This document shows positions 1 through 64,000 of a stretch of DNA of 64,000 bases, one piece after another. The stretch lies in contig NZ_FMZF01000002.1 in assembly GCF_900102745.1 (NCBI RefSeq), forward strand, positions 310,001 through 374,000. Direction: 5' to 3'. How positions within the stretch are numbered: position 1 is the first letter of the stretch; each line of letters starts with the position of its first letter. Below the pieces are notes generated by a model. The model searched no databases. It was not told the origin of the DNA and saw only the letters and a program-made list of their open reading frames with translations. This stretch comes from Geodermatophilus telluris. GTDB taxonomy: Bacteria > Actinomycetota > Actinomycetes > Mycobacteriales > Geodermatophilaceae. Both the position numbers and the translations under genes were made by a program.

Positions 1-1723
1 CGATGTTCGGCGGGATCGCCTCCGGCGTGCAGTTGCCCTCGGTGACCAGCGGCTGGCCGTCCTCGCCGGTGAGCGGCTGGCCGGCGCGGTCGAGCACCTG
101 CTGCACCGGCACCGGGTCGCACTGGGTGCCCTGGGCGCCGAGCGTGGAGTAGGCGGTGACCAGGTCCAGCGGGCTGGTGGCCTCGGCGCCGAGGGTGAAG
201 GACCCGAAGTTGCCGTCGATGATCTCGTCCGCGGAGTTCTGCGTGGGCTGGTCGAACGTCATGCCCATCCGCTCGGCCATGCGCACCGGGCCCTCGACGC
301 TGCCGAGGCGGTCCTCCAGCGCGAGGAAGTAGGTGTTCGACGACCGGACCAGCGCGCCCACCATGTCGAGGGTGTCGGGGTAGTTGCCGACGTTCTCCAC
401 GCAGTACATGCCGTCGGACTGCTCGCGGTCCCCGCCGCACGAGGGGCCGCGGAACACCCGGGAGGTGTACTGGTTGCCCGGCGTGCTGATCACCGTGCTG
501 GCCGGGATGCCGGCCTCCAGCGCCGCGGCGGCGGTGAACACCTTGTAGGTCGACCCGGCGCCCTTGCTGGCGGCCGAGTGCAGCACGACCGACTCGCACT
601 GCGGGTCCGAGCAGCCGAACTGCCGGTTCACGCTCATCGCCAGCACGTCGCCGCTGCCCGGGCGGACCGCGGTGAACACGCCGGCGAGCCGGTCACCCAT
701 GGGCAGGGACTGCAGCACGGCCTGGTCGCCGAGGGCCTGCAGCTGCGGGTCCAGCGTCGTCTGGATGGTCAGCCCGCCGTTGTCCAGCTGGTCCTGGGTG
801 ATGCCCAGGACGCCGGTGAGGTAGCCCTGCAGGTAGGCGCAGAAGAAGCCGCCGAGGACGGCGTCGATGCAGCCGTTGGGCGGGTTGATGCCCGGCGCGA
901 CCTGCACCGGCTGGGCGGAGATCTCGGTCAGCTCGGCCTCGCTGACGTGGCCGAGGTCGAACATCCGCTGCAGCACCTGGTTGCGCCGGGTCTGCGCGTT
1001 CTCGGGGTTGGTGATCGGGTCGTCGTTGGCCGGGCTCTGCACCAGGCCGGCCAGCATCGCCGCCTGGGGCAGGCTGAGGTCGGCGGCGTTGACGCTGAAG
1101 TACTTCTGCGCGGCGGCCTGGATGCCGTAGGCGCCCTGCCCGAAGTACACGATGTTGAGGTAGCGGGTGAGGATCTCGTCCTTGGAGTAGGTCTCCTCCA
1201 GGGCCAGCGCCAGCCGGGCCTCGCGGAGCTTGCGGGAGATGTCCTGCTCGGTGGCGGCCTGCCGCTCCTCGGGGGTGTCGGCGGTCTCCAGCAGGGTCTG
1301 CTTCACCAGCTGCTGGGTCAGCGTCGAGCCGCCCTCCTGCACCGACCCCGCGGCGACGTTGGTGACCGCGGCACGCAGCGTCCCCTGCACGTCGAGCCCG
1401 TTGTGCTGGTAGAAGCGCGAGTCCTCGATGTCGACCAGCGCCTGCTTCATCACGTCGGCGATCTGGTCGGCCGTCACCACGGTGCGGTTGTTGGCGTAGA
1501 AGTTGGTGATCAGCGAGCCGTCGGCGGCCAGCACGCGGGAGTTGCCCGCCGGCGTGGCGTCGGTGAGCTCGACCGGCAGCGCGTCGAGCAGCGAGGCGGA
1601 GTCGCGGGCGACGAGGCCGCCGCCGGCGACGACGGGCGCCAGCACACCGGCGACGAGGGCACCGGCGACGACGATCATCGCGGCGAGCTTGGCCAGGACC
1701 CTGGCGCGGGCGGGAGTCGACAT
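1..1723 (-). CDS. ponA2: Class A penicillin-binding protein (transglycosylase/transpeptidase), C-terminus cut by window edge
   Basis: Bifunctional peptidoglycan synthase anchored in the cytoplasmic membrane; it polymerises glycan strands and cross-links peptides. Read on the minus strand from ATG at 1723, the product has a short cytoplasmic tail, one membrane segment (about residues 12-30), a GT51 domain with the EDSRFYQH motif (catalytic Glu about 100), and a transpeptidase domain with S391-T-Y-K394 and S561-S-N563. The KTG motif and any PASTA domain lie beyond base 1. It follows the two ArsA ATPases in the same direction. The ponA2 name rests on mycobacterial-type gene order; the whiB4 gene found there between ponA2 and the ArsA pair is absent here. 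A TACCCT -10 box (1732-1737) ends 8 bases before the start, suggesting a leaderless mRNA. Confidence 0.93.
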   Translation of the reverse strand, partial: MSTPARARVLAKLAAMIVVAGALVAGVLAPVVAGGGLVARDSASLLDALPVELTDATPAGNSRVLAADGSLITNFYANNRTVVTADQIADVMKQALVDIEDSRFYQHNGLDVQGTLRAAVTNVAAGSVQEGGSTLTQQLVKQTLLETADTPEERQAATEQDISRKLREARLALALEETYSKDEILTRYLNIVYFGQGAYGIQAAAQKYFSVNAADLSLPQAAMLAGLVQSPANDDPITNPENAQTRRNQVLQRMFDLGHVSEAELTEISAQPVQVAPGINPPNGCIDAVLGGFFCAYLQGYLTGVLGITQDQLDNGGLTIQTTLDPQLQALGDQAVLQSLPMGDRLAGVFTAVRPGSGDVLAMSVNRQFGCSDPQCESVVLHSAASKGAGSTYKVFTAAAALEAGIPASTVISTPGNQYTSRVFRGPSCGGDREQSDGMYCVENVGNYPDTLDMVGALVRSSNTYFLALEDRLGSVEGPVRMAERMGMTFDQPTQNSADEIIDGNFGSFTLGAEATSPLDLVTAYSTLGAQGTQCDPVPVQQVLDRAGQPLTGEDGQPLVTEGNCTPEAIPPNI

Positions 1724-1766
1724 CACCCGCCAGGGTACGGCGCGCCGACCCTCCCGGAGCCCGAGC

Positions 1767-3004
1767 TCAGGCGCGGCGCGCGGGCAGCACCCGGGTGCGC
1801 GGGACGCCCGTCGGCGTGTCGCCGTCGGGACCGGTCAGCGCCTCGGCCATCACCTGCAGCCCGTCGAGGTCGTGGACGTCGCCCGCGGCCGCCGGCACCG
1901 TCCGCAGCGCCACCTCGGGGTGGGCGCTGGTGAACCGGTCGGCCAGCCGCTGCTCGCGGGCGGCCAGCGTCATCCGCTCCGCGTGCACGCGCAGGGCCCC
2001 GGCGGCCAGCGCGCCGGCCGGGTCGCCGTCGTCCCCGATCGCCTCGGCGGCGGCCTCCGCCCGGGTGGCCGACAGCGCGGTGCTCGCCGGCGGGTGGGTG
2101 CGGTTGAGCACCAGCCCGGCCAGCGGCATGCCCTCGGCCGAGAGCCGGTCGACGAAGTAGGACGCCTCGCGCAGCGCGTCGGGCTCGGGCGTGGCGACGA
2201 CGACGAACCAGGTGCCCGGCCGGCGCAGCAGCTCGTAGGTGGCGGTGGCCCGCTCGCGGAAGCCGCCGAACATCGTGTCCAGCGCGGTGACGAAGGCGGA
2301 GATGTCGCGCAGCAGCTGCCCGCCCAGGACCTTGCTGATGATCCGGGTGAAGACCAGGAAGCCGGCGCTGGCGAACCGGAACCCGGCCCGGCTCGGCGCG
2401 GTGAGCAGCCGGATCATCGTGCCGTCGAGGAAGCGGCTCATCCGGTTCGGGGCGTCGAGGAAGTCCAGCGCCGACCGCGACGGCGGGGTGTCGACGACGA
2501 TGAGGTCCCACTGGCCGCCGGCCCGCAGCTGGCCCAGCTTCTCCATCGCCATGTACTCCTGCGTCCCGGCGAAGGACGACGACAGGGTCTGGTAGAAGGG
2601 GTTGGCCAGGATCTGCTCGGCCCGCTCCGGGGTCGAGTGCGCCACGACGATGTCGTCGAACGTGCGCTTCATGTCCAGCATCATCGCGTGCAGCTCGCCC
2701 GCGGCCCCCGGGACGTCGACCCGCCGCGGCTCGTTGTCCAGCTCCACCAGACCCAGCGACTGGGCCAGCCGGCGGGCGGGGTCGATGGTGAGGACGACGA
2801 CCCGCCGGCCGGCCTCCGCGGCGGCCAGCGCCAGGGCGGCCGACGTCGTCGTCTTGCCGACGCCACCGGAGCCGCAGCAGACGACGATCCGGGTGTCCTC
2901 CGCGGCGATCAGCGCCGCGAGGTCCATGGGTGGGGCCAGCCGGTCGGCCGCGGCGCGCGAGCGGGCCGGTCGTCCCGCGGTGCCCGGGGTCTCCTCCGCC
3001 GCGC

Positions 3005-3008
<4 letters not shown>
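1767..3008 (-). CDS. ArsA/GET3-like anion-transporting ATPase, second of a pair
   Basis: Cytosolic P-loop ATPase of the ArsA/Get3 family, 413 residues. The nucleotide loop [10 protein letters not shown] begins at about residue 46 and a switch motif [11 protein letters not shown] lies in mid-protein. It overlaps the upstream paralogue by 4 bases (ATGA), so the two are probably translationally coupled and may act as a heterodimer, as inferred for Rv3679/Rv3680 of M. tuberculosis. No arsenite pump or other ars gene is nearby, so arsenic resistance is not implied. The true substrate, perhaps tail-anchored proteins or metabolites, cannot be read from the sequence. An upstream in-frame extension is possible, but the overlapping ATG at 3008 gives the family-typical start. 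Confidence 0.9.
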
Positions 3009-3997
<989 letters not shown>

Positions 3998-4113
3998 CCC
4001 GACCAGCCTAGGAGCCGCGGGACCGGCCTGCTCCCCGCTGTCCGCGAGCTCACGGCGGGACGGCGCAGCAGGGCCCGGAGCGCGGTCGTCGGCCTGCGCT
4101 AGCGTCGTCCCCC

Positions 4114-4287
4114 ATGAGCGAACCGGCCCGCCGCCGCTGGGAGTACGCCACCATCCCGCTGCTGATCCACAACACCAAGGCGATCCTCGACTCCTGGGGC
4201 ACCGACGGGTGGGAGCTGGTGACGGTGCTGCCCGGCCCGGGCGGCGCCGAGCAGCTGGTCGCCTACCTCAAGCGCCCGGTCGGCTGA
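4114..4287 (+). CDS. Small DUF4177 protein
   Basis: Predicted 57-residue protein with the WEYATIPLLIH opening and the DGWELVTVLP core typical of DUF4177. No biochemical function is established for the family. It is the first gene of a plus-strand group (this gene, RidA, Nudix), matching Rv3678A beside the ArsA pair in mycobacteria. TAGCGT at 4100-4105 lies 8 bases before the ATG, the pattern of a leaderless start, and no Shine-Dalgarno sequence is seen. Confidence 0.85.
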   Translation: MSEPARRRWEYATIPLLIHNTKAILDSWGTDGWELVTVLPGPGGAEQLVAYLKRPVG

Positions 4288-4297
4288 GGCGCCCGCG

Positions 4298-4786
4298 ATG
4301 ACCCAGGCGCAGGGCGCTCCGGCGCCGGCCCAGAGCTGGACCCGGCGGCTCGCCGAGCTCGGCATCCGGCTGCCTCCGGTGGCGGCCCCCGTCGCCTCCT
4401 ACGTGCCCGCGGTGCGCAGCGGCCAGCTGGTGTTCACCTCCGGCCAGCTGCCCTTCGTCGAGGGCGGCCTGCGGCGCACCGGCAAGGTCGGCGGGTCGGT
4501 CGACCCCGAGGACGCCGCCGCCGACGCCAAGCTGTGCGCGCTCAACGCGCTGGCCGCCGTGCACGAGCTCGTCGGCCTGGACTCCGTCGCCCGGATCGTG
4601 CGGGTGGTCGGCTACGTGGCCAGCGCCGAGGGCTTCACCGGCCAGCCGCGGGTGGTCAACGGGGCCAGCGAGCTGCTCGGCAAGGTGTTCGGCGAGGCCG
4701 GCCAGCACGCCCGCAGCGCCGTCGGCGTCGCCGAGCTGCCCCTGGGGGCGCCGGTCGAGGTCGAGCTCACCGTCGAGCTGCGGTGA
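4298..4786 (+). CDS. RidA/YjgF-family protein
   Basis: RidA-family protein of 162 residues. Characterised RidA enzymes hydrolyse reactive enamine/imine intermediates released by PLP enzymes. The C-terminal RSAVGVAELPLGAPVEVEL stretch contains the conserved Arg and Glu positions of the family, and a long N-terminal segment precedes the core as in actinobacterial LPS-type RidA proteins. The gene starts 10 bases after DUF4177 and overlaps the next Nudix gene by 4 bases (GTGA), so the three are co-transcribed. It corresponds in position to Rv3678c. Whether it is a true imine deaminase or a divergent relative is not decidable from sequence alone. Confidence 0.88.
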   Translation: MTQAQGAPAPAQSWTRRLAELGIRLPPVAAPVASYVPAVRSGQLVFTSGQLPFVEGGLRRTGKVGGSVDPEDAAADAKLCALNALAAVHELVGLDSVARIVRVVGYVASAEGFTGQPRVVNGASELLGKVFGEAGQHARSAVGVAELPLGAPVEVELTVELR

Positions 4787-5589
4787 GCCAGGAGATCAGG
4801 CCCGCGGCCACCGTGCTGCTGCTGCGCGACGGCGCGGCCGGCCTCGAGGTCCACCTGCTCCGGCGGACCCGGGGGATGCCGTTCGCCGGCGGCATGACCG
4901 CCTACCCCGGCGGCGGGGTGGACCCGCGCGACGCCGACACCGACGTGGCCTGGGCCGGCCCGGAACCGGCCGTGTGGGCGGCCTCGCTGGGCTGCGACGA
5001 GCGGCTGGCCCGCGAGCTGGTCTGCGCCGCCGTCCGGGAGACCTTCGAGGAGGCCGGCGTGCTGCTGGCCGGCTCGCCCGACGGCAGCGGCGGGGCGGCC
5101 GGCATCGTGCCGTCGGTGACCGGCGACGACTGGGAGGCGCAGCGGCAGGCGCTGCTCACCCGGGAGCTGTCCCTGGCCGAGCTCCTGGCCGCCCGCGGCC
5201 TGGCGCTGCGGGCCGACCTGCTGCGGCCCTTCGCGCACTGGGTGACGCCGCCGGCCGAGACGCGGCGCTACGACACCCGCTTCTTCGCCGCGGCGCTGCC
5301 CGTGGGGCAGGAGGCCCGCGACGTCTCCGGCGAGGCCGACGAGGTGAGCTGGCTGACACCGGAGGCCGCGCTGGCCGAGATGCGCGCCGGCACCCGGCCG
5401 ATGCTGCCGCCGACGATCCACACCCTCGGCCAGCTCGCCGCCTTCCCCGACGTCGCCGCCGCGCTGGCCGGCAGCCCGCCCGAGCCGCTGAGCCCGATCA
5501 TGCCGACCTTCGCCGAGGAGCCCGACGGCCGCTGGGCCGTGCTGCCCGACGGCACCCGCATCCGCCTGGTCGTGCCGCTCCCGTCGTGA
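4783..5589 (+). CDS. Nudix hydrolase, NUDT19-like
   Basis: Nudix-fold hydrolase of 268 residues starting at a GTG that overlaps the RidA stop. The Nudix box is split: a GGG near residue 45 is separated by a long insertion from the RETFEEAGVLL helix near residue 85. This is the arrangement of the NUDT19-like subgroup, whose eukaryotic members hydrolyse CoA and acyl-CoA. A C-terminal region with several Pro-rich turns is also typical. The mycobacterial locus carries a metallo-beta-lactamase-fold gene (Rv3677c) at this point; no such gene is present here. The substrate is inferred only at the level of a nucleotide diphosphate linked to another moiety. Confidence 0.85.
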   Translation: MSQEIRPAATVLLLRDGAAGLEVHLLRRTRGMPFAGGMTAYPGGGVDPRDADTDVAWAGPEPAVWAASLGCDERLARELVCAAVRETFEEAGVLLAGSPDGSGGAAGIVPSVTGDDWEAQRQALLTRELSLAELLAARGLALRADLLRPFAHWVTPPAETRRYDTRFFAAALPVGQEARDVSGEADEVSWLTPEAALAEMRAGTRPMLPPTIHTLGQLAAFPDVAAALAGSPPEPLSPIMPTFAEEPDGRWAVLPDGTRIRLVVPLPS

Positions 5590-5628
5590 CCCTCCGGGCC
5601 CGTCCCCGGGCACGGCACCGGGCCTGCG

Positions 5629-5664
5629 CGAGAGCCCCCGGTCCGGTCGGAGCGAGGGCTCTCG
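5629..5664. terminator. Bidirectional hairpin between convergent Nudix and crp genes
   Basis: A perfect 9-bp stem (CGAGAGCCC at 5629-5637 with GGGCTCTCG at 5656-5664) encloses an 18-base loop. It sits between two convergent genes, so it could terminate both; there is no U-tract, as is common in high-GC actinobacteria. Confidence 0.6.
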
Positions 5665-5786
5665 GGTGTGGACCGGTCGCGGGGGCCCGGAGGGTCTCCC
5701 GACCGGGACACGGGGAGCGGCTCGGCTCAGGCCGGGACGGCACCTGGCCGCGGTGCGGTCCGGTGGGACCGCGGTGTCATCGCGTC

Positions 5787-6461
5787 CTACCGCGCGCGGC
5801 GGCGGAGGCGGTCCTCGTCGAGGACGACGACCGACTTGCCCTGCAGCTGGATCCAGCCGCGGTGCACGAAGTCGGCCAGCGCCTTGTTCACCGTCTCGCG
5901 GGAGGCGCCCACCAGCTGGGCCAGCTCCTCCTGGGTGAGGTCGTGCTTGACCCGCAGGCCGTCGGCCTCGCGGCTGCCGAAGCGGTCGGCCATCTGCAGC
6001 AGCGCCTTGGCCACGCGGCCGGGGACGTCGGTGAAGATCAGGTCGGCCACCGAGTCGTTGGTGCGCCGCAGCCGGCGGGCCAGCACGCGCAGCAGCTGCT
6101 CGCCGATCTCCGGGTGCGCCTCGATCCACGGGCGCAGCACCGACTGCGGCATCTTGGCCAGCCGGACGTCGGTGACCGCGGTGGCGGTCGCGGTGCGCGG
6201 CCCCGGGTCGAACACCGACAGCTCGCCGAACTGGTCGGACGGCCCCATGACGGCGAGCACGTTCTCCCGGCCGTCGGGGGAGCGCCGCGAGAGCTTGATC
6301 TTGCCGCTCAGCACGATGTAGAGGCTGTCGCCGGGCTCACCCTCGTTGAAGACGACCCGGCCCCGGGGCAGCGTGATCGTCTCCAGCCGGTTGGCGACCG
6401 GGTCGACGGCCTCCTCCGAGAGCCCCTGGAAGATCCCGGACTGGGCCAGCACCTCGTCCAC
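5787..6461 (-). CDS. crp: Crp/Fnr-family cAMP-responsive transcription regulator
   Basis: Global regulator closely resembling M. tuberculosis Rv3676 (CRP) and corynebacterial GlxR. The cyclic-nucleotide domain carries the PDGREN and FGELSIFDPGPRT-type motifs (here [13 protein letters not shown]), followed by the [12 protein letters not shown] dimer helix and a helix-turn-helix [20 protein letters not shown]. It binds cAMP and then DNA. I chose the GTG at 6461, giving 224 residues as in the mycobacterial protein; GGAGAG lies just upstream. In-frame GTGs at 6464 and 6482 are alternatives. It is convergent with the Nudix gene and downstream of a small membrane-protein gene on the same strand, as in mycobacteria. 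Confidence 0.95.
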
Positions 6462-6612
6462 CACGTCGTCTCTCCACCCCACCGTCGCTCGACCCGCGGG
6501 GCAGCAGCACCCGCATCCGCAGGCAGTCTAGGGGGCTGTGCCGACCGTCACCCCTCCGGCGGGGGGCACCTGACCCGCGCGGGGGAGGCGGTCCGGCCGC
6601 GGGAGGTCGGGC

Positions 6613-6852
6613 TCAGACGAGCGGTTCGGCGCCCTGGCGCACCCGTGACCGGCGGCGACGCCGCCAGCGGGCCATGGCGCGGCGGATACCGGAGGCGGCC
6701 AGCGTGTCCACCTCGCCGGGCGTCGCCGACTCGAGGAACTCGGCCACCTCGCGCGGCGACGTCGGCCGGCGCAGGGGCTCCTCCACGCGCTCCATGACGA
6801 GCAGGAAGGCGATGACCATCGGGGGGAAGAGGATGACGATGAGCGCGACCAC
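6613..6852 (-). CDS. Small membrane protein, unknown function
   Basis: Predicted 79-residue protein with one hydrophobic segment near the N-terminus (about residues 2-20, rich in Ile, Leu and Val), followed by a charged middle and a very basic C-terminal tail of repeated Arg. The start at 6852 is preceded by GGGAGG at suitable spacing; an in-frame GTG at 6885 would add 11 residues. It lies upstream of crp on the same strand, the position held by the small membrane protein Rv3675 in M. tuberculosis. No enzymatic motif is visible. Confidence 0.7.
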
Positions 6853-6946
6853 GTCCACCTCCCGGGTCCGGTCGCGAGCGGGCACGCCCTGGTGGGGCCC
6901 GGTACCGCCATGGTGGCACGGCCCGGACGGTGTCGCTGGCGACGCC

Positions 6947-6952
6947 TACCCT
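6947..6952 (+). promoter_or_regulatory. Leaderless -10 box for nth
   Basis: TACCCT (consensus TANNNT) ends 7 bases before the GTG at 6960, placing the transcription start at or next to the start codon. The same TACCCT-7-GTG arrangement recurs at 30315-30330. Confidence 0.6.
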
Positions 6953-6959
6953 CGACCGC

Positions 6960-7742
6960 GTGTCCCCGCCGGCCTACGCCCGCCCGTCGGAGCGCCGCGC
7001 TCCCGCCCGCCGCCCGGCCGGCCCGCCCTTCGACCCCGACGAGACGCCGCTGGCCCGCACCCGGCGGGCCCGCCGGATGGCGCGCGAGCTGGCCGTCCTG
7101 CACCCCGACGCGCACTGCGAGCTCGACTTCACCAACGCCTTCGAGCTGCTGGTGGCCACCGTCCTGTCCGCGCAGACCACCGACAAGACGGTGAACAAGG
7201 TCACCCCGGCGCTGTTCGCGCGCTACCCCGACCCGGTGGCGCTGGCCGGGGCCGACCGCGCCGAGGTCGAGGCGATCCTCAAGCCCACCGGCTTCTTCCG
7301 CGCCAAGGCCACCTCGGTGCTCGGCCTGGCGCAGGCGCTGGTCGAGCGGTTCGACGGCGAGGTGCCGGAGCGGATGGCCGACCTGGTGACGCTGCCCGGG
7401 GTGGGCCGCAAAACGGCGAACGTCGTGCTGGGCAACGCCTTCGGCGTGCCGGGGCTGACCGTCGACACCCACTTCGGCCGGCTGGTCCGCCGGTTCGGCT
7501 GGACCGCCGAGGAGGACCCGGTCAAGGTCGAGGCCGAGATCGCCGGCCTCGTCCCCAAGCGCGACTGGACCATGTTCAGCCACCGCGTGATCTTCCACGG
7601 CCGTCGGGTCTGCCACGCGAAGAAGGCCGCCTGCGGCGCCTGTGGCCTGGCCCGCTGGTGCCCGTCGTACGGCATCGGCCCCACCGACCCCGAGGCGGCG
7701 ACGAAGCTGGTGAAGACGCCCGCGGCGTCGGACACCGAGTGA
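6960..7742 (+). CDS. nth: Endonuclease III
   Basis: DNA glycosylase/AP lyase that removes oxidised pyrimidines in base excision repair. The helix-hairpin-helix [12 protein letters not shown] contains the catalytic Lys (about K151) and the VDTH motif the catalytic Asp (about D169). Four cysteines with C-x6-C-x2-C-x5-C spacing (about 218, 225, 228, 234) bind the 4Fe-4S cluster. The start at 6960 (260 residues) follows a leaderless -10 box; an in-frame GTG at 6930 would add ten residues. The stop overlaps the next gene (GTGA), forming an operon nth - thioredoxin-like - Nudix - cupredoxin - marP, which follows the mycobacterial order except for the cupredoxin. Confidence 0.96.
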
Positions 7743-8326
7743 GCACCGGACGGCGGGCGGGCGCGCTGCTGCTCGGGCTCGTGGCCCTGCTGCCGGCCTG
7801 CACCGCGTCCGGCGAGGACGACGGCGGGACGGCGGCGGCCGCACCGACGACCTGGCGCGCCCCCCTGGCGGCCTGCCCCGAGCAGCCCGACCGCCCCGCG
7901 GCCGGCGCCGAGACGCTGCCGCCGGTGGAGCTCGGCTGCCCGGGCGGCGGCACCCTCGACCTGGGCCGCGCGCCCGGTGTCCCCGCGGTGGTCAACCTCT
8001 GGGCGAGCTGGTGCGGCCCGTGCCGGGAGGAGCTGCCGCTGGTGCAGGACCTCGCCGACCTGGCCGGCGACCGGCTGTCGGTGGTCGGCGTGATCAGCAA
8101 GGACGGCGTCCCGCAGGCGGACAGCTTCGCCGCCGACGCCGGCGCCACCTTCCCCAGCGCCTACGACCGCGACGGCACCCTGATGTCCGAGCTCGGCATC
8201 CAGGCGCTGCCGTTCACCTACCTGCTCGACGCCGACGGCGCCCTGGTCCACACGCAGGTCGGGCCGGTCGCGTCGGTGGACGAGCTGCGCACGCTGGTCG
8301 CCGAGCACCTCGGGGTCCAGCTGTGA
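7739..8326 (+). CDS. TlpA/ResA-like thioredoxin-fold lipoprotein
   Basis: Secreted, probably lipid-anchored thiol-disulfide oxidoreductase, 195 residues. A signal peptide with the lipobox LLPAC ends near residue 22. The thioredoxin domain has the [13 protein letters not shown] active site and the cis-Pro-type segment ALPFTYLLD. It overlaps nth upstream and the CoA Nudix gene downstream by 4 bases each. Equivalent to Rv3673c by position. A role in extracytoplasmic cysteine redox or cytochrome maturation is inferred from the family. Confidence 0.9.
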
Positions 8327-9093
8327 CGGGGGTGCTGCCCGACGCCGACCTCACCGGCCTGCCGGGCCCGGTGCGCCGGCTGCTCGACGCCGGCCCCGAC
8401 CTGCCGCTGCGCCACCGGATGCCCCGCCCCTCGGCCACCGCGCGGCGGTCGGCGGTGCTCATCCTCTTCGGCGAGGGGCCGCACGGCACCGACGTCCTGC
8501 TCATCGAGAAGTCGGCGCGGCTGCGCACCCACGCCGGGCAGCCGGCCTTCCCCGGCGGCGGCGCCGACCCGGGGGAGGACTACCCGGTCGGGACGGCGCT
8601 GCGCGAGGCGCAGGAGGAGGCCGGCGTCGACCCGGACGGCGTCCGCGTGCTGGCCACCCTGCCGGAGCTGTTCCTCGGCCCGTCGGACAACCTCGTCGTC
8701 CCGGTCGTCGCCTGGTGGGACGACCCGAGCGACGTCGTGGTCGGCGACCCGCGGGAGGTGGCCCGGGTGGCCCGCGTGCCGCTGGCCGAGCTCGCCGACC
8801 CGGCCAACCGGTTCCGGGTGCGCCACCCGTCGGGCTACGTCGGCCCGGCGTTCGGCGTCGCCGACATGGTCGTGTGGGGGTTCACCGCCGGGCTGCTCGA
8901 GGCGCTGCTGGAGGCCGCCGGGCTGGCGCGGCCGTGGGACGTGCGCGACGTGCGCCCGCTGGAGGAGTCCGGCACCCGGCCGGCCGCCGTCCCCGGTGCC
9001 CTCGGCGAGGGCGGTGCCGAGGACGCCGCCGCGCCGACGGTGGCGAGCCCCGCACCGGACGGCGGTCCGGCGCGTACGGTTCCGCGGCGATGA
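8323..9093 (+). CDS. Nudix hydrolase, CoA pyrophosphatase type
   Basis: Nudix enzyme of 256 residues. It has the UPF0035 signature (RLRTHAGQPAFPGG) and, overlapping it, a standard Nudix box GGGADPGEDYPVGTALREAQ followed by EEAGV. Family members hydrolyse coenzyme A to phosphopantetheine and 3',5'-ADP; substrate choice here is inferred. The C-terminal 50 residues are low-complexity Ala/Pro/Gly. It starts at a GTG overlapping the thioredoxin-like stop and ends in an ATGA overlap with the cupredoxin lipoprotein. Equivalent to Rv3672c. Confidence 0.9.
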   Translation: MTGVLPDADLTGLPGPVRRLLDAGPDLPLRHRMPRPSATARRSAVLILFGEGPHGTDVLLIEKSARLRTHAGQPAFPGGGADPGEDYPVGTALREAQEEAGVDPDGVRVLATLPELFLGPSDNLVVPVVAWWDDPSDVVVGDPREVARVARVPLAELADPANRFRVRHPSGYVGPAFGVADMVVWGFTAGLLEALLEAAGLARPWDVRDVRPLEESGTRPAAVPGALGEGGAEDAAAPTVASPAPDGGPARTVPRR

Positions 9094-9551
9094 GCGCGAC
9101 GAGGGGACCGGCCGGTCGCGGCCGGGCGCTGCTGGGCGGCCTGCTGCTGGCGGCCGGTCTGCTGGCCGGCTGCGGGTCCGGCGACGACGGCGGCCCGGCC
9201 GCGGCGCCGGCCGCGACCGACCCGTCGCTGGGCACCGTGACCGTGGCCGAGGACGGCGTCCAGGAGGTCACGATCCAGACCCCGGACGACTACGTCTTCC
9301 TGCCCGACGCCTTCACCGTCGCGCCCGGCCGGGTGCGGCTGACCGTGGAGAGCACCGCCACGCAGGCCACCCACAACTTCCGCTTCACGCCCGGCGCCGG
9401 CCCCGAGGAGATCGCCGAGGAGATCCCGCTGCTGGCCGCGGGGGAGTCCCGGACCATCGAGTTCGAGGTCACCGCGCCCGGCGAGCACCCGTACGAGTGC
9501 AGCTTCCACGTGCAGCTCGGGCAGACCGGCGTCATGACGGTGTCGGGCTGA
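9090..9551 (+). CDS. Cupredoxin-like lipoprotein
   Basis: A 153-residue secreted protein with a lipobox (LLAGC, Cys 28) followed by a Gly/Asp/Ala linker and a plastocyanin/azurin-like domain. The probable copper ligands are visible: His in THNF, then Cys, His and Met in the C-terminal YECSFHVQLGQTGVM segment. It probably carries electrons or binds copper outside the membrane. The ATG overlaps the preceding stop, and a TACGGT box (9075-9080) nine bases upstream could give an additional internal leaderless start. This gene has no counterpart in the mycobacterial version of the operon that I recall, so it may be a lineage addition. Confidence 0.85.
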   Translation: MSATRGPAGRGRALLGGLLLAAGLLAGCGSGDDGGPAAAPAATDPSLGTVTVAEDGVQEVTIQTPDDYVFLPDAFTVAPGRVRLTVESTATQATHNFRFTPGAGPEEIAEEIPLLAAGESRTIEFEVTAPGEHPYECSFHVQLGQTGVMTVSG

Positions 9552-9554
9552 TCC

Positions 9555-10736
9555 GTGTCGCTGGTCGACCTCGTCCTCGTCGCGCTCGCCCTGGTCTTCG
9601 CCTTCTCCGGCTTCCGCCAGGGCCTGCTGGTCTCGGCCACCTCCTTCCTGGGCTTCCTGGGCGGCGCGGTGCTCGGCGCGCAGCTGTCCGGCCCGGTGGC
9701 CGACCGCCTCGACGGCTCCCCGGTCACCCGGGTGTTCGCCGCCCTGGTCGTGGTCCTGGCCGGGGCGCTGCTCGGGCAGGTGCTGGCCGGCGCGGTCGGC
9801 CGGGCGGTGCGCCGCCGGGTCACCTGGGAGCCGGCCGAGGTGGTCGACGCCGTCGCCGGCGCGGTGGTCTCGGCGGTCGCCGTGCTGCTCGTGGCGTGGA
9901 TGGTCGCCACGCCGCTGGCCACCGCGCCCTTCCCGGCGGTCGCCGGCCAGGTCCGGAACTCGGCGCTGGTGCAGGCGGTCGACCGGGCCGTGCCCGACAG
10001 CGTCCGCGCGGTGTACGACTCGCTGCGCGAGGCCATCGACCGGCGGGGCCTGCCCGACGTCCTCGACCCGCTCACCCCCACCCAGGCCCGCGAGGTCGAG
10101 GTGCCCGACGAGGCGCTGCGGTCGAGTCCCGTCGTCGGCCGGGTGCAGGGCTCGGTGGTGAAGATCAGCGGCGTCGCGCCGTCGTGCTCGCGGCAGATCG
10201 ACGGGTCGGGCTTCGTCTACGCCCGGGAGCGGGTGATGACCAACGCGCACGTGCTGGCCGGCGTCGGCGACCCCGTGGTGCTGGCCGAGGGCGAGGAGTA
10301 CGCGGCGACGCCGGTGTACGTCGACGAGGAGATCGACGTCGCGGTGCTCGCCGTCCCCGGCCTGCCGCAGGTGCCGCTCGCCTTCGCGCCCGAGCCGGTG
10401 ACCACCGGCGACGACGCGATCATCATGGGCTACCCCGGCGGCGGGGACCTGTTCGTCGGCCCGGCCCGCGTCCGCGACCGCGGCGACATCAGCGGCCCCG
10501 ACTTCCGCAACGCGCAGACCGTCGAGCGCGAGGTCTACGCCCTGTTCGGCGAGGTGCGGGCCGGCAACTCCGGCGGCCCGCTGTTCGACCCGGCCGGCCA
10601 GGTCCTCGGCGTCGTCTTCGCCTCCGCGATCGACGACCCGTCGACCGGCTACGCGCTCACCGCCGAGCAGGTCGCGTCGGCCGCCCGCCAGGGTGCGGCC
10701 GGCACCGCCCCCGTGGACACCGGCCCCTGCGAGTAG
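9555..10736 (+). CDS. marP: MarP-type membrane serine protease
   Basis: Periplasmic protease with an N-terminal CvpA-like membrane domain (four hydrophobic helices, residues 1-120) and a C-terminal chymotrypsin-fold domain. The catalytic triad is readable as H232 (MTNAHV), D261 (EEIDVAV) and S339 (AGNSGGP). Cysteines 211 and 392 match the disulfide that stabilises M. tuberculosis MarP (Rv3671c), where the enzyme is needed for acid resistance. The length of 393 residues fits. It is the last gene of the nth operon and faces the epoxide hydrolase gene across a repeat-filled 125-base gap. Confidence 0.95.
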   Translation: MSLVDLVLVALALVFAFSGFRQGLLVSATSFLGFLGGAVLGAQLSGPVADRLDGSPVTRVFAALVVVLAGALLGQVLAGAVGRAVRRRVTWEPAEVVDAVAGAVVSAVAVLLVAWMVATPLATAPFPAVAGQVRNSALVQAVDRAVPDSVRAVYDSLREAIDRRGLPDVLDPLTPTQAREVEVPDEALRSSPVVGRVQGSVVKISGVAPSCSRQIDGSGFVYARERVMTNAHVLAGVGDPVVLAEGEEYAATPVYVDEEIDVAVLAVPGLPQVPLAFAPEPVTTGDDAIIMGYPGGGDLFVGPARVRDRGDISGPDFRNAQTVEREVYALFGEVRAGNSGGPLFDPAGQVLGVVFASAIDDPSTGYALTAEQVASAARQGAAGTAPVDTGPCE

Positions 10737-10857
10737 AAGGACCTCCTCGCCCCCTGGAAGGACCTCCCTGCCCCCCACCGCTCGCAGGCTCGCGGCGGGC
10801 CCCTGCAGGGAGGCCGACAGCCGCTCGTGGCGGGCCCCTGCGAGGAGGCCGTTCCAG
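10737..10857. repeat. Nested pair of GC-rich hairpin repeats
   Basis: An inner copy (10756-10815, with GACAG to 10820) interrupts an outer copy (10737-10755 plus 10821-10857). Inner stem: CCTCCCTGC (10763-10771) with GCAGGGAGG (10805-10813). Outer stem: CCTCCTCGC (10742-10750) with GCGAGGAGG (10840-10848). Both stems pair perfectly although their sequences differ. The element lies between convergent marP and ephE and may also terminate them. Related copies are at 16421-16480 and 57785-57850. Confidence 0.75.
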
Positions 10858-10861
10858 CGCG

Positions 10862-11728
10862 TTACTTGGCCCAGGTGGTGATGGCGTCGTTGACCTCGGC
10901 GGGGGTCTCCTCGGGCGGGAAGTGCCCGGTGCCGGGCAGCTCGCGCCACGCGTAGGCCCCGGCGACGTAGCGGCCCGAGCCGCGGGCGGTGCGCGGCAGC
11001 ACCAGCGGGTCGGCGGTGCCGTGCAGCTGCAGCGTCGGCGCGGTGACCGGCGAGGCCATCCGGCGGGCGTAGCGCAGCCCGTCGGGGCGCAGCTGGGAGC
11101 GGCCGGCCCAGCGGAAGTACTCCATCGACCCGTACGCGGCCTGCGGGATCCGCGCCGCCGACCGGTAGCGCCGCACCGCCTCGGCGAAGTCGGCGGTCTG
11201 CGTCCAGGCCGGCCCCGCCCACCGGCGCAGGTACTCCGCGACCGGGTCGTCGTCGGCCCGGGTCAGCCGGTGCTCGGGCCAGCGCGGCACCTGGAAGCCC
11301 AGGACGTGCCGCAGCGCGCGCCGCTGGGCGCGGTCGGCGAGCCCGGCGCGCAGCAGCCGCGGGTGGGCCATCGAGACGACGACCAGCCGGCGGACGCTGC
11401 GCGGGTGCAGCGCGGCCATCGTCCAGGCCACCAGCGCACCCCAGTCGTGCCCGACGACGACGGCGTCGCGCTCCCCGAGCGCCCGGACCAGCGCCGCCGC
11501 GTCGCTCGCCGCCGTCGGCAGGTCGTACCCGCGCGGGGGCTTGTCGCTGGCGCCGTAGCCGCGCAGGTCCGGGGCGACGGCCCGGAAGCCGGCGTCGGCG
11601 AGCGCGGGGAGCTGGGCCCGCCAGGTCCACCAGTACTGCGGGAACCCGTGCAGCAGCAGCACCAGCGGACCCTCGCCGGCCTCGGCCAGGTGCAGCCGGA
11701 CCCCGTTGGCGGAGGTGTCGCGGTGCAC
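10862..11728 (-). CDS. ephE: Alpha/beta-fold hydrolase, epoxide hydrolase type
   Basis: Soluble epoxide-hydrolase-like enzyme, about 288 residues. The oxyanion-hole motif HGFPQYWW, the nucleophile Asp in GHDWGA, the acid Asp in HGTADPLV and the base His in GTGHFPPEE are all present, and a cap-domain Tyr is seen in QAAYGSMEYFRW. The first usable start after the upstream stop is GTG at 11728; no canonical start exists further upstream, so the mature protein is slightly shorter than mycobacterial EphE. It follows the holin-like membrane gene on the same strand. The physiological epoxide is unknown. Confidence 0.88.
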   Translation of the reverse strand: MHRDTSANGVRLHLAEAGEGPLVLLLHGFPQYWWTWRAQLPALADAGFRAVAPDLRGYGASDKPPRGYDLPTAASDAAALVRALGERDAVVVGHDWGALVAWTMAALHPRSVRRLVVVSMAHPRLLRAGLADRAQRRALRHVLGFQVPRWPEHRLTRADDDPVAEYLRRWAGPAWTQTADFAEAVRRYRSAARIPQAAYGSMEYFRWAGRSQLRPDGLRYARRMASPVTAPTLQLHGTADPLVLPRTARGSGRYVAGAYAWRELPGTGHFPPEETPAEVNDAITTWAK

Positions 11729-11826
11729 CCACGGCCCCGGCAGCAGGACGCTGGTGGCGTCGGGCCGCTCGTCGGTGGGGACGGCGGCCGGGGCCGGGCG
11801 CCCGCCGCGCCGCCCGGGAGCGGGAC

Positions 11827-12348
11827 TCAGACCAGGTAGGTGTCGGGGCCGCGGCGCTCGACCCGGCCGTTGCTCACCGTCGGCAGGGCGCGGCGGCGCT
11901 GACCGGGCTCCTCGCGGTGCATGACGTCGGGCAGCTCGCGCAGCGACTCGAGGGTGCGCTCCGGCTTGTCGATCTTCTTGAGCATCCGCAGGCCGACCAG
12001 CCCGGCCACGCCGGCGATGACGAGCAGCAGGACGGTGACGATGAGGTAGGACACCCAGCGCGGCAGGCCGAGCGCGGTCAGCGCCTCGGCCAGGGTGACG
12101 AACAGGTAGATGCCGGCGAAGGCCAGCAGCACGCCGGCGACGGCGAACAGCGCGATGCTGACACCGGCCTTCTTCGCCGAGCGGCCGATCTCGGCCTTGG
12201 CCAGCTCGATCTCGCCGCGGACCAGCGTGGACACGTCGGCCATCGCGCTCTGCACCAGCGCGCCCACCGACGGGTCGGTGTGCGCGGAGACGGCGGACGT
12301 GGCGTGGCGCCCGCTGGCCGGGGTGGACGAGGACACGCTGTGGGCCAC
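11827..12348 (-). CDS. Phage-holin-family (Holin-X) membrane protein
   Basis: A 173-residue protein with a soluble N-terminal helix (SMADVSTLVRGEIELAKAEI) and two hydrophobic helices (about residues 65-120), the arrangement of the putative actinobacterial holin superfamily III. It is a chromosomal housekeeping family equivalent to Rv3669 and not a sign of prophage. The GTG at 12348 has GGAGGA six bases upstream and is preferred over an upstream in-frame ATG at 12447. The cytosolic C-terminus is basic. Function is unknown. Confidence 0.82.
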   Translation of the reverse strand: MAHSVSSSTPASGRHATSAVSAHTDPSVGALVQSAMADVSTLVRGEIELAKAEIGRSAKKAGVSIALFAVAGVLLAFAGIYLFVTLAEALTALGLPRWVSYLIVTVLLLVIAGVAGLVGLRMLKKIDKPERTLESLRELPDVMHREEPGQRRRALPTVSNGRVERRGPDTYLV

Positions 12349-12430
12349 GGGGGCTCCTCCCTGCTCTGGCGACCGCGGCGCGGCCTGTCGCAGGTGATCG
12401 TCCCGCATCCCGGACGGACCCGCGCCCCGA

Positions 12431-12455
12431 CCTCCCCGATCGTGCACGGGGGAGG
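12431..12455 (-). terminator. Terminator hairpin after acs
   Basis: CCTCCCC (12431-12437) can pair with GGGGAGG (12449-12455) across an 11-base loop, about 30 bases beyond the acs stop on the minus strand. There is no U-tract. Confidence 0.5.
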
Positions 12456-12483
12456 CCGGGACGGGTCGGTCCGTCGGTCCTCG

Positions 12484-14436
12484 CTAGTCCTCGGAGGAGG
12501 AGTTGGCGGGGAGCTTGTCCTTGATCAGGTTCATCACCGAGGAGTCGGTCAGCGTGGTGACGTCGCCGAGCTCGCGGTTCTCGGCGATGTCGCGGAGCAG
12601 CCGGCGCATGATCTTGCCCGAGCGGGTCTTGGGCAGCTCCTGCACGACCATGATCTGGCGCGGCTTGGCGATCGGGCCGATGTCCCGGGCCACGTGGGTG
12701 CGCAGCGTCTGCACCAGCTCGTCCCCCGAGTCCTCGGCGCTGCCGCGGAGGATGACGAACGCGACGATGCCCTGGCCGGTGGTCGGGTCGCTGGCACCGA
12801 CGACCGCGGCCTCCGCCACCGCCGGGTGGGCGACGAGGGAGGACTCCACCTCGGTGGTGGAGATGCGGTGCCCGGACACGTTCATGACGTCGTCCACCCG
12901 GCCGAGCAGCCAGATGTCGCCGTCGTCGTCCTTCTTGGCGCCGTCCCCGGCGAAGTAGACCTCCGTGCCGAACCGCGACCAGTAGGTGTCGACGTAGCGG
13001 TCGTCGTCGCCCCAGATGGTGCGCAGCATCGACGGCCACGGCTCGGTGAGCACCAGCAGGCCGGTGGTGTCGTCGCCGAGCTCGTTGCCCTCGTCGTCGA
13101 CGACCTTGGCCGAGATGCCGGGGAAGGGCGTCTGCGCCGAGCCGGGCTTGAGGTCCGTCACGCCGGGCAGCGGGTTGATCATGTGCGCGCCGGTCTCGGT
13201 CTGCCACCAGGTGTCCACGATCGGGCAGCGGCCGCCGCCGATGTTCTTGTGGTACCAGAGCCAGGCCTCGGGGTTGATCGGTTCTCCGACCGAGCCGAGC
13301 ACGCGCAGGCTGGACAGGTCGAACCCCGCCGGGACGTCCTCGCCCCACTTCATGAAGGTCCGGATCACCGTGGGCGCGGTGTAGAGGATCGTCACCCCGT
13401 ACTTCTCGATGATCTCGAACCAGCGGCCGCGGTGCGGGGTCTCCGGGGTGCCCTCGTACATGATCGAGGTGGCCCGGTTGGCCAGCGGCCCGTAGACGAT
13501 GTAGCTGTGCCCGGTGACCCAGCCGATGTCGGCCGAGGTCCAGAAGACGTCGGTGTCGGGCTTGAGGTCGAAGGACGCCCAGTGCGAGTACGCGACCTGG
13601 GTGAGGTAGCCGCCCGAGGTGTGCAGGATGCCCTTGGGCTTCGCCGTCGTCCCGGACGTGTACATGATGTAGAGCGGGTGCTCGGCGTCGAAGGCCTCGG
13701 GCGTGTGCTCGGTCGACTGCCGGTCGACGACGTCGTGCCACCACAGGTCGCGGCCCTCGGTCCACTCGACGTCCTGCTCGGTGCGGCGGACGACGAGCAC
13801 GTTGCGCACGCTGTCGGTGCGCGCGACCGCCTCGTCCACCGCCGGCTTCAGCGCGCTGGGCGCACCGCGCCGGTAGCCGCCGTCGGAGGTGACGACGACG
13901 ACGGCGCCGGAGTCGGTGATCCGGCTGGCCAGCGCGTCGCTGGAGAAACCGCCGAACACGACCATGTGGACGGCGCCGATGCGGGCGCAGGCCAGCATGG
14001 CCACGACCGCCTCGGGGATCATCGGCATGTAGACGGCCACCCGGTCGCCGGCCTGCACCCCGAGCTCGAGCAGCGCGTTGGCCGCCTTGCACACCTCGTC
14101 CTTGAGCTGGGCGTAGGTGATCGTGCGGGTGTCGCCGGGCTCGCCTTCCCAGTGGTAGGCGACCTGCTCGCCGTGGCCGTCCTCGACGTGCCGGTCGACG
14201 CAGTTGTAGGCGATGTTGAGCTTGCCGCCGACGAACCACTTGGCGAAGGGCGGGTTGCTCCAGTCGAGCACCTGGTCCCACTCCTGCGCCCAGCTCAGCC
14301 GGCGGGCGGCGGACTCCCAGAACGCCAGGCGGTCGCGCTCGGCCTCGGCGTAGACGTCGGCGCCGACGTTCGCCTGCGCGGCCAGCTGCTCCGGCGCCGG
14401 GAAGCGGTGGCCCTCCTGCACGTCCGACTCGCTCAC
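12484..14436 (-). CDS. acs: Acetyl-CoA synthetase (AMP-forming)
   Basis: Activates acetate to acetyl-CoA through acetyl-AMP. The 650-residue length is typical. Visible motifs are the P-loop-like [15 protein letters not shown], the adenylate motif [10 protein letters not shown], and the C-terminal TRSGKIMRR with the acetylatable lysine K608. The GTG start at 14436 has GGAGGGA eight bases upstream. A TACGGT box on the minus strand near 14500 may be its -10. It is equivalent to Rv3667. In mycobacteria the dpp transporter genes follow; here the FhuF-like gene, the redox locus and the cob region follow instead. Confidence 0.97.
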
Positions 14437-14571
14437 GGTGCGGCTCCCTCCATGTCGTGCGTGGGGTCGCCCCGTCGCGACCCGGCGTGTCCCAGCACAC
14501 ACCGTAGGGCCCGCCCGGATGGTGCGTGAGCCCCCGCAACGTCGGTGCAGCGGGACGGCCAGACTGGGCCG

Positions 14572-15279
14572 GTGGACGGCGGCCCGCAGGCGCAGGTGGC
14601 GGCCCGGGTGCCCGGCGCGGCCGGCCTCGGGCTGCTGGCGCCGCCGTCGGCCCGGCCGCTGCCCGCGGAGCTGCTCGCCGACCCGGCCTGGACCGCGCGG
14701 CGGGTCGCGGCGCTGGGCCGCCGGTACCGCAGCGCCGACCGCCGCGTGCTGGCCACCGTCTGGTGGTACTCGGCATCGGCGGTGCTGCTCGCGCCCCTCG
14801 CCGCCGGGCTGGCCACCGGCCGGCCCCTCTCGGCACGGCTGGCCGACACCACGCTGTACGAGCTGGCCGGCGGGCCGCTGGTCGCCGCGGTCTCGGCCGC
14901 GCCGGCCGGACCGGACCCGGCGGGGGAGCTGCGCGCGGCACTCGCCGCGGCGGTCGCCGCGGTGGCCGAGGCGGGCGGGGTGCGCGAGCGGCCGCTGTGG
15001 GCGGTGGCCGCCGACTCCCTCGCCGGCCGGCTGCTCGCCGTGGGCCGGGCGCTGGACGCCGTCGGCCCGATGACCGCACTGGCCGCCCCGGTGGCCGCGG
15101 CCGTGGGGTCCCCGTTGCCGGCGCCGCGGTTCACCGACGTCGGCGGCACCCGCTTCGTCCGGCGGGTCTCCTGCTGCCTGCTCTACCGGCTGCCGCCCGA
15201 GCCGATGTGCACCGCCTGCCCGGGCCGTCCCCCCGAGCACCGGCGGGTGCTGCTGGAGGCCGCCGCCGGGCAGTGGTGA
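14572..15279 (+). CDS. FhuF-like (2Fe-2S)-binding protein
   Basis: About 235 residues. The C-terminal segment [20 protein letters not shown] has the C-C-x10-C-x2-C pattern of FhuF-type proteins, which hold a 2Fe-2S cluster and reduce ferric siderophores in E. coli. The N-terminal part is Ala/Leu-rich and helical with a [13 protein letters not shown] motif seen in the family. I chose GTG at 14572 because CAGACT (14560-14565) lies 6 bases upstream as a leaderless -10 box; GTG at 14545 is an alternative. Divergent from acs and convergent with the QueA-like gene. No siderophore genes are nearby, so iron reduction is inferred. Confidence 0.75.
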
Positions 15280-15286
15280 CGGGCGG

Positions 15287-16312
15287 CTACGGCAGGAACA
15301 GCATCGAGTCGCCGTACTCGTGCCACAGCCAGCCCCCCGCGGTGGCCGCCCGGTACGCGGTGTCCACGAGCTCCGTCCCGGCCACGGCGTGCAGGAGCAG
15401 CAGGTGGCTGGCCTCGGGGGCGTGCAGGCCGGTGACGAGGCCGGTGACCGCGCGCGCCGGGTGGTCGGGGCCCAGCACCAGGTCGGTCCAGCCCTCGCCG
15501 GGCCGGGTGACCCCGTCGTCCCCGGTCACCGTCTCCAGCGCGCGGGTCGCCGTGGTGCCCACCGCGACCACCCGCCTCCCCGCCGCCCGGGTGGCGTTGA
15601 CCAGCCGCGCGGTCACCTCCGGGACGCGGTAGCGCTCGGGCGCCGGCGGCTCGTGCAGCTCGGGGCTGGAGACGCCGGCGTGCAGCACCAGCGGCACCAC
15701 GGGGACCCCGCGGGCCAGGAGCCGCACCAGCAGCCGGTCGGTGAACGGCCGCCCGGCGCTGGCGTTCTCGGCGCTGCCGGGCTCGGTGGCGTACACGTTC
15801 TGCGCCTCGGCCAGCCGCACCGGCGCCCGCAGGTAGCCGTAGCGCACCGGCTGCCCGTGCTCGGCGAGGTAGGGCACCAGCGCGACGGCCGGCGTCACGT
15901 GCGCCCGCCAGAGCCGCGACGGGCGCGCCGGGTCGGGGAAGCCGGTGCGCAATCGCAACCGCACACCGCCGGGCAGGCCGAGCTCCGTGCCGGGCTCCAG
16001 GCCGGTCTCCGGGCCGTCGTTGCCGGGGCGGCGGACCTCGACCACCCAGCTGCCGTCGTCGAGCGCCGTCGACACGTGCAGCGGCACGACCCGCCCGTCG
16101 GCGCGGCGGGCCTCGAGCCGGGCGGCCAGCGTGGCCGAGGTGTTGACCACCAGCAGGTCGCCGGGCTCGAGCAGGTCGGGCAGGTCGCGGAAGCGGGCGG
16201 CGGTGGTGCTGCCGGGCCGCACGGCCATCAGCCGGACGCCGTCGCGAGACAGCCCGCGGTGCTCCGGCGGCTCGGTGGCCTCGCTGCCGGGCGGGAGGGC
16301 GAAGGCGGTCAC
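15287..16312 (-). CDS. QueA-like S-adenosylmethionine:tRNA ribosyltransferase-isomerase
   Basis: A 341-residue protein with QueA-family features: [14 protein letters not shown] near the N-terminus, [20 protein letters not shown] in the middle and a C-terminal [11 protein letters not shown]. Classical QueA transfers and isomerises the ribosyl part of SAM onto preQ1-tRNA in queuosine synthesis. No other queuosine gene (tgt, queC/D/E/G) is in the window, and the gene overlaps an SDR gene by 4 bases under a SoxR-type promoter. Both facts suggest a paralogue with a different role. The residue pattern otherwise looks intact, so it is probably an active enzyme. Confidence 0.85.
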
Positions 16313-17055
16313 CGCGCCGCCTCCGCCGGGAGGAGGTCCGCGGCGCGCAGCCGGCCGCTGGGCGGCGGGTCGTCGAGCAGCCGCAGGAACGCCGGGACGA
16401 CGTCCTCCGGGGCGGGCAGTGGAAGGACCTCCCCGCCCCCCGCCACTCGCGAGCTCGCGGCGGGCCCCTGCGCGGAGGCCACGGGCGCGGCGGCCCGGTG
16501 CATGTCGGTGGCCATGTCGCCGGGGTCGACGGCGTACACCCGCAGCGCGGGGTGCTCGACGGCGAGGACGGCGGTCAGCAGGTCCAGGGCGGCCTTGCCG
16601 GCGCCGTACCCGCCCCAGCCCGGGTAGGCCTCCACCGCGGCGTCGCTGCTGACCGACACCACCGTGCCGCCGGCCCGCTCGAGCGCCGGGAGCACCGCCT
16701 GCACCAGCGCCAGCGGCGCCACGGTGTTCACGGCCAGCACCCGCTCGAGGGCGGCGGGCGGGAGGTCGGCCAGCCGGGGCAGCGGGGTCGGGCCGAGGTC
16801 GCTGGCGTTGTTCACCAGCAGGTCGAGCCGGTCGCCCACGGCGGCGGCGAGGTCGGCGCGGTGGGCGGGGTCGGTGACGTCACCGGGCAGGGCGGTGACC
16901 CGGCAGGCAGCGGGCAGGGCGGCGACGGTGCGGGTGAGCCGGCCGGCGTCGCGGGCGTCGACGACGAGCCGCCAGCCGCGGGCGGCGAGGGCGGCGGCCA
17001 GGGCGGCGCCGAGGCCGCGGGAGGCACCGGTGACGAGTGCGGTGGGAGGTGTCAT
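16309..17055 (-). CDS. Short-chain dehydrogenase/reductase under SoxR-type promoter
   Basis: NAD(P)-dependent oxidoreductase of 248 residues. It shows the TGASRGLG dinucleotide-binding motif (residues 9-16), NNAS (82-85), the catalytic Ser in SVSSDAA, and Y150-x3-K154 in the GYGAGKAAL segment. Residues about 192-211 (ASAQGPAASSRVAGGGEVLP) are encoded by an in-frame copy of a dispersed hairpin repeat and probably form an extra loop before the C-terminal helix. The ATG at 17055 is preceded by a SoxR-type promoter. It overlaps the QueA-like gene by 4 bases (GTGA), so the two form an operon. Substrate unknown. Confidence 0.88.
   Translation of the reverse strand: MTPPTALVTGASRGLGAALAAALAARGWRLVVDARDAGRLTRTVAALPAACRVTALPGDVTDPAHRADLAAAVGDRLDLLVNNASDLGPTPLPRLADLPPAALERVLAVNTVAPLALVQAVLPALERAGGTVVSVSSDAAVEAYPGWGGYGAGKAALDLLTAVLAVEHPALRVYAVDPGDMATDMHRAAAPVASAQGPAASSRVAGGGEVLPLPAPEDVVPAFLRLLDDPPPSGRLRAADLLPAEAAR
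16421..16480. repeat. 60-bp hairpin repeat inserted in frame inside the SDR gene
   Basis: This 60-base stretch matches the inner repeat at 10756-10815 with about eight differences, sharing GGAAGGACCTCC at one end and GCGGCGGGCCCCTGC plus GGAGGCC at the other. Its stem arms are CCTCCCCGC (16428-16436) and GCGCGGAGG (16470-16478), with one mismatch. Being 60 bases long, it keeps the SDR frame open. Confidence 0.8.
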
Positions 17056-17061
17056 GGCGCT

Positions 17062-17092
17062 ACCCTCGAACTTCAAGTCCACTTGAGGTCAA
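17062..17092 (-). promoter_or_regulatory. soxR box: SoxR operator and promoter of the SDR/QueA-like operon
   Basis: On the minus strand, TTGACC (-35, 17092-17087) and GAGGGT (-10, 17067-17062) are separated by 19 bases, the stretched spacer typical of MerR/SoxR-activated promoters. The near-palindrome CTTCAAGTCCACTTGAGG (17071-17088) covers the spacer and closely matches the E. coli SoxR box CCTCAAGTTAACTTGAGG. The -10 ends 6 bases before the SDR ATG, so the transcript is probably leaderless. soxR is transcribed away on the other strand and may be autoregulated. Confidence 0.85.
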
Positions 17093-17101
17093 GGGGGTGC
17101 G

Positions 17102-17638
17102 GTGGACGGGCTGTCGATCGGTGAGGTGGCCGCCCGGGCCGGGCTGGCGCCGTCGGCGCTGCGCCACTACGAGGCGCAGGGGCTGGTCACCGCCACCCGC
17201 ACGGCCGGCGGCGCCCGGCGCTTCCCGCGGTCGGTGCTGCGGCGGCTGGCCTTCGTGCGGGCGGCGCAGAACGTGGGGCTCTCGCTGCCGGAGATCCGCG
17301 AGGCGCTCGGCACGCTGCCCGAGGGGCGGACGCCGTCGGCGCGCGACTGGGCGCGCCTGTCGCGCGGCTGGCGCGACCGGCTCGACGCGCAGATCGCGGC
17401 GCTGGAGCAGCTGCGCGACGGGCTGTCCTCGTGCATCGGGTGCGGCTGCCTGTCGCTCACCGCCTGCGCGCTGTCCAACCCGGGCGACGCCGCCGCGGGG
17501 GAGGGGACCGGCGCGCGCCGGCTCTCGCCACTGCTGCGCCGCACACCGCCGGCGAGCAACGCCGTCCCGGCACCTCGCGCACCGAGGCACGGCGGGGCAG
17601 GATCCGGGACGGGGCCGTCCACCCCGTCCACCGGATGA
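17102..17638 (+). CDS. soxR: SoxR redox-sensing MerR-family regulator
   Basis: MerR-fold transcription factor with an N-terminal winged helix (LSIGEVAARAGLAPSALRHY), a dimer helix, and the diagnostic cysteine cluster C111-x2-C114-x-C116-x5-C122 for the 2Fe-2S sensor. In actinobacteria SoxR responds to redox-active compounds more than to superoxide itself. It is longer than usual (178 against about 150 residues) because of a Pro/Ala/Gly-rich tail after residue 125. The start GTG at 17102 follows AAGGGGG. A SoxR box lies in the divergent intergenic region, and the DODA-type dioxygenase gene starts 10 bases after the stop. Confidence 0.95.
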   Translation: MDGLSIGEVAARAGLAPSALRHYEAQGLVTATRTAGGARRFPRSVLRRLAFVRAAQNVGLSLPEIREALGTLPEGRTPSARDWARLSRGWRDRLDAQIAALEQLRDGLSSCIGCGCLSLTACALSNPGDAAAGEGTGARRLSPLLRRTPPASNAVPAPRAPRHGGAGSGTGPSTPSTG

Positions 17639-17648
17639 GGAGAGCCGC

Positions 17649-18500
17649 ATGACGCTCATGCCCGCCGCCTTCATCGGTCACGGCAACCCGATGAACGCCC
17701 TCGAGCGCAACCGCTACACCGACGCCTGGCGGGCCCTGGGGCGCTCGGTGCCCCGGCCGCGGGCCATCCTGGTGGTCTCGGCCCACTGGTACGTGCACGC
17801 GACGGCGGTGACGGCGATGGCCAGGCCGCGCACCATCCACGACTTCTTCGGCTTCCCGCCGGAGCTGTTCGACGTCAGCTACGACGCCCCGGGGCTGCCG
17901 GAGCTGCACGAGCAGGTGGCCGACGTCGTCTCCCCGACCTGGGTGGGCGCCGACCTCGACAGCTGGGGCATCGACCACGGCACCTGGTCGGTGCTGCTGC
18001 ACGCGTTCCCCGAGGCCGACATCCCGGTCGTGCAGCTGTCCATCAACGCCCTCAAGGGCGCCGACTACCACCTGCAGATGGGCGCCGCGCTGGCCCCGCT
18101 GCGCGAGGACGGCGTCCTGGTGGTCGGCAGCGGGAACGTGGTGCACAACCTCGGCGGGGTCAGCCGCGCCATGCCCGACGCCGGGTTCGACTGGGCGCAG
18201 CGCTTCGACGAGCAGGTCAAGGAGCTCATGCTCACCGACCCGGCCGCGGTGGCCCGCCTCGACGGGCACCGCGACTTCGACCTCGCCGTCCCGACGCCCG
18301 ACCACTTCCTGCCGCTGCTCTACGTGGCCGGCATGGCCGGCGCCACCGGGACGACGGCGGACGTGCTCGTCGACGGCTACGCCTACGGGTCGCTGTCGAT
18401 GACCTCCTACACCGTGGGCACGCCCGCGCCGAAGGCCGAGGGCAGCGGCTTCGCCGCCCCGCTGCCCGAGGCGCCGCCCCCGGACGGCGCCAACATCTAG
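17649..18500 (+). CDS. ygiD: Class III extradiol dioxygenase, DODA/YgiD type
   Basis: A 283-residue LigB-superfamily protein resembling 4,5-DOPA extradiol dioxygenase YgiD. Metal-binding histidines are visible in FIGHGNPMNAL near the N-terminus, SAHWYVH, and GSGNVVHNLG; IDHGTWSVLLH is also typical. Such enzymes cleave catechols using Zn or Fe. The ATG has GAGGAGAG upstream. It lies directly downstream of soxR, so it may be co-expressed. Its stop and the stop of the convergent cobA gene share the palindrome CTAG at 18497-18500, leaving no space for a terminator. Confidence 0.9.
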   Translation: MTLMPAAFIGHGNPMNALERNRYTDAWRALGRSVPRPRAILVVSAHWYVHATAVTAMARPRTIHDFFGFPPELFDVSYDAPGLPELHEQVADVVSPTWVGADLDSWGIDHGTWSVLLHAFPEADIPVVQLSINALKGADYHLQMGAALAPLREDGVLVVGSGNVVHNLGGVSRAMPDAGFDWAQRFDEQVKELMLTDPAAVARLDGHRDFDLAVPTPDHFLPLLYVAGMAGATGTTADVLVDGYAYGSLSMTSYTVGTPAPKAEGSGFAAPLPEAPPPDGANI

Positions 18501-19756
18501 CGCGCCGGGCCGGGCTCGGTGGCCAGCCGCACGACCTCGCCGACCACCCAGACGGCCGGCGGGCGGACGCCCTCGTCGGCGAGCGCCCGCGCGAGGCCGG
18601 TGAGCGTGGTGCGGACGACCCGCTGGGTGGCCGTCGACCCGTCGGCGACGACGGCGACCGGGGTGTCCGGCGCGCGGCCGTGCTCGACGAGCGCCGCGGC
18701 GATCGCGCCGGCGGTGTCGACGCCCATGAGCACCACCACGGTGCCGCGCAGCCGGCCCAGCGCCGGCCAGTCGACCAGCGAGGCCGGGTGGCCGGGCGGC
18801 ACGTGCCCGGAGACGACGACGAACTCGTGGGTCAGCCCGCGGTGGGTGACCGGGATGCCGGCCAGCCCCGGGACGCCGATCGCGCTGGTCACGCCCGGCA
18901 CGACCTCGACCGGCACGCCCGCCGCGACGCAGGCCTCGAGCTCCTCCATGCCGCGGCCGAAGACGAAGGGGTCGCCGCCCTTGAGCCGCACCACCCGCTT
19001 GCCGGCCAGCGCGTGCTCGACCAGCAGCGCGTTGATCTGCTCCTGCGCCATCGACCGGCCGCGCGGCAGCTTCGAGGCGTCGATGACCTCGACCTCCGGG
19101 GGCAGCGAGGACAGCAGCGACTGCGGCGCCAGGTGGTCGGCGAGGACGACGTCGGCCTGGGCGACCGCCTGCTGGCCGCGCACGGTGATCAGCCCCGGGT
19201 CGCCCGGGCCGCCGCCGACGAGCACGACGCTGCCGGCCCGCCCGCCCTCGGGCTCGCGGGCGGCGCGGTCGCGGATGCTGCCGTCGGTCAGCCCGGCGAC
19301 GACGGCGTCGCGGACGCCCACCGCCCGCTGCGGGTCCCCGCCGCCGTGCACGCCGACGACGAGGTCGCCCTGCCGCCCGACCGCCGGCGTCCACACGCTG
19401 GACGCCGACCGGTCGTCGGCGCGGGCGCAGAACACCCGCAGCCGCTCGGCCTCCCCGGCGACGGCCGCGTTCACGGCGGGGTCGTCGGTGGCGGCCACGG
19501 CGTACCAGGCGCCGTCGAGGTCGCCGGGCTCGTAGCGGCGGCGCACCCAGGTCAGCGACCCCGGGGCCACCAGCGCCTCCAGCGCGGGGGTCACCTCGGG
19601 GCTGACGACGGTGACGCGGGCGCGGGCCTCGAGCAGGCCGGCGACCCGCCGGTGCGCGACCTGCCCGCCGCCGACCACGACGACGCGGCGGTCGAGCAGG
19701 CGCAGGCCGACGGGGTAGACGACGCCGCTCGCGGGGTCGACGGGCGTGGCGCTCAG
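18497..19756 (-). CDS. cobA: Siroheme synthase-type fusion: precorrin-2 dehydrogenase plus uroporphyrinogen-III C-methyltransferase
   Basis: Two-domain enzyme. The N-terminal NAD-binding domain (VVGGGQVAHRR) resembles CysG/Met8 precorrin-2 dehydrogenase. The C-terminal SUMT domain (VGGGPGDPGLITVRG, VVRLKGGDPFVFGRG) methylates uroporphyrinogen III at C2 and C7. It is the last gene of the riboswitch-led cob operon. The start is unusual: the first canonical in-frame start, GTG at 19678, would remove the first strand of the Rossmann fold. A CTG at 19756 overlaps the cobC stop (CTGA) and gives the complete domain (419 residues), so I prefer it. The dehydrogenase domain also allows siroheme synthesis. 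Confidence 0.9.
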   Translation of the reverse strand: MSATPVDPASGVVYPVGLRLLDRRVVVVGGGQVAHRRVAGLLEARARVTVVSPEVTPALEALVAPGSLTWVRRRYEPGDLDGAWYAVAATDDPAVNAAVAGEAERLRVFCARADDRSASSVWTPAVGRQGDLVVGVHGGGDPQRAVGVRDAVVAGLTDGSIRDRAAREPEGGRAGSVVLVGGGPGDPGLITVRGQQAVAQADVVLADHLAPQSLLSSLPPEVEVIDASKLPRGRSMAQEQINALLVEHALAGKRVVRLKGGDPFVFGRGMEELEACVAAGVPVEVVPGVTSAIGVPGLAGIPVTHRGLTHEFVVVSGHVPPGHPASLVDWPALGRLRGTVVVLMGVDTAGAIAAALVEHGRAPDTPVAVVADGSTATQRVVRTTLTGLARALADEGVRPPAVWVVGEVVRLATEPGPAR

Positions 19757-20823
19757 CGGTGCTCCTCCGGGACGGCGGCCGGCAGCGACGTCGTCGTCGG
19801 CAGCGGACCAGGGATCTCCGCACCAAGGATCGCAGCGAGGTCCGCGGCGAACGCACGCGAGGTGCCCGGGTCACGGACGGCGACCCGGAGGTGGTCGGCG
19901 TCGAGCCCGGGGAAGGTGTCGCCGCGGCGCACCGCCCAGCCCCGCTGCCGCAGCGCGGCGCGCACCCGCGCGCCGCCGGGGACGCGCAGCAGCACGAACG
20001 ACGAGCGCGGCTCCCCGACGACCAGGCCGGGCGGCAGCGCGGCCAGCAGCGCGGCGCGGTGCTCCGCGAGCTCGCGCGCCGCGGCGTCGGCCTCCGCGCG
20101 GGCGGCGGGCGTGGTGCAGGCGGCCGCGGCGGCCAGCGCCGGCGTGGACAGCGGCCAGTGCGGCTGGGCGGCGGCCAGCGCGGCGACGAGCTCCGGCGGG
20201 CCGAGCGCGTAGCCGACCCGCAGGCCGGCCAGACCCCAGGTCTTGGTCAGGCTGCGCACCACGAGGAGGCCCGGCAGGTCGTGGCGGGCGGCGAGCGACC
20301 CGGGCTCGCCGGGCACGGTGTCGGCGAACGCCTCGTCGACCAGCAGCACCCGGCCCGGGCGGGCCAGCGCGGCGACCTCGGCGGCCGGGTGCAGGACCGA
20401 GGTGGGGTTGGTCGGGTTGCCGAGCACGACCAGGTCGGCGTCGACCGGCACCGGCCCCAGGCGGTGGGCGGGCGGCTCGAGCAGCAGCCGCTGCACCGGG
20501 TGCCCGGCCGCGCGCAGCGCCGCCTCCGGCTCCGTGAACGACGGGTGCACGACCACCGCCCGCCGAGGCCGGAGCGCCCGGGCGGCCAGCACGAACGCCT
20601 CGGCGGCGCCGGCGGTCAGCAGCACCTCGGCGGGGTCGCGGCCGTGCGCGGCGGCCACCGCGGCGCGGGCGGGACCGGCGTCGGGGTAGGCGGCGACGTC
20701 GTCGAGGGCGCGCCGCAGCACGTCGCGCAGCCACGGCGGGGGCGTGCCGGCGCGGACGTTGACGGCGAGGTCGACCAGGCCGGGGGCCAGCTCGCGGTCG
20801 CCGTGGTGGTGCAGGTCGGTCAC
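19753..20823 (-). CDS. cobC: CobC-type PLP aminotransferase/threonine-phosphate decarboxylase-like
   Basis: Fold-type I PLP enzyme of 356 residues that in cobalamin synthesis makes (R)-1-amino-2-propanol phosphate from threonine phosphate. The PLP lysine lies in SLTKTWGLAGLRVGY; NPTNPT and VDEAFAD are the usual cofactor contacts. Overlaps cobE upstream (GTGA) and cobA downstream (CTGA). Mycobacterial Rv2231c is the nearest named relative I recall. Some relatives are histidinol-phosphate aminotransferases, but the operon context favours the cobalamin role. Confidence 0.88.
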   Translation of the reverse strand: MTDLHHHGDRELAPGLVDLAVNVRAGTPPPWLRDVLRRALDDVAAYPDAGPARAAVAAAHGRDPAEVLLTAGAAEAFVLAARALRPRRAVVVHPSFTEPEAALRAAGHPVQRLLLEPPAHRLGPVPVDADLVVLGNPTNPTSVLHPAAEVAALARPGRVLLVDEAFADTVPGEPGSLAARHDLPGLLVVRSLTKTWGLAGLRVGYALGPPELVAALAAAQPHWPLSTPALAAAAACTTPAARAEADAAARELAEHRAALLAALPPGLVVGEPRSSFVLLRVPGGARVRAALRQRGWAVRRGDTFPGLDADHLRVAVRDPGTSRAFAADLAAILGAEIPGPLPTTTSLPAAVPEEHR

Positions 20824-21161
20824 GCGGCCACCGCGACGGTGACCCGCCCGTGCACGGTCTTGCCGACGACCAGCCGGGCGCCGCCGAGCAGCGCGGCCGC
20901 CTCGGCCACCGACGCCGTCCCCACCGCGGCGGCCACCCGCGCGGACGGCGAGGGGACGGGCACCCCGGCGAGCGCCGCGGCCGGGTGCCCGACCAGCGGC
21001 CAGCCGCGGGTGGCGGCGGCCGCGGCCACCCCGGGCTCGGCCGCGCGCACGTCGAGGGTGGCCAGCGCGGTCACCCGGGCGCCGGCGGGCAGGACGGCGT
21101 CGACGGCGGCCAGCACCTCCGCGGCGGCCACGCCCGCGACGGCGCCCACGCCGACGGTCAC
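20820..21161 (-). CDS. cobE: CobE / CbiG C-terminal domain protein
   Basis: A 113-residue stand-alone CbiG C-terminal domain. Typical motifs are VGVGAVAGV at the start, [43 protein letters not shown]. In the anaerobic pathway this domain is fused to the ring-opening CbiG N-terminal part; here that part is missing, in line with the oxygen-dependent route. Its exact function is unsettled, although CobE has been linked to ring modification or metabolite binding. The GTG at 21161 overlaps the cbiO stop; GTG at 21167 is an alternative. Confidence 0.85.
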
Positions 21162-22009
21162 GTCCACGTGCCGACGCCCGGCCGGTCGGGCAGCGCCGCG
21201 AGCAGCGCGGCGGCGTCGCGGGGGAGCGGGCCGCCGGGCAGCAGCCCGAGCGCCTGCAGCCGGGCGCCGACGGTGAGCGCCCAGGGCCGGTCGAGGCGGG
21301 CGCGGGCGAGCAGGTCGTCGTCGGCGAGGAGGCGCTCGGGCCGGCCCTGCACCACCCGGCGGTCGACGACGACGGCGACCTCGTCGGCCCAGCGCAGCGC
21401 GAGGTCGACGTCGTGGGTGCTCATCACGACGGTGGAGCCCGACCCCCGCAGCCGCTCCAGCGCCGCCAGCGCCTCGGTGACGGCGGAGGGGTCCAGGCCC
21501 GCCGTCGGCTCGTCGAGCAGCAGCACGCACGGGCGCATCGCGACCGCCCCGGCGATGGCCACCCGCTTGCGCTCGCCGTAGGACAGCTGGTGGGTGGGCC
21601 GGGCCGCCAGCGCCTCGACGGCGAGCAGCCGCAGCGCCTCGGCCACCCGCTCGCGCACCTGCTCCTCGGTCAGGCCGAGGTTGAGCGGGCCGAAGGACAC
21701 GTCCTGGGCCACCGAGGCGCTGAACAGCTGGTCGTCGGGGTCCTGCAGGACCAGCTGCACCTCCTGCCGGTGCGACCGCAGCCCGCCACGGGTGTGCCGC
21801 AGCAGCGCGCCGTCGACGGCGACCGCGCCCGCGTCGGGCCGCAGTGCCCCGGACAGGCAGCGCAGCAGCGTCGTCTTGCCCGAGCCGTTGGCGCCCAGCA
21901 CCGCCAGCCGGCGCCCGGCGGGGACGGTGAGCGAGGCGCCGTCGAGCACCCGGCGCCCGCGCTCGTAGCCCACGACCAGCCCCTCGGCGGTCAGCGACCG
22001 GTGACTCAC
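21158..22009 (-). CDS. cbiO: Cobalt ECF transporter ATPase
   Basis: ABC-type ATPase of 283 residues powering the group I energy-coupling-factor cobalt importer. Walker [10 protein letters not shown] (from about residue 39), Q-loop [10 protein letters not shown], signature LSYGERKR, Walker [13 protein letters not shown] and switch His [13 protein letters not shown] are all present. It overlaps cbiQ and cobE by 4 bases each. With a single ATPase gene, the complex must contain a CbiO homodimer. Confidence 0.95.
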
Positions 22010-22743
22010 GCCACCCAGCCCACGGTGAGCAGCGCGGCCAGCCCGGCGGCGGAGGCGGCGAGGAAGGCGGGGGAGGACGGCAGCGCCTCGGGCAGCACCC
22101 GGAGGCCCGTCTCCATCCCGCGGCCGGCCAGCCCCTCCTGCATGCGGCGGGCGCGGTCGAAGGAGCGGGTGAGCACCGCGGCGGCCAGCGCGCCGGAGGA
22201 GCGGTAGGAGCGGCGCACCGAGGAGTAGCCCATCCGGTCGGCCTGCGCCTCGCGGATCGTGCGCAGGCTGCCCAGCAGCACGAACAGCAGCCGGTAGGTC
22301 ACCGACGCGACCTCGACCACGGCCGCCGGGACCCGCAGCCGGCGCAGCGCGGGCAGCAGGTCGCTCATCGGCGTGGTGGTTGCCAGCAGCAGCACCGCGG
22401 CGCCGCCGGCCACCGAGTGCCCGGCCAGGTCGCCCGCCCGAGCGGCCGCGCCGGGCGCCCAGCCCAGGCCGCCGCCGTCCACCGAGACGACGGCGGTCAG
22501 CGCGCTGGTGGCGACGAACGCCAGCGGCCAGCGCACCGCCCGGCCGAAGGTGCGCGCCGGCACCCGCGCCGGGCCGAGCGCGAGGACGACGGCGGTGAGC
22601 GCCACCAGCACGCTGCCCGGCCACGCCGGGAGCACCAGGGCGCAGACGACCAGGCCGCCGCAGAGCGCCAGCTTGTCCAGCGGCGCGCGCGTGCGCCAGG
22701 CGCTGGCCCAGGCGGCGTCGTCGACCGCCAGCCCGGCGCTCAC
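22006..22743 (-). CDS. cbiQ: Cobalt ECF transporter T component
   Basis: Membrane coupling protein of 245 residues with about five hydrophobic helices. It carries the two cytoplasmic Ala-Arg-Gly-type coupling regions seen as [15 protein letters not shown]-like and [17 protein letters not shown] segments (here [11 protein letters not shown] and the [17 protein letters not shown] stretch) that dock into the ATPase. Encoded between cbiN and cbiO with 4-base overlaps. The N-terminal LDKLALCGG is typical of the family. Confidence 0.93.
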
Positions 22744-23048
22744 GTCTCGTCCGTGGGCTGCCGCTCGGGCGGGGCGGCCCGGCGGCGGCCGCGCAGCCGG
22801 CCGAGCACGTAGCCGAGCACCCCGCCGCCGACCGCGGCCTGCAGGGCGAACAGCCCCGACTCCACCTCCTTCGACGACGGCGCGAACACCGACTCGAACC
22901 ACGGGGTGTAGCCGGACTCCTCGATCGCCGCGCTGGCCTGCCCGTCGGTGCCCGCGTACCCGGCGTCCCCGCGGAACGCGAGCGGCAGGGCGACCAGCGC
23001 CAGCACCGCGAGCACCAGCAGCGCGGTGACCAGCCGGCGGCGGGTCAC
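22740..23048 (-). CDS. cbiN: Cobalt transport protein, small N component
   Basis: A 102-residue protein with two membrane helices separated by an extracytoplasmic loop containing [14 protein letters not shown] and [16 protein letters not shown]. CbiN activates metal loading of CbiM in known CbiMNQO importers. The C-terminal tail is basic. The gene sits exactly between cbiM and cbiQ with GTGA overlaps on both sides. Confidence 0.92.
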
Positions 23049-23728
23049 CCGCGCTCCTCCGCCGGCGCCGGTGCCAGCAGGCCCAGGCGCTCGAGGTCGG
23101 GCCGGGCGCTGACGGTCAGCACCCGGAACAGCAGCACGCCGAGCAGGCCCTCGGCCACCGCCAGCGGCACCTGGGTGAGGGCGAAGACACCGAGGAACTT
23201 CACCGCGGCGCCGGCGAACCCGCTCGCCGCGTCGGGGAAGGCCAGCGCGAGCTGCAGCGACGTCGTGACGTAGGTGGCGAGGTCGGCCAGCGCGAGGGCG
23301 ACGAAGACGCCGGGCAGCAGCCCGGCGCCCAGGGCGCGCGCCAGCCGGTAGGCGCCGTAGCCGGCCCACGGCCCGACGACGGCGAAGGCGAACGCGTTGG
23401 CGCCCAGGGTGGTCAGCCCGCCGTGCGCCAGCAGCAGCGCCTGGAAGAGCAGGACGACGGTGCCCAGCAGCGCCATCACCGGCGGCCGGAACAGCACCGC
23501 CCCGGCGCCGGTGCCGGTCGGGTGGCTGGAGCTGCCGGTGACCGAGGGCAGCTTGATCGCGCTGAGCACGAAGGTGAACGCGCCGGCCGCACCGAGCAGC
23601 AGCGTGGACTCCGGGTGCTCGCGCACCTCCCGCACCACCGCGCGGGCGCCGTGGACCACGAACGGGGCGGCCGCGACCGTCCAGCCGATCGCGTGCGGGG
23701 CGGGCAGGAACCCCTCAGCGATGTGCAC
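23045..23728 (-). CDS. cbiM: Cobalt ECF transporter substrate-binding subunit
   Basis: Integral membrane S component of 227 residues. The mature N-terminus begins M-H-I-A-E-G; His2 and the free N-terminus coordinate Co(II) in structurally known CbiM/NikM. The [14 protein letters not shown] segment supplies the other conserved histidine. The GTG start at 23728 lies inside the end of cobB (14-base overlap). Its place in a B12-riboswitch operon supports cobalt rather than nickel. Confidence 0.95.
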
Positions 23729-25097
23729 GCCGCACCTCCTCCGGGACGGCCGCCGCGCAGGCGGCCACGAACCGCTCGGGCAGGGCGGGGGACCCGGCCC
23801 AGTGCAGGTGCAGGTAGGAGGCGTGCACCGAGCCGGTGGCGAAGCCCTCCGGGCCGGCCTGCGCCCACTGCCAGGCCGGGGTGGCGCCGGCGCCGGGTCG
23901 CGCGTGGGTGCGGTGGAACTCGTGGCCCCGCACCCGGGTACCGGCCGGGGCGAGCACGCTGTCGGCGACGGCGACCGCGGCCCGGTAGCCGAGGGTCAGC
24001 CGGGGCGACATCGCCGTCGCCACGTCCAGGACGCCGCACATCGGGTGCCCGTCGAGCTCGCGCGAGAGGTAGAGCAGGCCGGCGCACTCGGCGGCGACCG
24101 GGCCGCCGCGGGCGGCGAGCGCGGCGACGTCGGCGCGCAGGGCCGCGTTGGCCGACAGCGCCTCGGCGTACACCTCGGGGAAGCCGCCGCCCACCACCAG
24201 CCCCGCGGTGCCCGGGGGGAGGGCCTCGTCGCGGAGCGGGTCGACGGTCACCACCTCGGCCCCGGCGGCGGCGAGCAGCTCGGCGTTCTCGGCGTAGCCG
24301 AAGGTGAAGGCGGGCCCCCCGGCGACGGCGACCCGCGGCCGGCCCTCGACCGGGGTGACCTCGGCGGCCGGGTCCCAGGGGACGGCGTCCAGGGCGGGCG
24401 CGGTGCGGGTCAGGCGCAGCACGGCGTCGAGGTCGACGCCGCCGGCCACCACCTCGCCGAGCCGCGCGACGGTGGCCAGTGCCTCGGCCGACCGCTCGGC
24501 CGCCGGGACCAGTCCCAGGTGCCGCGACGGCGTGCCGAGCTCGGCCAGCCGCCGGACCGCGCCCAGCACCGGCACCCCGGCCGCGCCCAGCGCCTCGCGC
24601 AGGATCTCCTCGTGCCGGTCGCTGCCGACCCGGTTGAGCACCACGCCGCCCAGCCGCACGCGGGGGTCGAAGGTGGCGAACCCGTGCACCAGCGCGGCCA
24701 CGCTCTGCGCCTGCGCGCTCGCGTCGACGACCAGCACCACCGGCGCCCGCAGCAGCCGGGCCACGTGCGCGGTGGAGGCGAACCCCGGCTCGACGTCGGG
24801 GGAGGTGGCGCCGTCGAACAGGCCCATGACGCCCTCGACGACGGCGACGTCGGCCCCGCGGGCGCCGTGCAGGAACAGCGGCACGACGCGCTGCTCGCCC
24901 TGCAGCACCGGGTCGAGGTTGCGGCCCGGGCGCCCGGCGGCCAGGCCGGTGTAGCCGGGGTCGATGTAGTCGGGGCCGACCTTGTGCGGGGAGACGGCCA
25001 GTCCGCGGGCACTGAGCGCGGCGACCAGGCCGGTGGCGACCGACGTCTTGCCCGCGTTGCTCGACGGGGCCGCGACGACGACGCGCGGGATGCTCAC
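23715..25097 (-). CDS. cobB: (Hydrogeno)cobyrinic acid a,c-diamide synthase
   Basis: Glutamine-dependent amidotransferase of 460 residues that amidates the a and c carboxylates before (aerobic route) cobalt chelation. The N-terminal P-loop-like [14 protein letters not shown] and [10 protein letters not shown] motifs bind ATP; the C-terminal class I glutaminase domain shows [12 protein letters not shown] and the nucleophile Cys in [12 protein letters not shown] chose GTG at 25097, which overlaps the cobO stop; GTG at 25100 is possible. It precedes the cobalt transporter genes. Confidence 0.95.
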
Positions 25098-25708
25098 CAC
25101 TCGATCCCCCGCTGACCCTTCTGGCCGGCGTCCATGGGGTGCTTGACCTTGGTCATCTCCACGACGAGGTCGGCGGCCTCGACCAGAGCGGGCGGGGCGT
25201 CCCGGCCGGTGACGACGACGTGCTGCGCGCCGGGCCGCTGCGTCAGCGTCTCGACGACGTCGTCGACGTCCACCCAGCCCCACTTCAGCGGGTAGGTGAA
25301 CTCGTCGAGGACGTAGAAGCGGTGCGCCTCGGCGGCGAGGTCGCGCTTGATCTGCGCCCAGCCCTCGGCGGCGTCGGCGGCGTGGTCGACCTCGGTGCCC
25401 TGCCGGCGCGACCAGCTCCAGCCCGAGCCCATCTTGTGCCAGACCACCGGCCCGCCCTCGCCCGTCTCGGCGTGCAGCCGGCCGAGCGCGGTGAGCGCGT
25501 TCTCCTCGCCCACCCTCCACTTGGCGCTCTTGACGAACTGGTAGACCGCGATCGACCAGCCCTGGTTCCACGCGCGCATGGCCATGCCGAACGCGGCGGT
25601 GGACTTGCCCTTCATCTCGCCGGTGTGCACGGCCAGCAGCGGCCGGTTGCGCCGCTGCCGCGTGGTCAGCCCGTCCTGCGGCGTGACGGCGACCTGTCCC
25701 TGCGGCAC
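25094..25708 (-). CDS. cobO: Cob(I)yrinic acid a,c-diamide adenosyltransferase
   Basis: CobA/CobO/BtuR-type corrinoid adenosyltransferase, 204 residues. The P-loop HTGEMKGKSTAAFG binds ATP in the reverse orientation typical of the family; WGWVDVDDVVETL and VVVTGRDAPP are conserved. It adds the adenosyl ligand to the cobalt. Starts 2 bases after the ChlID stop at a GTG (25708) and overlaps cobB. Confidence 0.95.
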   Translation of the reverse strand: MPQGQVAVTPQDGLTTRQRRNRPLLAVHTGEMKGKSTAAFGMAMRAWNQGWSIAVYQFVKSAKWRVGEENALTALGRLHAETGEGGPVVWHKMGSGWSWSRRQGTEVDHAADAAEGWAQIKRDLAAEAHRFYVLDEFTYPLKWGWVDVDDVVETLTQRPGAQHVVVTGRDAPPALVEAADLVVEMTKVKHPMDAGQKGQRGIEW

Positions 25709-25710
25709 CG

Positions 25711-27747
25711 TCAGGCCGCCTCTCGGACGGCGCGCACGGTGCCGGCGAGCGTCTCGGCCGCCAGCTCCTCCAGCCGCAGCGTCTGCGCCCCGAAGTGGGC
25801 GCCGAGGACGCCGGCGAGCCCGAGCCGCACCGGTCCCGACTCGCAGTCGACGACGACGCCCGCCGTGCCCTCGGCGGCCAGCCGCTGCGCGACCGCGTGC
25901 GCGGCGCCGACGGCGTCGGTGCCCCGGGTGCCGGTGGCCCGCCCGTCGGTGACCACGACCAGCAGCGGCCGGCGCCGCGGGTCGCGCACCCGCTCCACCC
26001 GCAGGGTCTCGGCGGCGCGCAGCAGGCCCGCGGCCAGCGGGGTGCGGCCGCCGGTGGGCAGCTCGCGGAGCCGGGCCGCGGCCGCCTCGACCGACCAGGT
26101 GGGCGGCAGCGCCAGCTCGGCGTCGGCGCCGCGGAAGGTGACCAGGCCGACCTTGTCCCGGCGCTGGTAGGCGTCCAGGAGCAGCGACAGCACGGCGCCC
26201 TTGACCGCGCCCATCCGCGCCCGGGAGCCCATGGAGCCGCTGGCGTCGACGACGAACAGCACGAGGTTGCCCTCGCGGCCCTCGAGGGTGGCCTGGCGCA
26301 GGTCCTCGCGGGCCACCCGCAGGCCGGGACCGCTGCGCCCGCGGGCGACCTGGTGCGGCGCGGCGGCCAGCACGGTGTCGACCAGGTGCAGCCGGGTCAC
26401 CGGGCCCGAGGGGCGGGTGGAGCCCACGACGCGCCCGCGCTCGGCCCGCGCCTTCGACCGCCGTCCCGCCGCGCCCGCACCGACGCCCGGGACCTCCAGC
26501 CGCCGGGCGCGGAACGGGTCCGACGGCGCGACCGCGGCCCGCTCGGACGCCGACGCCGACCCGCCCGTCCGGTCGAGATCGCGCGATCTCGGCTCCCCGT
26601 CCGCGGGGCCGGCGTCGAGATCGCGCGATCTCGACGGGGAGTCCGGGCCGGCGCCGTCGCTGTCGTCCGGGCCCGCGGGCGGCGGGGGAGCGCCCCCACC
26701 GCCGCCGTCCGGGCCGTCGGGAGGCGGGGGCTCCTCGTCCGGGCGGCTGTCCTCGAGCGCCTGGTCGAGGGTGTCGTCGTCGAGACCGGGGGCGTCGAAG
26801 GGGTTGCGCCGGCGCCGGTGGGGGAGGGCGAGGCGGGCGGCCACGCGGACGTCGTCCTCGGTGACGGCGTCGCGGCCGCACCAGGCGGCGTGCGCGATCG
26901 CGGCGCGGGCGGTGACCAGGTCGGCGCGCAGCCCGTCGACGTCGAACGCGGCGCACACGGCGGTCACCTGGCGCAGCGCGTCGTCGGAGAGGACGACGTG
27001 CGGCAGCCGGGCCCGGGCGTCGGCGATCCGGGCGGCCAGCGCGGTCTCCTCGCCCGCCCACGCCGCGGCGAACCCGGCGGGGTCGGCGTCGTGCGCGAAG
27101 CGGCGGCGGACCACCTCGGCGCGCTCGGCCGGGTCGCGCGGCGCGGCCACCTCGACGGTGAGGCCGAAGCGGTCGAGCAGCTGCGGCCGCAGCTCCCCCT
27201 CCTCGGGGTTCATCGTCCCGACCAGCAGGAAGCGGGCGGCGTGGCGCACCGAGACGCCCTCGCGCTCGACGTAGGCGGTGCCCAGCGCGGCGGCGTCCAG
27301 CAGCAGGTCGACGAGGTGGTCGTGCAGCAGGTTGACCTCGTCGACGTAGAGCACCCCGCGGTGGGCGGCGGCCAGCAGCCCGGGCTCGAAGGCCTTCACG
27401 CCCTCGGTGAGCGCCCGCTCGAGGTCCAGCGAGCCGACCACGCGGTCCTCCGAGGCGCCCACCGGCAGCTCGACCAGCCGCGCCGGGCGGGTCAGCCCCG
27501 GGGCACCGGGGTCGTGCGGGCCGTCGGGGCAGGCCGGGTCGGGGACGGCGGGGTCACAGGCGAAGCGGCAGCCGGGCACCACGGCGACCGGCGGGAGGAC
27601 GGCGGCCAGCGCGCGCACCGTCGTCGACTTCGCGGTGCCCTTCTCGCCGCGCACGAGTACGCCGCCGATGGCCGGGGAGACGGCGTTGAGCAGCAGGGCC
27701 AGCCGCATGTCGTCCATGCCGACGACGGCGCCGAAGGGGTACGTCAT
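25711..27747 (-). CDS. Fused magnesium-chelatase-like ChlI/ChlD ATPase, probable CobN partner
   Basis: A 678-residue fusion. The AAA+ half (ChlI/BchI-like) has Walker A GEKGTAKST (residues 34-42), Walker B VLYVDEVNLL, and a Cys-rich insertion (C60, C64, C73) seen in Rv2850c-type proteins. The C-terminal half is a von Willebrand A domain (ChlD/BchD-like) with the MIDAS motif D501-A-S-G-S505. A Pro/Gly/Asp-rich linker in between holds two RSRDLD repeats encoded by DNA palindromes. With CobN it probably forms the cobaltochelatase that aerobic bacteria such as Pseudomonas build from CobN, CobS and CobT. It is the first gene of the riboswitch operon. Confidence 0.9.
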   Translation of the reverse strand: MTYPFGAVVGMDDMRLALLLNAVSPAIGGVLVRGEKGTAKSTTVRALAAVLPPVAVVPGCRFACDPAVPDPACPDGPHDPGAPGLTRPARLVELPVGASEDRVVGSLDLERALTEGVKAFEPGLLAAAHRGVLYVDEVNLLHDHLVDLLLDAAALGTAYVEREGVSVRHAARFLLVGTMNPEEGELRPQLLDRFGLTVEVAAPRDPAERAEVVRRRFAHDADPAGFAAAWAGEETALAARIADARARLPHVVLSDDALRQVTAVCAAFDVDGLRADLVTARAAIAHAAWCGRDAVTEDDVRVAARLALPHRRRRNPFDAPGLDDDTLDQALEDSRPDEEPPPPDGPDGGGGGAPPPPAGPDDSDGAGPDSPSRSRDLDAGPADGEPRSRDLDRTGGSASASERAAVAPSDPFRARRLEVPGVGAGAAGRRSKARAERGRVVGSTRPSGPVTRLHLVDTVLAAAPHQVARGRSGPGLRVAREDLRQATLEGREGNLVLFVVDASGSMGSRARMGAVKGAVLSLLLDAYQRRDKVGLVTFRGADAELALPPTWSVEAAAARLRELPTGGRTPLAAGLLRAAETLRVERVRDPRRRPLLVVVTDGRATGTRGTDAVGAAHAVAQRLAAEGTAGVVVDCESGPVRLGLAGVLGAHFGAQTLRLEELAAETLAGTVRAVREAA
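26574..26634. repeat. Two copies of an 18-bp perfect palindrome in the ChlID linker
   Basis: CGAGATCGCGCGATCTCG occurs at 26574-26591 and again at 26616-26633; the second extends to 20 bp with flanking T and A. Both copies are in the same frame and encode RSRDLD in the low-complexity linker. No further copy was noticed in the window. Confidence 0.85.
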
Positions 27748-27790
27748 GCGGGGGCACGGGTCCTCTCCCCGGGTGTCCACGCCCGGAGGT

Positions 27791-27900
27791 GGCAGGAGGC
27801 GGCGGCGGGAGTTCCTGACTCCCCGGCCTCCTGGTCGGGAGGCCGGGTCACAGTGGCGGGACCGCGCCGGAGTCGCACCGGGCTTCCTCCACTGCCGTCG
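27791..27900 (-). promoter_or_regulatory. Cobalamin (B12) riboswitch
   Basis: Read on the minus strand, the leader of the ChlID gene contains the conserved B12-aptamer blocks in order: GGAAGCCCGGTGCGACTCCG (27888-27869), GCGCGGTCCCGCCACTGTGA (27866-27847), and the B12-box-like GGAGTCAGGAACTCCCGCC (27822-27804). The outer arms containing GGCAG and CTGCC can close the P1 stem. Binding of adenosylcobalamin is expected to switch off the ten-gene operon running from ChlID to cobA, including cobalt uptake. End coordinates are approximate to about 10 bases. I found no second copy upstream of the other cob genes. Confidence 0.92.
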
Positions 27901-27958
27901 CTGTGGCCCGGTCATGGAACCACGCGGGGTCGCGCCCGCGACAGGGCGGGCCGGTCAC

Positions 27959-27987
27959 TTGACGGAACGGAAAACGACCGCCAGTCT
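27959..27987 (+). promoter_or_regulatory. Promoter of the duplicated membrane-protein operon
   Basis: TTGACG (27959-27964) and CAGTCT (27982-27987) are 17 bases apart, and the -10 ends 7 bases before the ATG at 27995. This is a complete vegetative-type promoter giving a leaderless mRNA, divergent from the riboswitch operon. Confidence 0.7.
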
Positions 27988-27994
27988 TTCCGAC

Positions 27995-28465
27995 ATGGAA
28001 AGCAACGACGTGGACCGGGACGCCGCCGCCGCGCAGCTCGCCGCCCTGCAGGCCGACCGGGCGGCGCTGGCCGACCGGCTCGAGCACTCCGGGGTGTGGT
28101 GGCCGTGGGACGTCGGTCTCGGTGTCTGGGTGTTCCTCCTGTTCGGTGCCCAGTCACTGCGCGGCACGTGGGCGGCCGTGGTCACGGTCGTCCTGACCGT
28201 CGTCGGCGTCTGGGGCGCTCGGTTCGCGTTCCGGCGGACCACCGGCACGTGGATCAGCGGCTGGCGCCGGGGCCGGACGCAGCGGGTGGTGTGGTCGTGG
28301 GTCGCCTTCGTCCTCGTCGTGTTCGTGACCGCGTCGTTCGCCGAGCACGAGGTGGGTCTGCGCGGGGCGATGGCGGTCGCCGGTGCCGTGCTCGGCGTGG
28401 CGCTCGCCGCCGTCAACCGCTGGTGGGTGCGCGTCTACGCCGTCGAGCTGCGGAGCGGGGTGTGA
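27995..28465 (+). CDS. Membrane protein, first of a tandem duplicated pair
   Basis: A 156-residue protein of unknown function with four hydrophobic helices (about residues 35-150) after a hydrophilic N-terminal helix AQLAALQADRAALADR. The C-terminus is ELRSGV. A near-copy follows immediately; both ends are identical in DNA sequence while the membrane core has diverged. The leaderless ATG follows a clear promoter. A short winged-helix gene closes the operon, suggesting that the regulator and the membrane proteins work together, perhaps in sensing or membrane stress; that is inference. Confidence 0.8.
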   Translation: MESNDVDRDAAAAQLAALQADRAALADRLEHSGVWWPWDVGLGVWVFLLFGAQSLRGTWAAVVTVVLTVVGVWGARFAFRRTTGTWISGWRRGRTQRVVWSWVAFVLVVFVTASFAEHEVGLRGAMAVAGAVLGVALAAVNRWWVRVYAVELRSGV

Positions 28466-28929
28466 CCGCCGACAGGCACGACCTCGGGGCGGCCGACGCC
28501 GCCGCGCAGCTCGCCGCCCTGCAGGCCGACCGGGCGGCGCTGGCCGACCGCGTCGTGCAGCCGTGGTGGTACGACGCGCTGCTCGGCGCCCTGATCGCGG
28601 GCTTCCTCGCCAGCTACTCGCTGCACAGCACCTGGGCCACCGCCGTCGCGCTCGTGGTCCTGGTGGTCGCGATGCGGCTGATGGTGGCTCTCTACACCCG
28701 GCTGACCGGCCTGTGGGTGAACGGGTTCCGCGCGGGACCCACCCGGCGGGCGATCCGCGTGTGGGTCGTCCTGTACGCCGTCGTGCTGGGCGCCGCCGCG
28801 GTCGCGGAGTACCTCCTCGACCTCCGCGGTGCGATGGCCGTGGGCGGCGTGGTGATCGGGATCGGCCTGGCGCTGATCAGCCGGTGGTGGACGCGGATCT
28901 ACGTCGCCGAGCTGCGGAGCGGGGTGTGA
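28462..28929 (+). CDS. Membrane protein, second of a tandem duplicated pair
   Basis: A 155-residue paralogue of the preceding gene with the same hydrophilic helix (AQLAALQADRAALADR), four hydrophobic segments, a shared LRGAMAVGG-type motif near the C-terminus and the same final ELRSGV. Starts at a GTG in a GTGA overlap. A 53-base segment (28498-28550) is identical to 28025-28077 in the first copy, and the last about 20 bases are also identical, which points to a recent duplication or gene conversion at the ends. Function unknown. Confidence 0.8.
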   Translation: MTADRHDLGAADAAAQLAALQADRAALADRVVQPWWYDALLGALIAGFLASYSLHSTWATAVALVVLVVAMRLMVALYTRLTGLWVNGFRAGPTRRAIRVWVVLYAVVLGAAAVAEYLLDLRGAMAVGGVVIGIGLALISRWWTRIYVAELRSGV

Positions 28930-29219
28930 CCGCGGTCGCGCCGCACTTCGACGCGGTCATCCACCCGCCGCCGCGGCTGCAGATCTGCGGGCTGCTCGCC
29001 GCCGTCGACACGGTGGAGTTCGCCGCCGTCCGCGACCGGGTCGGGGTGAGCGACTCGGTGCTGTCCAAGCACGTCAAGCAGCTGGAGGAGGCCGGCTACG
29101 TCCGGGTCAGCAAGGCGACCGTCGCCTCCCGCCAGCGGACCAGCCTGTCGCTGACCCGCGCGGGACGGCGGGCGTTCGACGCCCACGTCGCCGAGCTGCG
29201 CCGCATCGCCGGCGTCTGA
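28926..29219 (+). CDS. Winged-helix DNA-binding protein (HTH_34-type)
   Basis: A 97-residue winged-helix protein: RLQICGLLAAVDTVEFAAVR is followed by the recognition region VGVSDSVLSKHVKQLEEAGY and wing VRVSKATVASRQRTSLSLT. This is the pattern of small MarR/ArsR-like regulators of the HTH_34 group. It overlaps the second membrane gene by 4 bases (GTGA), so stoichiometric production with these membrane proteins is likely. No effector domain is present; the signal may come from the membrane partners. The target promoter is unknown but could be its own. Confidence 0.85.
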   Translation: MTAVAPHFDAVIHPPPRLQICGLLAAVDTVEFAAVRDRVGVSDSVLSKHVKQLEEAGYVRVSKATVASRQRTSLSLTRAGRRAFDAHVAELRRIAGV

Positions 29220-29221
29220 GC

Positions 29222-30283
29222 GTGGCGCGCGTCCCCCCGCGCCGGCTCGCCGACGCCGCCGGCGTGGTCGCCGGGGCGGCGCTGGCCAGCGTGCTGCTCG
29301 ACGTCGCCGGGCTGCCCTCCGCGCCGCTGTTCGGCGGGCTGCTCGCCGGCCTGGTCCGCGGGCTGGCCGGCCGCACCCGCCCGGCGGTGCCCCGGGCCGC
29401 CACCGCCGCCGCGCAGGCCGTCGTCGGCGTCTCGATCGGGACGCTGGTCGACCTCGCCACGCTGGCCGCGATCGGCGAGGACTGGCTGCCCGTCCTGCTG
29501 GTCACGCTGGCCACGCTGCTGCTCACCGTGGCCGCCGGGCTGCTGCTCCGGCTGCAGCCGGGGATCAGCCCGGTCACCGGCGCGTTCGCGATGATCGCCG
29601 GCGGCGCCTCGGGCATCACCGCCATGGCCCGCGACCTCGGCGCCGACGACCGCATGGTCGCCGTCCTGCAGTACCTGCGGGTGCTGCTCATCGTCGTGCT
29701 CATGCCGGTGGTGGCGACGGCGCTCTACGGCGCCGACCCCGGCGCCGGCGGCACCGTCGCCGCCCCGGACGGCCCGGGCCCGGCCGCCGGGGCCGCCTTC
29801 ACCGCCGCCTGCGGGGTGGCCGGGTACGGGCTGGCGCGGCTGGTGCGGCTGCCGGTGCCGGCCCTGCTCGGCCCGATGCTGGTGGCCGCCGCCGTCGACC
29901 TCGGCGGGCTCTCGGGCGGCGCGACCGTGCCCGGGGCGGTGGAGGCGGTGGCCTTCGGCGTCATCGGCCTGCAGGTCGGGCTGGCCTTCAGCCGGGAGAG
30001 CCTGCGCACCATCGGGCGGGCCCTGCCGCTCGCCCTGGCGATCATCGTGGGCCTGGTCGCCGCCTGCGCCGGGCTGGGCGCGGTGCTCGCGGCGGCCACC
30101 GGCGTCCCCCAGCTCGACGCCTACCTCGCGACGACGCCCGGCGGCCTCTACGCGGTGCTCGCCACGGCCACCGGCACGGGCGCGGACACGACGTTCGTGC
30201 TCGCCGTCCAGGTGCTGCGGCTGTTCGTCATGCTGCTGGCCGCGCCCCTGATCGCGCGCCGGCTGCGCCGCCGACCGGCCTGA
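29222..30283 (+). CDS. AbrB-family membrane protein
   Basis: An integral membrane protein of 353 residues with about ten helices in two repeated halves, each with the GISPVTGAFAMIAGGASGI / LDAYLATTPGGLYAVLATAT type motif of the AbrB/ammonia-monooxygenase-named family (PF05145-like). The family is a putative permease, with no relation to the AbrB transcription factor. It begins 2 bases after the winged-helix stop at a GTG, so it may be in the same transcript. Substrate unknown. Confidence 0.85.
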   Translation: MARVPPRRLADAAGVVAGAALASVLLDVAGLPSAPLFGGLLAGLVRGLAGRTRPAVPRAATAAAQAVVGVSIGTLVDLATLAAIGEDWLPVLLVTLATLLLTVAAGLLLRLQPGISPVTGAFAMIAGGASGITAMARDLGADDRMVAVLQYLRVLLIVVLMPVVATALYGADPGAGGTVAAPDGPGPAAGAAFTAACGVAGYGLARLVRLPVPALLGPMLVAAAVDLGGLSGGATVPGAVEAVAFGVIGLQVGLAFSRESLRTIGRALPLALAIIVGLVAACAGLGAVLAAATGVPQLDAYLATTPGGLYAVLATATGTGADTTFVLAVQVLRLFVMLLAAPLIARRLRRRPA

Positions 30284-30327
30284 GCGGCGCCCCTGACCGG
30301 TGGCACCGCGCGCCTACCCTCGACCGG

Positions 30328-30624
30328 GTGAGCCGCGCGCCGGAGGAGGAGACCGAGCTGTCCGACGTGGAGACTGCCGTCGTGGACGCCACCGCCGAGG
30401 AGCAGGACGCCGTCCTGCTGTTCGTGGGCGGCCCCCTCGACGGGCGGGTGGAGGTCCGCGCCGCCCGCCACGGCGACCCGCTGCCCACGGTCACGCACGT
30501 GCACCTGCACGACGGGCCGAAGGTCGTCTCGCGCTACGACCTCCAGCCGCTGCCCGGCCGCGCCGGCGTCTACCACCTGCGGTCCGCGGCGCCCCGCCCC
30601 GGCCCGGCCGGCCGCACCGGCTGA
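30328..30624 (+). CDS. Conserved hypothetical protein with GGPLDG motif
   Basis: A 98-residue acidic-to-neutral protein. The core LLFVGGPLDGRVEVRA, THVHLHDGPKVVSRYDL and GVYHLR resembles small actinobacterial proteins of unknown function that share a GGPxDG turn and probably form a beta-rich fold. TACCCT at 30315-30320 lies 7 bases before the GTG at 30328, identical to the nth arrangement, so translation is probably leaderless. No partner gene is evident. Confidence 0.7.
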   Translation: MSRAPEEETELSDVETAVVDATAEEQDAVLLFVGGPLDGRVEVRAARHGDPLPTVTHVHLHDGPKVVSRYDLQPLPGRAGVYHLRSAAPRPGPAGRTG

Positions 30625-30692
30625 CACCCGTCACCACCCCCGGTGGCGGCCGGCACTGCCGTCCCGGCGGTCGTCGGGGCCAGCGTGGGGCC

Positions 30693-31016
30693 GTGCGCGA
30701 GACGGTGCCGCTGCTCCACGTCGCGGCCGGGACCGCCACCGGCTGCTCCCTGGCGCTCACGGCGCGGGGACCGGGCTGGCTGGTGGCCCCCGGTGTCCTC
30801 GCCGCGGGGCTCGCGGGGGCCGGCGCACTGGCCCGCAGGCGTGGCTGGCCGCACTGGCCGACCGCACAGCCACACCCGCTGGGCGACTCCCACGTCGCGC
30901 TGGCCACCGGCCTGCTCGTCGCGCAGACCGGCAGCCCGGTGGTCTGGGTCCTGCCCACCCTCGTCGCCCAGGTGCCCGTCGCGCGGGCGAAGCGCCGACT
31001 GGCCGCGACCGCCTGA
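30693..31016 (+). CDS. Small membrane protein, unknown
   Basis: A 107-residue protein with three hydrophobic stretches (VPLLHVAAGTATGCSLAL, WLVAPGVLAAGLAGAGALA and VVWVLPTLVAQVPVA) and a conserved-looking PHPLGDSHVALATGLLVAQ. CAGCGT at 30681-30686 lies 6 bases before the GTG, the leaderless pattern. It converges with the PemK-like gene with only 4 bases between stops. I do not recognise a family. Confidence 0.6.
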   Translation: MRETVPLLHVAAGTATGCSLALTARGPGWLVAPGVLAAGLAGAGALARRRGWPHWPTAQPHPLGDSHVALATGLLVAQTGSPVVWVLPTLVAQVPVARAKRRLAATA

Positions 31017-31020
31017 CGCC

Positions 31021-31530
31021 TCACCAGCCCTGGGTGCGCCGCGCCGCCGCCACCACCTGCCCGAAGAGCGCACGGTCGAGCGCCGCGCCCTCCCGCCGCA
31101 CCGCGGCCGGGTCGAGCACCAGCAGCCGGTCGAGCCGCACCTCGCTGGGCCGGCCGCGGCCGTCCCACCCGCCGGTGCCCACGTCCATCCAGGACCGGCC
31201 GTGCCGCGCCTCGTCCCCGGCGTCGCGGTCGTGGTCCTTGCTGGTCAGCGCGAGCCCGACCAGCTCCTCGCCGCGGCGGCCGAGCACCAGCACCGGGCGG
31301 TCCTTGCCGCGCCCGTCGCCCTCCTCGTAGGGCACCCAGGTCCACACCACCTCGCCGGGGTCGGGGCGGCCGTCGGCGCGCGCCCGGTAGGCGGTGTCGA
31401 TGCCCGGGGTCGCCCGCGGTGCCCGGCCTGCGCGCGCGGCGCGCGGGCGCGCGGGTGCCGCCACCCGGCGGACGACGGGGGCGGCGGCGGACACCAGCCG
31501 GGTGAGGACGTCGGCGAGTCGGCGGGCCAT
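31021..31530 (-). CDS. PemK/MazF-like protein, orphan
   Basis: A 169-residue protein. The C-terminal two-thirds resembles the PemK/MazF ribonuclease fold: DPGEVVWTWVPYEEGDGRGKDRPVLVLG, then VGLALTSKDHD and SEVRLDRLLVLD. The N-terminal 45 residues are basic and low in complexity. No antitoxin-like gene is next to it: the upstream neighbour on the other strand is a 65-residue basic protein, and transcription is leaderless from TACGGT (31542-31537). It may be a non-toxic housekeeping relative, as several actinobacterial PemK-like proteins appear to be. Confidence 0.75.
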   Translation of the reverse strand: MARRLADVLTRLVSAAAPVVRRVAAPARPRAARAGRAPRATPGIDTAYRARADGRPDPGEVVWTWVPYEEGDGRGKDRPVLVLGRRGEELVGLALTSKDHDRDAGDEARHGRSWMDVGTGGWDGRGRPSEVRLDRLLVLDPAAVRREGAALDRALFGQVVAAARRTQGW

Positions 31531-31684
31531 GCGGGCACCGTACGGACCGGGGTCGTCGTCGTCCCTGCCGTCTCGTTCGTCACACCTGTACCAATCCGAG
31601 CCGGTTCTGGTTGCGGAGCGTCCGGAGCGGGCACCATCGGGTCACGGGGCCGAAGCCGCCCGGCCCCGGGAGAGGGGGGCTCCC

Positions 31685-31882
31685 ATGACCTCGGCCCAGC
31701 CCGTGATCCCTGCCGCGCCGCGCTCGCGCGAGGTGCGCGCCAGCGTCCTCGCGGCGTTCCAGCTCGTCGAGGACGCCCGCTACCTCGGCACCGAGCGCCG
31801 TCCCCGGCGCACGCGGGTCCGCCGGATCGCCGAGCGCACCGTGGTCAGCCGCCGCCTGGCGCGCGACGTCGAGCGCGCCTGA
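31685..31882 (+). CDS. Small basic hypothetical protein
   Basis: A 65-residue Arg-rich protein ending in SRRLARDVERA, with a probable helix in REVRASVLAAFQLVEDARYLG. It starts at ATG 31685 with a purine-rich stretch (GAGAGGGG) upstream. No membrane segment or known domain is seen. It is divergent from the PemK-like gene across a 154-base gap in which I see no other feature, and is convergent with the VOC gene. Confidence 0.55.
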   Translation: MTSAQPVIPAAPRSREVRASVLAAFQLVEDARYLGTERRPRRTRVRRIAERTVVSRRLARDVERA

Positions 31883-31902
31883 CCCTCCTCGGCGCACGGC
31901 AG

Positions 31903-32328
31903 CTAGGCCACGCAGAACTCGTTGCCCTCGGGATCGGCGAGCGTCGCCCACTCCATGGGGCCGATCGAGGCCCGGTGCAGCTCCCGCGCGCCGAGGCCCA
32001 CCAGCCGGGCGACCTCCGCCTCCCGCCGCTCCGCGCCCACGTGCAGGTCGAGGTGCACGCGGTTCTTGACCGTCTTGGGCTCGGGCACCCGCTGGAAGAG
32101 CACCCGTGGCCGCCCGGGGTCGGGCGAGGTGAGCGCCGCGCCGACCGCCCAGACCAGCGTGCCGCGGTGCGTCGTGGTGTCGGCCTCGGTGGCCTGCCCC
32201 TGCTCCACCATCCGCCGGATGAAGGCCTCGTCCTGGGGCTCCACCTGCCAGCCGAGCGCCTCGGCCCACCAGTCGGCGAGGGGGTGCGGGTCGGTGGAGT
32301 CGATCGTCACCTGGAACTCGGTCGCCAT
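31903..32328 (-). CDS. VOC-superfamily (glyoxalase-like) protein
   Basis: A 141-residue protein with the paired beta-alpha-beta-beta-beta units of the vicinal oxygen chelate fold. It begins FQVTIDSTDPHPLADWWAEALGW and ends MEWATLADPEGNEFCVA; NRVHLDLHV carries a probable metal-binding His. It resembles the glyoxalase-like group often annotated in actinobacteria. No substrate can be assigned. Confidence 0.82.
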   Translation of the reverse strand: MATEFQVTIDSTDPHPLADWWAEALGWQVEPQDEAFIRRMVEQGQATEADTTTHRGTLVWAVGAALTSPDPGRPRVLFQRVPEPKTVKNRVHLDLHVGAERREAEVARLVGLGARELHRASIGPMEWATLADPEGNEFCVA

Positions 32329-32373
32329 GCGCGGAGCCTGGCAGCAGCCGGTGACAGGACCACAGCTCGAGGA

Positions 32374-32970
32374 CTACAGCTCCAGGGCGAGCCCCGCGCG
32401 GATGGTGGCGTCGTCGGGCAGCGGGGTCTCCAGCCCGCAGTGGTCGCGGATCATCGTGCCGAACGGCGGCAGGGAGCTGCGGTCGATCCGGCTCGCCGGG
32501 TCCCACAGGCCCGAGCGCATGACGGCCTTGGCGCAGTGCAGGTAGGCCCGCTGCACGGTCACCACCATGACCGAGCGCGGCTCCCGGCCGAACTCGGTGA
32601 GGTCGAGGCCGAGGGCGTCGGCGGGCAGCAGCTCGGCGGTGCCGAACACCTTGAGCGTCTCCTCGAGGCCGGGCACGAAGAACAGCAGCGCCACCCGAGG
32701 GTTCACCGCCACCTTGCGCAGGCTGTCGAGCCGGTTGTTGCCCTGCCGGTCGGGCAGCACCAGCCGGTGCTCGTCGAGCACCCGGACGAAGCCCGGGTCG
32801 CCGCCGCGCGGGGAGACCTCCGGCCAGCCGTCGGCGTCCGCCGTGGCCAGCGTGAGGAACGGCGACAGCCCGATCAGGGCCCGGCAGTGGACGTCGAGGT
32901 GGTCGATCTCCTTGTCCCGCACCAGCTGCGAGGGCGGGCGGTAGGAGGCGAGGACCGGGTCGGGCTGCAC
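32374..32970 (-). CDS. Pyridoxamine 5'-phosphate oxidase-like flavin/F420-binding protein
   Basis: A 198-residue split-barrel protein: FLTLATADADGWPEVSPRGG and RLVLPDRQGNNRLDSLRKV are the flavin-binding parts, and a C-terminal PRSVMVVTVQRAYLHCAKA is typical of the PPOX-class group. It may bind FMN or F420. GTG 32970 follows TACCGT at 32982-32977 by 6 bases, a leaderless start, in a back-to-back promoter shared with the thioesterase gene. Confidence 0.82.
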   Translation of the reverse strand: MQPDPVLASYRPPSQLVRDKEIDHLDVHCRALIGLSPFLTLATADADGWPEVSPRGGDPGFVRVLDEHRLVLPDRQGNNRLDSLRKVAVNPRVALLFFVPGLEETLKVFGTAELLPADALGLDLTEFGREPRSVMVVTVQRAYLHCAKAVMRSGLWDPASRIDRSSLPPFGTMIRDHCGLETPLPDDATIRAGLALEL

Positions 32971-32976
32971 GCGACG

Positions 32977-32996
32977 ACGGTAGCGGCCGCTAGCGT
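32977..32996. promoter_or_regulatory. Back-to-back leaderless promoters in a palindrome
   Basis: TACCGT on the minus strand (32982-32977) and TAGCGT on the plus strand (32991-32996) are separated by GCGGCCGC, so TAGCGGCCGCTA forms a perfect palindrome. Each -10 ends 6 bases before a GTG start (32970 and 33003). Both genes share a 32-base intergenic region. Confidence 0.65.
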
Positions 32997-33002
32997 CGCG
33001 CC

Positions 33003-33401
33003 GTGCCGGTCACGTGGAGCTCCCCGGTCCGCTTCGTCGAGTGCGACCAGCAGGGCGTGGTGTTCAACGCCCACTACCTGGTCTGGGCCGACGAGGCCTC
33101 GATGGTGTGGTGGGCCGCGGTCGGGCTGCCGTGGGACGAGCTGGTGCCGCGCGCCGACCCGGTGGTCAAGGCCAGCTCCCTGGAGTGGTCCTCCGCGGCG
33201 CGCTGGGGGGACACGGTCACCGTCGACGCCGAGCCCGAGCGGCTCGGGCGCAGCAGCCTGACCGTGCGCTTCACCGTCCGCGTGGGGGAGCGCGTCTGCT
33301 GCGCCGTCCGCACCACCTACGTGGCCGTCGCCGACGGCGTCGCCACGCCCTGGCCCGACGACGTCCGCGCCCGGCTGGCGGACGCGCTCAGCGCGGGCTG
33401 A
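33003..33401 (+). CDS. Acyl-CoA thioesterase, 4HBT/YbgC type
   Basis: A 132-residue hot-dog-fold protein. The N-terminal [20 protein letters not shown] contains the Asp-Gln-x-Gly-Val-Val active-site motif of 4-hydroxybenzoyl-CoA thioesterase relatives. It probably hydrolyses an acyl-CoA in the cytosol. Leaderless start at GTG 33003. The 3' end overlaps the convergent cobQ by 14 bases. Confidence 0.88.
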
Positions 33402-34893
33402 GCGCCCCCGGCGGCAGCAACGGCAGGTCCGCCGGCGGCCCCTCCTCGACCAGCCGCCACAGGGCGCCGGTGTCGGCGTGCTCGGCCACCAGGTCGCCGA
33501 GGGTGTCCAGGCGTGCCTCGCGCACCGCGGCGAACGAGGTGTCCGGCAACGGGAGGAACCGCCGCCCGCTCGCCCGGGCCACCTCGGCGAGGAAGGCGCG
33601 GCGGAAGCCGTCGTTCTCCATCGCCCCGTGCCAGGTGGTTCCCCACACCGACCCCGCGCGGCCGCCGTCGAGGAACGGCTCGGCGCCGCCCTCGTCGTAG
33701 GTCACCTGCCCGTGGTGGATCTCGTAGCCGTGCACCGGGTGCCCGAGCGCGTGGCCGGCCGGGCGGCCCAGGGTCTTCTCCCGCGCGAAGCGGACGTCGG
33801 CGGGCAGCAGTCCCAGCCCGGCGACCGTCCCGGCCCGCGACTCGACGTCGTCGGTGATGGTGCGGGCGAGCATCTGGTGGCCCCCGCAGATGCCCAGCAC
33901 CGGGCGGCCCGCGGCGGCGTGGCGGGCCACCGCGTCGGCCAGCCCGCTCGCGCGCAGCCACGCGAGGTCGGGAACGGTGGCGCGGGTGCCGGGCAGCACC
34001 ACGAGGTCGGCGTCGGCGAGCTCCTCGGGCCGGGTGACGAAGCGGACCAGCACGCCGGGCTCGGCGGCCAGCGCGTCGAGGTCGGTGGAGTTCGACAGCC
34101 GCGGCAGCCGGGCGACCGACACCCGGAGGACGTCCTCGCCGTGCGGCGGGCCGGCCGAGGAGACACCGGTGGGGATGCCGAGGGAGTCCTCGACGTCGAG
34201 CGCGGCGCCGGGCAGCCACGGCAGCACGCCCAGCGTCGGCCGCCCGGTGAGCTCGGCGAGCCGGTCGAGCCCGGGTCGGAGCAGCCGGACGTCGCCGCGG
34301 AACTTGTTGACCAGGAACCCGGCGACCAGCCGCTGGTCGGCCGGGGGCATGAGCGCGACCGTGCCGTAGAGGGCGGGGAAGACGCCGCCGCGGTCGATGT
34401 CACCGACGACGACCACCGGCAGGCCCGCGGCGGTGGCCAGACCCATGTTGGCGATGTCGTCGGCGCGCAGGTTGATCTCGGTGGGGGAGCCGGCGCCCTC
34501 GCAGACGACGACGTCGAAGCGCGACCGCAGGTCCGCCAGGCAGCCGAGCACCTGCTCGAGCAGCGCCGCCTTCATCGGCCGGTAGGACAGCGCGGTCACC
34601 TCGGCCACCGGCCGGCCCAGGACGACGACCTGGCTGGCGTCCTCCCCGCCGGGCTTGAGCAGCACCGGGTTCATCGCCGCCTCGGGGGGCACGCCGGCGG
34701 CGGCGGCCTGCACCACCTGCGCCCGGCCGATCTCGGCGCCGTCCGGGGTGACCACCGAGTTGTTGCTCATGTTCTGCGCCTTGAACGGCGCCACCCGCAC
34801 GCCCTGGCGGGCCAGCCAGCGGCAGATGCCGGCGGTGACCACCGACTTGCCGGCGTCCGAGGTGGTGCCGGCGACGAGCAGGGCGCCGCTCAC
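33388..34893 (-). CDS. cobQ: Adenosylcobyric acid synthase
   Basis: Glutamine-dependent enzyme of 501 residues that amidates the b, d, e and g side chains of adenosyl-cobyrinic acid a,c-diamide. The N-terminal [16 protein letters not shown] and [12 protein letters not shown] motifs bind ATP and substrate. The glutaminase domain has the nucleophile Cys in [10 protein letters not shown] and the later HGYEIHHG and [12 protein letters not shown] segments. The GTG start overlaps the plsC stop, so the two are co-transcribed although functionally unrelated. No riboswitch precedes the pair. Confidence 0.96.
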
Positions 34894-35555
34894 CCGACCT
34901 CGCGGGGCACGCCCCAGCCCGCCTTCTCCTGGCCGGAGAGGTCGGCGATCGCCTCCATGATCCGGTCGGTGACCTCCCGGCGGGCGCGGCCGTTGCCGGC
35001 CCGCCCGGCGTGCTCGGGGAAGGTCAGCGGCTCGCCGAAGACCACGGAGAACCGGTGGGGGCGCGGCCAGCGCGACCCCACCGGCTGGATGCGGTCGGTG
35101 CCGGTGACGGCGACCGGCACGACCGGGCAGCCGGCGGTGAGGGCCAGCCAGGCCACCCCGGTCTTGCCGCGGGCCAGCCGGCCGTCGCGGGAGCGGGTGC
35201 CCTCGGGGTAGATGCCGAAGCCCTCGCCCTGGCGCAGCACGCCGAGCGCGGTGTCGAGCGCGGCCTGCGCGGCGCGGTGCGTCTCGCGCTCGACGGGCAT
35301 GGCGCCCAGCGCACCGAACAGGGTGCGGGTCAGCCAGCCGCCGACCCCGGACCCGGTGAAGTACTCCGCCTTGGCCAGGTAGTGCACGCGGCGCGGCGCG
35401 GAGAGGGGGATGACCATGCTGTCGATGAACGACAGGTGGTTGCTGGCGATGATGAACGCCCCCTCGGCCGGGACGTTGCCCCGGCCGCGCACCCGCGGCC
35501 GGAACACGAGCCAGAACAGCGGCCGCAGCACGAAGCGCGCCACGAGGTAGAACAC
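34890..35555 (-). CDS. plsC: 1-acyl-glycerol-3-phosphate acyltransferase family
   Basis: Membrane-associated acyltransferase of 221 residues for phospholipid or related lipid synthesis. The catalytic NHLSFID motif (NHx4D, about residues 39-44) and the EGTRS motif ([11 protein letters not shown]) are intact, and a short hydrophobic N-terminus anchors it. GTG at 35555 is preceded by GGAGGGGAG. Immediately upstream of cobQ in a GTGA overlap. Confidence 0.92.
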
Positions 35556-35617
35556 GCCGGTCTCCCCTCCTCGGGCCGCGGGCCGGCGTCCGTCCCACCG
35601 GTCCGCGCCCCGGGCAT

Positions 35618-35664
35618 CCTCCCCCGTCGCACCGCCCGCCGAGGAGGCAGGGCGCCGGGGGAGG
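35618..35664 (-). terminator. Possible terminator after the ANTAR gene
   Basis: CCTCCCCC (35618-35625) can pair with GGGGGAGG (35657-35664) over a 31-base loop, between the ANTAR stop and plsC. The long loop makes this a weak call. Confidence 0.35.
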
Positions 35665-35686
35665 CGGGGTCACCCGCGTGGCGCGG

Positions 35687-36418
35687 TCAGGGCACGCGGC
35701 GGTCGGGCGGGCAGGCGTCGCGCAGGATCGACCGCACGTCGGCGGGCAGCGGGCCCTGCCCCGACGCCGAGGCCACCAGCTCGAGGGCGACCTCGCGGAC
35801 CTTGCGGTGGGTGTGGCTGGAGATGTGCGCCAGCAGGTCGAAGGCCACCTGGTCGCCGCAGCCGGTGAGCAGCATGAGCACGCCCTTGGCCTGCTCGATC
35901 GGTGCCCGGCTGGCCATCGCGGTGCGCAGCTGCGCCACCTCGGTCTCCAGTGCCCGCACCCGCTCCTCCGCCGTGGGGGAGCCGGCCGAGGGCGCCTCGA
36001 CGACCAGCCCCTCGACCGCGGTCACCGCGCCGTCGTCGTCGAGCTGCGGCTCGCCGAGGAAGACGACGGGGCGCTCCCGGCCGCCGGTGGTCAGCCGGAC
36101 CTCCAGGCAGAACGCCTGGGCGCCGGTGACGGCGGCCGACAGGGCGTCGATGGTGCGCGGGCGGTCGTCGGGGTGCTGGGCGGCGACGAGCACCTCGGTG
36201 CAGGGCCCGGGGGAACCGTCCGTCAGCCCGTGCAGCGCGGCCATCTCCTCCGACCACTCCCACGTGCCGCCGAGCCGGTCGTAGCGCCAGCGCCCGGCGA
36301 GGCGGGTGCGCCGCGTGGTCAGCGGGGAGGGGGCCGGGGGCCGGGGCAGCTGCGGGGCGGCCGGACGTGGCTCGGGGGCGGCGTGCCGGTGGACGGTGCG
36401 GGACATGGTCGACGTCAT
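35687..36418 (-). CDS. PAS-like plus ANTAR RNA-binding antitermination protein
   Basis: A 243-residue regulator. The middle part ([16 protein letters not shown] onward) is PAS-like, and the C-terminal ANTAR domain is seen in [20 protein letters not shown] and the following helical segment. ANTAR domains bind paired hairpins in nascent RNA and prevent termination. The ATG at 36418 gives a Pro-rich N-terminal tail of about 45 residues. No histidine kinase is adjacent; the PAS domain may sense the signal directly. In some bacteria ANTAR proteins act on B12-related transcripts (EutV), so its position between cobQ and cbiB is notable but unproven. Confidence 0.85.
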
Positions 36419-36531
36419 GGCGTGCTCCGGAGGACGCGCGCCGGGCGGGGCCCGGGGAGAGCGCCGCTCAGCCGTGGGTTCGACCTCAGGCGGTATGCCG
36501 GCTGGGCCGGCCGCTCGTGGCCTCCCTGACC

Positions 36532-37572
36532 TTAGTCGTCCCGGGCCCCGGGCGCGAGCTTTCGGGACGACCTGGTTCCTGCTCTCCGCCGGGCGGTGCC
36601 CGAGGGAGCACCCGCCCGGCGGCCGCGGACCAGCCGGGCGGTCGCGGCCAGGGCGGCCGCGGCCAGCCAGACGGCGCGGGAGAGCCGCACGGCGCGGACG
36701 ACGTCGCCGCTGCCGGGAGCGCGGCCGTCCCCGAGCACCGGCCGGTCCTCGACCCGGGTGCCGTAGACGTTGCGCCCGCCCAGCCGCAGCCCCAGCGCGC
36801 CGGCCGCCGCTGCCTCGCAGCGCCCGGCGTTGGGGCTGGGGTGCGCGGCGCCGTCGCGGCGCCACACGCGCAGCGCCTCACGGGCCGAGCCGCCGACCAG
36901 CGGGGCGCCGGCCACGGTGAGGGCGGCGGTCAGCCGGGCGGGCAGCCAGTTGGCGACGTCGTCGGCGCGGGCGGCGGCCCAACCGAACCGGGCGTACCGG
37001 GGAGAGCGGTGGCCGACCATCGCGTCGAGGGTGTTGACCGCGCGGTACCCGAGCAGGCCGGGCAGCCCGGCGAGCGCACCCCAGACCAGCGGCGCGACGG
37101 CGGCGTCGGAGGTGTTCTCCGCGACCGACTCCACGGTGGCCCGGGCCAGCTCCCCCGCGTCGAGCGTGGACGGGTCCCGCCCGGCCAGGGTGGGCAGCAG
37201 CGCGCGGGCGGCGGGCAGGTCGCCGGCGTCCAGGACGCCGGCCATCGCGGTGGCGGCGCGGCCCAGCGAGGTGCCCCCGAGCACCGCCCAGGTGGCCAGG
37301 GCGACGACGGTCGTGCGGGCCGCCGGCCGCCGGCGGGTGGCCCGGTCCAGCCCCGCGCCGAGCCCGGCCGCCGCGGCCACGAGGACGGCCGCGTACCCGG
37401 CGCCGGCCGGCCGCGCGTCCCGCCAGACGCGCCGCTCCAGCGCCCCGGCGACCGTGCCGAAGCCGGCGACCGGGTGCCGGCGCCGCGGGTCGGCGAGCAG
37501 GAGGTCGGCGGCCGCGCCGAGGGCCAGGCCCACGGCGGTGGGGACGTCTCGGCGGGGCGGCACGGCGTCCAT
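36532..37572 (-). CDS. cbiB: Adenosylcobinamide-phosphate synthase
   Basis: Integral membrane protein of about 346 residues that attaches the aminopropanol (phosphate) arm to cobyric acid. Typical motifs are DLLLADPRRRHPVAGFG at the N-terminus, ATVESVAENTSDAAVAPL, GYRAVNTLDAMVGH and the later GAAHPSPNAGRCEAAAAGAL. I chose ATG at 37572; an in-frame ATG at 37605 would add 11 residues and overlap the def start on the other strand. Also called CobD in aerobic nomenclature. Confidence 0.94.
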   Translation of the reverse strand: MDAVPPRRDVPTAVGLALGAAADLLLADPRRRHPVAGFGTVAGALERRVWRDARPAGAGYAAVLVAAAAGLGAGLDRATRRRPAARTTVVALATWAVLGGTSLGRAATAMAGVLDAGDLPAARALLPTLAGRDPSTLDAGELARATVESVAENTSDAAVAPLVWGALAGLPGLLGYRAVNTLDAMVGHRSPRYARFGWAAARADDVANWLPARLTAALTVAGAPLVGGSAREALRVWRRDGAAHPSPNAGRCEAAAAGALGLRLGGRNVYGTRVEDRPVLGDGRAPGSGDVVRAVRLSRAVWLAAAALAATARLVRGRRAGAPSGTARRRAGTRSSRKLAPGARDD

Positions 37573-37590
37573 CCTGCCGAGGCCGGTTCC

Positions 37591-37596
37591 TAGGAT
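37591..37596 (+). promoter_or_regulatory. Leaderless -10 box of def
   Basis: TAGGAT ends 7 bases before the ATG at 37604; no Shine-Dalgarno sequence is present. Confidence 0.6.
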
Positions 37597-37603
37597 CGCG
37601 GCC

Positions 37604-38161
37604 ATGCGCCTGCCCGGCCGTTACGACGGCGTCGCCCGGCCGATCGTCACCTACGGCAGCAACGAGGTGCTGCACCGGCCGACCGCGCCGGTCACCGAGT
37701 TCGACGAGCGGCTGCGCCGGCTGGTGCTGGACATGTTCGCCTCGATGCGCGAGGCCGACGGCGTGGGGCTGGCGGCCAACCAGATCGGCGTCGACGCGCG
37801 GGTGTTCGTCATCGACTGCCCCGACGCGCGTGGCGCCGACGTCGTCGGCTACGTCGTCAACCCCTCGCTCACCCTGCTGGGACCTGCCGACGGCGAGCCC
37901 GCCGAGGAGGTCACCGAGGAGGGCTGCCTGTCCGTGCCCGGCCCCTACGCCGAGCTGCCGCGTGCCTTCCGCGCCCGGGTCGACGGCGTCGACGTCACGG
38001 GCAAGGCGGTGTCGATCGAGGCGACCGGGATGGCGGCGCGCTGCCTGCAGCACGAGGTCGACCACCTCGACGGCGTGGTCTACGTCGACCGGCTGCCCGC
38101 GGAGCTGCGGGAGCGGCTGCTGGCCGAGGCGGCCGGGCCCGAGGGCGAGCTCCCGGCGTGA
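37604..38161 (+). CDS. def: Peptide deformylase
   Basis: Metalloenzyme of 185 residues that removes the N-formyl group from nascent proteins. All three signature motifs are intact: GVGLAANQIG, EEGCLSVPG (metal-binding Cys) and QHEVDHLDG (two metal-binding His and catalytic Glu). Leaderless start. It overlaps cobL by 4 bases (GTGA), coupling a housekeeping gene to a cobalamin gene. Confidence 0.96.
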   Translation: MRLPGRYDGVARPIVTYGSNEVLHRPTAPVTEFDERLRRLVLDMFASMREADGVGLAANQIGVDARVFVIDCPDARGADVVGYVVNPSLTLLGPADGEPAEEVTEEGCLSVPGPYAELPRAFRARVDGVDVTGKAVSIEATGMAARCLQHEVDHLDGVVYVDRLPAELRERLLAEAAGPEGELPA

Positions 38162-39387
38162 CCGGCACCGCGGACACGGCGGTCGCGCCGGTCGTCGTCG
38201 TCGGCATCGGCGCCGACGGCTGGGACGGGCTGCCCCCCGCCTCGCGCGCCGAGGTGGAGCGCGCCGAGGTGCTGATGGGCAGCGCCCGCCAGCTGGACCT
38301 GGTGCCGGCCGGCGTCGCCGCCCAGCGGGTGCCCTGGCCCTCGCCGCTCACCGAGGCGCTGCCCGGGCTGGTCGCGGAGCACGCCGGCCGGGCCGTGGTG
38401 GTGCTGGCCAGCGGCGACCCGATGCTGTCGGGGATCGGCACCACGCTCACCCGGCTGCTGGGCGCCGAGCGGGTGCGGGTGCTGCCGGCGCCGTCGTCGG
38501 TCTCGCTGGCCTGCGCCCGGCTGGGCTGGGCGGTCGAGGACACGGAGGTGGTCACGCTGGTGGGCCGCCCGATCGAGCTGCTGCACCCGCACGTGCAGCC
38601 CGGGCGGCGGCTGCTGGTGCTCGGGTCCGACGGGGAGACCCCCGCCCAGGTGGCGCGGCTCCTGGCCGAGCGGGGCTACGGGCAGAGCCTGGTCACCGTG
38701 CTCGGCGGGCTGGGCGGCCCCGACGAGGAGGTGCGCACCGGCACCGCGGCCACCTGGTCGCAGCCGGCGCCGGCGCTGGTGGTCACCGCCGTCGAGTGCC
38801 GGGCCGAGCGCGGCACCATGCCGCTGCCCACCACGCCGGGCCTGCCCGACGGCGCCTACGAGTCCGACGGGCAGCTGACGAAGGCGGAGGTGCGGGCGGT
38901 CACCCTGTCCCGGCTCGCCGCCGTCCCCGGGCAGCTGCTGTGGGACGTGGGCGCGGGCGCGGGCTCCATCGGCATCGAGTGGATGCGCGCGCACCCCACC
39001 TGCCGCGCCGTCGCCGTCGAGGCCTCCGCCGAGCGCGCCGAGCGGATCGCCCGCAACGCCGCGCGGCTCGGCGTCCCCTACCTGCGCGTGGTGCACGGCC
39101 ACGCGCCGGACGTGCTGGCGCGGCTGGGCGCCCCCGACGCGGTGTTCGTCGGCGGCGGGCTGACCACGCCGCTGCTGGTGGAGACCTGCTGGGACGCGCT
39201 GCCGGTGGGCGGCCGGATGGTGGCCAACGCCGTCACGGTGGAGAGCGAGGCGGTGCTCGCCCGGTGGCACGCGGAGGTGGGCGGCGACCTGGTGCGGGTG
39301 GAGGTGTCGCGCGCGGAGCCGGTCGGGTCGTTCACCGGCTGGAAGCCCGCGATGCCGGTGACGATCTGGTCGGTGACCCGGTGGTGA
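38158..39387 (+). CDS. cobL: Precorrin-6Y C5,15-methyltransferase (decarboxylating)
   Basis: A 409-residue fusion of CbiE-like (about residues 10-210) and CbiT-like (about 220-409) domains. CbiE part: VVVVGIGADGWDGLP, LASGDPMLSGIGTTL. CbiT part: SAM-binding LLWDVGAGAGSIGIEWMR. It methylates C5 and C15 and decarboxylates the ring C acetate. It lies downstream of def in a GTGA overlap and 61 bases upstream of cobM. Confidence 0.95.
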   Translation: MTGTADTAVAPVVVVGIGADGWDGLPPASRAEVERAEVLMGSARQLDLVPAGVAAQRVPWPSPLTEALPGLVAEHAGRAVVVLASGDPMLSGIGTTLTRLLGAERVRVLPAPSSVSLACARLGWAVEDTEVVTLVGRPIELLHPHVQPGRRLLVLGSDGETPAQVARLLAERGYGQSLVTVLGGLGGPDEEVRTGTAATWSQPAPALVVTAVECRAERGTMPLPTTPGLPDGAYESDGQLTKAEVRAVTLSRLAAVPGQLLWDVGAGAGSIGIEWMRAHPTCRAVAVEASAERAERIARNAARLGVPYLRVVHGHAPDVLARLGAPDAVFVGGGLTTPLLVETCWDALPVGGRMVANAVTVESEAVLARWHAEVGGDLVRVEVSRAEPVGSFTGWKPAMPVTIWSVTRW

Positions 39388-39388
39388 T

Positions 39389-39441
39389 GGGGCAACTCCG
39401 CGGAAGTGCCCCGTGCACTCCCGCGGAGTCGCACGGGGAGG
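39389..39441 (+). promoter_or_regulatory. Two mutually exclusive hairpins over the cobM ribosome binding site
   Basis: Hairpin 1 pairs GGGGCA (39389-39394) with TGCCCC (39407-39412). Hairpin 2 pairs CCCCGTGC (39409-39416) with GCACGGGG (39431-39438), reinforced by CTCC/GGAG. They share CCCC at 39409-39412, so only one can form. Hairpin 2 buries four G of the cobM Shine-Dalgarno GGGGAGG (39435-39441). Confidence 0.55.
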
Positions 39442-39448
39442 TCGGCCC

Positions 39449-40198
39449 GTGACGGTGTTCTTCGTCGGGGCCGGCCCGGGCGCCGCGGACCTCGTCACGC
39501 TGCGGGCGGCGCGGGTCATCGCGAGCGCCCCCGTCTGCCTCTACGCCGGCGCGCTGGTGCCCCGCGAGCTGCTCGACACCGCCCCGCCGGGCGCCCGGCT
39601 GGTCGACACCGCCGACCTCGACCTCGACCGGATCACCGCCGAGCTGGTGGCCGCGCACGAGGCCGGGCTGGACGTCGCCCGGCTGCACTCCGGCGACCCG
39701 TCGGTGTACAGCGCGATGGCCGAGCAGATGCGCCGGCTCGACGCCGCCGGGGTGCCCTACGAGGTCGTCCCCGGGGTGCCGGCGTTCGCCGCGGCGGCCG
39801 CGTCGCTCAAGCGCGAGCTGACCGTGCCCGGGGTGGGCCAGACGGTGGTGCTCACCCGCACCAGCGCCCGGTCGACACCGATGCCGCGGGGGGAGGAGCT
39901 GGCCGCCTACGCCGCCACCGGCGCCACGCTGGTGCTGCACCTGGCCGTGCAGCGGATGGCCGAGCTCGCCCCGCAGCTGGCCGAGCACTACGGCCCCGAC
40001 GGCCCGGTCGCCGTCGTGGCCCGGGCCAGCCGGGACGACGAGCTGGTGCTGCGCGGCACGCTCGCCGACATCGCCGGCCAGGTCGAGGCCGCGGGGGTCA
40101 GGCGGACGGCGGTCGTCGTCGTCGGCCCGGTGCTCACCGCCGCCGAGTTCCCCGACAGCCACCTCTACTCGACGACGCGATGCAGGTCTCAGGCCTGA
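39449..40198 (+). CDS. cobM: Precorrin-4 C11-methyltransferase
   Basis: SAM-dependent corrin-ring methyltransferase of 249 residues. VFFVGAGPGAADLVTLRAAR at the N-terminus and RLHSGDPSVYSAMAEQM with a following VVPGVPAFAAAAA are family hallmarks. I chose GTG at 39449 because GGGGAGG is 7 bases upstream; an upstream in-frame ATG-like extension reads through hairpin DNA. It overlaps the convergent cbiD by 10 bases at the 3' end. Confidence 0.95.
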   Translation: MTVFFVGAGPGAADLVTLRAARVIASAPVCLYAGALVPRELLDTAPPGARLVDTADLDLDRITAELVAAHEAGLDVARLHSGDPSVYSAMAEQMRRLDAAGVPYEVVPGVPAFAAAAASLKRELTVPGVGQTVVLTRTSARSTPMPRGEELAAYAATGATLVLHLAVQRMAELAPQLAEHYGPDGPVAVVARASRDDELVLRGTLADIAGQVEAAGVRRTAVVVVGPVLTAAEFPDSHLYSTTRCRSQA

Positions 40199-41271
40199 CC
40201 GACGATCGTCCCCGCGCGGTCGACCACCACGACGTCGACCGCGACGGGCGCCCCGCGCAGCACGCCGAGCGCCGTCTCCCGGGCGCCCGCGGCGACCAGG
40301 TCACCCAGCGGCAGCCCGGCGGCCTGGCACTGTCGCAGCGCGTCGAGCGCGGTGTTCGCCCCGCGCACGCCCGCGACCAGCTCGGGCGAGCCGCCCGCGC
40401 CGGCCACCCGCGTCGCGAGGGAGTCGAAGGAGACCTGCGAGCGGCCCGAGTGCAGGTCGAGGTGGCCGTCGGCGAGCTTGGCCAGCTTGCCGATGCCGCC
40501 GGCCACGGTCAGCCGTGGCACCGGGTGGCGGCGCAGGTACTTCAGCACCGCGCCGGCGAAGTCGCCCATGTCCAGCAGCGCGTCCTCGGGCAGGCCGTAC
40601 AGCTCCTGCACCGTCCTCTCGCTGGTGGAGCCGGTGCACCCGGCCACGTGCTCGCGCCCCGCGGCGCGGGCGACGTCGATGCCGCGGCGGATCGAGTCGA
40701 TCCACGACGAGCACGAGTACGGGACGACGACGCCGGTCGTGCCCAGCACCGACAGCCCGCCGAGGATGCCCAGCCGCGGGTTCCACGTCTTCCGGGCCAG
40801 CTCCGCGCCGTTCTCGATGGACACCTCGACGACGACGTCGCCGCTGCCGCCGTGCCGCGCCGCCACCGCCGCCACGTGCTCCCGCACGAACTGCCGCGGC
40901 ATGGGGTTGATCGCCGGCTCCCCGACGGCCAGCGGCAGCCCGGGCTTGGTCACCGTGCCCACGCCCTCCCCGGCGCGGAACGTCACGCCGCTGCCCGGCC
41001 CGCCGTGCGTCACCCGGACGCCGACCAGCGCGCCGTGGGTGACGTCGGGGTCGTCGCCGGCGTCCTTGACGACGGCGGCGCTCGCGGCACCCGGCTCCAG
41101 CGACTCGCGGGCCAGGGCGAAGGCCGGGTGCCGGTCGCCCGGCAGGTCGATGGTCACCGGGTCGGGGAACTCGCCGGTGAGCAGCGCGGTGTAGGCCGCG
41201 GTGGTGGCCGCCGTCGCGCACGCGCCGGTGGTCCAGCCGTGCCGCAGCCCCGCGGCGCCGTCCCTGCTCAC
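40189..41271 (-). CDS. cbiD: Cobalt-precorrin-5B C1-methyltransferase type
   Basis: A 360-residue CbiD with LRHGWTTGACATAAT at the N-terminus, VTKPGLPLAVGEPAINP, GTTGVVVPYSCSSWIDSI and VAGGIGKLAKLADGHLDLHS. CbiD catalyses C1 methylation in the anaerobic pathway; the aerobic equivalent, CobF, is not in the window although all neighbours are aerobic-type. It presumably replaces CobF. Start codons of cbiD (41271) and cobK (41298) are divergent with 26 bases between them. Confidence 0.94.
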   Translation of the reverse strand: MSRDGAAGLRHGWTTGACATAATTAAYTALLTGEFPDPVTIDLPGDRHPAFALARESLEPGAASAAVVKDAGDDPDVTHGALVGVRVTHGGPGSGVTFRAGEGVGTVTKPGLPLAVGEPAINPMPRQFVREHVAAVAARHGGSGDVVVEVSIENGAELARKTWNPRLGILGGLSVLGTTGVVVPYSCSSWIDSIRRGIDVARAAGREHVAGCTGSTSERTVQELYGLPEDALLDMGDFAGAVLKYLRRHPVPRLTVAGGIGKLAKLADGHLDLHSGRSQVSFDSLATRVAGAGGSPELVAGVRGANTALDALRQCQAAGLPLGDLVAAGARETALGVLRGAPVAVDVVVVDRAGTIVGQA

Positions 41272-41297
41272 GGGCCCATGATCCCCGGCGCTCCGGC

Positions 41298-42074
41298 GTG
41301 AGCGGCCGGGTGCTGGTCCTCGGCGGCACGGGCGAGGCCCGGCGGCTCGCGGCGGCGCTGGTGACGGCCGGCGTCGACGTCCTGTCCAGCCTCGCCGGGC
41401 GGGTGGCCGACCCGGTGCTGCCCGAGGGCGGCGTGCGGGTGGGCGGCTTCGGCGGCGCCGACGGGCTGGCCGCGTGGCTGGCCACCCACCGGCCGCGGGC
41501 CGTCGTCGACGCCACCCACCCCTTCGCCGCGCGGATCACCGCGTCGGCCGCCGCGGCCGCGGCCCGCACCGGGGTGCCCCTGCTGCGGCTGCAGCGCCCC
41601 GGCTGGACGCCCGGGCCCGGCGACCGGTGGACGTGGGTGGACTCCCTCGCCGACGCGGCCGATGCGGTCCGGGACGCCGGCACCGTCTTCCTCACCACCG
41701 GCCGGCAGGGGGTGGGCGCGTTCGCCGGCCTCACCGGCCGGGTGCTGGTCCGCTCGGTGGACCCGCCCGACGGGCCGCTGCCGGTCGGGGCGGAGCTGCT
41801 GCTGGCCCGCGGCCCGTTCACGGTGCAGGCGGAGGTCGCGCTGCTGCGGGAGCACGGCGTCGACGTCGTCGTCAGCAAGGACTCCGGCGGGGCGATGACC
41901 GAGGCCAAGCTCGTGGCGGCGCGGGAGCTCGGGCTGCCGGTGGTGCTGGTCCGCCGCCCGCCGCTGCCCGCCGGGGTGCCGGTCGTGGCGACGGTCGAGG
42001 AGGCGGTGTCCTGGACAAACCGGTTGAGACGCACCCGTGCCGGAACGGAGGATCGCCCCTCGTGGAACCGATGA
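41298..42074 (+). CDS. cobK: Precorrin-6A reductase
   Basis: NADPH-dependent reductase of 258 residues in the CobK/CbiJ family. The N-terminal VLVLGGTGEARRLA binds the nucleotide; VVDATHPFAARITA and VVSKDSGGAMTEAKLVAA are the usual later motifs. The C-terminal tail (NRLRRTRAGTEDRPSWNR) is read through the ribosome binding site of the following FBP gene, with which it overlaps by 13 bases. Confidence 0.94.
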   Translation: MSGRVLVLGGTGEARRLAAALVTAGVDVLSSLAGRVADPVLPEGGVRVGGFGGADGLAAWLATHRPRAVVDATHPFAARITASAAAAAARTGVPLLRLQRPGWTPGPGDRWTWVDSLADAADAVRDAGTVFLTTGRQGVGAFAGLTGRVLVRSVDPPDGPLPVGAELLLARGPFTVQAEVALLREHGVDVVVSKDSGGAMTEAKLVAARELGLPVVLVRRPPLPAGVPVVATVEEAVSWTNRLRRTRAGTEDRPSWNR

Positions 42075-42553
42075 CCGAGCAGCAGGTGCGGCGCTCCTTC
42101 GTGAACTGCTCGAAGGGCGAGGCCGGCGCCGCCACCCTCCCGCGCGACCTCGCCGACCTGCCGTGGGACGAGCTCGAGGTGCTCGGCTGGCGCGACCCGA
42201 AGGCGCCGCTGCGCGGGTACCTCGTCGTCCAGCGGGAGCACGGGCCGGTCGGCATCGCGCTGCGCGCCGCGGAGTCGCGGATGTCGGCCCGCCGCAGCGT
42301 CATGTGCCTGCTCTGCCGCTCGACGCACCCCGGCGACGCCGTCTCGCTGTTCACCGCGCGCCGCGCCGGGGCGGCCGGTCGCAACGGCGACACGGTGGGC
42401 ACCTACGTGTGCGCCGACCTCGGCTGCGCCACCCGCGCCCGCACCGAGATCCCGCCGTGGCTGCGCGACCGCGACCCCGTCGAGGTGGGCGAGGAGCGGG
42501 TCGCCGAGCTGCGGGGGCGCGTGGCGGAGTTCGTCGACGCCGTGCTGCGGTGA
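42062..42553 (+). CDS. FBP-type zinc-finger protein, possible EF-G binder
   Basis: About 163 residues with a C-terminal treble-clef zinc finger: C82-x2-C85 (CLLC) and C117-x4-C122 (CADLGC). This fits the FBP domain found in FusB-like proteins, which bind elongation factor G and release it from stalled ribosomes. The start GTG at 42062 has GGAGGA nine bases upstream; ATG at 42071 overlaps the cobK stop (ATGA) but is far from the SD. It stands between cobK and a HAD phosphatase in one transcript. A link to translation or fusidane tolerance is inference from the domain only. Confidence 0.8.
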   Translation: MEPMTEQQVRRSFVNCSKGEAGAATLPRDLADLPWDELEVLGWRDPKAPLRGYLVVQREHGPVGIALRAAESRMSARRSVMCLLCRSTHPGDAVSLFTARRAGAAGRNGDTVGTYVCADLGCATRARTEIPPWLRDRDPVEVGEERVAELRGRVAEFVDAVLR

Positions 42554-43212
42554 CCCCGCTGGTCCTGTTCGACCTCGACGGCACGCTGGTCGACTCGACG
42601 CCGGGCATCGCCGCCTCGGTGCGGGTCGCCGCGGCCGCCGTCGGCCTGCCCGAGCCGACGCCGGCGCAGCTGCGCGACCTCGTCGGCCCGCCGCTGCCGG
42701 ACGGCTTCGCCACCGTCCTCGGCGTCCCGCCGGCCGACGTCGACCGCGCGGTCGCCGCCTACCGGGCGCACTACTCGGCCGGGGCGCTGTTCGACGTCAC
42801 CGTGTACGAGGGCGTCCCCGACCTGCTGCGGACCCTGCGCGCCGCCGGCTCCGTGCTCGCGGTGGCCACCAGCAAGCCGGAGGCCTTCGCCGTCCGGGTG
42901 CTGGGGCACGTGGGCCTGCTGCGCGCCTTCGCCAGCGTGCACGGCGCCACGTTCGACGGGACGGTGCGGCACGAGGACCAGGTGGTGGCCGCGGCGCTGG
43001 CCGCCCACCCCGGCCGTCGGCCCGCCGTGCTGGTGGGCGACCGCGCGCACGACGTCCTGGGCGCGGCCGCGCACGGGCTGCCCTGCGTCGGCGCCGGCTG
43101 GGGTCCCGGTGGCGCGGACGAGCTGGCCGGGGCGGGGGCCGCGGCCGTCGCCGCGGTGCCCGGGGAGGTGCCCGCTGCACTGGCACGGGTAACGGGGCCC
43201 GCGACGGGCTAG
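42550..43212 (+). CDS. HAD-superfamily phosphatase, phosphoglycolate-phosphatase-like
   Basis: A 220-residue HAD subfamily IA hydrolase: LFDLDGTLVDSTPG (nucleophile Asp and acid Asp), ATSKPEAFA, and VLVGDRAHDVLGAAAHG with the C-terminal acidic pair. Overlaps the FBP gene by 4 bases. The substrate, for example phosphoglycolate or a nucleotide, is not evident. Confidence 0.9.
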   Translation: MTPLVLFDLDGTLVDSTPGIAASVRVAAAAVGLPEPTPAQLRDLVGPPLPDGFATVLGVPPADVDRAVAAYRAHYSAGALFDVTVYEGVPDLLRTLRAAGSVLAVATSKPEAFAVRVLGHVGLLRAFASVHGATFDGTVRHEDQVVAAALAAHPGRRPAVLVGDRAHDVLGAAAHGLPCVGAGWGPGGADELAGAGAAAVAAVPGEVPAALARVTGPATG

Positions 43213-43221
43213 ACACCGGTC

Positions 43222-44919
43222 GTGACCGCGCCCCCGCTGACCGACGCGCTGCAGGAGCTGCACGACGCCGTCGCCGCCGCACCCCTGGGCCTGGCGACCC
43301 CGTCGCGCGACGCGACCCTGCGCACCGCCCGGGCGGTGGTCGACCAGGTCGACGACTACCTGCTGCCGCGGCTGCGCGACCTCGACGCGCCGCTGCTCGC
43401 CGTGGTCGGCGGCTCCACCGGCGCGGGCAAGTCCACGCTGGTCAACAGCGTGCTCGGCGCCCGGGTCACCACCCCCGGCGTGCTGCGGCCGACCACGCGC
43501 GCCCCCGTGCTGGTCTGCTCACCGGCCGACCGCGCCGCCTTCTCCGGCGACCGGGTGCTGCCCGGGCTGGCCCGCACCACGGGGGAGGGGGACGTCGCCG
43601 GCGGGCTGCGGCTGGTGGCCTCGGAGGCGCTGCCGGCCGGGCTGGCGCTGGTCGACGCCCCGGACGTCGACTCGGTGGTGGAGACCAACCGCGACCTCGC
43701 CGGCCAGCTGCTGTCGGCGGCGGACCTGTGGGTGTTCGTGACGACGGCGGCCCGCTACGCCGACGCCGTCCCCTGGGACCTGCTGCGGACGGCGCAGGAG
43801 CGGGGCACCGCCCTGGCCGTGGTCCTCGACCGGGTGCCGCCCGAGGCCGTCGACGAGGTGGCCGCCGACCTCGCCGGGATGCTGCAGCGCGGCGGGCTGG
43901 GCGCGGCCCGGCTGTTCGTCGTCGAGGAGCGGCCCCTGACCGACGGCTTCCTGCCCGAGGACCAGGTGGCCCCGCTGCGCGGCTGGCTGCGGGGCCTGGC
44001 CGCCGACCAGGAGCAGCGCGCCGCCGTCGTCCGGCAGACGCTGGCCGGGGCCCTGGAGAGCCTCGACGGCCGGGTGGCGGCGGTGGCGGCGGGCGTCGAC
44101 GAGCAGGCCGCCGCCGCGGGGGCGCTGCGGTCGGCCGCCGACGCCGCCTACGACGGCGCCCGCGACGCGGTCAGCGAGGGCGTGAGCAACGGCAGCCTGC
44201 TGCGCGGCGAGGTGCTGGCCCGCTGGCAGGACTTCGTCGGCACCGGCGAGTGGATGCGCTCACTGCAGAACCAGGTGGGCCGGCTGCGCGACCGGCTCGC
44301 CGCGGCGCTGACCGGCCGGCCGACCTCGCCGGACTCGCTGCAGGGCGCGCTGGAGTCCGGCGTCGAGACCCTGCTGCGCGCCGAGGCCGACCGCGCCGCC
44401 GACCGCACGGTCACCGCCTGGCGGGCGCTGCCCGGCGGCCCGGGGCTGCTGGCCGGCCGGGAGGAGGAGCTCTCGGGCGTCTCACCGGACTTCGCGCCGG
44501 TGGCCGCCGAGGAGGTCCGCGACTGGCAGGGGTACGTGCTCGGCCTGGTGCGCGAGGAGGGGCGGGACAAGCGCTCGCAGGCCCGGCTGCTGTCGTGGGG
44601 CGTCAACGGCGCCGGCGCGGTGGTGATGGTCGCCGTCTTCGCCTCGACGGCGGGGCTGTCCGGCGCGGAGCTCGCCATCGCCGGCGGGACGACGGCGGTC
44701 GGCCAGCGGGTGCTCGAGGCGGTGTTCGGCGACGCCGCGGTGCGCGCGCTGGCCACCCGGGCCCGCGCCGACCTCGACGCCCGCGCCGACCGGCTGCTGC
44801 GCTGGGAGGAGGACCGCTTCGAGGAGCTGCTGGCCGACACCGCGGTCGCCGACGACGCCGCGGACCGGTTGCGGGCCGCCGTCGCCGCCCTGGCCGCCGC
44901 TCGCGGGGCCGCCGCGTGA
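43222..44919 (+). CDS. Dynamin-like GTPase, first of a pair
   Basis: A 565-residue P-loop GTPase: G1 GSTGAGKST (about residues 64-72), G2-type Thr in PGVLRPTTRAP, and G3 in VDAPDVDS. A long helical region follows, then a hydrophobic segment (about 465-505, GAGAVVMVAVFASTAGLSGAEL) that may insert in the membrane, and a C-terminal helix. The NKxD motif is degenerate (LDRV). Bacterial dynamin-like proteins act on membrane remodelling or division, as DynA/DynB of Streptomyces do. The partner GTPase gene overlaps by 4 bases, suggesting a heteromeric complex. Confidence 0.85.
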   Translation: MTAPPLTDALQELHDAVAAAPLGLATPSRDATLRTARAVVDQVDDYLLPRLRDLDAPLLAVVGGSTGAGKSTLVNSVLGARVTTPGVLRPTTRAPVLVCSPADRAAFSGDRVLPGLARTTGEGDVAGGLRLVASEALPAGLALVDAPDVDSVVETNRDLAGQLLSAADLWVFVTTAARYADAVPWDLLRTAQERGTALAVVLDRVPPEAVDEVAADLAGMLQRGGLGAARLFVVEERPLTDGFLPEDQVAPLRGWLRGLAADQEQRAAVVRQTLAGALESLDGRVAAVAAGVDEQAAAAGALRSAADAAYDGARDAVSEGVSNGSLLRGEVLARWQDFVGTGEWMRSLQNQVGRLRDRLAAALTGRPTSPDSLQGALESGVETLLRAEADRAADRTVTAWRALPGGPGLLAGREEELSGVSPDFAPVAAEEVRDWQGYVLGLVREEGRDKRSQARLLSWGVNGAGAVVMVAVFASTAGLSGAELAIAGGTTAVGQRVLEAVFGDAAVRALATRARADLDARADRLLRWEEDRFEELLADTAVADDAADRLRAAVAALAAARGAAA

Positions 44920-46514
44920 GGGCGCGCGAGCTGTCGCTGGCCGACCGGCTGGCCGCGCTGCGGGAGGCGGTCGGCGTCGCGGAGGGCCGGCTGGAGGTGC
45001 CCGAGGTCGGCACCGCGCGGTCGCTGCTGGCCAAGGCCGGCGCCCGCGAGGCGCTCGGCGACGCCACGGTGGTGGCGCTGGCCGGGGCCACCGGCAGCGG
45101 CAAGTCCACGCTGTTCAACGCGCTGTCCGGCGCCGAGGTGAGCACGCCGGGGGTGCGGCGGCCGACCACCGGCGTGGCGCACGCCAGCGTCTGGGGCGAG
45201 CCCTCCTCCGGTGCCCACGGCGCCGACCGGTTGCTCGACTGGCTGGAGGTGCCGCGCCGGCACCGGGTGGCCGACCCCGACCCCGCGCTCGACGGGCTGG
45301 TGCTGCTGGACCTGCCCGACCACGACAGCGTGCGGCTGGAGAACCGGCTGGAGGTCGACCGGCTGGTGCAGCTGGTCGACGTCCTGGTGTGGGTGCTCGA
45401 CCCGCAGAAGTACGCCGACGACGCCGTGCACACCCGTTACCTCGCGCCGCTGGCCGGGCACGCCGGGGTGCTGCTGGTGGTGCTCAACCAGGTGGACCGG
45501 CTCGACGAGGCCGCGGCCGTGGCCTGCCTGACCGACCTGCGCCGGCTGCTCGACGAGGAGGGCCTGGCCGGCACGCCGGTGCTGGCCACCGCGGCGCGCA
45601 CCGGCGTCGGGCTGCCGGAGCTGCGCGCCGAGCTGGCCCGCCGGGTGGGGGCGCGCAAGGCGGCCACCGACCGGCTCACCGCCGACGCCCGCGCCGCCGC
45701 GGGCGCCCTGGCCGGGCACTGCGCGCCCGACCTCGGCCCCGACCGCGGACCCGGCCGGGCCGCCCGCGACGAGCTCACCGGCGCGCTGGCCGACGCCGCC
45801 GGGGTGCCGGCCGTGGTGGCCGCCGTGGAGCGCTCGGCCCGGCGCAGCGGCACCGCGCACACCGGCTGGCCGGTGCTGCGCTGGACGGCGAAGCTGCGCG
45901 GCGACCCGCTGGACCGGCTGCACCTGGGCGACGAGCGGGTGCGCACCTCGCTCCCGCAGGCCGGCGCGGTGCAGCGGGCCGGGATGGACGCCGCGCTGCG
46001 CCGCGCCCGCGACGACGCCGGCCGCGGGCTGCCGACCGCCTGGCGCGACGAGCTGCGCCGGACGTCGGAGGACACCGAGGAGCGGCTGGCCGACCGGCTC
46101 GACCGCGCGGTGGCCGGGACCGACCTCGGCCCGGACCGGACGCCGCTGTGGCAGCGCGCCGCCGGTGGCCTGCAGTGGCTGCTGGTGCTGACCGCGCTGG
46201 TGGGCGCGCTGTGGCTGCTGGCGCTGGCCGGACTCGGGTTGCTGCAGCTGGACGACGTCGTGCCGCTGCCGCGGGTGCAGGGCATCCCGCTGCCCACGCT
46301 GCTGCTGGTGGGCGGGCTGCTCGCCGGGCTGTTGCTGGCGCTGGTCTGCCGGCCGCTGGTCGCGGCGGGGGCCAGACGCCGGGCGCGGACGGCGCAGCGG
46401 CGGCTGGCCGCGCGGGTGGCCGAGGTGGCCGACGAGGAGGTGCTGGCGCCGCTGGCCGAGGCCCGCGCCGACCACGACCGGTTCTGCGCCGCGGTGGGTC
46501 GCGCACGATCCTGA
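44916..46514 (+). CDS. Dynamin-like/YfjP-type GTPase, second of a pair
   Basis: A 532-residue GTPase: G1 GATGSGKST (from residue 57), G2-type Thr in PGVRRPTTGVA, G3 DLPDHDS, G4 LNQVDRLDE, then a long helical part and two membrane helices (about 410-440 and 455-480) with a basic cytosolic tail. Its G4 motif is intact while that of its partner is not. Starts at a GTG overlapping the partner stop. Likely works with it at the membrane; the specific process is unknown. Confidence 0.86.
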   Translation: MRARELSLADRLAALREAVGVAEGRLEVPEVGTARSLLAKAGAREALGDATVVALAGATGSGKSTLFNALSGAEVSTPGVRRPTTGVAHASVWGEPSSGAHGADRLLDWLEVPRRHRVADPDPALDGLVLLDLPDHDSVRLENRLEVDRLVQLVDVLVWVLDPQKYADDAVHTRYLAPLAGHAGVLLVVLNQVDRLDEAAAVACLTDLRRLLDEEGLAGTPVLATAARTGVGLPELRAELARRVGARKAATDRLTADARAAAGALAGHCAPDLGPDRGPGRAARDELTGALADAAGVPAVVAAVERSARRSGTAHTGWPVLRWTAKLRGDPLDRLHLGDERVRTSLPQAGAVQRAGMDAALRRARDDAGRGLPTAWRDELRRTSEDTEERLADRLDRAVAGTDLGPDRTPLWQRAAGGLQWLLVLTALVGALWLLALAGLGLLQLDDVVPLPRVQGIPLPTLLLVGGLLAGLLLALVCRPLVAAGARRRARTAQRRLAARVAEVADEEVLAPLAEARADHDRFCAAVGRARS

Positions 46515-46515
46515 G

Positions 46516-46534
46516 GTCGCCGTTCGGGGGCGAC
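46516..46534 (+). terminator. Short hairpin after the GTPase pair
   Basis: GTCGCC (46516-46521) and GGCGAC (46529-46534) pair around a 7-base loop starting 1 base after the stop. There is no U-tract. The following 75 bases to the convergent MFS gene show no other clear feature. Confidence 0.45.
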
Positions 46535-46609
46535 GGTGGGCGCGCGTGCGCGGTTTGGGGGCTGGAACGGTGCGTCGGCGCACACCGTCGCCGGCGGGCA
46601 GCCGCGACG

Positions 46610-47836
46610 TCAGGCGGCCAGCGGCTCGGCGGGCTCCTCGGCGAGGGCGGCGGCGGGCCGGCGGCCGGAGACCCGCAGGCCCACCGCCGCGCCCAGCGCG
46701 AGCAGGACGACGGCGGCGCCGTAGACCTCGGCGACCACCTGCAGCCCGACCGCGCCGACGGCGACGCCCGCGACGATCGCCGGGATGCTGAACGCCAGGT
46801 AGCCGACGACGAAGACGCTCGACAGCAGGCCGGCCCGCCTGCCCGGCGCGACGCCGGCGGTCACCAGCGCGACCGCCCCGAGGAAGGCCGCGCCGAAGCC
46901 GATCCCCGACACCGCGGCGGACAGGAAGAACAGCCACAGGCTCCCGGTGGCCACCGCGACGAGCAGGGCGCCCACCGCGACCGCGAACACGAGGCAGCCG
47001 GCCCCCATCGACCGGCGCGGCGGCAGGTCCCGGGCGAGCAGGCTGCCGAGCACGCCGGCGCCCTGCATGCTCAGGATGAGCAGGCTGCCCACGAGGTGGT
47101 CGGGAACCCCGAAGACGCCGGCGACCAGCGACGGGCCGAGGGAGAGCACCAGCCCGCCCATCGCCCACAGCGCGACGAGCGCCGGGACGGCGATCGCGAA
47201 CGCGCGGCGCTGCGGCCGCGGCACCTCGACCCGGGGACGCAGCGAGGCCAGCGCCCCCGGCAGCCGCGGCGAGGACTCCGGCAGGGCGTACACCAGCCCG
47301 GCGCCCAGCACGAAGGCGACGGTGAGGACGCCGAACACCCACGGGGTCGGCTCGGCCAGGCCCTCGATCGCCAGGCCCGCGCCCACCGCGCCCAGCGACA
47401 GGCCCAGGCCGGGGGAGACGCTGTTGACCAGCGGCCCGAGCGGCCGCTCGCCGCGCTGCAGGTCCAGGAGGGTGGCGCCGAGCGACCCGGTGAGCGCCCC
47501 GGTCGAGAGCCCCTGCAGCACGCGCGCGGCCAGCAGCCAGCCCACGCCGTCGGCGGCGAGGAAGGCGACCATCGCGACGGCCTGCAGCAGCAGGCCCCCG
47601 GCCAGCACCGGCCGCCGTCCGACGTGGTCGGACAGCCCGCCCACCACCAGCAGCGCGGCCAGCAGCGCGAAGGCGTAGATGCCGAACACCAGGGTCAGCA
47701 CGCCGGGGCCGAAGCCGAACTGCTCCTGGTAGACGCGGTAGAGCGGCGAGGGGACACCGGAGGCGGCCAGCACGAGCACCAGCAGCACCGCGGCGGTCCA
47801 GAACGCGGCCGGGTGGGGGAGTCGGGCGGTCGGCAC
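46610..47836 (-). CDS. Major facilitator superfamily transporter
   Basis: A 408-residue MFS permease with twelve predicted membrane helices. The loop 2-3 motif GGLSDHVGRRPVLAGG and a motif-C-like NSVSPGLGLSLGAVGAGLA suggest a drug:H+ antiporter-like exporter. Starts at GTG 47836, 49 bases upstream of where the convergently oriented GTPase operon cannot reach; it is followed on the same strand by nothing before the GTPase terminator. The substrate is unknown; a link with corrinoid synthesis is not supported by anything beyond position. Confidence 0.86.
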   Translation of the reverse strand: MPTARLPHPAAFWTAAVLLVLVLAASGVPSPLYRVYQEQFGFGPGVLTLVFGIYAFALLAALLVVGGLSDHVGRRPVLAGGLLLQAVAMVAFLAADGVGWLLAARVLQGLSTGALTGSLGATLLDLQRGERPLGPLVNSVSPGLGLSLGAVGAGLAIEGLAEPTPWVFGVLTVAFVLGAGLVYALPESSPRLPGALASLRPRVEVPRPQRRAFAIAVPALVALWAMGGLVLSLGPSLVAGVFGVPDHLVGSLLILSMQGAGVLGSLLARDLPPRRSMGAGCLVFAVAVGALLVAVATGSLWLFFLSAAVSGIGFGAAFLGAVALVTAGVAPGRRAGLLSSVFVVGYLAFSIPAIVAGVAVGAVGLQVVAEVYGAAVVLLALGAAVGLRVSGRRPAAALAEEPAEPLAA

Positions 47837-47885
47837 GGGTCAGGTCAAGGCGCGCGCCCCGTCGGTTGTTCCCTGCAACGGCGTG

Positions 47886-49379
47886 TCAGGCCGGATAGCG
47901 GCGGGGCGTGTACACCTGGCCGGACGGCGTCACCCGCGTCTGCGACGACCCGACCAGCACCAGGCAGCGCATGTCGACCGTCTCGGGGTCGAGCTCGCCG
48001 AGGGTGGTGACGACCACGGACTCCTCCGGCCCGCCGACGTCCCGGCCGACGACGACCACGGTGCCGGGCTTGCGCACCTCGAGCAGGACGTCGAGCGCCT
48101 GGCCGAGCTGGTGCGGCCGCGCCCTCGACCGCGGGTTGTACAGCGCGATCACCAGGTCGGCGGCCGCGGCGTGGCGCAGCCGGTCGAGGACGACGTCCAG
48201 CGGCTTGAGCACGTCGGACAGGCTGATGACGGCGAAGTCGTGCCCCAACGGCGCGCCCACCCGCGAGGCCACGGCCTGTGCGGCGGTCAGCCCGGGCAGC
48301 ACCCGCACCGCGACGCCGGCGTGCTCGGGCCGGGCCGCCACCTCGAGCACCGCGGCGGCCATCGCGAAGACGCCGGGGTCGCCGCTGGAGACCACCGCGA
48401 CCCGCCGGCCCGACCGGGCCAGCTCCAGCGCCTGCGCGGCCCGGTCGGCCTCCACCCGGTTGTCGCTGGGGTGGCGGGTCTGCCGCGGGTTGGCCGGCAC
48501 CCGGTCGAGGTAGGGGCCGTAGCCGACCAGGTCGTCGGCGGCGGCGACCGCGTCGGCGGCCTCGGGCGTCGTCCAGCCGCGGGCGCCGGGCCCGAGGCCG
48601 ACGACGACCACCTCGCCGGTGCGCGGCGCGTCGTCCGGGCGCTCCGGCGAGTTGCCCGGACCGGTGAGCGGGCTGGGCAGCAGCGCGAGGGAGAAGTAGG
48701 GGACCGACTCCGGGTCGACGTCGGCCAGCGGCAGCGTGCGCTGGCGGTCGGTCGTGGCCCGCTCCACGTAGAGCGCGCGGTCGAGCACGCCGGCGGCGTC
48801 GAACGCCTCGCGCACCTGCGGGAACGTGCGGCCGAGCTTCAGCACCGCCGCCGAGTCGGTGGTGGCCAGCCACTCGGCGAGCTCGTCGGCGGGCAGCGTG
48901 CCGGGCAGCACGGTGAGCACCTCGTCGCGCTCGACCAGCGGGCGGCCGACCACCGCGGCGGCGCCGCTGACGCTGGTCACGCCGGGCACGACCTCGGTGG
49001 GGTAGCGGGAGGCGAGCCGCTTGTGCATGTGCATGTAGGACCCGTAGAAGAACGGGTCGCCCTCGGCCAGCACGACGACGTCGCGGCCGGCGTCGAGGTG
49101 GGCGGCCAGCCGGGCGGCGGCGGCCTCGTAGAACTCGTCGATGGCGCCCTGGTAGCCGCCGGGGTGGTCGGTGGCCTCGGTGGTGACCGGGTAGACCAGC
49201 AGCTCCTCGACCTGACCCTCGCGCAGGTACGGCTCGGCCACCGCGCGCGCCACCGACCGGCCGTGCTGCGCGGCGTGGAAGGCGACGACGTCGGCGGCGG
49301 CGATCAGCCGGGCGGCCCTCACCGTGACCAGCTCGGGGTCGCCGGGGCCCAGCCCGACCCCGTACAGGCGCCCCGTCAC
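47886..49379 (-). CDS. cobIJ: Fused precorrin-2 C20- and precorrin-3B C17-methyltransferase
   Basis: A 497-residue fusion. CobI half (about 1-245): [36 protein letters not shown]. CobJ half (about 255-497): [54 protein letters not shown]. Both are SAM-dependent tetrapyrrole methylases; the CobJ step includes ring contraction. The same fusion exists in mycobacteria. GTG 49379 overlaps the cobH stop. Confidence 0.95.
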
Positions 49380-49996
49380 TCGACGTCGCTCGCGATCGCG
49401 TTCACGGCCGCGGCGGTGATCGCGCTGCCGCCCCGCCGTCCGCGGACGACGAGGAACTCCAGGTCCGAGGCCGCCAGCGCCTCCTTGGACTCGGCGGCAC
49501 CGATGAAGCCGACCGGGATGCCGAGCACGGCGGCCGGCCGCGGCGCGCCGGCGGCGACCATCTCCAGCAGGTGGAACAGCGCGGTGGGCGCGTTGCCGAT
49601 GGCGACGACCGCGCCGTCGAGCCGGTCGCGCCACAGCTCCAGCGCGGCGGCGGTGCGGGTGGTGGCGAGGTCGGCGGCCAGGCCCGGCACCCGCGGGTCG
49701 TCGAGCGTGCAGACGACGTCGTTGCCCTCCGGCAGCCGCCGCCGCGTCACACCGGCGGCGACCATCTGCGCGTCGCAGAGCACCGGGGCGCCGGCGTCGA
49801 GCGCCTCGCGGGCCCGGGCGACCACGCCGGGGCTGTGGGCCACGTCGTCGACCAGGTCGACCTGCCCGCAGGCGTGGATCATCCGCACGACCACCCGGCC
49901 GACGTCGTCGGGCAGGCCGTGCAGATCCGCCTCGGCGCGGATCGTCGCGAACGACTGCCGGTAGATGGCGGCGCCGTCCCTCTCGTACTCGTACAC
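49376..49996 (-). CDS. cobH: Precorrin-8X methylmutase
   Basis: A 206-residue isomerase that moves the methyl group from C11 to C12 to give hydrogenobyrinic acid. The catalytic His lies in [29 protein letters not shown] and [16 protein letters not shown] are conserved. The GTG at 49996 lies 7 bases after TAGCCT on the minus strand, a leaderless start that also begins the cobH-cobIJ transcript. Confidence 0.95.
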
Positions 49997-50003
49997 CGGC
50001 GCG

Positions 50004-50009
50004 AGGCTA
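50004..50009 (-). promoter_or_regulatory. Leaderless -10 box of the cobH-cobIJ operon
   Basis: TAGCCT (50009-50004 on the minus strand) ends 7 bases before GTG 49996. No riboswitch is present between this box and the start, so this cob operon cannot be riboswitch-controlled in cis. Confidence 0.55.
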
Positions 50010-50041
50010 CGTCCCGCCGGGGAGCGGGTAGCGGGACGGGC

Positions 50042-51223
50042 ATGGCCCTCCCTCGCGTGCTCGTCCTCGTGCTGGCCGGTGGCGCCGGCGGCCGGCTCCA
50101 GCTGCTCACGGAGAACCGCGCCAAACCGGCCGTCCCGTTCGCCGGCGTCTACCGGCTCATCGACTTCCCGCTGAGCAACTGCCAGCACTCACAGATCGCC
50201 GACGTGTGGGTGTCGATCCAGCAGCACCCGACCTCACTGGCCGAGCACCTGGCCAACGGCCGGCCGTGGGACCTCGACCGCACCACCGGCGGCCTGATGA
50301 CGCTGCCGCCGTTCCAGGGCACCGAGCGCGGTGGGTGGAACACCGGCACCGCCAACTCGCTGTGGCGGCAGGCCGACCTGATCCGCGCGTTCGGCGCCGA
50401 TGCGCTCGTCGTGGTCAGCGCCGACGCCGTCTACGAGCTGGACTACCGAGAGGTCGCCGACGCCCACCTGGCGTCCGGGGCCGAGGTGACGATGGTGACC
50501 ACCGAGGTCGCCGCCGACGACGCCTCGCGCTACGGCATCGTGGAGGTCGACGGCGAGCGGGTGACCGGCTACGCCTACAAGCCCGACGAGCCGGCGACCA
50601 CGACGGCCACCAACGAGGTGTTCGTCTTCCGCCCGGGGCCCACCCTGGACCGGCTCGAGCAGCTGCGGTCCGAGCACGGCGAGGAGGGGCTCGAGGACCT
50701 GGGCACCCACCTGCTGCCCGCGCAGACGCAGGACGGCGGGGCCCGCGCGCACCCGCTGCGGGGCTACTGGCGCGACGTCGGCACGGTGGAGTCCTACTGG
50801 GAGGCGCACCAGGACTTCCTGTCCGCCGAGCCGCCGATCGACCTCGACGCCCCGGACTGGCCGATCCACACCCGCGGGGGCCGGCGCAGCGCGGCCCGGG
50901 TGCTCGACGACGGCCGGATCGAGAACAGCCTGCTGTCCGGCGGCACCCGCGTCTCCGGCGACGTGCGCGGCTCGGTGCTCTCGCCCGGCGTGGTGGTGGA
51001 GGCCGGCGCGACCGTCGTCGACTCGGTGCTGCTGCCCGGCGTGCGGGTCCGCTCGGGGGCGACGGTGACGCGCGCGGTGGTCGACGACGGCGTCGACGTA
51101 GGCCGCGGGTGCACGGTCGGCGGTGACGGCGACGTCACCCTGGTGGGCAGGCGGGCGCAGCTGGCCGAGGGCACGGAGATCGCGGCCGGCGCCCGCTACC
51201 CGGAGGACGAGCCGACGCGGTAG
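50042..51223 (+). CDS. glgC: Glucose-1-phosphate adenylyltransferase
   Basis: ADP-glucose pyrophosphorylase-like enzyme of 393 residues. [20 protein letters not shown] is the nucleotide-binding motif, followed by [20 protein letters not shown] and WFQGTADA-equivalent [12 protein letters not shown]. The C-terminal part has left-handed beta-helix repeats ([20 protein letters not shown]). It would make ADP-glucose for glycogen or related glucans. Divergent from cobH, and its 3' end overlaps the convergent cobG by 28 bases. The active-site loop is slightly atypical compared with classical GlgC, so a related sugar nucleotidyltransferase is possible. Confidence 0.87.
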
Positions 51224-52368
51224 CCGTCGGGGGTCGCGACGACGTCGAGGACCTCGCCGCGGGGCCGGCCGCAGCGGCGCTCGCACCCGGCCCAGTGCAC
51301 GCGGACACCGCCGGGCAGCGTCCCGCCGCCGACCGCGGCGGCCGCGTCGGCCCGCACGTCGGCCAGCGACCTCGCGCACCCGGGGCGGCCGGCGCAGGCG
51401 GTCACCCGCGTCCACGGGCTGTCGGCGTCGAACACCACGCCGGTGCGGTGCAGGTCGACGGCGGCGTCGTCCACGCGGTCCTCGGCGAGGTCGGGGACGA
51501 CGACGCTGCGCCAGGGGGTCAGCTGCACCTCGTCGGCGAGCGAGGCGAGCAGGTCGGCCTGGCCGGCGGAGAGCCGGCCCAGGGGCAGGACGCCGACCAG
51601 CGCCGTCCGGCCGTCGGCCTGCGCCTCCGCGCCGACGGGGCCGGCCTCCGGCGCCCCGGGCAGGCCGGCCGGGGTGACACGGGGGCCGGGCAGCCGGGCC
51701 GCCACCCGCGCGGGGCCCTCGTCGAGCTCGGCCAGCCGCCACGCGGTGCCGCCCTGCGCGGCGCGCTCGGCGGAGAAGGCGCGGGTGGCGGCCAGCAGCA
51801 GGCCGATGGCGTCCGCGGGGGCCGCGCGCAGCCCGCTGTCGGTGCCCGCGAGCACCAGGGCCACCGAGGCGGGGGACAGCGCGAGCAGGCCGACGTCGCC
51901 CCCGAGCCCGGTCACGTCGCCGCGGCCGTCGTCGAGGGTGGCGAGGAAGCGGCCGGGGAGGCCGGCGAGGGCGGGGTCGGCGCACAGGCCGGCGTCCAGG
52001 GCGGTGACCCACGGCCGCGCGTCGAGGTGCCCGCCGGCCCGGCCGGTGAGCGCGCTGGCCAGCACGTTGCGCACCCGCTCGTGGCTCTCGCTGGGCAGCA
52101 GGCCGGCCGCGGCCAGCCGGGCGCCGAGCGCGGCCGGCGCACCCGGTGCGAGCCCGCGCAGCTGCAGGTTGCCGCGGCTGGTCAGCTCCAGCGCGCCGTC
52201 GCCGAGGTCCCGCGCGGCGGCGGCGAGCACCCGCAGCTGCGCCGCGGTGAGCAGGCCGCCGGGGACGCGCACGCGGGCCAGTTCGCCGTCGGCGGCCGGG
52301 TGGGTCTGCAGCGCGCCGGGGCAGGCGTCGGCGCGGGCACGGGCGGTGGTCCGGGCTGCGGTGGTCAT
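51196..52368 (-). CDS. cobG: Precorrin-3B synthase, oxygen-dependent
   Basis: A 390-residue sulfite-reductase-like protein. Cysteines for the siroheme-type 4Fe-4S cluster are seen as C-x5-C in ACAGRPGCARS and C-x3-C in GCERRCGRP. The nitrite/sulfite reductase ferredoxin half-domain contains ELTSRGNLQLRGL. CobG hydroxylates C20 of precorrin-3A with O2 and marks the aerobic route. TAGCCT lies 10 bases upstream of the ATG, so the leader is very short. It is monocistronic as far as can be seen. Confidence 0.93.
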   Translation of the reverse strand: MTTAARTTARARADACPGALQTHPAADGELARVRVPGGLLTAAQLRVLAAAARDLGDGALELTSRGNLQLRGLAPGAPAALGARLAAAGLLPSESHERVRNVLASALTGRAGGHLDARPWVTALDAGLCADPALAGLPGRFLATLDDGRGDVTGLGGDVGLLALSPASVALVLAGTDSGLRAAPADAIGLLLAATRAFSAERAAQGGTAWRLAELDEGPARVAARLPGPRVTPAGLPGAPEAGPVGAEAQADGRTALVGVLPLGRLSAGQADLLASLADEVQLTPWRSVVVPDLAEDRVDDAAVDLHRTGVVFDADSPWTRVTACAGRPGCARSLADVRADAAAAVGGGTLPGGVRVHWAGCERRCGRPRGEVLDVVATPDGYRVGSSSG

Positions 52369-52412
52369 GGCGCCCGCGAGGCTACGACGCGGGCGCCACG
52401 ACCCCGCGGGGT

Positions 52413-53219
52413 TCAGGCCTGGTGGCGGGCCCGGTCGAAGGACATCCACACCTCGCGGCGCTCCTTGCGGGTGGTCACCTGCCCCATCGCGGCCACGCGG
52501 CGGCGCTGCTCGAAGGAGGCCACGTGCTGGACGACGGCCACCTCGGCGGCGCGCATGGCCCGCTCGGCGGCGAACTCGGCCGGCGTCGACGGGTACTCGT
52601 CGGCCGAGACCGGGGAGACGTCGTCGTCGGCGGACTCCCGCGCGTACGGGCTGTCGGGCGGCAGGTGGCCGCCGACCCGGCCGTAGGCGCCGAGCAGGAG
52701 CAGCACCGCCCCGGCGACGACGGAGAAGCCGACGTTGCTCAGTCCGAACGCCAGGACGTTGAGGTCGGTGTTGAGCACGGCGAGGTTGGCCAGCGCGGAG
52801 ACGAGGAACAGCACGCCGATGACGATCATGACCGTCGAGGCGGTGCGCGGGCTGCGGAAGGCGGCGACGACCAGCACGACGGCGGTCACGATCGAGATCG
52901 TCGACAGCAGGCCGTTCGAGGACAGGCCGAGGACCTGCTCGCCGTCGGTGGAGAAGAACGCCAGCCCGTTGGCGAAGCCGAGGACGCCGAAGACGGCGAT
53001 CACCCCGGCGACGGCGAACGCGCCGATGCGCTGCACGGTGTAGACGCGGGCGCCCTGCCCGGCCGGGGCGTCGGCGGGCCCGTCGGCACCCGGCTCGGCG
53101 GCACCCGGCTCGGTCGCCGGGGACGCCCCGGTGGCGGGCGGCTCGGCGGGGGTGGAGGTGGAGCGGGCGGTCGCCGGTGCGCGGTCGGCCGTCCGGTGGC
53201 GGTGCAGGGACAGGGCCAT
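52413..53219 (-). CDS. DUF4383-like membrane protein with long cytosolic tails
   Basis: A 268-residue protein with four hydrophobic helices (about residues 70-190; RIGAFAVAGVIAVFGVLGFA is the first) resembling DUF4383. The N-terminal 65 residues are Pro/Ala/Thr-rich, and the C-terminal 75 residues are charged. Function unknown. ATG 53219 has GAGGAGC upstream. Read in the minus direction, the 150-base region before the gene contains GGGAAC and GGTAC segments that might belong to an ECF-sigma promoter; I cannot be more definite. Confidence 0.78.
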   Translation of the reverse strand: MALSLHRHRTADRAPATARSTSTPAEPPATGASPATEPGAAEPGADGPADAPAGQGARVYTVQRIGAFAVAGVIAVFGVLGFANGLAFFSTDGEQVLGLSSNGLLSTISIVTAVVLVVAAFRSPRTASTVMIVIGVLFLVSALANLAVLNTDLNVLAFGLSNVGFSVVAGAVLLLLGAYGRVGGHLPPDSPYARESADDDVSPVSADEYPSTPAEFAAERAMRAAEVAVVQHVASFEQRRRVAAMGQVTTRKERREVWMSFDRARHQA

Positions 53220-53369
53220 GACGGGGCTCCTCGGGTTCGGGTGGTGCCGTACCGGTTGTTCCCAACTCGATGGCGTACGGATGCACCTGGTTCCGGACTC
53301 CCTCGTCCCGTGTTCCACCCGGGCGTGTCGGACCGGGAAGAGGCGGAGCGGGGACGCGGTTGACCGGCC

Positions 53370-53699
53370 GTGACCCAGCGGAACGACCTCGATCTGCACT
53401 CGGAGTTCCTGCGCGCCGACCTGTTCTTCTCGATGGGCCAGCCCGTCGAGGCCGCGCGCCTGCTCGAGCCGCTGGTGGCGGCGGAGCCGGGCAACGCGGC
53501 GGCCCTGGAGCTGCTCGCCCGCAGCTACTTCGGCTCCGCGCAGCTGCGGCGGGCCGAGGCGGCGCTGCTGCGCCTGGTCGACCTGGCGCCGGCCAACGGG
53601 TGGGCCCGCCGCGCGCTGGCCCGCACGCTGGAGCGGCAGAACCGCCCGGCCGAGGCGCGGGTGCACCACCGCCTGGCCGACGCCCTCGGCGCCGGCTGA
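53370..53699 (+). CDS. Small TPR-like protein
   Basis: A 109-residue helical protein with about two and a half tetratricopeptide repeats: SMGQPVEAARLLEPLVAAEP, ELLARSYFGSAQLRRAEAAL, LVDLAPANGWARRALARTLE. Such repeats mediate protein contacts. Starts at GTG 53370 just after TTGACC GGCC; no good ribosome binding site is seen. Divergent from the DUF4383 gene and upstream of cobN, but a strong hairpin separates it from cobN. Confidence 0.8.
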   Translation: MTQRNDLDLHSEFLRADLFFSMGQPVEAARLLEPLVAAEPGNAAALELLARSYFGSAQLRRAEAALLRLVDLAPANGWARRALARTLERQNRPAEARVHHRLADALGAG

Positions 53700-53701
53700 C
53701 C

Positions 53702-53744
53702 CCCGTCGCGGCGCCGGTCGCGCGGCGGCCGGCGCCGCGACGGG
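53702..53744 (+). terminator. Strong hairpin between the TPR gene and cobN
   Basis: CCCGTCGCGGCGCCGG (53702-53717) and its exact complement (53729-53744) form a perfect 16-bp stem with an 11-base loop, beginning 2 bases after the TPR stop and ending 3 bases before the cobN -10 box. Probably a terminator insulating cobN. Confidence 0.7.
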
Positions 53745-53747
53745 CGG

Positions 53748-53753
53748 TAGCGT
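53748..53753 (+). promoter_or_regulatory. Leaderless -10 box of cobN
   Basis: TAGCGT ends 8 bases before GTG 53762. Any -35 element would fall inside the adjoining 16-bp stem. Confidence 0.55.
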
Positions 53754-53761
53754 CTGACCGC

Positions 53762-56700
53762 GTGTTCGTCCTGCTGTCCACCAGCGACACCGATCTGCTC
53801 TCCGCCCGCGCCAGCGGCGCCGACTGGCGGCTGGGCAACCCCGCCCGGCTGGGCGACGACGGCACCGCCGCGCTGACCGAGGGCGCGCAGCTGGTCGTCG
53901 TCCGCCTCCTCGGGGTGCGCCGGCAGTACGAGGAGCTGCTCGCGCCGCTGCTGGCCGGGCCCGCGCCGGTCGTCGTCCTCGGCGGGGAGCAGGTGCCCGA
54001 CGCCGAGCTGATGGAGCTCTCGACCGTCCCGATGGGCGTGGCCACCGAGGCGCACGGCTACCTGGCGCAGGGCGGCCCGGACAACCTCGTGCAGCTGCAC
54101 CGGTTCCTCTCCGACACGGTGCTGCTCACCGGGGAGGGCTTCGAGCCGCCGTCGGTGGCGCCGGACTGGGGGGTGCTGCAGCGGCCGTCGTCCGGCACCG
54201 GCCCGCGGGTCGCCGTCCTCTACTACCGGGCGCACCACCTCGCGGGGAACACCGCCTTCGTCGAGGCGCTGTGCGGGGCGATCGAGGAGGCCGGCGGACA
54301 GGCGCTGCCGGTGTTCACCTCCTCGCTGCGCAGCGTGTCCGACGAGCTGCTCGACGTGCTGCGCACCGCCGACGCGCTCGTCGTCACCGTGCTCGCCGCC
54401 GGTGGCTCCCGGCCGGCCACCGCGCAGGCCGGCGGGGACGACGGCGCGTGGGACGTCGGCCAGCTCGCCGCGCTGGACGTGCCGGTGGTGCAGGGGCTGT
54501 GCCTCACCCGGTCGCGGGCGGAGTGGCTGGCCGACGACGACGGCCTCTCACCGCTCGACGTCGGCAACCAGGTGGCCATCCCCGAGTTCGACGGCCGGCT
54601 GATCAGCGTGCCGTTCTCCTTCAAGGAGACCGACGTCGACGGGCTGACGCACTACGTCGCCGACCCCGAGCGGGCGGCGCGGGTGGCCGGGACGGCGGTG
54701 GCGCACGCGCGGCTGCGGCACACCCCGCCCGCCGAGCGCCGGATCGTGGTGATGCTCAGCGCCTACCCGACCAAGCACGCGCGCATCGGCAACGCCGTCG
54801 GGCTGGACACCCCGGCGTCGGTGGTGCGGCTGCTGGCCGCCATGCAGGGGCAGGGCTACGACACCGGCCCGTTCGACGGCCCCGACGCGCTGCCCGGTGT
54901 GGCCGACCTCGACGGCGACGCGCTGGTCCACGCGCTCATCGCCGCGGGTGGCCAGGACGCCGACTGGCTGACCGAGGAGCAGCTGTCGGGCAACCCGGTG
55001 CGCATCCCCGCCGCGGACTACCGGCGCTTCTTCGACACCCTGCCGGCCGACCTGCGCGGCGCGATGGTCGAGCACTGGGGCGAGCCGCCGGGCTCGCTGT
55101 TCGTGGACGACTCGGGACCCGACGGCCCCGCCGTCGTCTTCGCCGCGCTGCGGGCCGGCAACGTCGTGGTGATGGTGCAGCCGCCGCGCGGCTTCGGCGA
55201 GAACCCGATCGCCATCTACCACGACCCCGACCTGCCGCCCTCGCACCACTACCTGGCCGCCTACTGGTGGCTGCGGTCGGTCTTCGGCGCGCACGCGCTG
55301 GTGCACGTCGGCAAGCACGGGAACCTGGAGTGGCTGCCGGGCAAGACCGTCGGCCTGTCGGCCTCCTGCGGGCCGGACGCCGCGATCGGGGACCTGCCGC
55401 TGGTCTACCCGTTCCTGGTCAACGACCCGGGGGAGGGCTCGCAGGCCAAGCGCCGCGCGCACGCCACGCTGGTCGACCACATGGTCCCGCCGATGGCCCG
55501 GGCCGACTCCTACGGCGACATCGCGCGGCTGGAGCAGCTGCTCGACGAGCACGCGAACGTCGCGGCGATGGACCCGGCGAAGCTGCCGGCGGTCCGCGCG
55601 CAGATCTGGACGCTGCTGCAGGCCGCGAAGCTCGACCACGACCTCGGGCTGGCCGAGCGCCCGGAGGACGACCACTTCGACGAGATGATCCTGCACGTCG
55701 ACGGCTGGCTCTGCGAGATCAAGGACTCGCAGATCCGCGACGGCCTGCACGTGCTCGGGACGCCGCCGTCGGGTCAGGACCGGGTCGACCTGGTGCTGGC
55801 GATGCTGCGGGCGCGGCAGATCTGGGGCGGCGCGGTGGCGCTGCCGGGGCTGCGCGAGGCGCTGGGCCTGACCGAGGACGGCAGCGCCGGCCTGCGGGCC
55901 ACCGACGCCGTCGAGGCGCAGGCGGAGGCGCTGGTCGCGGGCATGGAGGCCGCCGGCTGGACGGGCGGCGCCGTCGGGCCGGTGGTGCGCTCCGTGCTCG
56001 GGCGGGAGGACGCGACGGTCGCCGACGTGCTGCGGTTCGCCGTCGACGAGGTGGTGCCACGGCTGGAGCGCACGACCGACGAGCTCGACGCCACGCTGCA
56101 CGCCCTCGACGGCGGGTACGTGCCGGCCGGGCCGTCGGGGTCGCCGCTGCGCGGGCTGGTCAACGTGCTGCCGACCGGGCGGAACTTCTACTCGGTCGAC
56201 CCCCGGGCGGTCCCGTCCCGGCTGGCCTGGGAGACCGGCCAGGCGATGGCCGAGTCGCTGCTGGAGCGCTACCTGGCCGACACGGGGGAGTACCCGCCCT
56301 CGGTGGGCCTGTCGGTGTGGGGGACGTCGGCGATGCGGACCTCCGGTGACGACGTCGCCGAGGTGCTCGCGCTGCTCGGCGTCCGGCCGGTGTGGGACGA
56401 CGCGTCGCGGCGGGTGACCTCGCTGGAGCCGGTGCCGCTCGACGAGCTCGGCCGGCCGCGGATCGACGTCACGGTGCGGATCTCGGGCTTCTTCCGGGAC
56501 GCCTTCCCGCACGTGGTGACCATGCTCGACGACGCGGTGACGCTGGTGGCGGGGCTCGACGAGCCGGCGGCGCGGAACTTCGTGCGCGCCCACGTGGAGG
56601 CCGACGTCGCGGGGCACGGCGACCGGCGGCGGGCGACCACCCGGGTGTTCGGCTCCAAACCGGGCGCCTACGGGGCCGGGCTGCTCTCGCTGATCGACTC

Positions 56701-57388
56701 CCGCGACTGGCGCGGCGACGCCGACCTGGCCGAGGTCTACGCGGTGTGGGGCGGCTACGCCTACGGCCGCGACCTCGACGGCGTGCAGGCCCGGCCGGAC
56801 ATGGAGGCGGCCTACCGGCGCATCGCGGTCGCGGCGAAGAACGTCGACACCCGCGAGCACGACATCGCCGACTCCGACGACTACTTCCAGTACCACGGCG
56901 GGATGGTGGCCACGGTCCGCGCGCTCACCGGGCGGGCACCGGCGGCCTACGTCGGCGACTCCACCCGCCCCGAGCAGGTGCGCACCCGGTCGCTGACCGA
57001 GGAGACCTCGCGGGTGTTCCGGGCGCGGGTGGTCAACCCGAAGTGGCTGCAGGCGATGCGCCGGCACGGCTACAAGGGCGCCTTCGAGCTGGCCGCGACC
57101 GTCGACTACCTGTTCGGCTACGACGCCACGACCGGCGTGGTGGCCGACTGGATGTACGAGCAGCTCACGCAGACCTACGTGCTCGACCCGGAGAACCGGG
57201 AGTTCCTGGAGCGGTCCAACCCGTGGGCGCTGCACGGGATGGCCGAGCGGCTGCTCGAGGCGGTCGACCGCGGGATGTGGGCCGAGCCGGACCCCGCGGT
57301 GCTCGCCGGGCTGCGCCAGGCGTACCTCGACACCGAGGGTGACCTCGAGGGTGGGGAGACGCCGGCCCAGCAGGGCGCCGCGACCTGA
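53762..57388 (+). CDS. cobN: Cobaltochelatase large subunit
   Basis: A 1208-residue CobN that inserts Co(II) into hydrogenobyrinic acid a,c-diamide. Typical motifs include HARIGNAVGLDTPAS, GSLFVDDSGPDGPAVVFAAL-type core, PPSHHYLAAYWWLR, HVGKHGNLEWLPGKTVGLS, NVLPTGRNFYSVDPRAVPS and the C-terminal DYLFGYDATTGVVADWMYEQ. It needs an AAA+/vWA partner; cobS and cobT chelatase genes are absent, but ChlID at 25.7-27.7 kb fits that role. Leaderless start after TAGCGT. No riboswitch precedes it. Confidence 0.97.
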   Translation: MFVLLSTSDTDLLSARASGADWRLGNPARLGDDGTAALTEGAQLVVVRLLGVRRQYEELLAPLLAGPAPVVVLGGEQVPDAELMELSTVPMGVATEAHGYLAQGGPDNLVQLHRFLSDTVLLTGEGFEPPSVAPDWGVLQRPSSGTGPRVAVLYYRAHHLAGNTAFVEALCGAIEEAGGQALPVFTSSLRSVSDELLDVLRTADALVVTVLAAGGSRPATAQAGGDDGAWDVGQLAALDVPVVQGLCLTRSRAEWLADDDGLSPLDVGNQVAIPEFDGRLISVPFSFKETDVDGLTHYVADPERAARVAGTAVAHARLRHTPPAERRIVVMLSAYPTKHARIGNAVGLDTPASVVRLLAAMQGQGYDTGPFDGPDALPGVADLDGDALVHALIAAGGQDADWLTEEQLSGNPVRIPAADYRRFFDTLPADLRGAMVEHWGEPPGSLFVDDSGPDGPAVVFAALRAGNVVVMVQPPRGFGENPIAIYHDPDLPPSHHYLAAYWWLRSVFGAHALVHVGKHGNLEWLPGKTVGLSASCGPDAAIGDLPLVYPFLVNDPGEGSQAKRRAHATLVDHMVPPMARADSYGDIARLEQLLDEHANVAAMDPAKLPAVRAQIWTLLQAAKLDHDLGLAERPEDDHFDEMILHVDGWLCEIKDSQIRDGLHVLGTPPSGQDRVDLVLAMLRARQIWGGAVALPGLREALGLTEDGSAGLRATDAVEAQAEALVAGMEAAGWTGGAVGPVVRSVLGREDATVADVLRFAVDEVVPRLERTTDELDATLHALDGGYVPAGPSGSPLRGLVNVLPTGRNFYSVDPRAVPSRLAWETGQAMAESLLERYLADTGEYPPSVGLSVWGTSAMRTSGDDVAEVLALLGVRPVWDDASRRVTSLEPVPLDELGRPRIDVTVRISGFFRDAFPHVVTMLDDAVTLVAGLDEPAARNFVRAHVEADVAGHGDRRRATTRVFGSKPGAYGAGLLSLIDSRDWRGDADLAEVYAVWGGYAYGRDLDGVQARPDMEAAYRRIAVAAKNVDTREHDIADSDDYFQYHGGMVATVRALTGRAPAAYVGDSTRPEQVRTRSLTEETSRVFRARVVNPKWLQAMRRHGYKGAFELAATVDYLFGYDATTGVVADWMYEQLTQTYVLDPENREFLERSNPWALHGMAERLLEAVDRGMWAEPDPAVLAGLRQAYLDTEGDLEGGETPAQQGAAT

Positions 57389-57474
57389 GCCGACACCCGC
57401 GCGCAGCGTGACGGCGCGCCGGGATCTGGCCGGAACCGACGCGTAAACCCTGTGCGCTGGGTAACCCCGGGCGC

Positions 57475-57738
57475 ATGGGCATCCTCAACCGACTCCTCGG
57501 AACTGCTGAGACCACGGCTCGTCGGGGCGCCGCCGGTGGCCGCGCCGCTGCGGGTCGCACCGCGGCCGGCGGCCGTGGGATGGGCGGCCGCGGCATGGCC
57601 ACCGGCCGTGGGATGGGCCGCGGGATGGGCCGCACCCGCATGGCCACCCCGCCCCGGCGCACGGGCCGCGGGGTGCCGAGCACCGCGGCCTCCGGTGGCC
57701 TGGGCCGGCTGCTCGGGTCGCTGACCGGCCGCCGCTGA
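57475..57738 (+). CDS. Small Gly/Arg/Met-rich protein, unknown
   Basis: An 87-residue, highly basic protein. The centre (about 34-52) has RGM repeated four times. The ends are related to each other: ILNRLLGT near the start and GLGRLLGS near the end. It has no acidic cluster and no membrane segment. Composition resembles RG-rich nucleic-acid-binding tails, but that is only analogy. Upstream GGGTAA (57459-57464) might be a -10 for an alternative sigma factor. A perfect 11-bp hairpin follows the stop, which supports a real transcription unit. Confidence 0.65.
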   Translation: MGILNRLLGTAETTARRGAAGGRAAAGRTAAGGRGMGGRGMATGRGMGRGMGRTRMATPPRRTGRGVPSTAASGGLGRLLGSLTGRR

Positions 57739-57744
57739 AGCAAG

Positions 57745-57784
57745 GGCCACCCTCCTCGCACGCTCGGCGCGGGGGAGGGTGGCC
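57745..57784 (+). terminator. Perfect 11-bp terminator-like hairpin
   Basis: GGCCACCCTCC (57745-57755) pairs exactly with GGAGGGTGGCC (57774-57784) around an 18-base loop, 7 bases after the stop of the RGM-repeat protein. Confidence 0.65.
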
Positions 57785-57850
57785 GTTCCAGCACCTCACC
57801 TCCCCGCACTCGCTCCGCTCGTGCCGGGGCCCTGCGAGGGGGCCGTTCGC
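57785..57850. repeat. Third locus of the GC-rich hairpin repeat
   Basis: The segment shares CCGCTCGTG, CCCTGCGAGG and GGCCGTTC blocks with the outer repeat at 10821-10857. Stem arms CCTCCCCGC (57799-57807) and GCGAGGGGG (57834-57842) pair with one mismatch and one wobble. It fills the space between the terminator and the cobS stop. Confidence 0.65.
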
Positions 57851-58627
57851 TCACGTCACCGAGGTGGCGGCGACCAGCAGGACGACGGTCGCCGCCACCT
57901 CGCCCATCGCCCCCATCACGTCCCCGGTCACCCCGCCGAGGCGGGTCGTCGCGCGGGCCCGGAGCCACTCGGCCGCGAGCAGGCCCACGACCCCCCCGGC
58001 GACCAGGACCGCCGCCGCGGCCGGCCCCGCGACCGACCACGCCGCCGTCCCGGCCAGCGCCGCGGTGACCACCAGCCAGCCGCCCAGCCACGGGCGCGAC
58101 ACCGTGCCCGCCACCGCCTGACCGAGGGAGGACCCCTCGGCGGTGCGGACGCCGGGCAGGCCCGTGCGCGCCATCGCCAGCCGCGCGACGACCACGGCCG
58201 CCCACAGCGCCAGCCAGCCGCCGTCCCGCCCGAGCAGGGCCGCCGCGGCCGCCGCCTGCAGCAGCAGGACCAGCACCAGCGTGACCACGCCGAACGGGCC
58301 GACGTCGCCCCGGTGCATCACCTGCAGCGCGCGCTCCCGGCCGCGCAGCGGACCGAGCCCGTCGGCGGTGTCGGCCAGCCCGTCGAGGTGCAGGCCGCGG
58401 GTGAGGACGGCGAGCACGGCCAGCGCCGCCACCGCCCCGGTCAGTGGGGACACCAGCCGGGCCCCGAGCACACCCGCCCCGGCCGCGACCGCGCCGAGCC
58501 CCAGCCCCACCAGCGGCGCCCACGGCAGCACCCCGCGGGTCGACGCCGCCGCCGCGGCCGGCACCCGTACCACCGTCAGCAGCGCCACCGACTCCAGCGG
58601 GCCGGCCCACCTCGGCCGGGCGCTCAC
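57851..58627 (-). CDS. cobS: Adenosylcobinamide-GDP ribazoletransferase (cobalamin 5'-phosphate synthase)
   Basis: Integral membrane enzyme of 258 residues that joins adenosyl-cobinamide-GDP to alpha-ribazole(-phosphate). The signature GLHLDGLADTADGL, the MHRGDVGPFGV motif and the late GGVTGDVMGAM are present; about six membrane helices. GTG at 58627 overlaps the cobU stop. It is the last gene of a three-gene operon (phosphatase, cobU, cobS). It is unrelated to the AAA+ chelatase subunit that is also named CobS. Confidence 0.95.
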   Translation of the reverse strand: MSARPRWAGPLESVALLTVVRVPAAAAASTRGVLPWAPLVGLGLGAVAAGAGVLGARLVSPLTGAVAALAVLAVLTRGLHLDGLADTADGLGPLRGRERALQVMHRGDVGPFGVVTLVLVLLLQAAAAAALLGRDGGWLALWAAVVVARLAMARTGLPGVRTAEGSSLGQAVAGTVSRPWLGGWLVVTAALAGTAAWSVAGPAAAAVLVAGGVVGLLAAEWLRARATTRLGGVTGDVMGAMGEVAATVVLLVAATSVT

Positions 58628-59145
58628 CGCAGCCGCTGCGGCAGGCCCGCGACGACGAACCACACCTCGTCGGCGGTGCCGGCCAGCCGCTGGTTGACCT
58701 CGCCGAGCGCGTCGCGGAACAGCCGCCCGGCCCGGGATTCCGGGACCACGCCCAGGCCGACCTCGTCGCTCACCGCCACCACGTGCGCCGGCGTCATCGC
58801 CCAGGCGTTGACCAGGGCGTCGACGCGGCCGGCCAGCCGGTCGGGGGCGCCGGGCTCCTCGCGCCACACGCCGGTCTCGTCCATGAGCGCGGCCACCCAC
58901 GTGGTGACGCTGTCGACCAGGACCGTGCCGCCGCGCAGCAGGTCGCTGGGCGCCGTCGTCTCCACCGTCGTCCAGCCGACCGGGCGCCGGGCCCGGTGCG
59001 CGGCCACCCGGCGGGCCCACTCGGCGTCGTCGGCGACGGGGGCCGAGGTGGCCAGGTAGACGACGTCCGCGCGGTCGGCGACCAGCGACTCGGCGTGCGC
59101 CGACTTCCCCGACCGCGAGCCGCCGAGGACCAGCACCCGGCTCAC
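58624..59145 (-). CDS. cobU: Adenosylcobinamide kinase / adenosylcobinamide-phosphate guanylyltransferase
   Basis: A 173-residue bifunctional enzyme. P-loop GGSRSGKS (residues 8-15), VVYLATSAPVADDAEW, and the HRARRPVGWTTVE segment with H50, equivalent to the guanylylated His of E. coli-type CobU. LVDSVTTWVAALM is the Walker B-like strand. GTGA overlaps on both sides. Confidence 0.95.
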   Translation of the reverse strand: MSRVLVLGGSRSGKSAHAESLVADRADVVYLATSAPVADDAEWARRVAAHRARRPVGWTTVETTAPSDLLRGGTVLVDSVTTWVAALMDETGVWREEPGAPDRLAGRVDALVNAWAMTPAHVVAVSDEVGLGVVPESRAGRLFRDALGEVNQRLAGTADEVWFVVAGLPQRLR

Positions 59146-59705
59146 GGCGCGGGCTCCCCGGCGAGCTCGAGACGCGTCACCGTGCCGTTGTGCGGGGTGA
59201 CGGCCGGCAGGTCGGCCGGGCCGCGGCCGGCCGCCACCGCCTGCGCCGCCCGGATGGTGTCGCCGTGGGTGACCAGCGCGACGACGTCGGCCGGCGGGTC
59301 GGCCGAGAGCCGGGCGAGGAGGTCCGCGACCCGCCCGTGCAGCTGGGCCAGGCTCTCGCCGCCCTCGGCCGACCAGTGCGGGTCGGTCCAGTCGACGACG
59401 TCCCACAGCTCGCGGGACGGCCGGCCCTCCAGCACGCCGTAGCCCTGCTCGCGCAGGGCGGGCGTCGTGGTGAACGGCAGCCCGACGGCGCGGGCGCAGT
59501 GCTCGGCGGTCTGCACCGCCCGCAGCAGGTCGCTCGACAGCACCGCCCCGGGCCGGAGCGCGGCCAGCTCGGCGGCCGCGGCGGCGGCCTGCCGGTGCCC
59601 CAGCTCGGTGAGCGGCACGTGCGCGGTCTGGCCCTGCATGAGCCCGGCGGCGTTCCACTCGCTCTGGCCGTGCCGGACGAGGAGGAGGGTGAGCGGGCGC
59701 GCCAT
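59142..59705 (-). CDS. Histidine phosphatase, probable alpha-ribazole phosphatase
   Basis: A 187-residue member of the phosphoglycerate-mutase-like superfamily: LLLVRHGQSEWN (catalytic H12), TELGHRQA, and LVTHGDTIRAA with the second His. It is first in an operon with cobU and cobS, so dephosphorylation of alpha-ribazole phosphate or of adenosylcobalamin phosphate is the best guess. Related acid or sugar phosphatases share the same motifs. TACGCT sits 11 bases upstream of the ATG. Confidence 0.82.
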   Translation of the reverse strand: MARPLTLLLVRHGQSEWNAAGLMQGQTAHVPLTELGHRQAAAAAAELAALRPGAVLSSDLLRAVQTAEHCARAVGLPFTTTPALREQGYGVLEGRPSRELWDVVDWTDPHWSAEGGESLAQLHGRVADLLARLSADPPADVVALVTHGDTIRAAQAVAAGRGPADLPAVTPHNGTVTRLELAGEPAP

Positions 59706-59757
59706 GGTGGTCGCCGAGCGTAGGGCAGGCGACGGCGGGGTCCGGCCGGGGTGCTCG

Positions 59758-59763
59758 TACCGT
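59758..59763 (+). promoter_or_regulatory. Leaderless -10 box of the Fic-like gene
   Basis: TACCGT ends 6 bases before GTG 59770. It is divergent from the phosphatase-cobU-cobS operon across a 64-base gap. Confidence 0.55.
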
Positions 59764-59769
59764 CGGGGC

Positions 59770-60558
59770 GTGACCATCCCCGTCCGCCCGGGCGCCGCCC
59801 GTCCCGCCGGCCGGCCCGCGGGGCCCGACCCGCTGGCGCCGCTGCTCGACCTCCCCGGCGTGCGGGAGGCCGCCGACGCCGCACGCGCGGGCATCGACCG
59901 GCTGCTGGCGCACCGGCTGATGCGCAACCGGTCGGCCGAGGTCAGCACCGAGTCGGCGCTGCGCGGCGCCCGGGCGTCGGCCGCCCTCGACGGGGTCGAC
60001 GTCCCGCTGGCCGACCTCCGCGCCGGCTCGGTCGACGACCCGGTGGTGCAGGGCTCGCTGCGCGTCTCGGTGGCGCTCGGGTCGATGGTCGACACCTGGT
60101 CCCGCGCGCCCGGGCAGGTGCTCGCCCGGCTGCACGTCCTGGCCGCCGCCGACCTCGCCGACCGCGCCGACCTCGGCCGGCCCGCGCCGCACGCCGGCCC
60201 CCGGCTCACCGGGCTGTTCCAGCTCGTCACCGGCACCTCGACGGTGCCCGCGGTCCTCGTCGCCGGCCTCGCGCACGGCGAGCTGGCCGCGCTGGCGCCC
60301 TTCGGCACGGCCGACGGCGTCGTCGCGCGGGCCGCCGGCCGGCTGACCGTCATCGGGCGGGGGCTGGACCCCAAGGCGGTGTCGGTGCCCGAGGTCGGGT
60401 TCGCCGAGCTCGGCGCCGAGGAGTACCGGGCGAGGCTGGCCGGCTACGCCTCCGGCGGTCCCGAGGGCGTGGCCGCCTGGCTGGTGCACTGCTGCCGCGC
60501 CACCGAGCTCGGCGCCCGGGAGGGCCTGGCGATCGCCGAGGCGATCCTGCGCGGCTGA
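59770..60558 (+). CDS. Fic-like protein with degenerate active site
   Basis: A 262-residue, mostly helical protein. ASAALDGVDVPLADL (about 69-83) resembles the helix that precedes Fic domains, and the HGELAALAPFGTADGVVARA segment from H169 aligns with the Fic core H-x-F-x-x-I-H-P-F-x-x-G-N-G-R. The catalytic His is replaced by Ala (A176), and the GNGR part is lost, so AMP transfer is unlikely. Actinobacterial relatives are often labelled oxidoreductase without evidence. It sits at the junction between the cob region and the ssd/tad block. Function unknown. Confidence 0.65.
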   Translation: MTIPVRPGAARPAGRPAGPDPLAPLLDLPGVREAADAARAGIDRLLAHRLMRNRSAEVSTESALRGARASAALDGVDVPLADLRAGSVDDPVVQGSLRVSVALGSMVDTWSRAPGQVLARLHVLAAADLADRADLGRPAPHAGPRLTGLFQLVTGTSTVPAVLVAGLAHGELAALAPFGTADGVVARAAGRLTVIGRGLDPKAVSVPEVGFAELGAEEYRARLAGYASGGPEGVAAWLVHCCRATELGAREGLAIAEAILRG

Positions 60559-60600
60559 CGCCGGCCTGCGCCCCGCACCGGCCCGGGGGACAGTGGGCCG

Positions 60601-61569
60601 GTGCGGTACCTCGACGTCGACGGGCTCGGCCGGGTCAGCCGGATCGGGCTGGGGACCTGGCAGTTCGGCTCCCGGGAGTGGGGCTACGGCGAGGAGTACG
60701 CCACCGGCGCGGCGAGGGACGTCGTGCGCCGCGCCCGCGACCTCGGCGTCACCCTCTTCGACACCGCGGAGGTCTACGGCTTCGGCCGCAGCGAGCGGAT
60801 CCTCGGCGAGGCGCTGGGCGACGAGCGCGCCGAGGTCGTCGTCGCGTCGAAGCTGTTCCCGGTCGCGCCGTTCCCGCCGGTCGTCCGGCGCCGGCTCGCG
60901 GGCAGCGCGCGGCGGCTGGGCCTGCAGCGGGTCCCGCTCTACCAGGTGCACCAGCCCAACCCCGTCGTCCCGGACACGGTGACGATGCCCGGGCTGCGCA
61001 CGCTCCTCGGCGAGGGCCGCATCGGCGCCGTCGGCGTCTCCAACTACCCGCTCGGGCGCTGGCGGGCCGCCGACGCCGCGCTCGGCCGGCCGGTGACCAG
61101 CAACCAGGTCCAGTTCTCCCTCGCCCGGCCGGGCGCGCTGGACGACCTGGTGCCCTTCGCCGAGCGCGAGGGCCGGGTGGTCATCGCCTACAGCCCGCTC
61201 GCGCAGGGACTGCTCGGCGGCCGGTACGACGCCGACCACCGGCCCGGTGGCGTGCGGGCGGCCAACCCGCTGTTCGGCACCGAGAACCTGCGTCGCGTGC
61301 AGCCGCTGCTCGACGTCCTCCGCGAGGTCGCCGGTGCCCACGGCGTCCGGCCGGGGACGATCGCCCTCGCCTGGTTGGTGTCGCTGCCCCGGGTGGTGGT
61401 CATCCCCGGGGCCTCGAGCGTGGAGCAGGTGGAGGCCAACGCGGCGGCCGGAGAGATCGACCTGCGCGCCGACGAGCAGGCAGCGCTCACGGCGGCCGCA
61501 CGGGCGTTCACGCCGGTCTCGGCCGCACGCACGCTGGTCGACGGCGTCCGGGAGCGGCTGGGGGTCTAG
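60601..61569 (+). CDS. Aldo/keto reductase
   Basis: NADPH-dependent TIM-barrel reductase of 322 residues. The catalytic tetrad is visible: Asp and Tyr in LFDTAEVYGFGRSE, Lys in VVVASKLF and His in YQVHQPNP. The C-terminal PGASSVEQVEANA binds NADP. GACAGT at 60589-60594 is 6 bases before GTG 60601, a weaker leaderless signal. It is convergent with the HAD-IB gene. Substrate unknown. Confidence 0.9.
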   Translation: MRYLDVDGLGRVSRIGLGTWQFGSREWGYGEEYATGAARDVVRRARDLGVTLFDTAEVYGFGRSERILGEALGDERAEVVVASKLFPVAPFPPVVRRRLAGSARRLGLQRVPLYQVHQPNPVVPDTVTMPGLRTLLGEGRIGAVGVSNYPLGRWRAADAALGRPVTSNQVQFSLARPGALDDLVPFAEREGRVVIAYSPLAQGLLGGRYDADHRPGGVRAANPLFGTENLRRVQPLLDVLREVAGAHGVRPGTIALAWLVSLPRVVVIPGASSVEQVEANAAAGEIDLRADEQAALTAAARAFTPVSAARTLVDGVRERLGV

Positions 61570-61583
61570 GGGACGGCCCTCCC

Positions 61584-62435
61584 TCAGGCCCCGCGGCGCC
61601 GCCAGCGCCCGGGGGGCGGCACGGGGAGCGCGACGGGTGCCGCGGCGACGACGCGCAGCGCCCGTCGCCGCGCGTACCAGGCCAGCCCGGCCACCGCGGC
61701 CCCCACGCCCACGGCCGCGCCGCGCACCACCGGCGCCGGTGGCACCGGGAAGCGGGAGCGCATGGCCACCGGCCGGGTGAACTCCAGGACCGGCCAGCCG
61801 CGCTCGACCGCGGCCCGGCGCAGCGCCCGGTCGGGGTTGACCGCCGTGGGGTGGCCGACCGCGGTGAGCATGGGCAGGTCGGTCATCGAGTCGCTGTAGG
61901 CGTAGCAGTCGGCCAGGTCGTAGCCGCTCTCGGCGGCCACCTGCCGCACCGCCACGGCCTTGTTCTCCCCGTAGGCGTAGAAGTCGATCTCGCCGGTGTA
62001 GTGGCCGTCGGCGGTCACCATCCGGGTGGCCACCACCCGGTCGGCACCGAGCATCTCCCCGATGGGCTCCACCATCTCCGCACCGCTGCTGGAGACGATG
62101 ACGATCTCCCGCCCGGCCGCCCGGTGCTCCTCGATGAGGTCGGCGGCCTCGGCGTAGACCAGCGGGTCGACGATCTCGTGCAGCGTCTCCCGGACGATCT
62201 CGTGCACCGTGGCGACGTCCCAGCCGGTGGCCATCCGGGTGATCTGCGCCCGCATCCGCTCCATCTGCTGCGCGTCGGCGCCGGCGAGGGAGAAGGTGAA
62301 CTGCGCGTAGGCGCCCTTGAGCACGGCGCGGCGGTTGATCAGCCCGCCGGCGAAGAACGGGCGGCCGAAGGCCAGCGTGCTGGACTTGGCGATGACCGTC
62401 TTGTCCAGGTCGAAGAACGCCGCAGCGCGGGTCAC
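61584..62435 (-). CDS. HAD-IB family phosphatase (SerB-like), Rv3661-type
   Basis: A 283-residue HAD hydrolase: AAAFFDLDKTVIAKSSTL with D9 and D11, IVIVSSSGAEMVEPIG, and YAYSDSMTDLPMLTAVGHP. After the catalytic part comes a hydrophobic segment (about 235-255) and a basic tail, so it may be membrane-bound. In mycobacteria the same family stands beside ssd. Possible substrates include phosphoserine or lipid phosphates. TACAGT (62449-62444) ends 8 bases before GTG 62435. Confidence 0.88.
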   Translation of the reverse strand: MTRAAAFFDLDKTVIAKSSTLAFGRPFFAGGLINRRAVLKGAYAQFTFSLAGADAQQMERMRAQITRMATGWDVATVHEIVRETLHEIVDPLVYAEAADLIEEHRAAGREIVIVSSSGAEMVEPIGEMLGADRVVATRMVTADGHYTGEIDFYAYGENKAVAVRQVAAESGYDLADCYAYSDSMTDLPMLTAVGHPTAVNPDRALRRAAVERGWPVLEFTRPVAMRSRFPVPPAPVVRGAAVGVGAAVAGLAWYARRRALRVVAAAPVALPVPPPGRWRRRGA

Positions 62436-62562
62436 AGCTCACGACTGTAAGCGGGCCGGCGGGGTGTGACGGGGATCGCGCCGCCGTCCACACCCGTCCG
62501 GGTCATCCACAGGTCGCGGCGGCTCGGTCGCGGAGCACCCGCACTGCGCTGGGCTCGGGCGC

Positions 62563-63678
62563 GTGCCCGCTCGCCACGCCCCGACCGCCCACCCGTCCCC
62601 GCCGGCCCGACCGGTGGTCGTCAGCTCCGACGAGGAGCTGCTCGACGACGTCCTCCGCCTGCTCGCCACGGCCGGGACCGAACCGGAGGTCGCCACCGGC
62701 GGCCCCGCCCTGCGCCGCGCCCACCGCGACGCCGCCCTGGTGCTGCTCGGCGCCGACGCGCTGGCCGGTGCCGCGGTGCGGGCGCTGCCCCGCCGCCCGG
62801 GCGTGGTCGTGGTCGCGGCCGACCCGCTGCCGCCGGCGGCGTGGGCGGCCGCGGTCGAGCTCGGCGCCGAGCGGGTCGCGGTGCTGCCCGCCGACGAGGC
62901 GTGGCTGGTCGCGCGGGCCGCGGGCGCGGTGCGCTCGCCGGTCGAGCGGGGACGGCTGGTGGTCGTCGGCGGCAGCTGCGGAGGCGCCGGCGCGAGCACG
63001 CTGGCCGCCGCGCTCGCCCTCACCGCCGCCGCGGAGAGCGGGGGAGCGCTGCTGGTCGACGCCGACGTGTGGGGCGGGGGCCTCGACCTGCTCCTGGGCG
63101 CCGAGGACGCCGCGGGCCTGCGCTGGCCGGCGCTGGCCGGCACCCGCGGGCGGGTGGCCGGCGACGCGCTGCTCGCGGCGCTGCCGGAGGCGGAGGGCGT
63201 CCACGTGCTGGCCGCTTCCCGCGAGGACCCGGCGCCGCTGCTGCCCGAGGCGCTGACCGCGGTCGTCGACGCCGCCCGGTCGGCCGGGCGGTCCGTCGTG
63301 GTCGACCTGCCCCGTCCCGGGCCGGGCGGGACGGGCCTGGCCGAGGCGGCGCTCGCCGAGGCCGACCTCGCCGTCCTGGTGGTGCCCGCCCGGCTGCGCG
63401 CCGCCTCGGCCGCCCGGCTGCTGGTGTCCGGACCGCCCGGCGGGCCGGCACCCTGGTCGGCCGCCCGCCTCGTCGTGCGCCCGGTCCCCGGCGGGCTGTC
63501 CGCCGAGGACGTCGTGGCGGTGACCGGGCGCCCGGTGGCCGGCGAGCTGCCCGCCGACCGCGGGCTCGCGGCGCGCGGCGAGCGCGGGGAGCCGCCGCCG
63601 GTCGCCCCGCGCAGCCCGCTCGGTGCGCTCACCCGCCGGCTGCTCGGCGAGCGGGTGGGCCGGGAGCGGGCGGCGTGA
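62563..63678 (+). CDS. ssd: Septum-site-determining protein Ssd (CpaE/MinD-like)
   Basis: A 371-residue protein with an N-terminal receiver-like region (VVVSSDEELLDDVLRLLATAG) and a C-terminal MinD/CpaE-like ATPase. The deviant P-loop VGGSCGGAGASTLAAALA lacks the usual GKT, and LLVDADVWGGGLDLLLG follows. In M. tuberculosis Ssd (Rv3660c) affects division, and in tad loci CpaE-like proteins place the pilus machinery. GTGA overlap with the tadA-type gene supports the second role. Confidence 0.88.
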   Translation: MPARHAPTAHPSPPARPVVVSSDEELLDDVLRLLATAGTEPEVATGGPALRRAHRDAALVLLGADALAGAAVRALPRRPGVVVVAADPLPPAAWAAAVELGAERVAVLPADEAWLVARAAGAVRSPVERGRLVVVGGSCGGAGASTLAAALALTAAAESGGALLVDADVWGGGLDLLLGAEDAAGLRWPALAGTRGRVAGDALLAALPEAEGVHVLAASREDPAPLLPEALTAVVDAARSAGRSVVVDLPRPGPGGTGLAEAALAEADLAVLVVPARLRAASAARLLVSGPPGGPAPWSAARLVVRPVPGGLSAEDVVAVTGRPVAGELPADRGLAARGERGEPPPVAPRSPLGALTRRLLGERVGRERAA

Positions 63679-64000
63679 GCGCGCTGCCCCTCGTCGAGCG
63701 GGTCCGCGCCCGCCTGGCCCTCGAGCCGGGCCCGCCCAGCCGGGCCGCCGTCGCCGCGCTGGTGCGGGAGGAGGCCGGCCTGCTCGGGGACCCCGACGTC
63801 CTCGACGCGGTGCGCGACGCGGTGCACGAGCTGGCCGGTGCGGGGCCGCTCGAGCCGCTGCTGCGGGAGCCCGGCGTCACCGACGTGCTGGTCAACGGAC
63901 CCGACGAGGTCTGGGTCGACCGCGGCGCCGGCCTGGAGCGCGCCGGCCTGCGCTTCCCCGACGAGGACGCGGTCCGCCGGCTGGCCGTGCGCCTGGCGGC
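63675..64000 (+). CDS. tadA: TadA/CpaF-type secretion ATPase, N-terminal fragment cut by window edge
   Basis: The first 108 codons of a type II/IV secretion ATPase: a helical N-terminus and then the CpaF-family core AGAGPLEPLLREPGVTDVLV, NGPDEVWVDRGAGLERAGLR. The Walker motifs are beyond base 64000. The start GTG overlaps the ssd stop. A tad-pilus operon probably continues to the right, as in Rv3659c and neighbours. Confidence 0.88.
   Translation, partial: MSALPLVERVRARLALEPGPPSRAAVAALVREEAGLLGDPDVLDAVRDAVHELAGAGPLEPLLREPGVTDVLVNGPDEVWVDRGAGLERAGLRFPDEDAVRRLAVRLA

Follow-up and report, generated by a model that had tools for sequence, protein, structure and literature searches.

A REP-like, putatively mobile hairpin family of Geodermatophilaceae, mostly positioned directly behind stop codons

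Rickettsia palindromic elements place a palindrome in frame within a protein gene, MIRU of mycobacteria are small actinobacterial repeats associated with stop codons, and E. coli REPs can stall ribosomes when a copy lies close to the stop. To our knowledge, MIRU do not form covarying hairpins. REPs of the GTAG and CGTC types are described as short dispersed palindromes, many per genome, located mostly close behind ORFs and sometimes inside them; the ends of GTAG REPs often supply a TAG stop codon, and stems and loops vary within families (PMC3733652). CGTC REPs are presented there as having no dedicated transposase (Di Nocera et al. 2013), and the main text of the same paper does not mention Geodermatophilus or Actinobacteria. 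The RAYT-associated REPs are high-copy hairpins that can be located immediately 3' of the stop codon of the transposase gene (PMC2817692). Among titles and abstract openings, a body of literature that mostly excludes subscription papers, we found no description of the hairpin family reported here.

The window analysed here is a stretch of 64,000 nt from Geodermatophilus telluris (contig NZ_FMZF01000002.1, positions 310,001 to 374,000). Four hairpin repeats at three loci had been proposed in it from the letters alone, and all four are present, together with a fifth that the proposal had overlooked:

10734..10736, + strand: TAG stop codon of a trypsin-like/Colicin_V gene (9555-10736; Pfam); the outer copy begins at the next base
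10737..10754, + strand: left half of the outer copy, consisting of the head AAGGACC and the stem arm 10742-10750
10755..10821, + strand: inner copy, complete (covariance model positions 1-67, 89.8 bits), within the loop of the outer copy
10821..10857, + strand: right half and tail of the outer copy, whose arm GCGAGGAGG pairs with 10742-10750 (fold)
16420..16486, + strand: SDR copy, complete, antisense to the SDR gene and read in frame (covariance model, alignment)
16309..17082, - strand: SDR gene carrying the in-frame copy (Pfam adh_short)
57739..57790, + strand: fifth copy, with a shortened loop, directly 3' of the TGA at 57736-57738 (model, fold)
57785..57850, + strand: incomplete tandem copy comprising the right half, situated between the fifth copy and cobS (model, fold)

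As predicted, two stem positions distinguish the outer from the inner copy, and each of the two stems pairs perfectly. The SDR copy likewise exists, inside the SDR coding sequence and in frame, while its arms as originally quoted contain one C-C mismatch. The stem quoted for the fourth repeat (CCTCCCCGC/GCGAGGGGG) pairs poorly, and its folding equals that of shuffled sequences (z -0.07). This stretch beside cobS (57851-58627, assigned by Pfam) has an unpaired left arm, matches model positions 10-58 only, and is a 5'-truncated half copy. Next to it, the fifth copy (E 0.0025; folding z -4.18) adjoins a TGA that closes a 108-codon open frame absent from the gene calls. Taken by itself, folding energy does not stand out at the nested site (z -1.59) or at the SDR copy (z -1.27), and a weak model match at 4020-4075 (E 0.0082) is probably due to chance. 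A search against Rfam returned no relevant family in the window; at 10650-10950 there was one match below the gathering score (E 0.8). The same search placed a cobalamin riboswitch (RF00174, 34.8 bits) at 27809-27889 on the reverse strand.

The family extends far beyond the window. Allowing up to two mismatches, a 19-base pattern matched the 4.8-Mb genome at 120 places, compared with 22 for the reversed pattern. A covariance model built from 23 copies yielded at least 137 matches with E no higher than 1e-3 (E 6.7e-18 to 8.8e-4) among 150 scored candidates; this is a lower bound, since one further copy (L177:672-739) turned up later. Across 61 genomes, the model matched 34 of 37 Geodermatophilaceae, a family of soil bacteria, and none of 24 genomes from other families of the order. 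In a class-wide sample of 246 genomes, only one genome besides the own genome had a match, a single weak one (G062, from another family of the class, E 2.6e-4); the filters of both scans were stricter and miss weak matches. Among the copy-poor Geodermatophilaceae are G028 with five matches, and G029, G032, and G034 with none. The claim of a dispersed repeat family thus stands at the level of genome and family, and the outcome that would have undone it, copies limited to the window, did not occur. The hairpin family is not a product of chance.

Local accumulations of copies were seen as well. Four copies form an array with 63-nt spacing at C2:365561-365809, and seven lie within 28 kb at G000:C5:222555-250590, where two immediately follow genes for sigma-70 factors. 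Separately, a second dispersed palindrome, GTCCCACCCGAC..GTCGGGTGGGAC, occurs in exact form at nine places in the genome, including G000:C2:517307-517338 and C3:87166-87197. Some of these places directly adjoin copies of the hairpin family, and several of those are joined at GATCAG.

The unit measures about 58-75 nt and consists, in order, of an AAGGACC head, a variable arm, a C run and a short inner hairpin, then CGGGCCCCTG or a similar sequence, the complementary arm, and GGCC, which is followed by GTTCCA in 36 of the 137 copies. The outer stem is variable yet complementary, the internal loop conserved and asymmetric, and the inner stem short and covarying, with a terminal loop; at the foot of the stem, one conserved A is left without a partner. 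In an alignment fitted to the model (100 loci, 119 matches, 117 distinct copies), 97.6% of cells were paired versus 86.7% with partners shuffled irrespective of relatedness, and 227 versus 53 cells had changed on both sides. Sliding the partners by one to three columns reduced pairing to 40-56%. An alignment-free count, from which 14 of the 137 copies without a clear head or tail were left out, found all eight positions paired in 89 of 123 copies, with a mean of 7.37 of 8 compared with 5.09 after shuffling (shuffle maximum 5.39). Covariation had been proposed from two stem examples; pairing is in fact kept across 36 left arms, a far broader basis.

Most copies lie directly behind stop codons. 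With gene ends taken from a simple codon-usage caller trained on six window genes, and nested copies not counted as stop-adjacent, 93 of 137 copies start no more than 12 nt behind a gene on the same strand. Of the other 44, six lie inside called genes; the rest are antisense, nested, in tandem, or elsewhere. The gap from stop to copy was -2 to +3 nt in 89 of 90 measured cases, a measurement that left out 11 of the 137 copies (3 of the 93) without a clear head or tail. A gap of 2 followed TGA in 43 of 59 cases, and gaps of 0 or 3 followed TAG in 14 and 10 of 28, so that the G of the stop is found at -4 or -1 before AAGG. Copies away from stops often display CAG at -6 to -4 (C 83%, A 53%, G 64%; n = 36). 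Uniform landing on intergenic YWG sites predicts about 11% stop-adjacent copies (27 versus 218 sites, counted in the window only). In relatives, a stop triplet lies within a few bases of the head in 25 of 34 listed copies, a weak indication, as triplets in any frame were counted and some copies are nested; 5 of the 41 model matches fall outside this list.

Comparison with the relative G005 bears on the age of these stops. At C3:569942, C3:636638, and C3:655344 the copy-free G005 gene ends at the same codon; the stop is therefore probably older than the copy at these three places. At C3:588329, the copy is located roughly 20 nt ahead of the point where the G005 gene stops, and it provides a new TGA. 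Stop adjacency might also result from nothing more than a filter acting on old copies. In classes by similarity to the closest other copy, 55 of 81, 33 of 47, 4 of 6, and 1 of 3 copies are stop-adjacent, without a trend; by quarters of model score, best first, the counts are 20 of 34, 23 of 34, 26 of 34, and 24 of 35. The best-scoring copies are thus stop-adjacent somewhat less often, a slight trend that leaves room for selection. Regarding the surroundings, 40 of the 93 stop-adjacent copies face a convergent gene, 39 a co-directional gene at least 60 nt from the copy end, and 14 a closer one; the 69 gene ends of the window fall into the same classes as 24, 10, and 35.

That at least one copy arrived by insertion, as the original prediction held, is borne out at two sites: the SDR copy is missing from all 21 aligned relatives, and the nested locus C3:710292 is unnested in G005. 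The named relatives ranking highest by the SDR protein are Geodermatophilus, Blastococcus, and other Geodermatophilaceae. The SDR site is 51 nt (17 codons) longer than in most aligned relatives and 45 nt longer than in some; the element and a few bases stand in place of 12 nt in the three relatives compared. The inner copy of the window had been thought to split the outer one cleanly, but about 11 nt of the outer loop are missing relative to unnested orthologues, in which 11 nt occupy the position of the inner copy (two genomes). At C3:710292, G005 possesses the outer copy but no inner one; judged by eye, the own genome has 11 nt of that outer loop replaced, and a further 7 nt of the outer left side differ. 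A copy behind a stop in G009 faces 11 nt in G017, a figure that rises to 14 with the inclusion of three shared-looking bases, with no direction assigned to this pair, and at C3:655344 G005 has a different hairpin, of 32 nt. The replaced length comes from few cases, namely 12 nt at the SDR gene, 11 nt at the window nested site, and 11 nt by eye at C3:710292, and the ancestral state is firm for the SDR gene and presumed at the other sites. No target-site duplication was seen at the resolved insertions; about 11-12 nt were replaced instead.

Nesting, initially taken for one event, recurs at seven loci of the own genome, as identified by inspection of rows. At these loci the inner copy lies 18-25 nt behind the stop, inside the loop of the outer copy; an eighth row in the same range, C3:286295, is unnested. 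At least roughly fifty nested rows were counted by eye among the matches listed, own genome included. Local tandem duplication, which had been named as the outcome that would speak against insertion, fails to explain the nested copy. A single ancestral nested composite was rejected as well, since nested stems differ by locus and G005 shows no nesting at C3:710292.

A regular in-frame habit like that of the Rickettsia elements was also rejected: only 2 of 137 copies pass a two-sided coding test, and in four paralogous genes the copy breaks the frame. Several further copies were seen in or near coding sequences. The four paralogous genes, HNH-like by eye (G000:C8:149555, C8:186192, C3:723848, and C3:814882), carry the same or nearly the same copy in the same place, and the coding parts before and after it lie in different frames; this may be one old insertion that spread along with the genes. 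In Geodermatophilaceae bacterium URHB0062, the C-terminal end of the SDR relative carries another copy (L095:10705-10771). Copies with similar flanks in several species (L062:19902-19968, L079:19125-19191, L081:17808-17874, and L074:17763-17829) are possibly one orthologous place inside a gene.

Occupancy changes between species. We compared 21 own sites with G005; two had no flank match, one matched by one flank only, and one was unalignable, leaving 17. By eye, 4 of these are occupied alike, 2 hold a copy in opposite orientation, 3 a left-arm remnant, and 8 are empty, although one of the latter, C3:367792, may hold a short remnant; the flanks are mostly 90-97% identical. The window nested site contains a copy in 15 of the 20 relatives with both flanks (antisense in one) and none in 5, G021 being excluded for its missing left flank. 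In a tree of the flanks, several nodes of which have low support, empty sites fall on separate branches and sister species have different stems. The nested G015 and G008, with one CCCCGTCC-type copy, are sisters with a support of 1.00, and the G008 copy is like the inner copy of G015 except for one left-arm base. This pair suits an exchange of occupants through nesting, without proving it.

To place the family among known elements, we searched for Y1_Tnp, the RAYT transposase whose presence the original prediction had suggested checking. There were no matches in the own genome, in 23 genomes of the genus, or in 76 genomes of the family (12 genera; controls gave matches in 5 of 14); at genus level, the only two matches came from other families of the order. 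Absence from the 76 family genomes rules out a REP driven by a Y1_Tnp-type RAYT. REP tags are also scarce beside the stem. Within 8 nt on the left, GTAG occurs in 5 and CGTC in 0 of 125 copies, 12 of the 137 being left out for lack of a clear head or tail; on the right, read from outside, GTAG occurs in 0 and CGTC in 6 of 137. CGTC is found further out in the tail, away from the stem, in 38 of 137. The family therefore has the many dispersed palindromes, mostly behind genes, that define REPs and not the tag at the palindrome end, and it has the inverted ends of MITEs and not their target-site duplication.

We place a probability of roughly 60% on a REP-like, non-autonomous mobile palindrome specific to Geodermatophilaceae, which would be moved by a putative mobiliser and would strongly prefer gene 3' ends. 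Since the arms stay complementary even though the stem sequence varies freely, the putative enzyme likely recognises the element as a folded single strand. The C-W-G-N-R-G motif that precedes AAGG may reflect the landing site, landing would replace about 11-12 nt rather than duplicate the target, and sites could change their occupant, among other ways, when a new copy enters the loop of an old one. As part of the upstream gene's transcript, the hairpin may influence the mRNA 3' end, through stability or through stalling at the stop, which would presumably not be the main reason for its spread. This reading is weakened in that the one candidate mobiliser searched for, Y1_Tnp, is absent, that known transposition mechanisms do not account for the tight stop spacing, and that movement is deduced from sequence comparisons. 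A more specific proposal is true stop-codon targeting, in which the putative enzyme would land the folded element directly behind stops and replace about 11 nt without duplication, with loop insertions renewing the hairpins until nearly every species differs at one gene end; we hold it as a tentative possibility.

The strongest competitor, which we nevertheless regard as somewhat improbable, is a structured 3'-UTR RNA element under selection. Here the hairpin would have to start at the stop, where it protects the mRNA 3' end or acts on terminating ribosomes, and copies would spread via this benefit. The orientation and stop spacing of the copies agree with such a role, as do the two covarying helices with conserved unpaired parts and the bulged A, the preference for ends of transcription units, and the fact that the lowest-scoring copies are stop-adjacent at least as often as the best. 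Nine of ten scanned proteins are encoded directly upstream of a copy, including two sigma-70 factors, a ROK protein, an aminomethyltransferase-like protein, and DUF4193, with housekeeping functions among them. Yet copies are gained and lost between close species, and few gene ends have one (one of 71 called window genes). The gap varies with the stop codon used, a dependence more in keeping with a register set by sequence than with one set by the ribosome, and copies with mismatched arms persist at the window site in G005 and G001.

Ordinary intrinsic terminators of convergent genes would also appear as strong GC-rich hairpins at gene ends, and the different hairpin that the relative has in the same place at C3:655344 would suit them. 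However, base frequencies of the copies revealed no T run behind the stem, and a terminator scan at the window copy returned no terminator-like site. A separate hairpin of at least 11 bp follows within 90 nt of 31 of 92 stop-adjacent copies, compared with 8 of 460 mononucleotide shuffles. Since the T run is absent and separate hairpins often follow, the hairpins are not simply terminators; copies moreover occur inside genes and nested, and the conserved head and loop are unnecessary for termination, making this account unlikely. Least probable, in our view, are old immobile hairpins inherited vertically, whose stems would drift by compensatory mutation or gene conversion. Occupation of the window site in most relatives, the arm that G003 and G019 have in common there, and orthologous copies differing by a compensated pair at C3:431528 are what such hairpins would leave. 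Against this stand the SDR insertion confined to the own genome, the own sites that are empty in G005, the unrelated stems at one site in sister species, and the nested copies.

A mobile palindrome would extend REP-like elements to an actinobacterial family in which the transposase thought to drive REPs elsewhere was not found, and what moves transposase-less REPs would become testable in a culturable group. Stop anchoring combined with hairpin exchange at one site offers a natural experiment on short hairpins behind stops, and for annotation, copies account for a small in-frame insert and an altered C-terminus. Features new to such elements are the lineage, a unit built of two helices, the very close anchoring to stops, a replaced stretch of about 11 nt, and nesting that recurs.

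In comparison with known systems, the SDR copy resembles Rickettsia palindromic elements, while in-frame copies are exceptional here (2 of 137). Like MIRU as described, the hairpins are associated with stop codons. Like MITEs they are non-autonomous with inverted ends, and unlike MITEs they replace about 11-12 nt without target-site duplication. Relative to the RAYT REPs as portrayed in PMC2817692, they have no Y1_Tnp in the family genomes and are nested rather than arranged in inverted pairs. The closest resemblance is to GTAG/CGTC REPs, which are also hairpins close behind ORFs that sometimes supply the stop, and which may be without a transposase. The Geodermatophilaceae unit differs in its greater length, its two helices with an internal loop, and the general lack of a tag beside the stem, and its stop spacing is tighter than the <20 bp given in PMC3733652.
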